Shown here: piece after piece, positions 1-36,872 of the stretch
Numbering within the stretch: the stretch's first letter is position 1
How the letters are laid out: the number at the start of each line of letters is the position of its first letter
Assembly (NCBI GenBank): GCA_030038475.1
Contig: JASHOU010000030.1
Span: 1 to 36,872, forward strand
Reading direction: 5' to 3'
Origin: Terriglobales bacterium
GTDB taxonomy: Bacteria > Acidobacteriota > Terriglobia > Terriglobales > Acidobacteriaceae
Length of the DNA: 36,872 bases
The notes under the pieces: generated by a model
Database searches by the model: none
What the model was told of the DNA's origin: nothing
The model's input: only the letters and a program-made list of their open reading frames with translations
Program-made: the position numbers and the translations under genes

Positions 1-763
1 CGACCACCGATCCCAAAATCTGTTTTCCCATCAGCGCCAGATCGCCAATCAGGTCGAGCACTTTGTGCCGCACGAACTCGTCAGGAAAACGTAAGGGCGG
101 GTTCAGCAATTCGCGGCGGTTCAAGACAATCGCGTTTTCCATCGACGCGCCGCGGATCAATCCCTGTTGGCGCATGGCATCGGCTTCGTGCAGAAAACCA
201 AATGTTCGCGCGGATGCGATCTCGTGCAGATATCCGCCGTTGGTTAGCGGCACGCGAAAGCTTTGTTTGCCGATGAGGGGATGGGGAAAATTGATGGAGT
301 ACGAAACCGAATAAGTGTCGGCCGGATAGACCGCAATGAATTTATCGCCTTCGCGCAGCTCGATCTTCCGCACAATGCGCAGATAGGTGCGCGCCCGGCG
401 CTGCCTGCGAATGCCGGCACTCTGAATCATCTCAACAAACGGGCGGGCGCTGCCATCGAGGATGGGCAACTCGAGATTATCCAGTTCGACAATGGCGTTG
501 TCGATCCCAAGGCCCGTAAAAGCTGACAGCAGGTGCTCGGTCGTGGAGATCAGCACACCCTTCTTCATCAGGCTGGTCGCATAACTGACGCGGGCTACGT
601 TGCGAATGCTGGCTTCGATGGCAAAGCTATCAAGGTCCGTGCGGTGGAAGACGATTCCGGTTCCGGCCGGAGCGGGCAAAATTCGCAGGCTGACGGGAGC
701 GCCGCTGTGGAGACCGACTCCGGAACACGTGACAGCGGCACGGATTGTTTGCTCGTGCGTCAA
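1..763 (-). CDS. lpxC: UDP-3-O-acyl-N-acetylglucosamine deacetylase, partial
   Basis: LpxC is the Zn-dependent deacetylase that commits UDP-acyl-GlcNAc to lipid A synthesis in the cytoplasm. The frame encodes 254 residues before the left edge cuts off the C-terminus. Visible family marks are GVGLHSG near residue 15, STTEHLLSA with zinc ligand His77, LPILDGSARPF near residue 100, SARTFGF, and RHKVLDLIGDLAL near 232 with His233 and Asp237. The catalytic His of the C-terminal end (E. coli His265) lies outside the window. An in-frame TAA sits four codons upstream of a TTG at 763-761, and no ATG or GTG lies between them, so TTG is the only reasonable start. No clear Shine-Dalgarno sequence precedes it. 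The gene implies an LPS-bearing outer membrane, which fits the TonB, LolA-like and Ddl genes in the window. Confidence 0.95.
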   Translation of the reverse strand, partial: MTHEQTIRAAVTCSGVGLHSGAPVSLRILPAPAGTGIVFHRTDLDSFAIEASIRNVARVSYATSLMKKGVLISTTEHLLSAFTGLGIDNAIVELDNLELPILDGSARPFVEMIQSAGIRRQRRARTYLRIVRKIELREGDKFIAVYPADTYSVSYSINFPHPLIGKQSFRVPLTNGGYLHEIASARTFGFLHEADAMRQQGLIRGASMENAIVLNRRELLNPPLRFPDEFVRHKVLDLIGDLALMGKQILGSVV

Positions 764-942
764 GGGGAGTACGATTTAAGTCTTTTGCTGTGAGCAAGCT
801 TACCCCGAGGCTCGGTCTTTGTCTGTGGCAAAAAAGCCACACTCCGTGGTTCTGGATCGATCTGTTGAGGGTAAGTGATTCAGGCAGTTGCAGATGGTTG
901 AGGCGTTACGAAAGGTATTGAACTGGGTTTTTAAGGGTTTTA

Positions 943-1836
943 CTACTTCTTCATCGGCACCAGGGGGTCGTAGGTCACCGAGGCTTCGAACGCCGAGTCA
1001 GGTAAATTGAGATTGTAGCTGGCGGTGCTGATGAAGCGCTGCTGCGAAGTCTCTCCGTTGAAATAGCGGGTGATGGAGTGCGGAGTCCAGATTCCCTCCA
1101 CTAGCTTGTAACTGTCGTATGCCTCTTCTTCCACGTTTTTCTGCTTGTCTTTCGGGTCGCGCCACGAGTAGCTGATCTTGATCGGATAATGGGAATTGAC
1201 GTCGAGATAAACATCTACCGAGTCGTTCTGGCTGTTCAGCAGGGTTACGCCTTCGGCTTCCTTGCCATTGACGACTTTAACTCCGTTGTAGAACAAAGCG
1301 ACGTTCGGGTCGCGAATCCACTTGCGGAATATCCATTCGATCGAATGCTGGCGGCGGCGAAGATAATTCTGCAGCTCGATTTTGTCTTGCGCTGCAGTTC
1401 CCTTATAGGTGGTCTCGTATCCTTTGTCGCCATTGTGAATGAGGACGACGTCGACCTTGTTGGACTTGATGCCCCCGATATCAATTGCCCCTGGGATGAT
1501 GTGAATGTCTTTGAGTTTGAGAACCTCGAAGCGGTCCTTATCCGGATACTCAACGTAGTACCGGTAAGGAATTCCAGTGCTCTCTGTGCGTCCGTGATAA
1601 AGCGGATAATAGCGGCCTTCCTCCATACGGTTTTCATAATCGAGGTAAGGTTGGCCGCCCAGGGACTCGATGGTTTGATCGAGCACAGCGCGCGCTTTGC
1701 GGGCGTTTTCGGAGTCGTTCAGATTCACCGTCGCCGGCGCCGCGGCCGAAGGTGGCACCTCTCGCGGCGGCGGTTGCTCGCCAGCCTGAGCGTATGCCAG
1801 ATGCGACAGCAGTAAGAAAAGAGCGAAATACTTCAT
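943..1836 (-). CDS. secreted LolA-like protein of unknown function
   Basis: The gene encodes 297 residues. A short signal peptide (MKYFALFLLLSHLAYAQA) is followed by a Pro/Ala-rich linker to about residue 38. The mature part begins with a helix (ENARKARAVLDQTIESLGG) and is then rich in beta strands with many Tyr and charged residues. The pattern 'helix, Gly-Gly, strand with a Tyr-rich segment, ... YLDVNSHYPIKISYSWRD ... EGIWTPHSITRYFNGE' resembles the outer-membrane lipoprotein-sorting (LolA/LolB/LppX) fold often found as orphan secreted proteins in Acidobacteriota. There is no lipobox Cys, so it should be a soluble periplasmic protein. It is transcribed towards lpxC and diverges from the DUF1569 gene. 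The family assignment rests on fold pattern only; no catalytic residue is recognised. Confidence 0.8.
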   Translation of the reverse strand: MKYFALFLLLSHLAYAQAGEQPPPREVPPSAAAPATVNLNDSENARKARAVLDQTIESLGGQPYLDYENRMEEGRYYPLYHGRTESTGIPYRYYVEYPDKDRFEVLKLKDIHIIPGAIDIGGIKSNKVDVVLIHNGDKGYETTYKGTAAQDKIELQNYLRRRQHSIEWIFRKWIRDPNVALFYNGVKVVNGKEAEGVTLLNSQNDSVDVYLDVNSHYPIKISYSWRDPKDKQKNVEEEAYDSYKLVEGIWTPHSITRYFNGETSQQRFISTASYNLNLPDSAFEASVTYDPLVPMKK

Positions 1837-1997
1837 CCCGATATACCTGTTAGAAGCCTGCAGCTCAATTTTAGCTGTCTTCGTTTACGTGTCTTCATTT
1901 GGTTTGCTTGTGTTCATTTGGCGTCTGTGCCGGATGGTATCATCCTTCGGCCAAGGTCGCCCCGTCCGCAAAAGCCGGCGGACACTTGGAGGCAGAG

Positions 1998-2447
1998 ATG
2001 AAAAGCCTGTTCGACAAAGAAACGATGAACGAGGTGACGCGGCGCATCGAGACGCTCCAGCCCGGGACCGTGCGGCAGTGGGGAAAAATGGATGTGGCAC
2101 AGATGATGGCCCACTGCTCACGCACCATGGACATGGCCTCCGGCCGGCTCAACCCGCCGCGCATGTTGATTGGAAGATTGATCGGCTCTTTCGTTAAGCC
2201 CGTCTTGACCAGCGACAAACCGTTTTCCAAAAACGGGCCGACCGTTAAACACCTACTCGTAGCCGATTCGCGCGACTTCTTCCGCGAGCAGGAGCAGCTC
2301 AAACTGAAAGTGCGGCAATTTCACGAGGGCGGCGAAGCGCAGTGCACGCGCCATCCGCATCCATTCTTTGGCGCGCTTACACCGCAGGACTGGAGCCGCG
2401 GCATGTACAAGCACCTCGATCATCACCTGCGGCAATTCGGCGCGTGA
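1998..2447 (+). CDS. DUF1569 / DinB-like protein
   Basis: This is a 149-residue cytoplasmic protein. The ATG at 1998 is chosen because GGAGG lies about 6 bases upstream; the frame is open further upstream, but that stretch looks non-coding. Motifs include LQPGTVRQWGKMDVAQMMAHCSRTMD (helix with a conserved His) and, near the C-terminus, HPHPFFGALTPQDWSRGMYKHLDHHLRQFG. These are typical of DUF1569 proteins, which resemble the DinB four-helix bundle with possible metal-binding histidines (here in MMAHC and KHLDHH). The biochemical role is unknown. It converges with the SDR gene, with only 9 bases between the two stop codons. Confidence 0.85.
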   Translation: MKSLFDKETMNEVTRRIETLQPGTVRQWGKMDVAQMMAHCSRTMDMASGRLNPPRMLIGRLIGSFVKPVLTSDKPFSKNGPTVKHLLVADSRDFFREQEQLKLKVRQFHEGGEAQCTRHPHPFFGALTPQDWSRGMYKHLDHHLRQFGA

Positions 2448-2456
2448 TCGAGCGGA

Positions 2457-3266
2457 TCATCCCACCAGCACCGCTCCGCCATTCACATTGAAAATCTCGC
2501 CCGTGATGAAGCCGGCGTAACGCGTGCACAAAAACAGAATCGGTCCGGCAATTTCTTCCGGAGTTCCCACGCGGCTCAGCGGAATCGTCGCGAAAACCTT
2601 CGCCTTGGTCGGCGGATCGTTCAGCGCCGCCGCCGACATGTCGGTATCGACCCATCCCGGAGCCACACAGTTAACGTGAATGCGGTCGCGGGCGAGTTCC
2701 GTCGAAAGCCCCTTGACCATGCTGATGAGTGCGCCTTTCGAAGCGGCATAGTCGCAGTGGAAAGCTTCTCCACGCTGGCCCGCGGTCGAACTGACGAGCA
2801 CGATATGCCCAGCATTCCCGGATGAATCCGCGCCCTGTTTTTTCATCTGCGCGACGGAACGCTTGACCAGCGCGAAGACGCTATCGAGATTCACGGCAAT
2901 GGTGCGCCGCCACTGCTCGTCCGCCATGCGATCGACGGGCGCATCTTGCGGCGGCCAGATGCCGTGATTGGCCACGAGAATGTCCAGGCGCCCGAAGGCG
3001 GAAATCGCGGACGATACCAGTTGCCCGGCGGCTGCAATGGTTGAAAGATCACATTGGATCGCGCGGCAGTTTGCCGGACCGCATTCCTCAACCAGAGCCT
3101 CAGCCTGCGCCTTCGCCGATTGATAATTGAAAACAACTTTCGCGCCCGCGGCCGCAAACAGCCGCACGGCAGCCGCGCCAATGCCCCGCGATCCGCCAGT
3201 TATCAGCGCAACTTTCGAGGAAAGACTCAGGGATGGAGGACTTAAAGAATGAAGAGTGGGATTCAT
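2457..3266 (-). CDS. SDR-family NAD(P)-dependent oxidoreductase
   Basis: The product is a classical short-chain dehydrogenase/reductase of about 269 residues. It has the Rossmann motif TGGSRGIG near residue 23, the NHG variant of the NNAG motif (LVANHG), a catalytic Ser in VLVSSTAGQRG, and the YAASK motif (Tyr and Lys). The PG motif is seen in CVAPGWVDTDM, and the C-terminus NVNGGAVLVG is typical of the FabG-like group. The substrate cannot be told; FabG-like 3-oxoacyl reductase or glucose-dehydrogenase-like activity are both possible. The ATG at 3266 is chosen because family alignment begins just after it; no Shine-Dalgarno is visible and longer starts are possible (for example 3326). Residues 1-14 are unusually Ser/Pro/Leu-rich. 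Confidence 0.9.
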   Translation of the reverse strand: MNPTLHSLSPPSLSLSSKVALITGGSRGIGAAAVRLFAAAGAKVVFNYQSAKAQAEALVEECGPANCRAIQCDLSTIAAAGQLVSSAISAFGRLDILVANHGIWPPQDAPVDRMADEQWRRTIAVNLDSVFALVKRSVAQMKKQGADSSGNAGHIVLVSSTAGQRGEAFHCDYAASKGALISMVKGLSTELARDRIHVNCVAPGWVDTDMSAAALNDPPTKAKVFATIPLSRVGTPEEIAGPILFLCTRYAGFITGEIFNVNGGAVLVG

Positions 3267-3628
3267 GGCGCGTAACAGTATCGCACGGCCAAAATGCCGC
3301 CATTCATCGGCGCTCGAATCGCGCATTATTCGTCCCATCGAATTCGCCCCCAGCCGCCTTGACACCGAGCGAAGCGTCCGGCATTCTATTGAACTTGGGG
3401 ATACAGTCCGTTTCTTTCTGTGCCGTTCTCCGTTGCGGCGAAACCGGGGCGCGGCATCGCGAGCCGAAGCTGTAGGTCTCCGGCCACTGGAAGTAAACTC
3501 CTGCGCATTGAGCAGAGAACTTTAGGCGGCAAGAGAAACAAATTTGTGCCGAGTCCGCCCGGCGCGGCGGAATGACTGTTTTTGCAAACGCCGCGTTTTC
3601 AGCGGGTATTTCTTCATAGAGGATTGTT
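3267..3628. other. intergenic spacer, no gene recognised
   Basis: This 362-base spacer separates the SDR gene from yajC, which are divergent. Short open frames here have no ribosome-binding site or family motif. I saw no tRNA, riboswitch or strong promoter. AGAGGA at about 3618 is the ribosome-binding site of yajC. Confidence 0.6.
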
Positions 3629-3970
3629 TTGGCGGCAATAATCGTTACGTCTGGCGTGGTCGCGGGATTGGCAGCCTGGCTGCAACTGCCCGGTGGCTCG
3701 GGTCTCTTGGGCCTGGCGCCGCTGCTGTTTATCTTCGCCATTTTTTATTTTCTTTTGATCATGCCGCAGCAGCGGAAGCAGAAGAAATGGCAGGCCATGC
3801 TCGGCGAGTTGAAGAGTGGAGACAGGGTGGTAACCAGCGGCGGGCTGCGCGGCACCATCATCAGCCTGAAAGACGATGCGCTGACACTGCGCGTGCCGCC
3901 CGATAATCTGAAGCTGGAAGTAAGCCGCGGGTCGGTGGTTTCGGTCACCACGGCGGAGGAAGGGAAATAG
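3629..3970 (+). CDS. yajC: preprotein translocase subunit YajC
   Basis: YajC is the small single-span membrane partner of SecDF in the Sec holotranslocon. The 113-residue product has a hydrophobic N-terminal stretch, a main membrane span (LGLAPLLFIFAIFYFLLIMPQQRKQKKW, about residues 27-54) ending in the family hallmark MPQQRK, and the conserved cytoplasmic part LKSGDRVVTSGGLRGTI. The start is TTG at 3629, preceded by AGAGGA. Length is usual for the family. It lies directly upstream of secD and secF in the same orientation, the classical order, although the usual upstream tgt and queA genes are absent. Confidence 0.95.
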   Translation: MAAIIVTSGVVAGLAAWLQLPGGSGLLGLAPLLFIFAIFYFLLIMPQQRKQKKWQAMLGELKSGDRVVTSGGLRGTIISLKDDALTLRVPPDNLKLEVSRGSVVSVTTAEEGK

Positions 3971-4049
3971 TCGCTGGTCGTTAGTCGTCAGTCGCTCGAA
4001 AAGCGACTCTGGTTTTGACTAACGACAATCGACCAACGACTATCGACTG
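3969..4049. repeat. heptamer tandem repeat in two convergent arms
   Basis: The spacer between yajC and secD is almost entirely repeat. The left arm (3969-3996) is four 7-base units of type AGTCGCT / GGTCGTT. The right arm (4018-4049) carries the same kind of unit on the other strand, so the two arms can pair. A perfect 7-bp hairpin (AGTCGCT ... AGCGACT, 3990-4008) sits inside. The 13-mer TGGTCGTTAGTCG at 3975-3987 recurs exactly at the thrC-moaD junction. Confidence 0.8.
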
Positions 4050-4057
4050 GTTTTTTC

Positions 4058-5671
4058 ATGAACAAGAACCTTACCTGGAAAGTAGTCGTCATCCTCGGAA
4101 TTCTGTTGCTGTTCCTGTTCGGCATCCTGGGGATTCCGAAGGAGTGGTCGGGCAAGGGACTGCTGGCGTCGATCGCCGACCGCATTCATCTCGGCCTTGA
4201 TCTGCGCGGCGGAACGCACCTGATCCTCCAGGTACAGGTCAACGACGCGGTCAACGTCGATTCCGATAACGCGATTGCGCGCCTAAAAGAAGGCATGCGC
4301 ACGCGCAAGATCAACTACGCCGACATTACCAAGCCCGATCCGGTGAACCATCCGGAGATGATCGTTGTCAAAGGTGTGCCGCCGGATCAGACTAGCGATT
4401 TCAAGAGCATCATCTCCGACCGCCTCCCGGACTATGACGCCACTTCGGGCGCGGAGAACTCATGGACGGTTTCCATGAAGGCGCAAAACCTCGCTGATTT
4501 GAAAAATCGCGCGGTGCAGCAGGCCATCGAAACCATCCGTAATCGAATCGACCAGCTCGGGGTGAGCGAGCCGGTGATTCAGGAGCACGGGCTCGGGCAG
4601 TATCAGATTCTCGTGCAACTGCCCGGCGTGGACGACCCTGCGCGCGTCAAGGAGATCATGCAGTCCACGGCGATGCTGGAAATCAAGCAATCGCTCGGCG
4701 GGCCTTATCCGAGCGAGGCTGCGGCCTTGCAGGAACATAACGGCGTGCTTCCTCCCGATGCGGTGTTGATGCAGGGAAAGGTACCGCACGCGGGCGAGGA
4801 AAGCGGCGAAGCCTGGTATCTGATTTCCCGCGCCTCGGCGGTTACCGGCCGCGACCTGCGCACGGCCGAACCCAGTCAGGATGAGAACGGGCAGCCCGCG
4901 GTCCGCTTTATTCTCACCAATGAAGGCGGACGCAAGTTCTATGCCTTCACTTCCGAGCATGTGAAAGATCAGTTGGCGGTGGTGCTCGACAATAAGGTTC
5001 AGTCGGTGGCGACCATTGAAGAGCCGATTCACGATACGGGCATCATTCATGGCCGCTTCACCGAACAAGAGGTGCAAGACCTCTCGATGACTTTGCGTTC
5101 GGGTGCGCTGCCGGCGGGCATCAAGTATCTGGAAGAGCGCACCGTCGGGCCCTCGCTCGGCGCCGATTCGATTCGCTCCGGCGTGCGTGCGGCCGTAGCC
5201 GGAATGCTGGCCGTGCTCATCTTTATGCTGATTTATTACCGCTGGGCTGGCGTCAACGCCGATGTCGCACTGATCCTGAATCTCGTTATCCTGCTCGGCT
5301 TCATGGGCTATTTTGGGGCGGTGCTGACGCTGCCCGGGATTGCCGGCGTGATTCTGACGGTCGGCATGGGCGTCGATTCGAACGTGCTGATTTTCGAGCG
5401 CATCCGCGAAGAGCTGCGCAACGGAAAGACGCCGCCCTCGGCCGTGGAGCAGGGCTTCAGCCACGCCTGGATCACCATTGTCGATACTCACGTCACGACC
5501 ATTGTTTCGGCGGCGATTCTGTTTATCTTCGGTACCGGCCCAGTCAAGGGTTTTGCCACCACGCTGGTTTTCGGTCTGGCGGCAAACCTGTTCACGGCGG
5601 TCTTTGTGTCACGCGTAATTTTCGATTGGGTGCTGAGCAGAAAACAGCGCGGAGAGGCGTTGAGCATTTAG
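4058..5671 (+). CDS. secD: protein translocase subunit SecD
   Basis: SecD uses the proton motive force to pull preproteins out of SecYEG on the periplasmic side. The 537-residue protein has an N-terminal membrane span (about residues 8-26), the hallmark DLRGGTHLILQV after it, a large periplasmic P1 region with NRIDQLGVSEPVIQ and LPGV, and a C-terminal block of five spans beginning at GPSLGADSIRSGVRAAV. The last part contains the RND-type motif GMGVDSNVLIFERIREELRNG. The ATG at 4058 lies right after the repeat spacer and has no obvious Shine-Dalgarno sequence, so translation may depend on yajC read-through. It forms an operon with yajC and secF. Confidence 0.97.
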   Translation: MNKNLTWKVVVILGILLLFLFGILGIPKEWSGKGLLASIADRIHLGLDLRGGTHLILQVQVNDAVNVDSDNAIARLKEGMRTRKINYADITKPDPVNHPEMIVVKGVPPDQTSDFKSIISDRLPDYDATSGAENSWTVSMKAQNLADLKNRAVQQAIETIRNRIDQLGVSEPVIQEHGLGQYQILVQLPGVDDPARVKEIMQSTAMLEIKQSLGGPYPSEAAALQEHNGVLPPDAVLMQGKVPHAGEESGEAWYLISRASAVTGRDLRTAEPSQDENGQPAVRFILTNEGGRKFYAFTSEHVKDQLAVVLDNKVQSVATIEEPIHDTGIIHGRFTEQEVQDLSMTLRSGALPAGIKYLEERTVGPSLGADSIRSGVRAAVAGMLAVLIFMLIYYRWAGVNADVALILNLVILLGFMGYFGAVLTLPGIAGVILTVGMGVDSNVLIFERIREELRNGKTPPSAVEQGFSHAWITIVDTHVTTIVSAAILFIFGTGPVKGFATTLVFGLAANLFTAVFVSRVIFDWVLSRKQRGEALSI

Positions 5672-5681
5672 GAGGTTTCAC

Positions 5682-5755
5682 AGTTTCAAGGTTTCAAAGT
5701 TTCAAGGATCCGGGGGCGGATTGTTTTGACCTTGCAACTCTGAGACCTTGAAACC
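5682..5755. repeat. octamer tandem repeat in two convergent arms
   Basis: The secD-secF spacer holds three 8-base units (AGTTTCAA, GGTTTCAA, AGTTTCAA) at 5682-5705, followed by an opposing arm at 5730-5755 whose reverse complement is again three 8-base units of the same type. GTTTCAAGG at 5699-5707 pairs exactly with CCTTGAAAC at 5746-5754. The design matches the heptamer arrays elsewhere in the window but with a period of 8. Confidence 0.8.
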
Positions 5756-5764
5756 CGGCTTTTT

Positions 5765-6976
5765 ATGGAATTCTTTCGTAATACCAACATCGATTTCCTC
5801 GGGAAGAAGTGGTACTTCCTTACCTTCTCGTTGATCTTCAGCGTAGCCGGAGTGCTTTCGATGGCGTTCTGGCATGGCATCCCGCTGGGTGTCGACTTTC
5901 GCGGCGGCACGCTTGTCTATGTCAAGTACTCGCACACGCCCGATCCGGCGGCCATTCACGCCGATATCGACCACGCCGGCCTGAAAAATGCCCGCGTGCA
6001 AAGGTACGGCCAGCCCGGCAACAACGAAGTGCTGATTTCGCTCGATATTCAGGAAACCAGCGAACAGGCTCTCGACAAAGGCAAAACCCAGATCGTCCAG
6101 GCGCTCGAAAGCCACGCCACTCCCGGCAAACAGGATCTGAATAACTCCAGTTCTTTGGCCATCGCGAATTATCTCTTGGAGAAAGACCCGTTGCAGCTCG
6201 GGTCGGGCGCCGATGCCAACCCCCGCTACACCGCTCTCGCGCAGGCGATCGTCGATTATCGCGATAAAACGAAGGGCGGCGTGCTCGATTCTCTGGATGA
6301 ATTGAAGAGTGTAGCCCCCCCGGCGGTGGTCACCACGCTCGGGGATAGTTTTTTCGTCTCCGATTTTGGCATCCGCAACGTCGAGATCGTCGGGCCGCAG
6401 GTGGGACAGCAATTACGCAAGCAAGCCATGCTTGCGACCCTCTATTCGCTGGGAGGAATGCTCATTTATCTGGCGCTTCGCTTCGAATGGATTTACGGCG
6501 TCGCCGCCGTGCTCACCGTCTTCCACGACACGCTGATTACGGTGGGCGCGTTTTCGCTGCTTGACAAAGAAATATCCCTGACCGTAATTGCGGCTATCCT
6601 GACGCTGATTGGATACTCCAATAACGACACCATCGTTGTGTTCGACCGCATTCGGGAGAACATCAAGCTGCTGCGCCGCGAAAAGCTGGCCGACATTGTC
6701 AACAAAAGTATTAATCAAACTTTAAGCCGAACTGTCTTGACAGCGGGCCTGACTTTCCTTACCGTGCTTGCTCTGTTTCTTTTCGGCGGCGAGGTGCTGC
6801 ATGGTTTCAGCCTGGCGCTGGTCATCGGCATTTTGATCGGAACCTATTCTTCGATTGCGATTGCCGCGCCGATTCTGGTTGCCTACCAGGAGTGGCGCGC
6901 CGGACGGGGCAAGAAGCCGATTGCCATGCCTTTGCGGCCCGGCCAGGCGCAGCCGAAAGAAAAAGTTAAGGTCTAA
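5765..6976 (+). CDS. secF: protein translocase subunit SecF
   Basis: SecF pairs with SecD in the proton-driven translocation motor. The product is 403 residues, about 100 longer than a typical SecF. It starts with the SecF signature (MEFFRNTNIDFLGKKWYF), a first span, and VDFRGGTLVYVKY. The extra length lies in the periplasmic region (about residues 95-200, including a stretch around KTKGGVLDSLDELKSVAPPAVV). The C-terminal membrane block has RNVEIVGPQVGQQLRKQA, YSNNDTIVVFDRIREN and NQTLSRTVLTAGLTFL, all typical. Start ATG 5765. It is separated from secD by 93 bases of repeat. Confidence 0.96.
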   Translation: MEFFRNTNIDFLGKKWYFLTFSLIFSVAGVLSMAFWHGIPLGVDFRGGTLVYVKYSHTPDPAAIHADIDHAGLKNARVQRYGQPGNNEVLISLDIQETSEQALDKGKTQIVQALESHATPGKQDLNNSSSLAIANYLLEKDPLQLGSGADANPRYTALAQAIVDYRDKTKGGVLDSLDELKSVAPPAVVTTLGDSFFVSDFGIRNVEIVGPQVGQQLRKQAMLATLYSLGGMLIYLALRFEWIYGVAAVLTVFHDTLITVGAFSLLDKEISLTVIAAILTLIGYSNNDTIVVFDRIRENIKLLRREKLADIVNKSINQTLSRTVLTAGLTFLTVLALFLFGGEVLHGFSLALVIGILIGTYSSIAIAAPILVAYQEWRAGRGKKPIAMPLRPGQAQPKEKVKV

Positions 6977-7147
6977 AAAGTTAAGGTCCAAGGGAAAAAC
7001 CTAAGGCCTGGATTTGCATATCTGGCGTAGAATTATGGACCTGCCCGCAGAGGTAGGGTTCGGCGGGGAGACAAGGGAAAGCGTGGGAGCAAAGAGGAAG
7101 TACGCGGTGTCTAAATCTCTATGCTGTGGTGTGTGTAGGAGAAGCCC

Positions 7148-7879
7148 ATGTTCGAAGACAGCTTGATAGAGTCCGGCGGAAAGCTGAAGACCCGGCGTTT
7201 GAGCACCACGATTCTTTCGTTTTTCGGGCAGTTCTCGCTGATCGGGATTCTGATCCTGATCCCACTGATTTATACCGACGCGTTGCCCAAAACGCAGCTC
7301 ATGACCTTCCTGGTAGCGCCACCACCCCCACCCCCGCCTCCGCCTCCGGCCGCCGCGCCCGTAAAGGTGGTGAAGATTCAGAGCGAAATGGTCAACGGCC
7401 AACTGCGCACCCCGACCAAGATTCCGCAAAAAGTCGAAATGATCAAAGAAGACGCAGCGCCCCCGGATCTGGGCGGCGGCGTCCCAGGCGGCGTTCCCGG
7501 TGGAGTTCCCGGAGGTTCGGCTGGCGGCGTAATCGGCGGCATCCTTAGTTCGACTCACGTCGATGTGCCCAAAGTCGCAACCCCGCAGCGCGTGCGCGTT
7601 TCCTCGGGCGTATCGACCGGTCTTTTGATCAAAAAGGTTCAGCCCGTCTATCCGCAACTGGCGAAGCAGGCGCGCATTCAGGGCCAGGTCGTACTTCAGG
7701 CTGAAATCAGCAAAGACGGAACCATCCAGAACCTGCAGTTGATCAGCGGGCACCCGATGTTGACTGGGGCGGCGATTGAGGCCGTAAAACAGTGGCGTTA
7801 TAAGCCTTATCTGCTCAACGGCGAACCCGTAGCCGTCGAGACCCAGGTAATCGTGAACTTCAGTTTGTCCGGGGGATAG
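7148..7879 (+). CDS. tonB: TonB-family energy transducer
   Basis: TonB proteins carry energy from ExbB/ExbD across the periplasm to outer-membrane receptors. The 243-residue product has a cytoplasmic N-terminus, one membrane span (about residues 26-47, SFFGQFSLIGILILIPLIY), a run of ten prolines (about residues 61-70), a flexible linker with the 4-residue repeat VPGG (three copies, 12-bp period), and a C-terminal TonB domain (QPVYPQLAKQARIQGQVVLQAEISKDGTI ... AVKQWRYKPYLLNGEPVAVETQVIVNF). AGGAG lies 5-6 bases before the ATG. It heads the tonB-exbB-exbD-exbD set, although 380 bases separate it from exbB. Confidence 0.93.
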   Translation: MFEDSLIESGGKLKTRRLSTTILSFFGQFSLIGILILIPLIYTDALPKTQLMTFLVAPPPPPPPPPPAAAPVKVVKIQSEMVNGQLRTPTKIPQKVEMIKEDAAPPDLGGGVPGGVPGGVPGGSAGGVIGGILSSTHVDVPKVATPQRVRVSSGVSTGLLIKKVQPVYPQLAKQARIQGQVVLQAEISKDGTIQNLQLISGHPMLTGAAIEAVKQWRYKPYLLNGEPVAVETQVIVNFSLSGG

Positions 7880-8260
7880 TCTCCGCAATGATGCCGCGTT
7901 TTCAACTGCGGCTAAGAGTTGAAGGTTATGGCAGTTAGGGCCCTCCCCGTCCCACGTATCCCGGAACGGGAGATTCAGGCTGGTGTAAGTGGTTATGCCT
8001 CCCGAGGGCGACTCTGCTTATTTAGGGTTTCTTGCATCAAACGGTCTATCAAGTGGTTGGAAAGTAGTCTGGATTCAAGCCGGTAGGCTGACGGCATAGG
8101 ACTGACTTTCCATGATTCCGCTTGTCATGCTGGCAATACTTAATGGAGAGCGGCAAGCGCCGCTCCTGGGGGCAGAGGAAGTTCGGGCACGATTGAGCAA
8201 AAAGTGCGAAGTGGTTCATAGTTCTTAGTTCGAAACAGTTCCGAGGAGGAGAAGCAACTC
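7880..8260. other. tonB-exbB spacer with hairpins
   Basis: This 381-base spacer contains no credible gene. It has a perfect hairpin GAGCGGC-AAGC-GCCGCTC at 8148-8165 and a weaker one near 7950 (CCCGT ... ACGGG). A three-unit heptamer run (GGTTCAT, AGTTCTT, AGTTCGA) lies at 8213-8233. The strong Shine-Dalgarno GAGGAGGAG for exbB is near 8242. The length suggests exbB has its own promoter, but no clear -35/-10 pair is seen. Confidence 0.5.
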
Positions 8261-9019
8261 ATGGTCGTCAACCTGGCAACAGTGGCATTCAGTCATTTCC
8301 ATCTTTTGGCCACCTGGCTCTTGCAGGATCAGGGCTCGGTCGGTTGGGACCCGATCTCGCTGTGGAAGCAAATGGGTATTCTGGCGAAGGTCGTGGTCAT
8401 CGTTTTGTTCATTATGTCGGGCTGGTCGATCGGCGTCATGATTGACCGCTGGATGGCATTCAACGCCGCCCGCAATCAATCTCGCTCGTTCGCGCCGGCA
8501 GTCGCCGGGGCGTTGCGCGAAGGCAAAATCGACGAAGCCATCAAAGTCGCCGAGCGCAACAAGAAAAGTCACCTCGCCAAGGTGGTCACAGCCGGCCTGA
8601 TGGAGTTCAAGGCTCATCAGGATAGCCCCGGAGAAATTCCCGGCGAGACGATTGAAGCCTCGAAGCGCGCTCTGGAGCGTACCGAAGCCATCGTGCACGC
8701 CGAACTGAAGCGTGGCCTGGGCGGCCTCGCGACCATCGGTTCGACGGCGCCATTTGTGGGACTGTTCGGGACCGTGGTCGGCATTCTCAACGCCTTCAAC
8801 GGCATCGCCAAGGAAAAGGCAACCGGTCTAGCAGCCGTCGCCGGTGGTATTTCCGAAGCGCTCGTAACCACGGCCGTCGGCTTGTTCGTGGCCATTCCGG
8901 CGGTCATGATGTTCAACTATTTGACCGGCAGAGTGGAAGCCTTCGACGTGGAGATGGATAACTCCTCGAGCGAGTTGATCGACTACTTCCTCAAGCGCCG
9001 GAGCATGCGCCGGTCGTAG
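8261..9019 (+). CDS. exbB: ExbB/TolQ/MotA-type proton channel protein
   Basis: ExbB forms the pentameric inner-membrane scaffold of the proton channel that energises TonB. The 252-residue protein has a first span around residues 45-65 (ILAKVVVIVLFIMSGWSIGVMIDRW), a cytoplasmic helical region, and the hallmark second and third spans: RGLGGLATIGSTAPFVGLFGTVVGILNAF and GLAAVAGGISEALVTTAVGLFVAIPAVMMFNYL. The TVVGI and EALVTTAVGL motifs are typical of the MotA/TolQ/ExbB family. A strong GAGGAGG Shine-Dalgarno precedes the ATG. It is followed by two exbD genes. ExbB versus TolQ cannot be separated by eye; the tonB neighbour favours ExbB. Confidence 0.94.
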   Translation: MVVNLATVAFSHFHLLATWLLQDQGSVGWDPISLWKQMGILAKVVVIVLFIMSGWSIGVMIDRWMAFNAARNQSRSFAPAVAGALREGKIDEAIKVAERNKKSHLAKVVTAGLMEFKAHQDSPGEIPGETIEASKRALERTEAIVHAELKRGLGGLATIGSTAPFVGLFGTVVGILNAFNGIAKEKATGLAAVAGGISEALVTTAVGLFVAIPAVMMFNYLTGRVEAFDVEMDNSSSELIDYFLKRRSMRRS

Positions 9020-9051
9020 CTTCTGAGGCTGCGCACATGAGTTGCTGAACA

Positions 9052-9072
9052 GGCGCCGGGCGTTCCGGCGCC
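9052..9072. other. perfect hairpin between exbB and exbD
   Basis: GGCGCCGG and CCGGCGCC form an 8-bp GC-only stem with a 5-base loop, 33 bases after the exbB stop. There is no T-run, so it is not a classical terminator. It could stabilise the exbB mRNA end or reduce read-through; that role is inference. Confidence 0.6.
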
Positions 9073-9146
9073 CGCTCCTCCTCATCCTCACAGTCCGGAT
9101 TAACAGAAAGCGGTTAACGGCAAGCGCACGCAGGAGACAGAATTCC

Positions 9147-9626
9147 ATGGCATTAGCAAAAAGAAACGAAGCAGCCAACGTCACTTCCGACATCAACGTC
9201 ACGCCAATGGTGGATGTGATGCTGGTCCTGCTCATCATCTTCATGGTTGTTACGCCCATGCTGCAACATGGCGTGCCCGTGGATATGGCCAAGGTCAATA
9301 ATCCCGAGGATATGCACGACGCCGACAAGGAAGATGCGCTGCTGGTTGCAGTCACTCGCGACGACAAGGTTTTTTTCGGCAACGATCTGGTCAAGCCCGA
9401 CGATCTTACCCAGAAAATCAAGGACAAATTGACCAATCGCACAGACAAACGGGTATTTTTGAAAGCCGACATGCGCGCCAAGTTCGGCTGGGTGGTTGAG
9501 GTCGTCGACGATGTTCGCGCCGCCGGAGTGGACCAACTCGGCCTGTTGACCGATCAGAAGAAGTCGGGAGCGCTGGCGCCGGGCACGACTCCGACTCCGC
9601 CACCGGCGCCGTCGGGCGGCCAATAA
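9147..9626 (+). CDS. exbD: ExbD/TolR biopolymer transport protein (first copy)
   Basis: ExbD sits inside the ExbB pentamer and its membrane Asp relays protons. The 159-residue product has the N-terminal tail, then INVTPMVDVMLVLLIIFMVVTPML (residues about 20-43) with the key Asp in VDVMLVLL. The periplasmic domain ends in DVRAAGVDQLGLLTDQKK, followed by a Pro-rich tail (TPTPPPAPSG). The ATG at 9147 is chosen because AGGAGA lies about 11 bases upstream and the family alignment begins there; the open frame extends upstream but is not ExbD-like. It is followed after 34 bases by a second, clearly different exbD. Confidence 0.93.
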   Translation: MALAKRNEAANVTSDINVTPMVDVMLVLLIIFMVVTPMLQHGVPVDMAKVNNPEDMHDADKEDALLVAVTRDDKVFFGNDLVKPDDLTQKIKDKLTNRTDKRVFLKADMRAKFGWVVEVVDDVRAAGVDQLGLLTDQKKSGALAPGTTPTPPPAPSGGQ

Positions 9627-9660
9627 GAAGGGCTTAGCGAGCAGTTAAGAGGAGATCGTT

Positions 9661-10101
9661 ATGGGTATGGCAGTCGGCCCCAAAGGGGGCCAAAACGCAA
9701 ACATGAACGTCACGCCGCTGATCGACGTGTTGCTGGTGCTGCTGATTATTTTCATGGTCATCACACCGCTGACACCGAAAGGCTTAGAAGCCCTGGTACC
9801 CCAGCCTCCGCCCAAGGATCAGAAACAGCCTCCGCCCAGCGATCGCACGATCGTGGTGCAGTTGATCGACCACGGCACCGGTAACTCTCCTGGACTGAAG
9901 ATCAATCAGGACGAAGCTACCTGGGAGACGCTGCAGGGCCGACTCGAAGACATCTTCAAGACGCGCGCGGAAAAAGTCATGTTCGTGAAGGGCGATGATA
10001 ACGTTCCCTTTGCCGATGTGGCCAGCGTCATCGATATTGCGCATTCGGCTGGCGTCGACAAGGTTGGCCTGATCACGGCCAAGATCGAAGCGGGGGGTTA
10101 G
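9661..10101 (+). CDS. exbD: ExbD/TolR biopolymer transport protein (second copy)
   Basis: The 146-residue protein repeats the ExbD layout: MNVTPLIDVLLVLLIIFMVITPL (residues about 15-37) with the proton-relay Asp in IDVLLVLL, a Pro/Gln-rich linker (QPPPKDQKQPPPSD), and a periplasmic domain ending in VASVIDIAHSAGVDKVGLITAKIE. GAGGAG precedes the ATG by about 6 bases. Sequence outside the membrane segment differs strongly from the first copy, so this is an old paralogue. Paired exbD genes after one exbB suggest a hetero-dimeric ExbD inside the ExbB ring. Confidence 0.93.
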   Translation: MGMAVGPKGGQNANMNVTPLIDVLLVLLIIFMVITPLTPKGLEALVPQPPPKDQKQPPPSDRTIVVQLIDHGTGNSPGLKINQDEATWETLQGRLEDIFKTRAEKVMFVKGDDNVPFADVASVIDIAHSAGVDKVGLITAKIEAGG

Positions 10102-10164
10102 AATCTCCGGATTGGTTATCGCTCAAGCCACCATAGAGGCATTTGTTGAATAGCTTTTAAAATT

Positions 10165-10194
10165 GTCATCCCGAGCGAAGCGAGTGATCCGCAG
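10165..10194. repeat. dispersed repeat, copy 1
   Basis: The stretch begins GTCATCCCGAGCGAAGCGAG and ends GTGATCCGCAG. A near-identical word (GTCATCCTGAGCGAAGCGA) occurs at 36313 and a truncated one at 36514. All are intergenic. It contains the short palindrome-like CGAGCGAAGCGAG. Confidence 0.65.
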
Positions 10195-10284
10195 TTGGTC
10201 GCAGAAGGCGGGTCTCGCGCGTCGTCGAGGATAGGGGTAGCTCGCGTTTGTGCAGCACCACACCAGAGGGAGATTTATAAAGCA

Positions 10285-11103
10285 ATGAAAACTACGCAAA
10301 GGCTACTGGTAGTAATCGCCGCCGTGCTGGTCGTGCTCGCCAGCACTGGCTGCGACAAACTCAAGGCACGGGATAATCTCAACAAGGGTGTGCAGGCCTA
10401 TAAGAATTCGAAGTATGAGGATGCGATTAACCACTTTCAGCAAGCCGTCGCGCTTGACCCGTCGCTGATCAACGCCCGCCTCTACTTGGCTACAGCTTTT
10501 GCCCAGCAGTATATTCCCGGCGCCGATACTCCAGACAACAATCGTTACGGCGAGCAGGCGATTGAACAGTATAAAGAAGTGCTCAAAGTCGATCCTAAGA
10601 ATATCAACAGCATCAAAGGCATCGCCTACCTGTATCTTCAGATGAAGAAATTCGATTTGGCCAAGGAATACTACAAGAAGGCTTCCGAGGCCGATCCCAA
10701 TGATCCCGAGCCGTATTACTCGGTTGCCGTCATCGACTGGACGCAGACCTATGTACCGCGGCAGGAAGAGCGCGCCAAGCTGGGCATGAAGCCCGATGAC
10801 TCGCTGCCCGCCAAGGACAAAAAGGTCTGCGAGACCCTGAAAGAGAAGAACACGCCCGACGTTGAGGATGGTATCAACAACCTGAATAAGGCGCTGCAAC
10901 TGCGTCCTGACTACGATGACGCCATGGCCTATTTGAACCTCATGTACCGGGAACGCGCCGACATCCAGTGCGATGATCCGGCAGCACGCGCCGCGGACTT
11001 GAAAACCGCGGACGAATGGGTTGATAAAACCATGGCCACCAAAAAAGCGAAGGCAGAAAAACAGCCCGGCGGTGGTGGCATCGTCATGGATCAGAATAAA
11101 TAA
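10285..11103 (+). CDS. TPR-repeat lipoprotein
   Basis: The 272-residue product has a lipoprotein signal peptide with lipobox LASTGC (acylated Cys23), so it is a membrane-attached periplasmic or outer-membrane lipoprotein. The mature part carries tetratricopeptide repeats: KARDNLNKGVQAYKNSKYEDAINHFQQAVALDPS, then GEQAIEQYKEVLKVDPKNINSIKGIAYLYLQMKKFDLAKEYYKKASEADPNDPE, and VEDGINNLNKALQLRPDYDDAMAYLNLMYRERADI. The start ATG 10285 is set by the signal peptide. It follows exbD2 in the same orientation, and a strong hairpin terminator lies after it, so it may close the Ton operon. A scaffold role for the Ton complex is inference. Confidence 0.9.
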   Translation: MKTTQRLLVVIAAVLVVLASTGCDKLKARDNLNKGVQAYKNSKYEDAINHFQQAVALDPSLINARLYLATAFAQQYIPGADTPDNNRYGEQAIEQYKEVLKVDPKNINSIKGIAYLYLQMKKFDLAKEYYKKASEADPNDPEPYYSVAVIDWTQTYVPRQEERAKLGMKPDDSLPAKDKKVCETLKEKNTPDVEDGINNLNKALQLRPDYDDAMAYLNLMYRERADIQCDDPAARAADLKTADEWVDKTMATKKAKAEKQPGGGGIVMDQNK

Positions 11104-11106
11104 ATA

Positions 11107-11165
11107 CCCAGCACTCGGAAACCAGTAGCCAGTATTCAGTGGGTTTAAAGAGCTGAATGCTGGCT
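11107..11165. repeat. heptamer repeat arms forming the terminator
   Basis: Right after the TPR gene, 7-base units run from 11107 to 11141 (CCCAGCA, a poor unit, ACCAGTA, GCCAGTA, TTCAGTG). The opposite strand at 11152-11165 gives GCCAGCA and TTCAGCT. The arms face each other and build the hairpin at 11127-11165. Confidence 0.6.
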
Positions 11166-11170
11166 GTTTT
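11127..11170 (+). terminator. rho-independent terminator of the exb/TPR block
   Basis: AGCCAGTATTCAG (11127-11139) pairs with CTGAATGCTGGCT (11153-11165) over 13 positions with one G-T pair; the loop is 13 bases, and GTTTT follows. It lies 23 bases after the TPR stop codon. Confidence 0.75.
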
Positions 11171-11235
11171 CATTGGGGAGAGCTTTGTGGATCGCCTCCT
11201 CGGTTGCACTCTCCAAACGAAATCCGAATAACCGA

Positions 11236-11274
11236 TGTGACCGATCACAAGCGCATGTGATCTGCCCACATGCG
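11236..11274. promoter_or_regulatory. cluster of three overlapping inverted repeats upstream of accC
   Basis: Three inverted repeats overlap: TGTGA-N4-TCACA (11236-11249), GATCACA-N6-TGTGATC (11243-11262) and CGCATGTG-N7-CACATGCG (11252-11274). The middle one has perfect 7-base arms and the last perfect 8-base arms. They lie 60-100 bases before the accC ATG, where an operator would be expected. The TGTGA/TCACA words recall CRP/FNR-type sites, but the N4 spacing of the first is not canonical. Confidence 0.5.
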
Positions 11275-11333
11275 TGGCAGCCTGCCGCGCAGGTAGAATC
11301 ATGAACGGTTCTGATGCGGGCTGAACTACCTGA

Positions 11334-12881
11334 ATGTTCAAGAAGATTCTGATCGCCAACCGGGGAGAGATCGCGGTGCGCATCCTACGGGCCTGCCGCG
11401 AAATGGGCATCGCCACCGTCGCCGTCTACTCCGATGTCGACCGCGCTGCGCTGCATGTCCGCAAATCCGACGAAGCCTATCCCATCGGTCCGGCTCCTGC
11501 CTCTGAATCGTATCTGCGGATGGATAAGATCCTCGATGTAGCCAAACGCTCGGGCGCTGAGGCGATCCATCCCGGTTACGGCTTTCTTTCGGAGAATGCG
11601 AAATTCGCGCAGGCGTGCGTTGACGCGGGCGTGAAGTTTATTGGGCCAACGCCGCACTCCATGAACCTGATGGGATCGAAAACCAGCGCCCGTCAGCAGA
11701 TGGAAAAAGCCGGCATCCCATTTGTTCCCGGAACCTCGCGCGGTCTCGCCTCGTTCGAAGAAGGCGAACAAGTTGCCGAGCGCGTAGGCTATCCCGTGAT
11801 GCTGAAAGCCGCGGCTGGCGGCGGCGGCAAGGGCATGCGCCTGGTGCGCACGCGCCAGGAACTTCGCTCCGCCCTCGAATCCGCGCAGAGCGAGGCGCAG
11901 CGTTCGTTTGGCGACAGCGAAGTTTATATCGAAAAGGCCATTGTCAATCCCCGCCACATCGAGATGCAGGTGCTGGCCGACGAACACGGCCATACCGTCT
12001 GGCTCGGCGAGCGCGAGTGTTCCATCCAGCGCCGCCACCAAAAAGTCCTCGAGGAAGCGCCTTCTCCAATTGTCGATTCCGACATGCGGCGTCGCATGGG
12101 AGAAGTCGCCGTCAAGGTCGCGCAGGCGGCGGATTACACCAATGCCGGCACCGTCGAATTCCTCGTCGATCAAAGCAAGAACTTCTACTTCCTCGAAATG
12201 AACACGCGCCTGCAAGTGGAGCATCCGGTCACCGAACTGACCACCGGACTCGACCTCGTGCACTTGCAGATTCGTATCGCCGCCGGTGAAAAGCTGCCCT
12301 TTGCGCAGTCCGACGTGGCCATTCGTGGGCACGCTATCGAGTGCCGCGTCTATGCCGAAGATCCCGACAACAATTATTTTCCCAGTCCCGGCAAAATCAC
12401 CGTCCTGTTGCAGCCCTCGGGGCCTGGAATTCGCCGTGACAGCGGCGTCTACGAGGGCTGGAATGTTCCCATGGATTACGATCCACTGCTCGCCAAACTG
12501 ATCGGCTACGCGACCAACCGGAAGCAGGCCGTCATGCGGCTGGAGCGCGCTCTCTACGAATACTTCGTGGCCGGCATCAAGACCAACATCTCGCTCTTCC
12601 AGCGCATTCTCGGCGATGCCGACTTCCAGGCGGGAAAGCTCGATACCGGTTATCTCGACCGCCTGCTGGCCAAAGCCAACCCAGCCGTCTCCGTGCTGGT
12701 GCCAAAGTCTGAAATTGCTGGCCTTGAGAAGATTGCTGCAATCGCCGCCGGAATGTTTGCCGTGCTCGAACCAGTTTCGCTGGAGTCAGATTCGACAGCC
12801 AATAAGAATGGAAGTGCGGGAGCAAACGGGTCCGTTTCCTCGAGGTGGAAACAGATGGGACGATCGGAAACGCTTCGCTGA
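11334..12881 (+). CDS. accC: biotin carboxylase (acyl-CoA/acetyl-CoA carboxylase subunit)
   Basis: Biotin carboxylase uses ATP and bicarbonate to carboxylate biotin on its carrier protein. The 515-residue product shows the full ATP-grasp enzyme: MFKKILIANRGEIAVRILRACREMG at the start, HPGYGFLSENAKFA, the Gly-rich loop AAAGGGGKGMRLV, ECSIQRRHQKVLEEAPS, FLEMNTRLQVEHPVTE with metal ligands and catalytic Arg, and the RVYAEDP block. It is about 60 residues longer than E. coli AccC; the extra C-terminus (after about residue 455) is Ala/Ser/Asn-rich and probably disordered. The carrier protein gene follows at once, but no carboxyltransferase gene is in the window, so acetyl-, propionyl- or other acyl-CoA specificity is open. 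Confidence 0.95.
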   Translation: MFKKILIANRGEIAVRILRACREMGIATVAVYSDVDRAALHVRKSDEAYPIGPAPASESYLRMDKILDVAKRSGAEAIHPGYGFLSENAKFAQACVDAGVKFIGPTPHSMNLMGSKTSARQQMEKAGIPFVPGTSRGLASFEEGEQVAERVGYPVMLKAAAGGGGKGMRLVRTRQELRSALESAQSEAQRSFGDSEVYIEKAIVNPRHIEMQVLADEHGHTVWLGERECSIQRRHQKVLEEAPSPIVDSDMRRRMGEVAVKVAQAADYTNAGTVEFLVDQSKNFYFLEMNTRLQVEHPVTELTTGLDLVHLQIRIAAGEKLPFAQSDVAIRGHAIECRVYAEDPDNNYFPSPGKITVLLQPSGPGIRRDSGVYEGWNVPMDYDPLLAKLIGYATNRKQAVMRLERALYEYFVAGIKTNISLFQRILGDADFQAGKLDTGYLDRLLAKANPAVSVLVPKSEIAGLEKIAAIAAGMFAVLEPVSLESDSTANKNGSAGANGSVSSRWKQMGRSETLR

Positions 12882-12939
12882 TCCTATGCTCTACTGATCC
12901 ATGCTCGATTGGTCCATGTTCTATTGATCGTATGATCTA
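12878..12939 (+). repeat. 15/16-bp tandem repeat spanning accC stop and carrier start
   Basis: Four units of 16, 15, 15 and 16 bases occupy 12878-12893, 12894-12908, 12909-12923 and 12924-12939. Typical units are CTGATCCATGCTCGA and TTGGTCCATGTTCTA. Each unit has an ATG (12886, 12901, 12916, 12932). The accC stop TGA (12879-12881) is in the first and the carrier start ATG in the last. The three earlier ATGs are in another frame and open only tiny frames that stop at TGA. Confidence 0.85.
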
Positions 12940-13429
12940 CGAAGTCATCGTCGGAGGAAAACCGCACCGGCTGGAACTGGAAAAAGCCGACGGCGCCTGG
13001 GAGTGCCGTCTTGACGGAATATCCATTCCCGTTGACGCACTGATCCCGCGCCGCGACGTCTTGTCTCTGCTGGTCCACGGGCAATCCTACGAAGTCAAGC
13101 GCGAGCAGACCGCAACCGATCTCCACCTGTGGATCCGTGGCGCGCGGTTTGCGGTCGAATTGCGCGATCCGCGCTCGCTGCGCTCACGGCAAAAAGCTGC
13201 TGGAGACGAAAAAGGTCCGCGCAAAATTCTGGCTCCCATGCCCGGACGCGTTGTGCGCCTGTTAGTCGCGGAGAATTCAGACGTCGATGCCGGCCAGGGC
13301 ATCGTCGTGGTCGAAGCCATGAAAATGCAAAACGAAATCAAGTCGCCCAAAAAAGGAGTGGTCAAGAAAATATCGACGATTCCAGGCGCGGCGGTGAACA
13401 ATGGCGACGTACTTGCCATTGTGGAGTAA
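12932..13429 (+). CDS. biotin carboxyl carrier protein
   Basis: The 165-residue protein carries the biotin that AccC carboxylates. The C-terminal biotinyl domain (about residues 95-165) has APMPGRVVRLLVAENSDVDAGQGIVVVEAMKMQNEIKSPKKGVVKKI; the Lys of EAMKM is the biotinylation site. The N-terminal half (MIYEVIVGGKPHRLELEKADG ... YEVKREQTATDLHLWIRGARFAVELRD) resembles the BT-type domain linking carboxylase and biotin domains in propionyl-CoA-type carboxylases, rather than the Ala/Pro linker of AccB. ATG 12932 is chosen because homology starts there; the upstream frame consists of 15-bp repeat. No Shine-Dalgarno is visible, so translation may be coupled to accC, which ends 50 bases before. Confidence 0.93.
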   Translation: MIYEVIVGGKPHRLELEKADGAWECRLDGISIPVDALIPRRDVLSLLVHGQSYEVKREQTATDLHLWIRGARFAVELRDPRSLRSRQKAAGDEKGPRKILAPMPGRVVRLLVAENSDVDAGQGIVVVEAMKMQNEIKSPKKGVVKKISTIPGAAVNNGDVLAIVE

Positions 13430-13557
13430 CCGTCGCAGATTCTAATATCTTTTCGGTGACCTGGTCGAAAACCACTACAGCCCAAGTACCTCCGTCATCT
13501 CAGGCCCGATTTGACCGGCGCGTAACATTGAGAGAGATCGCAAGGGCGAACACTCTC

Positions 13558-14226
13558 ATGAAACTCCAGCGCATTATCAGTTTCGCAACTTTGGCAATCT
13601 CGATTCTCACGCTTGTCCTCGTATTAAGGCGCCCCACGCCGGTTGCGCCGTCGCTTCCGCCTGCAGCCGTCGCGGCGAACGCGCGTTCCTTTGAGGAAAA
13701 ATTAAATCAACTGGCGCAGCCGAAGCTGGCCGGCGACGCTCCGAGCGAAGTCCGGATGAATTCCGGCGAATTGTCGGCCGGACTCGCCGAAGCGGCTGGC
13801 CTGCTGGCCGCAGCCACGCCATCCTCCACGAACGCTCCCGCCAGTCCTGCTTCAGGCTCGCCCTCAGCAGCATCTTCATCCGCGGGACCTTCTTCCGCAG
13901 GGCCTGGAATGCAGTTCCCCGGCTCTGTACCCGATATTAAGGATTACCAGGTCTCGATGGATGGTGACATTGTTCGTGGCCAATTTCTCACTCAGATTGC
14001 CGGCAAAGACGTCTATCTGACCCTCGCCGGCCATCTGGGCGCGAAAGACGGCTATGCCACATTCGACGCCACCGAGGTGAAGCTGGGCGATCTTTCCGTT
14101 CCTGTGTCGCTCGTGAACGAAGTCTTGCAGAAAAAACTTGCCGAGCAGCACGATCAGCTCAAGCTGCCCCCGAATGTGAAGGACATCAAAGTCGAAAACG
14201 GCGAGCTCGTGCTCGAAGAGAAATAA
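13558..14226 (+). CDS. membrane-anchored protein of unknown function
   Basis: The 222-residue product has an N-terminal uncleaved anchor (LQRIISFATLAISILTLVLVLRRP, about residues 3-26), a Ser/Ala/Pro-rich linker (about residues 95-120) and a C-terminal domain from FPGSVPDIKDYQVSMDGDIVRGQFLTQIAGKDVYLTLAGHLG to the end. The C-terminal domain reads as alternating strands, with DATEVKLGDLSVPVSLVNEVLQKKLAEQHDQLKLPPNVKDIKVENGELVLEE; the ending (sites for 'variable loop, then DIKVENGELVLE') recalls LmeA/DUF2993-like lipid-binding proteins, but I am not sure of this. ATG 13558 is chosen because of the anchor. The linker includes two 15-bp units (13876-13905). It follows the carrier protein by 128 bases. 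Confidence 0.75.
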   Translation: MKLQRIISFATLAISILTLVLVLRRPTPVAPSLPPAAVAANARSFEEKLNQLAQPKLAGDAPSEVRMNSGELSAGLAEAAGLLAAATPSSTNAPASPASGSPSAASSSAGPSSAGPGMQFPGSVPDIKDYQVSMDGDIVRGQFLTQIAGKDVYLTLAGHLGAKDGYATFDATEVKLGDLSVPVSLVNEVLQKKLAEQHDQLKLPPNVKDIKVENGELVLEEK

Positions 14227-14290
14227 AAAAAGAGAAATAGCGAAAAGAAAAATAGCAGGTCCAGGCCGCGAGGAAACGTATCTGTTGTCC

Positions 14291-14325
14291 GGCTCGCGGC
14301 TCGCAGCTCGTAGCCCGCAGCGCGC
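14291..14325. repeat. heptamer tandem repeat (GGCTCGC type)
   Basis: Five consecutive 7-base units run from 14291: GGCTCGC twice, then AGCTCGT, AGCCCGC and AGCGCGC. The array lies in the 274-base spacer before the sigma-54 activator gene, on one strand only. Confidence 0.75.
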
Positions 14326-14421
14326 GCGCATCGCAGCAAAACTCAGCTCCTCGACAAACCCGGCAGAAATGCTCGCTAATCATGAAACTCCGTTTGTAAA
14401 GCAAAATTTGCCCGGGCCTCT

Positions 14422-14433
14422 AAACTATAGTTT
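14422..14433. promoter_or_regulatory. 12-bp perfect palindrome
   Basis: AAACTATAGTTT is fully palindromic and lies about 70 bases upstream of the sigma-54 activator start, where an operator or promoter element would be expected. It contains TATAGT, a fair -10 match, but no -35 at the right distance. Confidence 0.35.
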
Positions 14434-14500
14434 CCTTTCGATAGAACCTTCTAATCTCCAGCTAATCTCTTTCTAACCGCGATTGTTTCCAATCGTCGAT

Positions 14501-15721
14501 ATGACGAGCTTCCCACTTCCACCCAACCACGCCCAACACATTTTGGTAGCCAGTCCCAGCACGGTCGTGCGTCAGCGCGTGCTCGAAAGTCTGCGGTCTC
14601 CCATCCGCCGCTTCGAACAAGCCAGCGGAGGCGCCGAAGCTCTGGTGCAACTCGAGAGCGGCTGCTGGCAGATGCTTTTTCTCGATCGCCAACTTCCCGA
14701 CCTGGACGCCGAGGAACTGAGCCAGACCGTCCGCCAGCGTTTTCCCGGGATTGAAGTTGTGCTGCTCGATCCCGAGCTTAAGCCAGAATTCGATCCCCAG
14801 TTCCACGCAACCATCAAGGCTGACGCCACGCTCGAAGACGGACTCGCGTCGGCCGAGAGCCAGCTGCCGCCCAACCAGAATGCCGAAGACGGAGTTCTTC
14901 CCACCTATCATCCCGTTTCGGCCGCTCCTATCCCTGGGCCCGTCCCGGGTCCTCTCCCGGGGATGATTGGCAACTCACCCGCCATGCAACCCGTCTATCA
15001 TCGAGCGCGCCTTCTCGCTCCGCGCAACACAGCGGTGCTGATCACTGGGCCGACGGGCAGCGGCAAAGAAGTTGTCGCCCGTGCCATTCATCAGTTGAGC
15101 TCGCGCGCGGCGCGCACCTTCGCGGTCGTCAACTGCGCCGCCATTCCCGAAACCCTGCTCGAAGCCGAGCTCTTCGGCTATGCCCGCGGCGCCTTCACGG
15201 GCGCCATGCAATCCTATGCCGGAAGAATTCAGACAGCCCAGGGAGGAACGCTCTTTCTCGATGAAATTGGCGAAATGCCGCTCAACCTGCAGCCCAAGCT
15301 GCTGCGTTTTCTGGAGCAGAAAGAACTGCAGCGCCTCGGCAGCAGCGAAGTGGTGCGCGTGGATGCGCGCGTGGTCTCCGCCACCAATGCGCATCTGCTA
15401 TCGCTCGTGCGTGAGGGAAAATTCCGCGAAGACTTGTATTACCGTCTCTGCGGATTCCCCATCGAAATTCCTCCATTGCGCGACCGCCCGGAAGACATTG
15501 CGGCGCTGGTCTCGTACTTCGTGGAGAAATTCCGTTCCGGCTTGCCCGAGCCGCGATTCTCCTCCCATGCCCTGCAACTGCTGAAAACGCATTACTGGGC
15601 CGGGAATATTCGCGAACTGCAGAATGTGATCGAGCGCGCGCTCATCCTCTCCGAGGGTCAAGCAGTGATTCACCCCGAACATCTGTTGCTGGGAGATTCA
15701 AGTTCCCGCAACTCATGTTAG
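14501..15721 (+). CDS. sigma-54 activator with receiver-like domain and no HTH
   Basis: This 406-residue protein has an N-terminal CheY-like domain (about residues 8-120; ILVASPSTVVRQRVLESL ... MLFLDRQLPDLDAEELSQ) that is degenerate: the acidic pocket after the first strand is SPS instead of DD. The AAA+ core has Walker A GPTGSGKE (residues 183-190), the sigma-54-contacting loop GAFTGA (230-235), and Walker B GGTLFLDEIGEMP (from 248). The protein stops soon after the AAA+ lid (AGNIRELQNVIERALILSEGQAVIHPEHLLLGD) with no Fis-type helix-turn-helix. It should be able to activate sigma-54 polymerase but cannot bind an enhancer itself. A histidine kinase and a receiver gene follow. ATG 14501 is preferred over TTG 14483; neither has a strong Shine-Dalgarno. 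Confidence 0.92.
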   Translation: MTSFPLPPNHAQHILVASPSTVVRQRVLESLRSPIRRFEQASGGAEALVQLESGCWQMLFLDRQLPDLDAEELSQTVRQRFPGIEVVLLDPELKPEFDPQFHATIKADATLEDGLASAESQLPPNQNAEDGVLPTYHPVSAAPIPGPVPGPLPGMIGNSPAMQPVYHRARLLAPRNTAVLITGPTGSGKEVVARAIHQLSSRAARTFAVVNCAAIPETLLEAELFGYARGAFTGAMQSYAGRIQTAQGGTLFLDEIGEMPLNLQPKLLRFLEQKELQRLGSSEVVRVDARVVSATNAHLLSLVREGKFREDLYYRLCGFPIEIPPLRDRPEDIAALVSYFVEKFRSGLPEPRFSSHALQLLKTHYWAGNIRELQNVIERALILSEGQAVIHPEHLLLGDSSSRNSC

Positions 15722-15914
15722 TTGCGCGATATTGAGCGTCACGGGCTTGTATTGGAGCGTCACGTGATCGCGCTCAAAGCAAGATACGCTTCAGGCCACG
15801 TCTCTACAGGTAACCTGCCGTGCGGGCAATAGGTCGCCTTCATACGCGCTCCTTATAAACGAGTTCTAAGGCAATTTCTGCCGGGCTGGCATCGACGTTG
15901 CTCTGCACAACTTC
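15722..15914. other. spacer between activator and kinase genes
   Basis: This 193-base spacer has no gene. Two partial copies of the word GAGCGTCACG occur at about 15734 and 15755. No clear promoter or terminator is seen, so the two genes could be co-transcribed. Confidence 0.4.
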
Positions 15915-17354
15915 ATGTCCAGCAGCTTTCCAACTTCACGGGATCCGGCTCACGATCCCGAGCATCCACTGGCGCGCGCCTTCGCCTCGTTCACCGAAGC
16001 GGCAGGTTCGCTCGAGCGTACCTATGGGCAACTGCAAGGTCAGGTCGCTCAGTTGCGCCGGGAGCTGGAAGTCACCAACCGCGACCTCGCCACCAGTCTC
16101 GAAGAAAACCGCCACATCCGCGAACGCCTGCGCCGCATTCTCGAAGGCCTGCCCTGCGGTGTCCTGGTGATCGAAGCCGGAGCTCGCATCGCCACCCTCA
16201 ATCCCGAAGCGGCGCGGCTGATCGGCGGGAGTTTCGATTCGGTCGAGGCCCTTCCGGCGGCGCTTTCGGCCGCGCTTGAGCGCGCGTCCGATACCGGCGA
16301 AGAGTGCGAGTTGCAGCTTGCGTCCCTGACTTCGCCGACAGAACCTTCGAGCGAAAAACCCCTTTGGCTTGCCATTCGCCACGCCTGGCTTGAACAGAGT
16401 CAGGCTCAAGCTACGTCGGTTTTTATCCTCCGCGATGTCAGCGAGGCGAAAAAGCTGGAACGCGATCGTGAGCTGCTGCGGAGGCAGCAGGCGCTGGTCG
16501 AGATGTCGGCCCTGCTGGCGCACGAAATCCGCAATCCGCTGGGCAGCCTGGAACTTTTTGCCGGACTCCTGGCCGAGTCGAATCTCGAAGGCGAGAGCCG
16601 CCGCTGGATTGAACATGTGCAGGCAGGTCTGCGCACTCTCTCCGCCACTGTCAACAACGTGCTCCACCTGCACAACACGCCCGAACCCGAACTCTCGCCC
16701 ACCGATGCGGGCGAACTGCTTGACTGGGCCTATGATTTTCTTTTGCCGCTGGCCAAGCAGGCGCGCGTGGAAATGCAGATCGTCAACGGCCTGCGCGGCG
16801 TCATCATTCCCGCCGACCGGCACCGGCTGGAGCAGGTGCTGCTGAATCTTGCCCTCAACGCTTTCCGCTTCATGGCCGACGGAGGCTGGCTCTCGCTCGT
16901 CGGCATCGACCGCACTCGGCTGCCCCATTCCGCGGACCCCACGGATATAGATGCGGTCGAAAGCGATGCCGTCGGTATCGGGGCAACCGAAATCGGGGCC
17001 ATCGAAATTGTGGTGCGCGATACCGGGCCGGGGATTGCGCCCGAGGATCTGCCCCGCATCTTCGACGCCGGATTCAGCACCCGCCCCGGCAGTTCCGGAC
17101 TCGGCCTCGCTGTTTGCCGCCGCATTCTCGAACAGCATGGAGGCTCGATTACCGCCGAGAACCGGCCCGCTCATGGAGCTACCTTCCGGCTTCGACTACC
17201 CCGGAATCGGCTGACTGATTCCGGACCGGCGCCGGAAAACTCACTCGACAGTCTACGTGAAGTTCGCCCGGACGACTTGCCGGCAACGCTTGACCCGCAT
17301 ATCGCCGAAGGCGCTGCCGAATCCGCCGCCGCCGGATCGCGAGGTGCGTCATGA
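15915..17354 (+). CDS. sensor histidine kinase, soluble, PAS-type
   Basis: The 479-residue kinase has no membrane span, so it senses a cytoplasmic signal. It begins with a coiled coil (about residues 25-75, LERTYGQLQGQVAQLRRELEVTNRDLATSLEENRHIRERLRRIL), then a PAS-like domain (GLPCGVLVIEAGARIATLNPEAARLIGG). The dimerisation/phosphoacceptor helix has LLAHEIRNPLGSLELF with His203. The ATPase part shows the N box (LLNLALNAFRFMADGG), G1 (DTGPGIAPEDLPRIFDAGFSTR) and G2 (SSGLGLAVCRRILEQHGG). An in-frame 15-bp repeat lies between N and G1. The layout is like FleS/AtoS-type partners of sigma-54 regulators. Its stop overlaps the following receiver gene by 4 bases (ATGA). Confidence 0.94.
   Translation: MSSSFPTSRDPAHDPEHPLARAFASFTEAAGSLERTYGQLQGQVAQLRRELEVTNRDLATSLEENRHIRERLRRILEGLPCGVLVIEAGARIATLNPEAARLIGGSFDSVEALPAALSAALERASDTGEECELQLASLTSPTEPSSEKPLWLAIRHAWLEQSQAQATSVFILRDVSEAKKLERDRELLRRQQALVEMSALLAHEIRNPLGSLELFAGLLAESNLEGESRRWIEHVQAGLRTLSATVNNVLHLHNTPEPELSPTDAGELLDWAYDFLLPLAKQARVEMQIVNGLRGVIIPADRHRLEQVLLNLALNAFRFMADGGWLSLVGIDRTRLPHSADPTDIDAVESDAVGIGATEIGAIEIVVRDTGPGIAPEDLPRIFDAGFSTRPGSSGLGLAVCRRILEQHGGSITAENRPAHGATFRLRLPRNRLTDSGPAPENSLDSLREVRPDDLPATLDPHIAEGAAESAAAGSRGAS
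16950..17009 (+). repeat. 15-bp tandem repeat inside the kinase gene
   Basis: Four in-frame units of 15 bases encode the pentapeptides DAVES, DAVGI, GATEI and GAIEI. They sit in the loop between the N box and the G1 box of the kinase ATPase domain, before the conserved VVRDTGPG strand. Confidence 0.8.
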
Positions 17355-18013
17355 AACGCCTGCTCATCGCCGACGACGATGCCGGCATGCGCGCCGCTCT
17401 CGAAACCCGCTTCCGGCACCGCGGCTGGCTGGTGGATGTCGCCGTGAACGGCAGCGAAGCGCTGGCCAAGTTTCGCGCCGGCCTGCATTCGCTGATCATC
17501 ACCGATGTACGCATGCCCGGACGCGATGGCTTCGAACTGATGCGCGAGGTGCGCACTTCGTCGGCGCGCACGGCAGTGATTCTGCTGACCGCCTATGGCT
17601 CCGTGCCCGACGCGGTCGAAGCCATGCGCAACGGCGCCTGCGATTACGGAAAAATCGGCGATTGGATCGAGAAACTTGGTTTTGCCAGCGAACAGGAAGT
17701 GACAAAAGCATTAGCGTTGCAATGGGGATGCCCGGTTGCTTCTAACTTCGATCCCGCCACAATCCAGTCGCACAGCAGCATCCCGCTCTGCATTCTCGAG
17801 GCCTATCAGATGCTTCCGCTCCACTACGCAGCCACAACCAATACTCTTAGCCTTGCTTTCGGCGAACGCGTCGATCACGGAGCTCTTTATGCCATCGAAA
17901 AAATTCTCGATTGCCGCACCCAGCCCTGCGTTGCGGACGCAAGATCATCGCCCGCCAACTTGAGGCCATGCGCCAGGTGCCACGGCCGAGTGAAGTCGAA
18001 TTCGGCCCCATGA
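17351..18013 (+). CDS. receiver domain fused to MshEN-like domain, frame-shifted at the end
   Basis: The frame encodes 220 residues. Residues 1-99 are a receiver domain: ADDD acidic pocket, phospho-acceptor Asp52 in TDVRMPGRDG, and the switch Thr in LLTAYGS. It ends at NGACDY, exactly where family members continue with a 'KP' strand carrying the essential Lys; that strand and the last helix are absent. From residue 100 the sequence becomes GKIGDWIEKLGFASEQEVTKALALQWGCPV ... IPLCILEAYQMLPLHYAATTNTLSLAFGERVDHGALYAIEKILDCRTQPCVA, which matches the MshEN/GspE N-terminal domain pattern (a c-di-GMP-binding domain in MshE). Near 17938-17943 the frame is lost and 25 unrelated residues follow. The start overlaps the kinase stop, so it looks co-translated. 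Confidence 0.8.
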   Translation: MKRLLIADDDAGMRAALETRFRHRGWLVDVAVNGSEALAKFRAGLHSLIITDVRMPGRDGFELMREVRTSSARTAVILLTAYGSVPDAVEAMRNGACDYGKIGDWIEKLGFASEQEVTKALALQWGCPVASNFDPATIQSHSSIPLCILEAYQMLPLHYAATTNTLSLAFGERVDHGALYAIEKILDCRTQPCVADARSSPANLRPCARCHGRVKSNSAP

Positions 18014-18285
18014 ACGACCTCGCCGAAATGGCCCGCATTGCCTCCAGTTACACCGCGCGTCTCACCCCGGAGAAAGTCCGTCTCACTCGCATCGGGCGTT
18101 TTGTCTGGCTTCGCCTCGACGTGCGAAGCCAGATGAAACGCCCTCTTCGTTCCAACCCCCGCTCAACAACGCGCTCGAACGCCCTCGACCTCGTTTTCTG
18201 CCTGTCGACCGATTCTCCCCGTCCACTTCCCTTCATCCACCCCTTGCGCGATTTCCGCGCCGCCACTCCGCCCCAAACCACCTAA
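17941..18285 (+). pseudogene. frame-shifted remainder of the MshEN-like protein
   Basis: In the neighbouring frame the sequence continues sensibly from the end of the MshEN-like part: KIIARQLEAMRQVPRPSEVEFGPMNDLAEMARIASSYTARLTPEKVRLTRIGRFVWLRLDVRSQ. The change fits a one-base loss around 17938-17943 (GACGCAAGATC). The last 40 residues are Pro/Arg/Ser-rich and may include a further loss of frame. There is no start codon with a ribosome-binding site, so this is read as the decayed 3' part of the upstream gene, not a gene of its own. Confidence 0.65.
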
Positions 18286-18323
18286 GTCCCAATCCCAAAC
18301 TTCGAAACTCACACGGTTTTCCT

Positions 18324-18351
18324 GAGACCCGAGACCTAAGACCTGATACCT
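18324..18351. repeat. heptamer tandem repeat (GAGACCT type)
   Basis: Four perfect-length 7-base units: GAGACCC, GAGACCT, AAGACCT, GATACCT. The array lies between the end of the MshEN remnant and the stop of the ABC permease gene. Confidence 0.8.
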
Positions 18352-18355
18352 GGTT

Positions 18356-19468
18356 CTAAAGCGTTCTCTTAAACAACGGCACCGCCGCAGCCAGCGTGAT
18401 CGCAGCAAAGATCGAAAGATAAATCATGTCCGGAACAATCGCTCCCAGCCCCGTTTCCTTCAGCAGCAGCGATTTAAACCCATGCACCGCATAGGTAAAC
18501 GGATCCACTATCGCAATCCCCCGCAGCCACGCCGGGAACGCCTGGATGGGGTAAATCGACCCGCTGGGAAAAAACAGCAGCGTATTCAGAATGCCAAACA
18601 TCGCCCGCGGCACCAGCGGATCCTCGACCCGTGCCATCATCAGGAACATCATCGAATTGAATGCCACCGAAGTCAGGGCAATCATGATGAGCAACCCCAC
18701 CATCGTTCCCGGATTGAATATCGTTCCCACTCCCGACAACAGCGACCCCACCACCGTGATCACCACCCCGGTCATCACCGCCTTGATTGCGCCCGCTCCG
18801 TTCAGCCCCAACACCAGCTCCGCCTTCGTAATCGGAGTCACCAGATATCCCTCATGCACTCCGCGCGCCTTGTCGTCGATATAAAGCATTCCGCCGCCAA
18901 TCATCACCGATACGAACATCGCCAGCGAAATCGACCCCGGCAGCAGAAACTTCATGTACTCGATATACGGATAAAGTTCCACCACCTCCAGCGCCGTCTG
19001 CTGCAGCAGCCGCGGCGAAACATCCGGCTGATTCAATGCGTCGGTCAACGAGGTCATCTCGTCTTCCAGGGTAGAACTCATGAAGTTATCGCTGTTGTCT
19101 ACAATCAGCGCAATCCGCGGATGATTCTTCTCATACACCAGCTTCGAATACTGCGGCGGAATGATCACCGCGCCCTGAATCTTGCCATTGCGCACGTCCT
19201 CCCGCGCCTGTACCTCGTTGTCATAGGGGACCGCAACAAACGTCCGCATGTTCGATCGCACCGCGTCAAACGCCTCCTGGATACGGATCGCCTGCGTTCC
19301 GTGATCCTCATCCACGATCCCCATCTTCGCATCGCGGATTTTTCCGCCGAAGGCATTCCCCAGCACGATCAGCTGCACCAGCGGCATCACCATCGCCACC
19401 ATCATCAGCGTCGGCGAACGGAAGAACTTGCGCATCTCGCGCTCGATAATCGCCATCATCCGATTCAT
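18356..19468 (-). CDS. ABC-2 type permease
   Basis: The 370-residue inner-membrane protein has an N-terminal span after a charged tail (MNRMMAIIEREMRKFFRSPTLMMVAMVMPLVQLIVLGNAFGG), a large extracytoplasmic domain (about residues 45-180) and five C-terminal spans including FPSGSIYPIQAFPAWLRGIAIVDPFTYAVHGFKSLLL, the ABC-2 signature loop. The size and large external loop match the YhhJ/YbhS/YbhR and DrrB-like exporters. The ATG at 19468 overlaps the stop of the ATPase gene by 4 bases (ATGA), which indicates translational coupling. It is the last gene of the TetR-HlyD-ATPase-permease unit, probably a drug or lipophilic-compound exporter. Confidence 0.94.
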   Translation of the reverse strand: MNRMMAIIEREMRKFFRSPTLMMVAMVMPLVQLIVLGNAFGGKIRDAKMGIVDEDHGTQAIRIQEAFDAVRSNMRTFVAVPYDNEVQAREDVRNGKIQGAVIIPPQYSKLVYEKNHPRIALIVDNSDNFMSSTLEDEMTSLTDALNQPDVSPRLLQQTALEVVELYPYIEYMKFLLPGSISLAMFVSVMIGGGMLYIDDKARGVHEGYLVTPITKAELVLGLNGAGAIKAVMTGVVITVVGSLLSGVGTIFNPGTMVGLLIMIALTSVAFNSMMFLMMARVEDPLVPRAMFGILNTLLFFPSGSIYPIQAFPAWLRGIAIVDPFTYAVHGFKSLLLKETGLGAIVPDMIYLSIFAAITLAAAVPLFKRTL

Positions 19469-20559
19469 GGCTGCAACCCCGGTCTCTGCGGCATCATGTA
19501 TCCATAGGCCTTGACCAGTTCGTCGCGCAACTGCCGGCCGGTGTAGTGAACAAACACATCGTCCAGAGTCGTGTTCTGCACGGAGAGCGTCTTCAGTGGC
19601 ACCTGCGCCACCACGGCCATCTCCACCAGATCGGTTGTTGTCCCCGACCCATTCGACGTCAGGACTCGAAACATTCCCGCGCTTTCGTTCTGCACCGACG
19701 TCACTCCGGGCAATCCTCGCAGCCGCTCTTCCCAATCCGCCGGAGGATGCTCGAAATGCGCTTCAATGACATTCGTTCCCGGCACGCTCGCCTTCAGCGC
19801 CTCCGGAGTATCCAGCGCCACCAGCTTTCCGTGATCCACAATCGCAATGCGATTGCACAGCCGGTCCGCTTCATCCATGTAGTGCGTCGTAATCAGCACC
19901 GTCAGCTTGCGCTTCGACTTGATGTTGGTCAGCATCTCCCACACCGCCACGCGCGACACCGGATCGAGTCCGGTCGTCGGTTCGTCGAGAAAAAAAATCT
20001 TCGGACTATGCACCAGCCCGCGCGCAATCTCCAGCCGCCGCCGCATTCCTCCCGACAAAGTCTTGGTCTGCGCGTCCCGCCATTTCGTCAGATCGACGGT
20101 TTCGAGCAATTCGTCGATGGCCTCCTTGCGCCGCTTCGCCGGCACGTCATAGAGCTTGGCGTAAATATTCATATTCTCTTCGACCGTCAAATCCAGATCG
20201 CTGGTCAGCGCCTGCGGAATCACTCCAATCACCCGCCGCACCGCCGCCGGATCCGATGTCACATCGTGCCCCGCCACCATCGCCCGCCCGCCCGTGATCG
20301 GAATCAGCGTGGTCATCATCCGGATCAACGTCGATTTCCCCGCTCCATTCGGCCCCAGCAACCCAAAAATTTCCGCTTCCCTCACCGTAAACGAAACATC
20401 GTCAACCGCCGTGAACTCGCCATATCGTTTCACGATATGTTCCACTTCAATCGTATTCGGAGCGTCCGCCGCTATCTCACCCTTGCTGAATTCCGAAGCC
20501 GAAACCGGCGCACCGTTGGTCCTGCTTATTTCCTCCGTTTTGTTGGTCTCCGCGTTCAT
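19465..20559 (-). CDS. ABC transporter ATP-binding protein
   Basis: The 364-residue ATPase has an N-terminal extension of about 35 residues, then Walker A GPNGAGKST, Q-loop (VIGVIPQ), signature LSGGMRRRLEIARGL, Walker B IFFLDEPTTGLDP, and the H-loop ITTHYMDEADRLCNRIAIVDHG. The signature and the C-terminal domain (NVIEAHFEHPPADWEERLRGLPGV) are of the DrrA/NodI-like drug-exporter family. Its start overlaps the HlyD stop and its stop overlaps the permease start, each by 4 bases. It powers the permease encoded downstream. Confidence 0.96.
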   Translation of the reverse strand: MNAETNKTEEISRTNGAPVSASEFSKGEIAADAPNTIEVEHIVKRYGEFTAVDDVSFTVREAEIFGLLGPNGAGKSTLIRMMTTLIPITGGRAMVAGHDVTSDPAAVRRVIGVIPQALTSDLDLTVEENMNIYAKLYDVPAKRRKEAIDELLETVDLTKWRDAQTKTLSGGMRRRLEIARGLVHSPKIFFLDEPTTGLDPVSRVAVWEMLTNIKSKRKLTVLITTHYMDEADRLCNRIAIVDHGKLVALDTPEALKASVPGTNVIEAHFEHPPADWEERLRGLPGVTSVQNESAGMFRVLTSNGSGTTTDLVEMAVVAQVPLKTLSVQNTTLDDVFVHYTGRQLRDELVKAYGYMMPQRPGLQP

Positions 20560-21653
20560 GGCTTCGCCGCCGCTTCCGCGCTGGTTGGCGCCGTGCCTTT
20601 AATTTGTTGCGGACTCACCAACACCTCCGCAGTCATTCCCGGCACATACGCTCCTTTCGGATTTGCCAGTCGCACCTTCAGCGCGATCGTGCGAATATCC
20701 CGCTTGCGCCGTCCCACATCCCGCTGCGTGGCAAAATCCGCTTCCGCCGCCTTATAAAAAACCTTCCCCGGAACCACCGTCCCTCCCGGCAGCCGCACTT
20801 TCAGCGTATCTCCGAATCCAATATGATCGGCATCGGTCTCCGGAATTGCCGCGAACACCCAGGTGTCGCTGAAATCCACCACGGTCACGATCGCCTGCCC
20901 CGCATTCACCACTTCGCCTTCGCGTGCCGCCCGTACCAGCACCGTCCCTGTCACCGGCGAATAAATCTTCGTGTAGCCCAGCCGCACCTCGGCTTCCTTC
21001 AGCTGCGCCACCGAGTTCTCTACTTGCGCCCGCGTCGCTGCCACCGTGCTCTGCGCCGCTGTAGCCTGATTGGTCCGCGCAATCGCCGAATTCAGGTCCG
21101 CTTGCGCCGCAGCCACTTCGTGTTGCAGCGACTGCACACTCGCCTGCTGCGCCTTCAGATTCATCTCCGCCTGTACCCGGTCCTGATCCGACTCGACTCC
21201 TGCCTCCGCCAGCCCAATCGTCCGCCGGCTGTCGCTCTCCACCCGCGTCAACGTCGCTTCTGCCTGCGCCAGTTGCGCTCGCGTCGAGGCCAGTTTTGCC
21301 TGCGCATTGGCCACGTCGCTTGAGGTTGATCCTTTGGTCGATTGCCGCGTGTATTCGTTTGCGCTCATCTGCGAGCGCATATTCGAAATGGTCGCCGCCG
21401 CCGCGCTCTCCTCCGCCTCCAGTTCCGACGGATCCAAAATCGCGATCAGATCTCCCTGCTTTACCTGCGTTCCTTCTTCCACCAGCAGCTTTTCAATCCG
21501 CCCCTGAATCTGCGGACTCACCACGATCTGGTTCGCATCCACGGTTCCGACCAATACCAGATCGCTCCCGTGCGGCGTCGAGATAAAGTAGTATCCTGCC
21601 GCAATCACCAGAATGATCCCGAGCAAAATCAAAAACTTATTTCGCGCATTCAT
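20556..21653 (-). CDS. HlyD/EmrA-family membrane fusion protein
   Basis: This periplasmic adaptor (365 residues) links an inner-membrane exporter to an outer-membrane channel. It has an N-terminal anchor (FLILLGIILVIAAGYYFI, about residues 7-25), a biotinyl-lipoyl half-motif (VGTVDANQIVVSPQIQGRIEKLLVEEGTQVKQGDLIAILDP), a long coiled-coil hairpin (about residues 80-210, rich in Ala/Gln/Glu), and the second half-motif (YSPVTGTVLVRAAREGEVVNAGQAIVTVVD). The start ATG 21653 is chosen because GGGAGA lies about 6 bases upstream; a TTG two codons earlier is too close to that site. It overlaps the ATPase gene by 4 bases, so all three are one operon. Confidence 0.94.
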   Translation of the reverse strand: MNARNKFLILLGIILVIAAGYYFISTPHGSDLVLVGTVDANQIVVSPQIQGRIEKLLVEEGTQVKQGDLIAILDPSELEAEESAAAATISNMRSQMSANEYTRQSTKGSTSSDVANAQAKLASTRAQLAQAEATLTRVESDSRRTIGLAEAGVESDQDRVQAEMNLKAQQASVQSLQHEVAAAQADLNSAIARTNQATAAQSTVAATRAQVENSVAQLKEAEVRLGYTKIYSPVTGTVLVRAAREGEVVNAGQAIVTVVDFSDTWVFAAIPETDADHIGFGDTLKVRLPGGTVVPGKVFYKAAEADFATQRDVGRRKRDIRTIALKVRLANPKGAYVPGMTAEVLVSPQQIKGTAPTSAEAAAKP

Positions 21654-21763
21654 CGCCAATCTCCCTGCATATCAATCCAGAAGCATTTTCCCATCCCACG
21701 TACCTCTCGGTGCTTCCCGTTGTCCTTAAGCTTTCCTCCGCGCGCTCGGCGTCTCGGCGGTGA

Positions 21764-22471
21764 TCACCGAAACAGCGCCGCCGAAATAAAATTCAGAACA
21801 AATGCCCGCCGCTCGCGAATTCGCCCCTCCGATAGAGGATCGACCTTCACGAGGCTCTTCATCAACGGCGCCGTACTGAAATAAAAAATAATGATTCCCA
21901 CCACCGACGGAACAAAATCGATCGGATCGACCTCCCGAAATTCCCCTGCCTCGATTCCCTGGCGCAACACATCTACCAGTTTGGCGAAAATCGGAAGAAA
22001 ATATTCTTTTGCAATGCGCTGCATGGGAACGTGCCCCTTCCCGCCTGCGCGCATCCACTCCGCCTGCACCACCCGCGGAAACCGTGGATTCGCGGCGATG
22101 TAATCGAAATACTCGCCCAGATACTTCAAAATCTTTTGCCGCGGCGGCAGGTCGCTTTCGAAAACCGGCATCACCCGCGCCCGCAGCCCGCTGAACACAT
22201 GGTCAAGCACAGCTTCGTAGAGCGCGTCCTTGTCCTTGAAGTAGTAATAAAGGAGCGCCTTGTTGACATGCGCCGCGCGTGCGATCGCGTCCGTGCGCGC
22301 GCCCGCGATGCCGTGCTCGGCGAATTCGGCCACCGCGGCTCGCAAAATGGAAGCCCGGCTCTCCTCCGGCTGGCCGCGCGTCCCGAAACGTGGAACGATG
22401 GCGTGGCCCCTGCTGCGGACGGCGGCGCCGCGGCGGGCAGGATGCAGGCGAAACTTGGTCCTCGATGTCAT
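21764..22471 (-). CDS. TetR/AcrR-family transcriptional regulator
   Basis: The 235-residue regulator has an N-terminal Arg-rich tail of about 30 residues and then the TetR DNA-binding region: ASILRAAVAEFAEHGIAGARTDAIARAAHVNKALLYYYFKDKDALYEAVLDHVF. The C-terminal part is all-helical ligand-binding and dimer region (TetR_C type, about residues 100-235). It is upstream of, and in the same direction as, the HlyD-ABC genes with a 110-base gap, so it probably represses its own operon until an exported compound binds. The palindrome overlapping its start region is the likely operator. Confidence 0.92.
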   Translation of the reverse strand: MTSRTKFRLHPARRGAAVRSRGHAIVPRFGTRGQPEESRASILRAAVAEFAEHGIAGARTDAIARAAHVNKALLYYYFKDKDALYEAVLDHVFSGLRARVMPVFESDLPPRQKILKYLGEYFDYIAANPRFPRVVQAEWMRAGGKGHVPMQRIAKEYFLPIFAKLVDVLRQGIEAGEFREVDPIDFVPSVVGIIIFYFSTAPLMKSLVKVDPLSEGRIRERRAFVLNFISAALFR

Positions 22472-22476
22472 ATAAT

Positions 22477-22520
22477 TAACTAGTTAGTTAGATTGTAACA
22501 TAGGATATTTCCGGCTCCAA
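22477..22520 (-). promoter_or_regulatory. promoter and TetR-type operator of the efflux operon
   Basis: On the minus strand TTGGAG (22520-22515) and TACAAT (22497-22492) are 17 bases apart, a good sigma-70 pair. Just downstream lies the perfect palindrome TAACTAGTTA (22477-22486), extended by a further AGTTA. It lies 5 bases before the tetR ATG, where a bound repressor would block the transcription start. Confidence 0.55.
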
Positions 22521-22593
22521 GCAGGGTATTCCCGATTTCCAGAAAAGTGAGCGGTCGCGATGTGTGGCGACTCAAGAGCACAGACTCCCGCCC

Positions 22594-22983
22594 TCACGCC
22601 TTCGGTTCCGCCGGCACCTCAAACGGCCCACACCGCCCGCCCATACGATCGCGCATCGATTGCCGGAATTTCTCCCGCTCCTCCGGAGTCATCCGCGCCC
22701 ATCCCTCCATCCACCGGCGCCGCCACCGTCTCGGGCCACCATGGCCGCCGCGCCGCCCGTGAAATCCGCCGAAAAGAATCTTGCTCAGCACCATGATCCC
22801 GATTGCCTGCCAGTAGCCGATCACATGCAGGCCAAAAATTGCCGGCATCAGCCAGTTCCACAGGCGCATCACAAAATAGCCGAATAGGGCAAACAGCACT
22901 ACAAACAGCAGAGCGAACGTCATCGCCTTTGTAACCTTCCTCGTAACCCTCGCAACCGGATTTTCTTCCAGATTTCCTTCCAT
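22594..22983 (-). CDS. small membrane protein next to a sigma factor
   Basis: The 129-residue product has an N-terminal cytoplasmic segment (MEGNLEENPVARVTRKV), two membrane spans (AMTFALLFVVLFALFGYFVMRLWNWL and FGLHVIGYWQAIGIMVLSKILFGGF, about residues 18-70), a Gly/Arg-rich stretch (GRRGGHGGPRRWRRRW) and the C-terminal motif MTPEEREKFRQSMRDRMGGRCG. The last motif resembles the ending of small proteins linked to ECF sigma factors in Acidobacteriota. GAGGAC lies about 6 bases before the ATG at 22983, which is 10 bases after the sigma factor stop, so the two are co-transcribed. It may be an anti-sigma or regulatory partner; this is inference. Confidence 0.8.
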   Translation of the reverse strand: MEGNLEENPVARVTRKVTKAMTFALLFVVLFALFGYFVMRLWNWLMPAIFGLHVIGYWQAIGIMVLSKILFGGFHGRRGGHGGPRRWRRRWMEGWARMTPEEREKFRQSMRDRMGGRCGPFEVPAEPKA

Positions 22984-22993
22984 CGTTTTGTCC

Positions 22994-23656
22994 TCACTCT
23001 CCGATAAATTCGTCGTAGACAGCCTGCAGCCGCTCGCGCAGGTAAAGCACTGCATAATGCTTGCGCGAGAGCAGCGTATTCACGCCCACGCCCGTTTTTG
23101 CCGCAATGTCTTTGAAGCTCTCACCCATCAGCTCCTGCGCGATGAACACTTCGCGTTGTTCCTCCGGCAGTTCGTCCAGCGCGGCTTCCAGTTCTTCCAG
23201 CAGAACATTTCGCGCGTAAACCGCATCCGGCCCAGCGTCTGGCGAAGCGAGAGAATCCTCCAGCCGGAATATCTCTTCACCCTCCGCGTCAATCGCCGCT
23301 TCGTCACCCAACACTTCCCACTTTTTCTTGCGGAACAGATCCGTAATCCGGTTGCGCGCCACGCGAAACAGCCACGCGCTCACGTGTTCCACCGGGTTCA
23401 GCATGCGATAAGCTTCGACCAGTTCGTAAAAAACCTCTTGCAGAATGTCTTCCGCGTCCTCGCGGTCAGTCACACGCCGCCGGATGAAATTCCGCAGCCG
23501 CGGCCGCTCACGGTCGATCGCGTCCGCGATCCGCTGATCCTGCGTAGTGCGATCCGGGGCGGGGCGGCCTTGCGTCGGGTCGTCCTCTGTCCGCTGATCC
23601 TCCACCCGCTGATTCAGCTCCGTCATCACCCACCGTTTGCTTAGCGCCTGCTCCAT
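22994..23656 (-). CDS. ECF-type RNA polymerase sigma factor
   Basis: The 220-residue sigma-70-family protein has region 2 (IADAIDRERPRLRNFIRRRVTDREDAEDILQEVFYELVEAYRMLNPVEHVSAWLFRVARNRITDLFRKKK, about residues 42-115) with the DAEDILQEVF core-binding and the WLFRVARN promoter-melting helices. Region 4 (ALDELPEEQREVFIAQELMGESFKDIAAKTGVGVNTLLSRKHYAVLYLRERL) has the -35-binding helix-turn-helix. The N-terminal 40 residues are Asp/Arg/Gln-rich and unusual. The start may be 23656 or the ATG at 23626 (after GGTGGG). The gene is followed by the small membrane protein. Confidence 0.93.
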   Translation of the reverse strand: MEQALSKRWVMTELNQRVEDQRTEDDPTQGRPAPDRTTQDQRIADAIDRERPRLRNFIRRRVTDREDAEDILQEVFYELVEAYRMLNPVEHVSAWLFRVARNRITDLFRKKKWEVLGDEAAIDAEGEEIFRLEDSLASPDAGPDAVYARNVLLEELEAALDELPEEQREVFIAQELMGESFKDIAAKTGVGVNTLLSRKHYAVLYLRERLQAVYDEFIGE

Positions 23657-23666
23657 CCGATCTAAT

Positions 23667-23725
23667 CAGTTCTCGGTCGTCAGTCCTTGGCGTCCAGTTC
23701 TCGGTTCCCGGTTCTCAGTTCTCAG
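23667..23725. repeat. heptamer tandem repeat (CAGTTCT type)
   Basis: About eight consecutive 7-base units: CAGTTCT at 23667, 23695 and 23716, with variants CGGTTCT, CGGTTCC, CAGTCCT and CGGTCGT between. It starts 10 bases upstream of the sigma factor gene start. Confidence 0.8.
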
Positions 23726-23772
23726 AAAAAATGCCTCGGCTAGCACTGAAAACCGACGACTCATTATGTCCA

Positions 23773-23786
23773 TCTACTTCTGTAGA
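23773..23786. promoter_or_regulatory. TCTAC-N4-GTAGA inverted repeat upstream of the sigma factor
   Basis: Perfect 5-base arms TCTAC and GTAGA. On the minus strand a TTGACG box (23803-23798) precedes it. BlaI/MecI-type sites have a similar CTAC/GTAG core, but the match is weak. The heptamer array lies between this site and the gene. Confidence 0.3.
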
Positions 23787-23828
23787 CGAACGAGCCCGTC
23801 AAATATTGTATGGAGATCATAGTGGCGC

Positions 23829-23975
23829 GGTTTAGCCGCTAAACCCAAGATTCTCCAGAGGAAGATTTCTCCACCGCGATTGAATGAAATCCAGCCCCGG
23901 AGGGGCGTCCAGTTGATTAGCCCAGCGCTTCAGCGCTGGAGAAAGTGCGACAAATCCCAAAGTCCCAGAGGGACG
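23829..23975. repeat. mosaic of small palindromes (REP-like)
   Basis: Several perfect hairpins follow one another: GGTTTAG-CCG-CTAAACC (23829-23845), CCCC-GGA-GGGG (23895-23905), CCAGCGCTTCAGCGCTGG (23922-23939) and GTCCC-AGA-GGGAC (23962-23974). This reads as a REP-type intergenic element between the divergent sigma factor and phosphatase genes. Confidence 0.55.
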
Positions 23976-24106
23976 ACCATCTCTCACCACACTCTTTGAC
24001 CCCTGAGGAAACACCCGGCCCGCGACACCTCCCTCAGAGATGTTAAAGTTACTGTGGCTGTCATCCATCCCCCATTTGCCTTGGATCAACCGAGGTTCTG
24101 GCCGCA

Positions 24107-25060
24107 ATGCAGCACATCGTCAACAACCTTTGGCTTGGCGGTCAATACGACGCCGACGAACTGGTTCACGACAATCCAGAAAAAATCACGGCCATCCTCA
24201 ACGTCCGCGGCCCCGATGCCTACAATCCGCCGGGACGGGACCAATCCGCCGAGCATCCTGGCAAAGCGTACAAATATATTCCAGCGCCCGACATCGGCAC
24301 CGTTTATCCCCGGCATGTGAAGGAAGCCGTCGAGTGGCTCGGGGAACAAACCGGCAAAGGCGCACGCATATTGATCCATTGCAAGCACGGAATCTCGCGC
24401 TCGCCAGCTTTCCTGGCCGCGTTCATGGTCGTGAGCGGAATCTCCTCGAACCTCGAGGACGCGAAGATTCTGATCTCTCAGCATCGGCCCGTTCACCCGG
24501 CGGCGCAGCTTGTCGATCCCGCAACCCGTGTTGTCCTGATCTGCGCGCTCACCGGGTTGCCCAACCGCGCTGCCTTTGACCGGGGAAACACCAGTCCCTT
24601 CGTGGCCATCGCTGACGTCCACCACATGCGCATTTTTAACGAGATGTATGGTCAACTCTCCGGTGACAAGCTCCTGTGCAGGCTTGCCTACGTGCTCCTC
24701 GGCGCCAAACTTGACGCCTACCACGACGCCGGAGACAAATTCCTATGCAAAGCTGATTCTCACCAGGACGGCTCTCAGTCGGATGGCTCTGGACCGGACG
24801 GTTCCAAACTCGACGGCTCTAAGTCAGATTTGGCCGCCAAGCTCTCCGAAGCTCGGCAGGTTTTTATGCGGCCATTTCAGCTCTATGCCAACGGCCACAT
24901 CCAAACCATCGAGGGGATGGATTTTTCCTTCGGCATCGGCGCAACTCTGAAAGAAGCGGAGTCTGCCCTGCACGAAGCAAAAAGGTCAGCACTCCAAAAC
25001 GAGCCACCAGAGTGGCTGCGGCGGATTATTGCCATGGGCGGCCGCGGCCAAGTCTGGTAA
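24107..25060 (+). CDS. dual-specificity phosphatase fused to a degenerate GGDEF domain
   Basis: The 317-residue soluble protein has two parts. Residues 1-130 are a dual-specificity/tyrosine phosphatase: general-acid candidate Asp62 (PAPDIG) and the active-site loop HCKHGISRS (His91, Cys92, Arg98), a full HCx5R motif. Residues 145-300 follow the GGDEF diguanylate cyclase pattern: LTGLPNRAAFD (148-158), the first metal Asp in AIADVHHMRIFNEMYG (Asp170; the second Asp of DxD is His), QLSGDKLLCRLA, the signature position AGDKF (208-212) instead of GGDEF, and FSFGIGATLKEAESALHEAKR near the end. The signature is degenerate, so cyclase activity is unlikely; nucleotide binding remains possible. A 15-bp repeat (residues 221-240, D-G-S units) lies after AGDKF. 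ATG 24107 was chosen because the phosphatase fold starts at once. Confidence 0.88.
   Translation: MQHIVNNLWLGGQYDADELVHDNPEKITAILNVRGPDAYNPPGRDQSAEHPGKAYKYIPAPDIGTVYPRHVKEAVEWLGEQTGKGARILIHCKHGISRSPAFLAAFMVVSGISSNLEDAKILISQHRPVHPAAQLVDPATRVVLICALTGLPNRAAFDRGNTSPFVAIADVHHMRIFNEMYGQLSGDKLLCRLAYVLLGAKLDAYHDAGDKFLCKADSHQDGSQSDGSGPDGSKLDGSKSDLAAKLSEARQVFMRPFQLYANGHIQTIEGMDFSFGIGATLKEAESALHEAKRSALQNEPPEWLRRIIAMGGRGQVW
24767..24826 (+). repeat. 15-bp tandem repeat inside the phosphatase-GGDEF gene
   Basis: Four in-frame 15-base units (first GACGGCTCTCAGTCG, second GATGGCTCTGGACCG) encode DGSQS, DGSGP, DGSKL and DGSKS. They form a hydrophilic loop insertion after the AGDKF strand of the GGDEF-like domain. 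Confidence 0.88.
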
Positions 25061-25170
25061 TCCAAGCTTCACTGATTTTTCCGTGCAAGCAGCGCGTGTC
25101 AGTTAGTGGAAACGCGATGTTTCGACAGTGACCGATTCGTGAGTTCTACAAGTCGGCGAGCCAGGCACAT

Positions 25171-25198
25171 AAAAAACCGCCCAGCCAGAGCTGAGCGG
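25171..25198 (-). terminator. rho-independent terminator of the Gloeo_Verruco gene
   Basis: On the minus strand CCGCTCAGC pairs with GCTGGGCGG over 9 positions (one G-T pair), loop TCTG, followed by TTTTTT. It lies about 95 bases after the gene's stop. Confidence 0.85.
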
Positions 25199-25202
25199 GG
25201 CA

Positions 25203-25282
25203 GAGTCGAACGCTTGCAGCAACACACTCGACTCTAATGTCGCGCACTTCGACCCTGCACATGCGACGTCAAAGTGCGCGAC
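25203..25282. repeat. two consecutive inverted repeats before the terminator
   Basis: AGAGTCGA (25203-25210) pairs with TCGACTCT (25228-25235), and GTCGCGCACTT (25239-25249) pairs perfectly with AAGTGCGCGAC (25272-25282). With the terminator, three hairpins are lined up over 110 bases downstream of the Gloeo_Verruco gene, as a structured 3' region or a small RNA would look. Confidence 0.55.
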
Positions 25283-25294
25283 TAGGCGAGCACC

Positions 25295-26593
25295 CTAAGG
25301 AGTCAGTTCGAAGACAACGCCAGCCCCGTTCGATCCTCCCGCGGAGGTAGTGCCGTACAGATTGCCCGCGCCGTCGGGAATCAAGCCGCTGAACGGGGTG
25401 CGTCCGTCCGCGCCGTTAAAACTCCAGGGAAGAGGCTTCATATATTTCCAATGGTCCAAGCCTATCCAATTTAGCCCAAAGACAACCCCATCCCCGTCCT
25501 CGCCACCCAACGCGGTGCCGTAAAGGTATTCGTAGTACTCGTTCCCGAAATATACGACCCCGCCCCAAGGATAGAAACCGTCTTTTTTGCCGCCGAGAAA
25601 GGAGTGGCGAACAATAAACGTCCGCTGCTCGCTCTTTTTCTTTCCCTTCAGATAGACCAGCATGTAGATTGTTCCGTGGTTCTCCGCGCCGCCATACACT
25701 GTCGTACCGTAAATGTCCCCCCACGGGTCGAGGACGGGGGTGCTTTCTGCATCGAGGCCATCTTTAGCGCCACCGCGAAAGGTGTGGAGCCCGGTCACCC
25801 TCCAACCGCCTTCGCCGTCCGGTGACATCTCGAATACGGATTCAGATTCGGTAGTGTAGATGTTCCCGGCACTATCCATACTCAAGCCGGCACAGTTCTC
25901 CTCGTAAGGATCAATCGGCGTGATCACTTGGATCGTCCAATCGCCCCCGAACGGGCTCAGTTCGAAGACGGTTCCGGAACTATTCTTGCCGCCGGAATAC
26001 GTTTTGCCGTAGAGATTGCCCGCCCCGTCCATGATCAGGCCGTTCACTGGATTAGCGCCATCCGCACTGCCAGTAAAGCTGTACAGCACGGTCTCCGTCC
26101 AGCTTCCTCCCACGGGACTAAGTTCGAACACGACACCGTATCCATTCGCGCCGCTGTTGTACGCCGTTCCATAGAGATTTCCCGCCCCGTCGAACATCAC
26201 GTAAGAGTAGGTTGGGTTCGCTCCGTCCGATCCTCCAGTGAAACTGTAGAGCACGGTCTCGTTCCAGCCCCCGTCGCCATTCGGGGAAAGCTCAAATACG
26301 GTTCCATCTCCCCATAGCCCCCCAGAGTAGGTCGTCCCATAGAGGTTGCCAGCAGCGTCAAAGGCGAGGTTGGACGTGGGGTCGCCGCCGTCGCTGCCGC
26401 CCGTGAAGCTATAGAGCACAGTCTCAGTTTGTCCCCTCGCAGGAAGAGCAAAAAGCAACAGCAATGCGAGCACGGCGAGGGTGAGAACGACGAAGGTGAT
26501 CGCGGCTGCCAATCTCGTCGAGCCGAATCTCGGTTCGCCATCGGAAGTGTCGAGATGGCGTCTCGCCACGGTATTCATTGCCGATGAATGCAT
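25295..26593 (-). CDS. secreted Gloeo_Verruco-type repeat protein
   Basis: The 432-residue protein has a membrane segment or signal peptide late in the N-terminus (about residues 27-55, AAAITFVVLTLAVLALLLLFALPARGQ). The mature part consists of about eight repeats of roughly 45-55 residues with the core ETVLYSFTGG-x-DGANP ... DGAGNLYGTTYSGG-x-GxGTVFELSP, as in the TIGR03803 Gloeo_Verruco family. Such repeats are expected to form a beta-propeller-like extracellular structure; function is unknown. The middle repeats (about residues 225-330) are less regular. GAGGAGG sits 5 bases before the ATG at 26593. A strong terminator follows. The gene is monocistronic. Confidence 0.9.
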   Translation of the reverse strand: MHSSAMNTVARRHLDTSDGEPRFGSTRLAAAITFVVLTLAVLALLLLFALPARGQTETVLYSFTGGSDGGDPTSNLAFDAAGNLYGTTYSGGLWGDGTVFELSPNGDGGWNETVLYSFTGGSDGANPTYSYVMFDGAGNLYGTAYNSGANGYGVVFELSPVGGSWTETVLYSFTGSADGANPVNGLIMDGAGNLYGKTYSGGKNSSGTVFELSPFGGDWTIQVITPIDPYEENCAGLSMDSAGNIYTTESESVFEMSPDGEGGWRVTGLHTFRGGAKDGLDAESTPVLDPWGDIYGTTVYGGAENHGTIYMLVYLKGKKKSEQRTFIVRHSFLGGKKDGFYPWGGVVYFGNEYYEYLYGTALGGEDGDGVVFGLNWIGLDHWKYMKPLPWSFNGADGRTPFSGLIPDGAGNLYGTTSAGGSNGAGVVFELTP

Positions 26594-26906
26594 AGTCCCT
26601 CCTCATAATTTTGTTCTTTGTTGTGAGCCCTCGGTGGTTAGGAGAGTTTCCCTCGCGTTCTCCGAGGACCGCTCTTGGTGAATCTCCTTTTCGTTTTTAG
26701 GGATTTTCCTACAGACTAAATAGATACCCTTGGGTGGGTTCTGTCAGTGCACTTTGTCACCAGGCACTGTGATTGCCGGATGCTTCACAGGTTCGCGCTT
26801 CCTTGCAAATGAGGGTTCTGCGTGTCGCGTTCTCGTGAAATGGCTCCTGACCAGCACGCGAGCAACTAGGAATCTCATCCCCTCCGCGTACTCGAACCGG
26901 CGAACC
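26594..26906. other. spacer between Gloeo_Verruco and moaD genes
   Basis: This 313-base spacer has no credible gene. A near-palindrome TAGGGATTTTCCTA (26698-26711) lies about 105 bases upstream of the Gloeo_Verruco start and could be an operator. The remainder shows nothing recognisable; no intrinsic terminator was seen after moaD. Confidence 0.4.
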
Positions 26907-27188
26907 CTACTCCGCCCCGCCCGCGATTGAAGGCACCAGTAGCACCTCGTCGCCATCTTGAAACGAATACGCCGCGCCGCCCAGGAAGCGAATGTCTTCC
27001 TCATTCACGTAAATATTCAGGAAGCGCCGCGTTTCTCCCGCCTCATCCCGCAGATGCGGCTTCAGGTCCGGAAACTGCGAATCAAGGTGCGAGAACAGCT
27101 CGCTGAGATTTGTCGCCGAACAGACCACGCTCGGAGTTCCAGCCGTAAGCCGCCGCAATGCCGTCGGTATTTGAACTGTAATGCTCAT
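26907..27188 (-). CDS. MoaD/ThiS-family sulfur carrier protein
   Basis: The 93-residue ubiquitin-like protein has MSITVQIPTALRRLTAG at the start, SELFSHLDSQFPDLKPHLRDEAGETRRFLNIYVNEEDIRFLGG in the middle and FQDGDEVLLVPSIAGG near the end, which is the typical beta-grasp carrier layout of the CysO/MoaD group. Sulfur is carried as a thiocarboxylate on the terminal Gly of the GG pair. Here two residues (Ala-Glu) follow the Gly90-Gly91, so the tail must be trimmed before activation, as done by JAMM/Mec-type proteases in CysO-like systems. It lies directly downstream of the thrC-like gene in the same operon, under a SAM riboswitch, which suggests a role in sulfur amino acid synthesis rather than molybdopterin. 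Confidence 0.92.
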   Translation of the reverse strand: MSITVQIPTALRRLTAGTPSVVCSATNLSELFSHLDSQFPDLKPHLRDEAGETRRFLNIYVNEEDIRFLGGAAYSFQDGDEVLLVPSIAGGAE

Positions 27189-27226
27189 AAAAACCTCCAG
27201 GGCCGAATGCCCGAATGAATGGAATC

Positions 27227-27322
27227 AGTCGTTGGTCGTTAGTCGTTAGCAAACCCGACCACGACCGAATTGCCACAAGCTTTCGCGACCCGCGAGCGAC
27301 TAACGACCATCAACTATCGACC
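27227..27322. repeat. heptamer tandem repeat in two convergent arms
   Basis: The thrC-moaD spacer carries AGTCGTT, GGTCGTT, AGTCGTT (27227-27247) and an opposing arm (27296-27322) with units GGTCGAT, AGTTGAT, GGTCGTT and AGTCGCT on the other strand. The 13-mer TGGTCGTTAGTCG is present in both arms and is identical to that at 3975-3987. Confidence 0.85.
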
Positions 27323-27327
27323 TTGCT

Positions 27328-28611
27328 CTACCGCCCAACTGCCGCCGTCTCCGTCACAGCCGACGACAAACTCGCCTTCGACGCCAGATACGCCTCAAAC
27401 TCGGCCAGCTTGGGAGCAATCGCCGTCTCGCTGGAAGAACGATACTTATCCACCAGCACGTCGGTGGTCTTCAGCCCATTGCCGGTCACGCAGATCACGG
27501 TCGTCTCATCCGGCAAAATCCGATCCTGATGAATCAGCTTGCGCGCCGTTCCCACCGTCACCCCGCCGGCCGTTTCGGTGAAAACGCCTTCGCTCTCCGC
27601 CAGCAGTTGAATCGACTCGACAACCTCTGTATCCGTGATATCTTCCGCCCACCCGCCGCTCTTGTTGATCGCCTGCAAGGCGTAATGTCCGTCGGCCGGA
27701 TTGCCAATCGCCAGCGACCGCGCAATCGTCTTCGGCCGCTGCGGCTCAATCTCGCTGCTGTACTGCTTGATCGCTGTCGAAATCGGCGAACATCCCGCCG
27801 CCTGCGCGCCAAAGAACTTTACCGGCTTCGGATCGACCAGCTTCAAAAGAATCAGCTCATCGAACGCCTTCTTGATTTTGGTAATCAACGAGCCGCCCGC
27901 CATCGGCACCACTACGTTGTCCGGCAATCGCCAGCCCAGTTGCTCGGCAATCTCATAGCCCACCGTCTTCGAACCCTCCGCGTAGTACGGGCGAAGATTC
28001 ACGTTCACGAATCCCCACCGGTGCTCATCGGCGATCTGCGAGCACAACCGGTTCACGTGATCGTAGCTGCCATTGATGCGCACCACCTCCGCGCCATAAA
28101 CCTGCGTGCCGAGAATTTTCGCCGGCTCCAGATCGGAAGGAATAAAAATCCACGCCTTGAATCCCTCGCGCGCCGCCTGTGCCGCCACCGAATTCGCCAG
28201 GTTTCCGGTCGACGAGCACGCCACCACTTCAAACCCAAAGCTGCGCGCATTCGCCAGCGCAACCGCAACCACGCGGTCTTTGAAGCTCAAAGTCGGCAGG
28301 CAAACGGCATCATTCTTGATGAACAACCGCCGCGATCCGATCTTCTCTCCCAGCCGTGGCGCGCTCGTGAGCGGCGTGAAGCCAACCGGCAACGACGGCT
28401 GAGACTCCGCCGGCAGCGGCAGCAATTCCCGATACCGCCACATATTCGGAGCGCGCGAGGCGAACGCGTCACGCGAAACGTGCGCGCGCAGCGAATCGTA
28501 ATCGTAGGTGACTTCCAGCGGCGAGAAGCAGCTTTCGCAGATGCTGCGTGGCTGGTTAGCGTAGGTTTTGCCGCATTCGCGGCAGCGGAGCTGGTACGTG
28601 CTCGTTCCCAT
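27328..28611 (-). CDS. thrC: threonine synthase-like PLP enzyme
   Basis: Threonine synthase converts O-phosphohomoserine to threonine. The 427-residue protein has an N-terminal zinc-ribbon-like segment (CRECGKTYANQPRSICESCFSPLE), then the PLP fold with LPTLSFKDRVVAVALANA (PLP Lys), CSSTGNLANSVAAQAAREG (phosphate-binding and substrate loop), GAEVVRINGSYDHVNRLC and VVPMAGGSLITKIKKAF, and the late TETAGGVTVGTARKL and VICVTGNGLKTTDVL. All catalytic motifs are kept. Its leader is a SAM riboswitch, and a MoaD-like sulfur carrier follows. A plain threonine gene is not expected under SAM control, so it may instead (or also) make homocysteine by putting carrier-bound sulfur on phosphohomoserine; this is inference. 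Confidence 0.92.
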   Translation of the reverse strand: MGTSTYQLRCRECGKTYANQPRSICESCFSPLEVTYDYDSLRAHVSRDAFASRAPNMWRYRELLPLPAESQPSLPVGFTPLTSAPRLGEKIGSRRLFIKNDAVCLPTLSFKDRVVAVALANARSFGFEVVACSSTGNLANSVAAQAAREGFKAWIFIPSDLEPAKILGTQVYGAEVVRINGSYDHVNRLCSQIADEHRWGFVNVNLRPYYAEGSKTVGYEIAEQLGWRLPDNVVVPMAGGSLITKIKKAFDELILLKLVDPKPVKFFGAQAAGCSPISTAIKQYSSEIEPQRPKTIARSLAIGNPADGHYALQAINKSGGWAEDITDTEVVESIQLLAESEGVFTETAGGVTVGTARKLIHQDRILPDETTVICVTGNGLKTTDVLVDKYRSSSETAIAPKLAEFEAYLASKASLSSAVTETAAVGR

Positions 28612-28670
28612 GGTGCAACTCTTTCCGTGACTGAGTGGGACGAGCCGGGGAAAATTTCCCCATTTACTGC

Positions 28671-28699
28671 AAAACCCCTTTTCCGAATGGGAAAAGAGG
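28671..28699 (-). terminator. leader terminator of the SAM riboswitch
   Basis: On the minus strand CCTCTTTTCC pairs with GGAAAAGGGG over 10 positions, loop CATTC, and TTTTG follows. It lies between the aptamer and thrC, the expected place for the expression platform that ends transcription when SAM is bound. A second palindrome-like GGGGAAAATTTCCCC follows at 28647-28661. Confidence 0.75.
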
Positions 28700-28747
28700 C
28701 TCGGGAGATGCGAAACTCTAAATCGAAATCAGTTCGCTTACCCGAAT

Positions 28748-28862
28748 CTCATGGTCCCCGTTACCGGGCGAGAGTTGGCACCTGTCAACAAGGATATATG
28801 ATCCCCATCCGGTTGCCGTGGCGTCCTAGGGCTCGTCCCTCAGCCACTCTGCATGAAATTCC
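28748..28862 (-). ncRNA. SAM-I (S-box) riboswitch
   Basis: Read on the minus strand the leader contains the S-box landmarks in order: P1 5' strand TTTCATG, AGAGTGGCTGAGGGACGAG, GCCC, the GGCAACC-type word (CACGGCAACCGG), a hairpin, GGTGCCAACTC, another hairpin (CCCGGTAACGGGG), and the closing P1 strand CATGAGA. The P1 arms pair over 7 bases. It is preceded by a sigma-70 promoter and followed by a terminator hairpin, so SAM should switch the thrC-moaD operon off. No folding program was run; the call rests on the order and spacing of conserved words. Confidence 0.9.
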
Positions 28863-28894
28863 GATTTGCTCAATGAGGAGCAAACCTGACGAAA

Positions 28895-28923
28895 AGATTA
28901 CAGCCGACCAATCGGTCTGTCAA
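28895..28923 (-). promoter_or_regulatory. sigma-70 promoter of the riboswitch-thrC-moaD operon
   Basis: TTGACA (28923-28918) and TAATCT (28900-28895) are separated by exactly 17 bases on the minus strand. The expected transcription start is near 28888, about 25 bases before the riboswitch P1. The spacer contains GACC-GATT-GGTC, a small palindrome. Confidence 0.75.
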
Positions 28924-28965
28924 GCGCGTTTTGCAGGGTTATGCCTTCGACACGTTCATCCAAAG

Positions 28966-29262
28966 CTATTGACGAACGTCGATGAATACCTGAACCAGCA
29001 TCATCGCTATCAGGAGAGCCCACATGCGCCTTTGATTGCTTTCTGGCGTAACAGACCTTGCCGTCAAGAGAAAGACTACGGACAGGGCTCCCCCCACGAT
29101 ATATTCTGCTGTGATGATTTTGCCATTCAGCGACATCGGGCCCGACCAAAGAAACCGGTCGAGCACCAAGCCGCCTAGAAAAGACGCGAAAAATATGCTG
29201 AACGCTACAATCGTGAGTCGGTGACTAGGTGGTGCTGGTCGGGGTGGAATCTCGTCGAACAT
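28966..29262 (-). CDS. small membrane protein of unknown function
   Basis: The 98-residue product starts MFDEIPPRPAPPSHR and has three likely membrane spans: LTIVAFSIFFASFLGGLVL, IITAEYIVGGALSVVFLL and MWALLIAMMLVQVFI. AAGGTAG lies about 5 bases before the ATG at 29262; an open frame extends upstream but has no similar signal. No family is recognised. It lies just upstream of the SAM-riboswitch promoter, in the same direction, and may be the last gene of a small-gene cluster starting at 29712. Confidence 0.7.
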   Translation of the reverse strand: MFDEIPPRPAPPSHRLTIVAFSIFFASFLGGLVLDRFLWSGPMSLNGKIITAEYIVGGALSVVFLLTARSVTPESNQRRMWALLIAMMLVQVFIDVRQ

Positions 29263-29335
29263 AACTACCTTATTCAGTTTTCTTTTTTGATCCGGTTTTT
29301 TCGTTCCTTTTCCGCCGGCTTCATCTTGAGCACAT

Positions 29336-29572
29336 TCAAGACGCCCTAAAAACCGGCTTCGCCGGCCCGCACACCGATTCAAACCAGCGGCTGATATATA
29401 CCTGGGCGTGGCCTTCGCCGCAGAAATGCCGCGCCGTCGGGGTCATGGCCGCGGTCAAATCCCATTTGATGACCGCGAGCTTCCGCTCTCCGCACTCGAT
29501 CACAAACCAATGGATCGGATTCTCGCTGACAATCCCGCAAATCTCGCATTGAAATTCCTTCACGCTCGACAT
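29336..29572 (-). CDS. small CxxC protein, possible zinc binder
   Basis: The 78-residue product has one CxxC motif near the start (FQCEICGIVSENPIHWFVIECGERKLAVIKWD), a Cys-His pair later (TARHFCGEGHAQVYISRWFESVCG), and no signal peptide. The CEIC and RHFCGEGH elements look like a split zinc site. ATG 29572 has no strong ribosome site, but the stop of the preceding short gene is 5 bases away, so translation is probably coupled. The family is not recognised with certainty. Confidence 0.75.
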   Translation of the reverse strand: MSSVKEFQCEICGIVSENPIHWFVIECGERKLAVIKWDLTAAMTPTARHFCGEGHAQVYISRWFESVCGPAKPVFRAS

Positions 29573-29577
29573 GCGGC

Positions 29578-29712
29578 TTAGCTGGCCCCCGCCTGCTTTT
29601 TCTCGGCCGCCTCCAGCTTGCGCAACGCCGCCATGGTTGCCGCTGACGTATCCTTCCGTTTCTTGCTCTTTTGCCGACGCTTGGTCTTCGTGGTGTAGTG
29701 ATTTTGCGACAC
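29578..29712 (-). CDS. 44-residue highly basic protein, GTG start
   Basis: A short frame begins with GTG at 29712, 4 bases after AGGAG, and ends with TAA at 29578. It encodes 44 residues: a Lys/Arg-rich first half (SQNHYTTKTKRRQKSKKRKD) and an Ala/Lys/Glu-rich helix ending QAGAS. It stops 5 bases before the CxxC gene. Spacing, ribosome site and ordered codon use support a real gene. The composition suggests nucleic-acid binding, but the family is unknown. Confidence 0.6.
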   Translation of the reverse strand: MSQNHYTTKTKRRQKSKKRKDTSAATMAALRKLEAAEKKQAGAS

Positions 29713-29760
29713 ACAGTCTCCTGTCTGGTTCAGATCTTCACGCTGATTCGCGCTGGGTCA

Positions 29761-29848
29761 AGCAAAAGATGCCCGAGTAAATGGCCGAGCAAAATGGCGC
29801 CCGAACAAATAATGCCCCAGCAAATGGCGCTCGAGCCAATCGCTCCGC
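29761..29848. repeat. 15-bp-period tandem repeat in an intergenic spacer
   Basis: Six units beginning AGCAAA or AACAAA, of 15, 12, 16, 15, 15 and about 15 bases (for example AGCAAAAGATGCCCG and AGCAAATGGCGCTCG). The array sits between the start of the 44-residue gene and ddl. It is not clearly in any coding frame. A perfect palindrome CTCACCGGTGAG lies downstream at 29945-29956. Confidence 0.75.
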
Positions 29849-29957
29849 ACGACCTCAATTGTACTTGTTAGCCCTTCGGAAACGCGACAGGAAGTGCTTC
29901 GGCGGACAGCAGGCGACAGAAGTTTTCCACGCGCCCACCACCTCTCACCGGTGAGCC

Positions 29958-31193
29958 TTACCGGCTATACCGATTTCTCTTCTTATCCTCGTGACGCTCG
30001 ATTCCCAGCTGAATCAGCCGGTCGATCAACTCGGAATAGGACATCCCCGACGCCATCCACATCTTCGGATACATGCTGATGGCCGTAAAACCCGGCATGG
30101 TATTGATCTCGTTCACAAAAATTTTGCGCCGCTGATTCGGCGAACCCGGCCCCATCAGAAAATCCACCCGCGCCAGTCCCGTGCAATCGACCGCCCGAAA
30201 CGCCGCAATCGCCAACCGCTGCACGGTTTTCATCTCCGCCTTCGTAATCTTCGCTGGGATCACCGCCTCCGACCCTTCGCTCAAATATTTCGCGTCATAG
30301 TCGTAAAACTCCTTGCACGGAATAATCTCTCCCGCAATCGACGCCTTCGGATCGTCATTGCCCAGCACCGCGCACTCGATCTCGCGCGCCTTATTCTTTT
30401 TTCCGCCAACACCCTCCTCGATCACAATCTTGCGATCGAACTTCGCCGCCTCCACAATCGCCGGACCCAGTTCCCTGCCGTCATGCGCCTTCGAAATTCC
30501 CACCGACGACCCCAGATTCGCCGGCTTCACAAAGACCGGATACTTCAACTTGCTCTCCACCAACTTCTGCACTCTTTTCGGCTCGCGTTCGAATTGGCTG
30601 CGCAGCACGGTCACGTGTTTCACGATCGGTAATCCCGCCGCGCGAAACAAAGACTTCATGATGTCCTTATCCATCCCCGCCGCCGAACCCAGCACTCCCG
30701 CGCCCACATAGGCGATGTCGGCCAATTCCAGCAGTCCCTGAATCGTTCCGTCTTCACCAAAAGTCCCGTGCAGCACCGGAAAAATAACATCCACGTTGAT
30801 CGCGCGATCGGAGGCTCGCCGAAGCGCAGAAGCATCGCTCTGGAATGGCATCAGCCCGCTCTCGCGGTGAGCTGGCTCCGGAGGAACCACAACTGCCTCG
30901 CCCGCAGCCAGAACCGCCGCTCCCGGAGTCGCCTCGGGATCGCCCGCCCGCAGCGCCGTCGTTCGTGTGGAGCGGGCGCCCTCGTCCGCGTGCTCTTCGT
31001 TCTTGCTCTCACCCTTCAGCAGCCGTTCTGCGTGTTCCGCCGTGAGCCAGCGCCCATCCTTCGTGATGCCGATGGGAACCACTTCATATTTTGTTTTATC
31101 GATTGCCCTCAGAACGGACGCCGCCGAGAGCAGCGAAACTTCATGCTCACCGCTGCGTCCGCCAAAAAGAATGCCTACTCGAAGCTTTGCCAT
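29958..31193 (-). CDS. ddl: D-alanine--D-alanine ligase
   Basis: Ddl makes the D-Ala-D-Ala dipeptide for peptidoglycan using ATP. The 411-residue protein has the N-terminal motif [63 protein letters not shown], the ATP-grasp loop [13 protein letters not shown], and the metal/product motif [12 protein letters not shown] near the end. It is about 50-90 residues longer than common Ddl proteins. The extra part lies between residues about 62 and 130 ([16 protein letters not shown] ... [13 protein letters not shown]), low-complexity and probably an exposed loop, just before the conserved [10 protein letters not shown] strand. Core residues are intact, so it should be active. Confidence 0.95.
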
Positions 31194-31406
31194 CGCAGTT
31201 CAGTCTGGCGCTCGGGCGGCTTTTACGTCAATCGCAGATTTGGTTCCAAACTCGCACTCAACCACAGAGGGCGCAGAGGCGCACAAGGGAACACCTGGCA
31301 ACCTTACTCCGTGTCTTCCCCTGTGCTTTTCTGTGCCCCCTGGGGTTGAGAGGATTGAGCCGGGCGGAATGGGAGGCAATCATCTCCCGGTTCCTTGCCG
31401 GCAAAG

Positions 31407-31880
31407 CTACTCCCGGTTTCGCAACGCCAACGACGTCTCTCCAGACTGGCGCGCCGGTTCATTGAGTCGGTCTTCGATGTGCTTCTGAATGAGGTTCCAC
31501 TCCGAGCGCAGCGTCATCTCCTTGATCGTGAATTTGGAGTCTTTGCGGGCATCATCCAGGCGCACCGCCAATTCATTTTTCTGCAGCCGGAAATCTATGG
31601 TTTCCGCAAGCGGCACAACCTGCCCGGACGACTTGCCCACGATGACAAATACTACGTTGTCGCTTACCAGCGTGTACTCCGGGCAGCTTTCCTCGACCGC
31701 TGCCATCTGCGGCGGCCCGAACTGGTTCATGAAGCCTTTATGCGCGAGAATGCAGTCGCCCATGCGCATCCGAACCACCGTTCCTTTTTGATAGGCGCCG
31801 ATCGGCGCCGCGAACGCGACCGATATCCCGCCCATCAATATTCCGCCCGTCATCAGCGTCGCAAGCAATTTGGATCTCAT
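31407..31880 (-). CDS. secreted protein of unknown function
   Basis: The 157-residue product has a signal peptide ([23 protein letters not shown], cleaved near APIG). The mature part has [19 protein letters not shown], then [73 protein letters not shown]. Two Cys (in GDCI and ESCP) may form a disulfide. GAGGAG precedes the ATG at 31880 by about 5 bases; upstream Met codons are rejected. The family is not recognised. It lies downstream of the VWFA gene in the same direction, with a 60-base gap, so they may form one operon. Confidence 0.75.
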
Positions 31881-31940
31881 AAATCTCCTCTCAGCAGTCT
31901 CTCCATCGTGCACCATGATCGGCAATTGCCGATCCTTGCT

Positions 31941-33014
31941 TCACGGACCTCCCGGTTCGTAGTTGTAGCCATTCCGGCTGTGGAATGTAAAGTTGAGGTT
32001 GTGAGTCGGCAGAAGGCGAAGCGAATGAAATCCCACCTCGTGACTGGGCAGATCGTACGTCACAACGTAAGAGGCACGCAGATCGTTCAGCGCAGCATTC
32101 ATTAAGCTGGAGCCATCGGACGCCACCGCTTCTGAAAGAAAAGATTGTCCGGACAAGGATTGTCTAAACAGCGATCGCCTGAGCGACGATTGTCCCGATG
32201 ATGGCCTTCGCGCGAAAGTTGGCGCCGCCCCGAAATAGCGCCCTCCCGTGCCCTCCGAGAGCTGCCGCAGCAACCCGCTGCCCGTTGTTTCATTTCCCGT
32301 GGTTTCATTCGAGGCATCGTTGTCCGGGGCTCCCATATCTACGGAGTAGACCAGAGCGCCGGCAGCGCGCAAGGATTCCATCGCCTCGCGTCCGGAATGG
32401 ATGCTGATGTTGTCGTTCCCGTCCGAAAACAGAACTACAATCGGCCGAACTCCCGCGCGGCGATGCTGTTCGATAAAATCGGTCGCGAAAATCAGCGCGT
32501 CGAATAGCGGCGTCGTGCTATCGGCCGGCAGTGCCAGAAGATCGCCCGCCACGTCGGAATCTCGGCAGCCGTTCGAGCAAAGCAGGGCGGCCTGCATGCC
32601 CCCAAACCACATAATGGAGAGGTCGTCATTCCCCATTGAACGCTCTCCATCCACCAGTTGCTTTACGTCGCTTACGGCAATTTGAAAACGCGGCGCGGTC
32701 GATTCGCTCCGGTCTACCAATGCCACCACCTCGAGCGAGGTTTCATCCGAATGCATGAAGCTGCGGAACTTGCGAATCACCTGTTCACTGTCAACCACCG
32801 CAAAGTCCGAGGGCGTCACGGTTTCGACCGCGCGGTTGTTCTCATCCGTGGCGAAGAATGTAACTCGCACTTCCGACACCGTGCTGCGATATAACGGCTG
32901 CTGAGAGTCGTTTCTATTTTCGTCGGGCACTTGCACAGCTGCCGGGCAAGAAAACACGGAACTCAACACCAACAAGACTACGCCTGCCATCCGACTGTGC
33001 CGATCTTTCAGCAT
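31941..33014 (-). CDS. VWFA-related Acidobacterial domain protein
   Basis: The 357-residue secreted protein has a signal peptide (about residues 1-26) and an N-terminal beta domain (LYRSTVSEVRVTFFATDENNRAVETVTPSDFAVVDSEQVIRKFRSF), the pattern of TIGR03436. The von Willebrand A part has the metal-adhesion site: VDRSES (DxSxS), the Thr in DSTTPLFDAL, and the Asp in LFSDGND. The C-terminal part ASYVVTYDLPSHEVGFHSLRLLPTHNLNFTFHSRNGYN is the usual ending. Between the A domain and the ending is an insertion with two 15-bp repeat tracts (32140-32199 and 32280-32309). The family is strongly expanded in Acidobacteriota; the role is probably extracellular adhesion or interaction, but is unknown. Confidence 0.93.
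   Translation of the reverse strand: MLKDRHSRMAGVVLLVLSSVFSCPAAVQVPDENRNDSQQPLYRSTVSEVRVTFFATDENNRAVETVTPSDFAVVDSEQVIRKFRSFMHSDETSLEVVALVDRSESTAPRFQIAVSDVKQLVDGERSMGNDDLSIMWFGGMQAALLCSNGCRDSDVAGDLLALPADSTTPLFDALIFATDFIEQHRRAGVRPIVVLFSDGNDNISIHSGREAMESLRAAGALVYSVDMGAPDNDASNETTGNETTGSGLLRQLSEGTGGRYFGAAPTFARRPSSGQSSLRRSLFRQSLSGQSFLSEAVASDGSSLMNAALNDLRASYVVTYDLPSHEVGFHSLRLLPTHNLNFTFHSRNGYNYEPGGP
32140..32199 (-). repeat. 15-bp tandem repeat in the VWFA gene
   Basis: Four 15-base units encode SSGQS, SLRRS, LFRQS and LSGQS on the minus strand. A second tract of two 15-base units (32280-32294 and 32295-32309, plus strand CCCGTTGTTTCATT and CCCGTGGTTTCATT cores) encodes NETTG twice. Both lie in the linker after the A domain. 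Confidence 0.8.
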
Positions 33015-33438
33015 CGCATCCCACGAGCTCTATCGGCGCACCGCAGGACGCTCTCCAATTACCCTGGTTATCTTGGGTGGTGACCCTCCTATCGCAGAGG
33101 GTCTGCCAGAACTCCAGTTATGAACCACGCATCGGTAATTTCATTCCGAGACCTTAACCAAATCTTCGAGGAAAATCCCTCGTCGCGAGATGTTATGTCC
33201 TCACCCCTTGCTCAACTGAAAATAAGTTGCACAAGCTTGCTTGACACCAATGCGAATCGGGTGTGAAATTGTTCGGACTTCGAAGGCCGGTGCCCGGCCC
33301 TTCCCCTATGGCACTCGGACCAGAAGCTCCCGTCGAAGAAGCCCACGCGGGGATGCGAGTCGAATGACACAAGTTGGCTTGACGGTTTCCGCCAGTGGAA
33401 ATATTAAGAAGGAGCTTTACATCTCACAGGAGTGATCT
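33015..33438. other. spacer between VWFA and Gly/Tyr-rich genes
   Basis: This 424-base spacer between divergent genes holds no gene. It contains a sigma-70-like promoter for the plus-strand gene (33241-33269) and the ribosome site CAGGAG at about 33427. Confidence 0.55.
33241..33269 (+). promoter_or_regulatory. sigma-70-like promoter of the Gly/Tyr-rich secreted protein
   Basis: TTGACA at 33241-33246 and TGAAAT at 33264-33269, spaced by exactly 17 bases, give a leader of about 165 bases before the ATG at 33439. Confidence 0.45.
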
Positions 33439-35238
33439 ATGAATCCGATCGAACGACGTAAGAACGTCCTGCCGAAATGGTCCGTATTGCTGGTTCTTTT
33501 CGCTATAGCCGCATTTGTTTCCGTTGCATCTGCTGCACCGCCAAAAAGCGGAGGCGGCGGTGGTTCGCACCCCGCCCCGGCGCAACACGCAGCCCCTGCG
33601 GCGCACGCGGGTGGAAGTTCCGGCGCGCGACCCGGCGGTGCGGGTTCGGCAAGCCGTGGTCCCGGTGGCGCAGGCGCAGCCAGGCCCGCCGGCGGTGCCG
33701 GTTCAGCGAGCCGCGGTCCTGGTGGCGCAGGCCAAACTCGCGGCGCAACTGGCGCTCGTCCCGGTCAGGCGGGTGGTGCTAACAGGCCCGGCGGTCAAGC
33801 TGCAGGCAACCGTCCCGGCGCAGCCGCTGGCAATCGTCCCGGACAAGCTGGTGGAAATCGTCCTGGCGCAGCTGCGGGCAACCGTCCCGGTCAAGCGGGC
33901 GGCAATCGCCCCGGCGCAGCTGCGGGCAACCGTCCCGGCGCAGCCGCTGGCAACAGAGGTGGCGCAGGCGCCGCTGGCCGGCATCAGCCCGCTGGCAGCC
34001 GCAACGTTTCCCTCAGGGGTGGCGGGTCCGCTACGGTTCGCAAGGATGGATCGGTTCGCTCGATCCATGCCAACGGAATGACGATCAATCGCGGCATGCA
34101 CGGCGGTCGCTCTGTCACCAGCGTGCATAACGGACGCACCATAGTCAGTCACGGAAGATACGGCGGATACAGCCAGCGCGCCTACTTCAACCGCGGCGGC
34201 CACTCCTACTACCAGCGCACCTATTACCGCGGCGGACATTACTATGCCTACGGCTACCGCGGCTACTACTGGGGCGGACGTCCCTTCTACGGCTACGCTC
34301 CAGCGTACTACTGGGGCCCCGGATTCTACGGATGGGCTTATAACCCCTGGCCTGGGCCGGTTTACTGGGGGGTAGCGGCATGGGGATGGGGACCGTGGTA
34401 TGGCTTCTATGGTCCTTGGTTCACGCCCTATCCGGTCTACGCCAGCGCGGCCTTCTGGCTCACGGATTATCTGATTGCCGCCAACCTGCAAGCCGCCTAT
34501 GCCGCGCAACAAGCCGCCGGCGACGGAGGCGACCAGGGTCAACTCGGCCCGCTTCAGCTTGGTCCTGACACCGACGGCGAAATCGCCTCCTTGTGGACGA
34601 CCGATCCGCTGGTCGCCGCTAACCTCGAAACCGTCTACGGCGCTTACATGCTCGGCGGAGGATCGCCCGCATCCACCAATCAGCTCAGTCCTGACGTGAA
34701 GCAGGCTCTCAGCGACGAGATGAAGTACGAGATCCAGGCGGAAAAAACAGCCGCGGCAGCTGGTCAGAATTCCGGTTCTTCCAGCAGCAACCAGGTGCCA
34801 CCCGCGCTCGATCCCAACATCCGCATCTTCGTCGTATCTACCGACGAAGATCTCACCACCGCCGACGGCGTCGAATGCTCGCTCACCCCCGGCGATGTCA
34901 TCAACCGTACCACCGACACGCCCGACGATGACAACATGGTGAACGCGACCGTCAAGAGCAGCAAGAAAGATGAGTGCGTCGTTGGCGTCACCGTCGCCAT
35001 CTCCGCCGACGATATACAGGAGATGCACAATCAACTGCGCATTCAAATGGATGCCGGGTTGAAGGAACTGGCCGACAAGCAGGGCAAGAACGGAATGCCG
35101 GCCGCTCCCGATGCCAAAACGCAGCCGGGAGAGGTCCCAGCGCCCCAACCCGACACCAGCGTGCAGGGCGACTTGCAACAGCAGGCCAAGGATGCCGACG
35201 CAGCCGAAGCCGAGGCCAAGTCGCAGGAGAATCAGTAA
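33439..35238 (+). CDS. secreted Gly/Ala/Pro- and Tyr/Trp-rich repeat protein
   Basis: The 599-residue product has a signal peptide (about residues 14-32, WSVLLVLFAIAAFVSVASAA). Residues about 36-190 are a low-complexity Gly/Ala/Arg/Pro tract, including 24-bp repeats (GNRPGQAG / GNRPGAAA). Residues about 195-240 are strand-like (RNVSLRGGGSATVRKDGSVRSIHANGMTINRGMHGG). Residues about 245-335 are very rich in Tyr, Trp, Gly (GGHYYAYGYRGYYWGGRPFYG, PAYYWGPGFYGWAYNPWPGP), like surface or matrix proteins of Acidobacteriota. The C-terminal domain (about residues 450-540, DPNIRIFVVSTDEDLTTADGVECSLTPGDVINR) is ordered; the last 50 residues are charged and disordered. GGAG precedes the ATG. The role is probably extracellular or cell-surface; function unknown. 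Confidence 0.88.
   Translation: MNPIERRKNVLPKWSVLLVLFAIAAFVSVASAAPPKSGGGGGSHPAPAQHAAPAAHAGGSSGARPGGAGSASRGPGGAGAARPAGGAGSASRGPGGAGQTRGATGARPGQAGGANRPGGQAAGNRPGAAAGNRPGQAGGNRPGAAAGNRPGQAGGNRPGAAAGNRPGAAAGNRGGAGAAGRHQPAGSRNVSLRGGGSATVRKDGSVRSIHANGMTINRGMHGGRSVTSVHNGRTIVSHGRYGGYSQRAYFNRGGHSYYQRTYYRGGHYYAYGYRGYYWGGRPFYGYAPAYYWGPGFYGWAYNPWPGPVYWGVAAWGWGPWYGFYGPWFTPYPVYASAAFWLTDYLIAANLQAAYAAQQAAGDGGDQGQLGPLQLGPDTDGEIASLWTTDPLVAANLETVYGAYMLGGGSPASTNQLSPDVKQALSDEMKYEIQAEKTAAAAGQNSGSSSSNQVPPALDPNIRIFVVSTDEDLTTADGVECSLTPGDVINRTTDTPDDDNMVNATVKSSKKDECVVGVTVAISADDIQEMHNQLRIQMDAGLKELADKQGKNGMPAAPDAKTQPGEVPAPQPDTSVQGDLQQQAKDADAAEAEAKSQENQ
33805..33948 (+). repeat. 24-bp tandem repeat (six units)
   Basis: Six 24-base units run in frame from 33805 to 33948 and encode GNRPGAAA and GNRPGQAG alternately. 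A degenerate unit comes before (33781) and after (33949). Each unit is collagen-like in composition but lacks a strict G-X-Y period. Confidence 0.9.
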
Positions 35239-35322
35239 GCGGGACGAGACTTAAAGACGAAGAAGAAAAGTCGAGCGACGGGCGTCTCGCCGTCCCTTGA
35301 CTAAAAGCGATTAGCGGGCGGC

Positions 35323-35385
35323 CGGACGGCAACGTCCGGCTCGCCACATACATAAGACCGCAAGAACACTCCCGCTCGGGAGTGT
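35323..35385. repeat. two perfect hairpins upstream of the next gene
   Basis: CCGGACG-GCAA-CGTCCGG (35323-35340) is a 7-bp stem with a GNRA-type tetraloop. ACACTCCC ... GGGAGTGT (35366-35385) is an 8-bp stem. A related CGACGGGCG ... CGCCGTCC element lies at about 35271. They may be REP-type repeats or structured 5' leader elements. Confidence 0.55.
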
Positions 35386-35416
35386 ACGCCGACATCTTCA
35401 TAGGAGGAAGTTTGCA

Positions 35417-36268
35417 ATGCGCCGCAATTTACAAACACTCGTCCCGCTTCTCGCCTCGGTTGCTCTGGCCTCGATTCTTCTCGCTGTCGCCTCCCGCACC
35501 GCGCTCGCGCAGCAAACCGTTTCGCTCGAAGACCAGCTCAAGGCGCAATACACGCTGGTGAAGATGGGTGAAGACTCCAGCGGCGCCGCCGTCGTCGAGC
35601 AGGGCACCATTCTCGTCGTCAAAAAAGGCGGAATCCTCGGCGTGCCTTATTCCGACCAGAGCATTTTCTCCACCAAATATGAAAATGGCGCGGTTCACTC
35701 TCCCAATCCTCTCGGGCAGAAGGCATTCGGCCACTTCATGACCCATATTGGCCAGCAGGCCCCCACCACGCAGTTCTTCCAGGTCAACAACAAAGTCTAC
35801 CCCTCCAAGCTCGCCGTCAATTTGCCCAAAGACCAGGTCGTCATCGGCATCGTCGATTGCGATTCCTGCAATAACGTCGACCCCAAAACCTTCTACAAAG
35901 CCGACGTGGTCTTCCAGTTCGGCAAGGGAACCTTGGCTTCGATGAACCCCACGCAGGTCGAAGACGCCATCGCCGGCCTCCTCGCCATCGATGACAGCGC
36001 CAACAATAACGATCAAGGCAATAACCAAGGCGGTAATGGCGGGCAGGGTGGAAACAACCAGGGTGGTGGAGATCAGGGAGGCGGAGGTCAGGCGCAACAG
36101 GCACCTCCAGCCCAGCCCGAGCAGATCGAAAAAGGACAAACCATCGACCAGGTCGTAGCCGCGATCGGCCAGCCCGATAAGATCGTCAACCTCGGCGCCA
36201 AGCAGATCTACGTCTACAAAGACATCAAGGTGACATTCCTCAACGGCAAAGTCTCCGACGTGCAGTAA
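35417..36268 (+). CDS. secreted protein with Gly/Asn/Gln linker and SmpA-like C-terminus
   Basis: The 283-residue product has a signal peptide (about residues 1-31, ending TALAQ). The main domain (about residues 32-195) starts VSLEDQLKAQYTLVKMGEDSSGAAVVEQGTILVVKKGGILGVPYSDQSIFSTKY and includes VVIGIVDCDSCNNVDPKTFYKADVVFQFGKGTL. It is linked by a Gly/Asn/Gln-rich tract (about residues 198-230) to a C-terminal segment (IEKGQTIDQVVAAIGQPDKIVNLGAKQIYVYKDIKVTFLNGKVSDV), which matches the SmpA/OmlA-type fold 'G-x-T-x-x-x-V-x-x-x-x-G-x-P'. GGAGGAAG precedes the ATG at 35417. The main domain is unknown. It follows the Gly/Tyr-rich gene in the same direction after 178 bases of repeats. Confidence 0.88.
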   Translation: MRRNLQTLVPLLASVALASILLAVASRTALAQQTVSLEDQLKAQYTLVKMGEDSSGAAVVEQGTILVVKKGGILGVPYSDQSIFSTKYENGAVHSPNPLGQKAFGHFMTHIGQQAPTTQFFQVNNKVYPSKLAVNLPKDQVVIGIVDCDSCNNVDPKTFYKADVVFQFGKGTLASMNPTQVEDAIAGLLAIDDSANNNDQGNNQGGNGGQGGNNQGGGDQGGGGQAQQAPPAQPEQIEKGQTIDQVVAAIGQPDKIVNLGAKQIYVYKDIKVTFLNGKVSDVQ

Positions 36269-36312
36269 CAACGAACAGTAAGCGTAAGTTTCACTAAGCC
36301 CATCATTGAGTT

Positions 36313-36526
36313 GTCATCCTGAGCGAAGCGAAGGACCTGCGAGGGTGCCCCATCCTAACGTCGCGCTTTTTGCGACGTTAGGGTGGGATTCCACGACATT
36401 GCCTCCCTTGGGATTCTGTCTTAATTAGTAGCGTCGGCCCGTGTAGAGCGGACACTCCTGTCCGCTGCCTCTGAATTTGAATCTGATCTTTTCCTCTCAA
36501 GCTCCACTAATTTGTCATCCTGAGCG
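36313..36526. repeat. dispersed repeats and hairpins in the 3' spacer
   Basis: Copy 2 of the GTCATCC repeat lies at 36313-36340 and a truncated copy at 36514-36526. Between them is a 16-bp hairpin (36348-36387, arms around CCTAACGTCGC and GCGACGTTAGG, loop with five T) and a perfect AGCGGACA-CTCC-TGTCCGCT hairpin (36447-36466). The first hairpin may also end transcription of the gene before it, although no T-run follows. Confidence 0.65.
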
Positions 36527-36564
36527 GCCCGTGCCTTCTGCTCCCTGGGGTGGGGCGCCAAGCG

Positions 36565-36872
36565 TCAGCAGTCGACCAGCTCCGCAAAAACGCGGAAACG
36601 AGGGCATCTTTCCGAAAGCAATCGGAGATTGACTTCCTTAGCGATTTCGCCACAAACCTCCGCGGTATAAGCAACTTTGTGATCGGCGAGAAGTCTGCGG
36701 AACCACTCCTTCGGGTTAAGAAGACCCTCCGGGGCATCATGCGACCTCGCTACACGTCTTCCCTGGCGCCGCCGACTGGCCGTGCTGATGGCGTCGACGT
36801 CTGCAAGCAACCAGGCGTCCATCGCATTACGAACAGCGTGGAAACGCACGTCCAAGCGGAATGGATACTGCC
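36565..36872 (-). CDS. DUF4276-like protein, partial at the right edge
   Basis: The frame is open from the right edge (102 residues seen) and ends with TGA at 36567-36565. It reads RFHAVRNAMDAWLLADVDAISTASRR ... LLNPKEWFRRLLADHKVAYTAEVCGEIAKEVNLRLLSERCPRFRVFAELVDC. The AVRNAMDAWLLAD block followed by NPKE fits the C-terminal half of DUF4276 (a Toprim-like domain family often found beside AAA ATPases). The N-terminus and start are outside the window. Function is unknown; a neighbour ATPase would be expected beyond the edge. Confidence 0.6.
   Translation of the reverse strand, partial: QYPFRLDVRFHAVRNAMDAWLLADVDAISTASRRRQGRRVARSHDAPEGLLNPKEWFRRLLADHKVAYTAEVCGEIAKEVNLRLLSERCPRFRVFAELVDC

Follow-up and report, generated by a model that had tools for sequence, protein, structure and literature searches.

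Inward-facing tandem arrays of recurring 7- and 8-nucleotide words at gene edges in a Terriglobales genome and its genus

Short tandem arrays with a unit of 7 or 8 nucleotides recur in the intergenic spacers of this Terriglobales genome, a genuine pattern that greatly exceeds chance expectation. In a sample of 41 stretches (700,223 bases, genes called via a hexamer model), the 449 spacers, totalling 103,973 bases, hold 31 arrays at period 7 and 13 at period 8, compared with 0.0 and 0.1, respectively, in shuffled spacers. Periods 14 and 16 give 22 and 17 intergenic arrays in this sample, periods 12, 13, 15, and 17 give 3, 3, 9, and 4, and periods 4, 5, 6, 9, 10, and 11 give 1, 0, 1, 0, 0, and 0. 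The sequence-only reading that preceded this analysis had described a constant period of seven with one octamer exception; seven does predominate, but eight recurs regularly as well. Called genes of the same genome (578 kb) contain 8 arrays at period 7, located in seven genes, and 0 at period 8. Equal abundance in shuffled spacers or inside genes had been named as outcomes that would speak against the pattern, and neither was seen in this genome.

The expectation that such arrays occur elsewhere in the genome and genus was borne out. A whole-genome scan for three RGTCGTY units with at most two mismatches returned 58 forward and 54 reverse matches (reversed-pattern control, 0 and 0), and arrays were found in all 24 genus genomes searched (reversed-pattern control, 0-25 per genome), with one match only in G022, a congener without arrays in its sample. 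No match was obtained among phages for the 3969 element or among plasmids for the octamer. Because loci L001-L030, L205-L224, and L226-L233 were fetched as array carriers, counts using them are not densities. One set of gene calls was trained on single stretches and is of poor quality.

Within the window, the whole stretch of 36,872 nucleotides that was analyzed, eight spacer arrays had been proposed. Judged by TRF, a period scan, and a fold z score with DNA parameters, six of these hold up (Table 1). The site at 11107-11166 is weak, with three rough units and a second arm (fold z -2.9) and no match by TRF or period scan, and the site at 8213-8233 is unsupported: its two loose units were picked up by neither TRF nor the period scan, and its fold z is +0.5. 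The claim that four sites carry an arm on the opposite strand was nearly right: three strong sites do (z -4.5, -5.3, and -5.1), among them the two-armed octamer element at 5675-5755 (z -5.3) and the element at 27227-27322 (z -5.1), together with the weak one. The 3969 arms, beside the gene called at 3656-3970, individually score 11.4 and 11.8, slightly below the cut of 12 used for counting, and the fold supports the pair. For the array at 14290-14325, a fold signal is absent (z +1.5).

Table 1. Arrays and arms located in the window.
Positions	Strand	Feature	Word and units	Placement or remark
3969-3996	+	left arm	RGTCGTT, four units	starts inside stop codon of gene preceding secD
4017-4048	-	right arm	RGTCGTT on opposite strand, four units + AGTC	ends 9 nt ahead of secD start
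5675-5705	+	left arm	octamer RGTTTCAA, ~four units	3 nt past secD stop
5730-5755	-	right arm	octamer RGTTTCAA	precedes secF start (5765)
11123-11166		weak candidate	CAGTAGC CAGTATT CAGTGGG	opposed arm CTGAATG CTGGCTG
14290-14325	+	single array	GGCTCGC, five units	63 nt past a stop codon; score 18.0
18321-18352	-	single array	AGGTCTC (minus strand), four units	3 nt from stop of minus-strand gene
23667-23725	+	array	AGTTCTC	divergent spacer; degenerate at first, strong over the last four units (23697-23725)
27227-27250	+	left arm	RGTCGTT, three units, then AGC	
27295-27322	-	right arm	RGTCGTT, four degenerate units	5 nt from stop edge of next gene

The unit had been read as differing by site. 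There are indeed several words (at least eight in one genome, as read by eye), but they are drawn from a small lexicon that recurs across the genome. Among the words are AGTCGTT and AGTTTCAA. Words have near-invariant cores with one or two free positions; in AGTCGTT arrays, which were found by a consensus, position 1 is A or G about equally and GTCG is nearly fixed. Among arms of at least three units, two-unit arms being left out of the counts, four units make up 35/51, 23/33, 24/46, and 10/16, with AATTKGT arms peaking at five (8/18). Bases directly outside and inside the arrays are conserved, and those directly outside left arms are A-rich, so that right arms are followed by T-rich sequence.

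The arrays are also polar. The word reads inward from the nearest gene edge in 43 of 46 word arrays (6 of 52 being excluded as central or in long spacers), with 14/15, 20/20, and 7/8 by strand pair and 2/3 in divergent spacers. Many arrays have no detected partner, and 19 of 22 such arrays are likewise inward. Among the matches listed, all 13 opposed neighbor pairs no more than 250 nt apart converge for AGTCGTT in G000, as do all 19 for the G001 octamer, where one further pair is equally oriented. For 66 of 112 arrays, a gene edge is at most 15 nt away (random expectation, 32.2±4.5). Loops span 10-172 nt, with 27 of 44 between 20 and 50 nt, and by a strict score the word is common to only 9 of 15 array pairs in the same spacer. 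Wide pairs enclosing a gene were dismissed, since L225 has no called gene between its arms and L226 comprises two separate spacers. The mode at four units, the recurrence of words in one polarity at many loci, and the invariant cores argue against both plain slippage and the earlier idea of a generator that copies period alone, neither of which is supported.

Bidirectional terminators or mRNA-protecting hairpins would fit the good folding of two-arm elements, the T-rich sequence after right arms, and a slight excess at stop edges (39, compared with 27 start edges; background, 446 and 526). A transcript able to fold back had been proposed, and the arms can pair; however, the mismatches in 45 co-directional hairpins (66 G.T and 66 A.C) lack an RNA wobble bias and give no sign of selection on RNA. 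Spacer orientation also matters little, with divergent spacers carrying arrays at a similar rate (8/86 versus 29/257 and, in a second count, 13/96 versus 62/334), further arrays lie within coding sequence, and the hallmark of intrinsic terminators, an RNA-selected hairpin at transcript ends, was not found for the arrays. We therefore consider a function as RNA elements highly improbable.

Placement between genes, as first described, is the rule but not a strict one. In relatives L051-L105, period 7 yields 31 intergenic and 35 genic arrays, the latter all in 20 called genes, 14 for TGT and 6 for MnmG homologs; these counts retain L099 (secD identical to L063), which was left out of most analyses of relatives, and L106-L117 were excluded from the set. 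Identities were assigned by Pfam for L060, L076, and L084 and by common flanking peptides for the others, and TGT is oversampled because loci were picked for secD, its neighbor. An in-frame TGT loop, 15-240 nt long across all 38 loci, carries arrays in 15 of them. The first array begins 2-7 nt past conserved codons in 14 of these 15, in at least seven words (by eye), and two of five second arrays are oriented like the first (by eye). In MnmG, L084 and L105 are ~92% identical elsewhere and carry different repeats at one site.

The two arms of an element have a common word but not a common unit order: in 34 elements, the score is 607, compared with 609±8.7 when units are permuted, which rules out arms as palindromic copies of each other. 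These elements were chosen for complementarity, which inflates a companion figure (16.9 versus 4.1) but not the secD-secF word test described below. Arm pairs share identical three-unit runs more often than permutation predicts (113 versus 52.5±8.9, 6 versus 1.7, and 12 versus 6.1). These counts also take in arm pairs belonging to a single element, and junction preferences may raise the octamer signal. Shared three-unit runs of AATTKGT and AGGTCTC and two-unit runs of AGTCGTT were not significant, and position-index tests were negative except for the genome's own octamers. An ordered octamer block in G001/G003 was not retained, as the position index gave 248/2000 and shared runs alone upheld it. 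Among raw array pairs, words are equal in 9 of the 38 near ones and 174 of the 2158 far ones; clustering of equal words was not significant by permutation (4 of 23 near spacer pairs versus 2.2±1.35).

Orthologous spacers show the word itself to be replaceable. Sister species (L052/L057 and L053/L062) carry different words in both arms of the secD-secF spacer. An arm scores 18.9 against its own partner, 21.4 against the same word in another species, and 6.6 against a different word (0/10,000 permutations; 14 species with a labeled array, without the clade members L055, L064, and L065). The accompanying tree keeps 48 rows, loci without full-length secD being removed. Architecture thus outlives sequence at one orthologous spacer and one TGT site. 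A comparison of orthologous spacers for unit gain or loss, proposed with the original observation, revealed whole-unit differences of 7 nt in L056/L092 and L051/L060 and of 16 nt in L054/L059, as well as intermediate arms in L060 and L061/L064.

These differences and intermediates, together with the equal numbers of G.T and A.C mismatches expected at the DNA level, would suit growth in place through slipped replication and template switching at hairpins, with pairing between the arms carrying the word to both. However, unit number in arms of at least three units peaks at four instead of falling off in an open-ended copy-number distribution, the arms are not unit-by-unit copies, and a single word of one polarity occupies many loci. 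We consider this origin improbable; slippage, suggested earlier as a common generator, is unsupported in its plain form, but since whole-unit gain and loss do occur between relatives, it remains as a secondary process.

Alternatively, the arrays could be sites for DNA-binding proteins, each subunit of which would read one word of 7-8 bp; runs of about four words would be arranged as inverted pairs, and each word would have its own putative protein. An analogue is found in ribbon-helix-helix repressors, which bind tandem boxes of 7 or 8 bp. Such sites would explain the ~four units per arm, the near-invariant core with free positions, the largely exchangeable unit order, and the small influence of spacer orientation. 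At least eight words in one genome would, however, demand equally many proteins, and neither the change of word between sister species at secD-secF nor in-frame arrays with many words inside TGT and MnmG is readily accommodated. Binding-site arrays are therefore unlikely, if somewhat less so than growth in place.

We favor, with confidence about evenly balanced, dispersed elements that resemble insertions and operate at the DNA level. When complete, an element is an inverted arm pair facing across a locus-specific loop; each arm repeats a single 7- or 8-nt word about four times in tandem, and its outer end adjoins constrained sequence, whether a stop or start codon or the conserved codons of TGT. 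Inward polarity, the preference for four units, edge anchoring, the arrays within TGT and MnmG, shared three-unit runs, and the change of word at secD-secF speak for this reading. Words would spread from locus to locus by DNA copying, driven by a putative factor, either through short-patch conversion or, in the manner suggested for REPINs, through transposition of a pair that forms a hairpin, and established arrays would then change through whole-unit gain or loss and point changes. Transposition of whole elements should give common loops, and the locus-specific loops argue against it: no loops common to loci within a genome were found beyond one 12-nt match (E 0.002), nor among G003 loci with identical arms (by eye). 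Target-site duplications were not found (of 44 cases, one had a shared word of at least 5; 6.7% expected). The nonsignificant runs, the mostly negative position-index tests, the lack of significant word clustering, the 9 of 15 pairs with one word by the strict score, and the second TGT arrays oriented like the first also count against this reading.

Candidate mobilizers were sought in the same genomes. A Y1/RAYT transposase was rejected, as the three Y1 genes of the genome itself have REPs (by eye) and no period-7/8 array, although at L120 the gene adjoins a degenerate array of 6-nt period. Y1 matches occur in 22 of 24 genus genomes; G012 and G013 (83% and 71% complete) have many arrays and no Y1 match. 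A reverse transcriptase was also rejected, with no RVT_1 match in G000, G003, G007, or G021. The lack of RVT_1 matches in G000 and several array-rich genomes, and of any candidate enzyme, also weighs against templated addition at broken ends, in which both 3' ends would copy one short template and then join. That route would account for the same word running 5' to 3' inward on both strands, a word but no unit order common to the arms, locus-specific loops, and conserved bases directly outside and inside the arrays; we nevertheless regard it as very unlikely.

An excess of heptamers in bacteria has long been noted, to our knowledge without an accepted cause. Here, heptamer repeats resolve into an element with measurable rules, namely a period of 7 or 8, ~four units, inward polarity, edge anchoring, and a word that is common to the arms without being copied from one to the other and that is replaceable at a fixed site, even in the TGT reading frame, and these rules argue against the simplest slippage and RNA-hairpin accounts. 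Beyond the favored insertion-like elements, a widespread bacterial process may, tentatively, write or spread replaceable short words where constrained sequence ends, intergenic and in-frame, with the architecture inherited. If so, a whole word could be swapped between species at one spacer or protein loop, and one word-swapping class would take in Geobacter (in print), samples from further Acidobacteriota families, and a Candidatus Torokbacteria contig. G022 offers a contrast for locating the responsible factor.

Cyanobacterial STRR sequences, tandem heptanucleotides to which the arrays were first likened, are a resemblance only, and the architecture is nearer to the paired sites of Geobacter metallireducens. 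STRR sequences are not known to form inverted four-unit pairs or to show such polarity. Among the openly available article texts listed, none describes such arrays in Acidobacteriota. Three heptanucleotide STRR are mentioned for Calothrix, and GGGAATC-type heptamers of Xanthomonas and Nostoc are intergenic, mostly of four units in Xanthomonas, with some inverted pairs, but are G-rich and quadruplex-forming, with 2-26 units (PMC4692102). TAACTGA repeats of Beggiatoaceae, Cyanobacteria, and Bacteroidetes are likewise intergenic heptamers of unexplained origin in scattered lineages, but comprise one word, mostly immediately upstream of start codons (PMC4679880).

The closest known system, as far as its available description extends, is the paired 7-8-nt repeat sites of G. 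metallireducens (PMC2700814), with tandem units of 7-9 nt in classes of four octamers, three units, five heptamers, and four heptamers. Classes 1 and 2 are opposite-strand pairs at variable distance, the four-heptamer class also occurs within genes, and IHF/HU were suggested as binders of classes 1-3 (PMC2700814). Few tandem units per site, opposite-strand pairs, and several word classes are thus shared. Those sites, however, were described per class in one deltaproteobacterial genome, and their consensus words (GTTGCTYN, TCTCCGTS[Y], and MTYCTGA) read differently from ours (by eye); edge polarity, orthologous word change, and the mismatch test, established here, were not found in the accessible account (PMC2700814). 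REPINs are also dispersed extragenic inverted doublets with conserved ends, a less conserved spacer, and predicted hairpins, but REPs are not tandem word arrays, and REPINs favor specific distances and accompany RAYT genes (PMC3116915); our arrays form dispersed inverted doublets, and no RAYT gene was found beside period-7/8 arrays in this genome. Rickettsia palindromic elements are palindromic repeats of several families lying in-frame in protein genes, but span ~150 bp and each encode a conserved peptide (PMC10969869); in-frame insertion is seen here in TGT and MnmG, whereas the word varies between species, and differing TGT words provide no conserved family sequence or peptide. On these comparisons, REPINs and Rickettsia palindromic elements are best regarded as analogues.

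The heptamer and octamer arrays are a real and strongly patterned feature of this genome, a 4.46-Mb draft in which the window is contig C102. With gene calls from a purpose-built hexamer model and an array cut-off at score 12, 41 stretches (700 kb) yielded 31 intergenic arrays of period 7 and 13 of period 8, where ten dinucleotide shuffles of the spacers gave 0.0 and 0.1; periods 14 and 16 gave 22 and 17, periods 12, 13, 15, and 17 gave 3, 3, 9, and 4, and periods 5, 6, 9, 10, and 11 gave 0, 1, 0, 0, and 0. Called genes held 8 period-7 arrays and none of period 8. The sequence-only reading had expected an excess over shuffled spacers and a preference for sites between genes, and both are borne out in the source genome. 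Six of the eight array-bearing spacers that it listed in the window were recovered by direct reading, Tandem Repeats Finder, and a period scan, as were convergent arms; the remaining two were rough or unsupported (see table).

Sites of arrays and neighboring features in the window and in other DNA stretches
Sequence	Positions	Strand	Feature	Observation
Window	3969		Element, two clear arms	Folds far better than shuffles (z -4.5)
Window	5675-5755		Octamer element, two clear arms	Folds far better than shuffles (z -5.3)
Window	27227		Element, two clear arms	Folds far better than shuffles (z -5.1)
Window	11107-11166		Three rough units and opposed arm	Moderate fold signal (z -2.9)
Window	8213-8233		Two loose units	Array unsupported
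Window	23667		Array	Same divergent spacer as Acido-Lenti-1 RNA
Window	23893-23940	-	Acido-Lenti-1 RNA	Barely over gathering score
Window	28746-28859	-	SAM riboswitch	66.5 bits
Window	33792-33967		24/48-nt tandem repeat	Within open frame
Window	6960-6988		15-nt unit, about two exact copies	secF 3' end (Tandem Repeats Finder)
L176 (genome G072)	72-111, 7558-7661		CCCTGAA and AACCCCG arrays	Long, near-perfect; open-ended, differing from four-unit arms
L112 (Candidatus Torokbacteria contig)	10-2113		Period-7 arrays (TTTTGAA, ATTCCTG)	
L120	1132-1207		Degenerate 6-nt array (TTGATC, TTGACG, TTGGCG)	Flanked by palindromic repeat and Y1-transposase gene

The arrays are oriented and anchored with respect to genes. 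After leaving out 6 of 52 arrays that are central or in long spacers, and six more in called genes, 43 of 46 word arrays point inward from the nearest gene edge (Fisher 9e-10). By strand pair the counts are 14/15, 20/20, and 7/8, with 2/3 in divergent spacers (too few for a conclusion); arrays lacking a detected partner show the same polarity (19/22). Where a spacer holds at least two arrays of one word, their order is forward-reverse in 12/13 cases and forward-reverse-forward in the other, and among the whole-genome matches listed, opposed neighbors at most 250 nt apart are convergent in 13/13 and 19/19 cases (two sets). A gene edge is at most 15 nt away for 66 of 112 arrays (32.2±4.5 at random), and for 11 of 37 (4.0 at random) where the spacer is at least 200 nt long.

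Arms of at least three units most often have four (AGTCGTT, 35/51; octamer, 23/33, and 24/46 in two other genomes, G001 and G003; AGGTCTC, 10/16), with AATTKGT peaking at five (8/18). One base inside the AGTCGTT array comes G (35/39), then C (26/39); AGGTCTC arrays are preceded by C (11/11) and followed by AGGAAAA (each base 7-11/11), and the octamer array is preceded by A (17/18). Because arrays were located by consensus, core conservation of the words is overstated.

Arrays occur in 29/257 co-directional, 8/86 divergent, and 6/52 convergent spacers of the sampled stretches, or 62/334, 13/96, and 10/56 once stretches chosen for arrays are added. The best hairpin beats ten shuffles in 30/45 array-bearing spacers of the source genome and 32/49 of relatives. 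If RNA pairing were under selection, G.T mismatches should be in excess on the transcribed strand; 45 co-directional hairpins gave 26 G.T and 37 A.C in the source genome, and 40 G.T and 29 A.C in relatives. Complementarity did not fall when the units of one arm were permuted (607 observed, 609±8.7 permuted; 34 elements). The two arms of an element have a word in common and are not copies of each other; by a strict score the word is shared in 9/15 array pairs within one spacer, and loops differ locus by locus.

Words identified by eye include AGTCGTT, AGTTTCAA, AATTKGT, AGGTCTC, AGTTCTC, ATTGAGTC, GCTTCGA or GGCTCGC, and AGCTGTC. Three tandem RGTCGTY units match 112 times in the source genome (reversed pattern, 0). 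With two mismatches or fewer allowed they occur in 24/24 genus genomes (controls, 0 to 25 per genome), and at one mismatch in 30/297 phylum genomes, the source included. The octamer is found in 19/24 genus genomes, with controls reaching ~30% of the signal. Some stretches from other families carry period-7 arrays of different words, and others carry none. In 18.3 kb of spacers sampled from the congener G022, neither period 7 nor period 8 yielded an array (~7.7 predicted at the source-genome rate). G022 has one AGTCGTT match and no match in the octamer search; it is placed, with weak support, inside the array-bearing clade (as L055).

Both spacers adjoining secD were compared in 49 relatives. 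The secD-secF word is AGTCGTT, GTTCGCT, AGTTTCAA, or one of GCTTC type, and is not the same in sister pairs L052/L057 and L053/L062. Among 14 species with a labeled array, left half against right half scored 18.9 within the same spacer, 21.4 across species sharing the word, and 6.6 across different words, a result reached in 0 of 10,000 permutations. AGTCGTT and GTTCGCT species agree over the last ~18 bases leading up to the secF start codon, save one base in L051, and these arms therefore differ inside fixed flanks; in the octamer form differences extend to the start codon, so that whole-spacer recombination is possible there. Gain or loss of units between orthologous spacers, a comparison that the sequence-only reading had proposed, is seen in some close pairs, where the difference amounts to whole units (7 and 16 nt). 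The L099 contig, labeled Hyphomicrobiales, is probably misbinned, since it shares an identical secD with Acidobacteriaceae locus L063.

The 35 genic arrays of relatives fall in 20 genes, 14 TGT and 6 MnmG homologs. An in-frame TGT loop between conserved VPW and LFGIVQGG ranges from 15 to 240 nt (38 loci) and holds period-7 arrays, mostly of about four units, at 15 loci; the first begins 2-7 nt past the conserved codons in 14 of these. Its words, by eye, vary by species (AGCCGTC, AGCTCTC, AGCTCGC, AGTTTCG, AGCACTC, AGTACTC, and GTCGCCA types), and of five second arrays that read as partners, three are turned toward the first array and two are not. Other loci carry REP-like palindromes there by eye (in-frame in L085, L090, L103, and L105), such that the loop seems to tolerate dispersed repeats in general; that of L084 is short. 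MnmG of L084 and L105, ~92% identical outside, has different repeats at one site. In-frame arrays fit the expectation for insertions and are hard to square with regulation.

Dispersal at the DNA level is the most likely origin, and arrays of protein sites rank next. With own-element arm pairs counted in, three-unit runs shared by arm pairs exceed permutation in three sets (113 versus 52.5, 6 versus 1.7, and 12 versus 6.1) and show no significant excess in two further sets; position-index tests were mostly negative. Searches linked the arrays to no target duplication, to no transposase in the source genome, and to no reverse transcriptase in the source and several array-rich genomes. In L017, a conventional REP (GGCACGACTTCAGTCGTGCC) adjoins an AGTCGTT array.

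Among known systems, REPINs (PMC3116915) and Rickettsia palindromic elements (PMC10969869) are functional analogs; for each, one defining feature was looked for in the present arrays and was absent. TAACTGA (PMC4679880) and GGGAATC (PMC4692102) repeats match more loosely than do the sites of Geobacter metallireducens (PMC2700814), which have a few 7- to 9-nt units each, two site classes being stated as opposite-strand pairs at variable distance. The present array class is a fresh variant of a kind only thinly described before.
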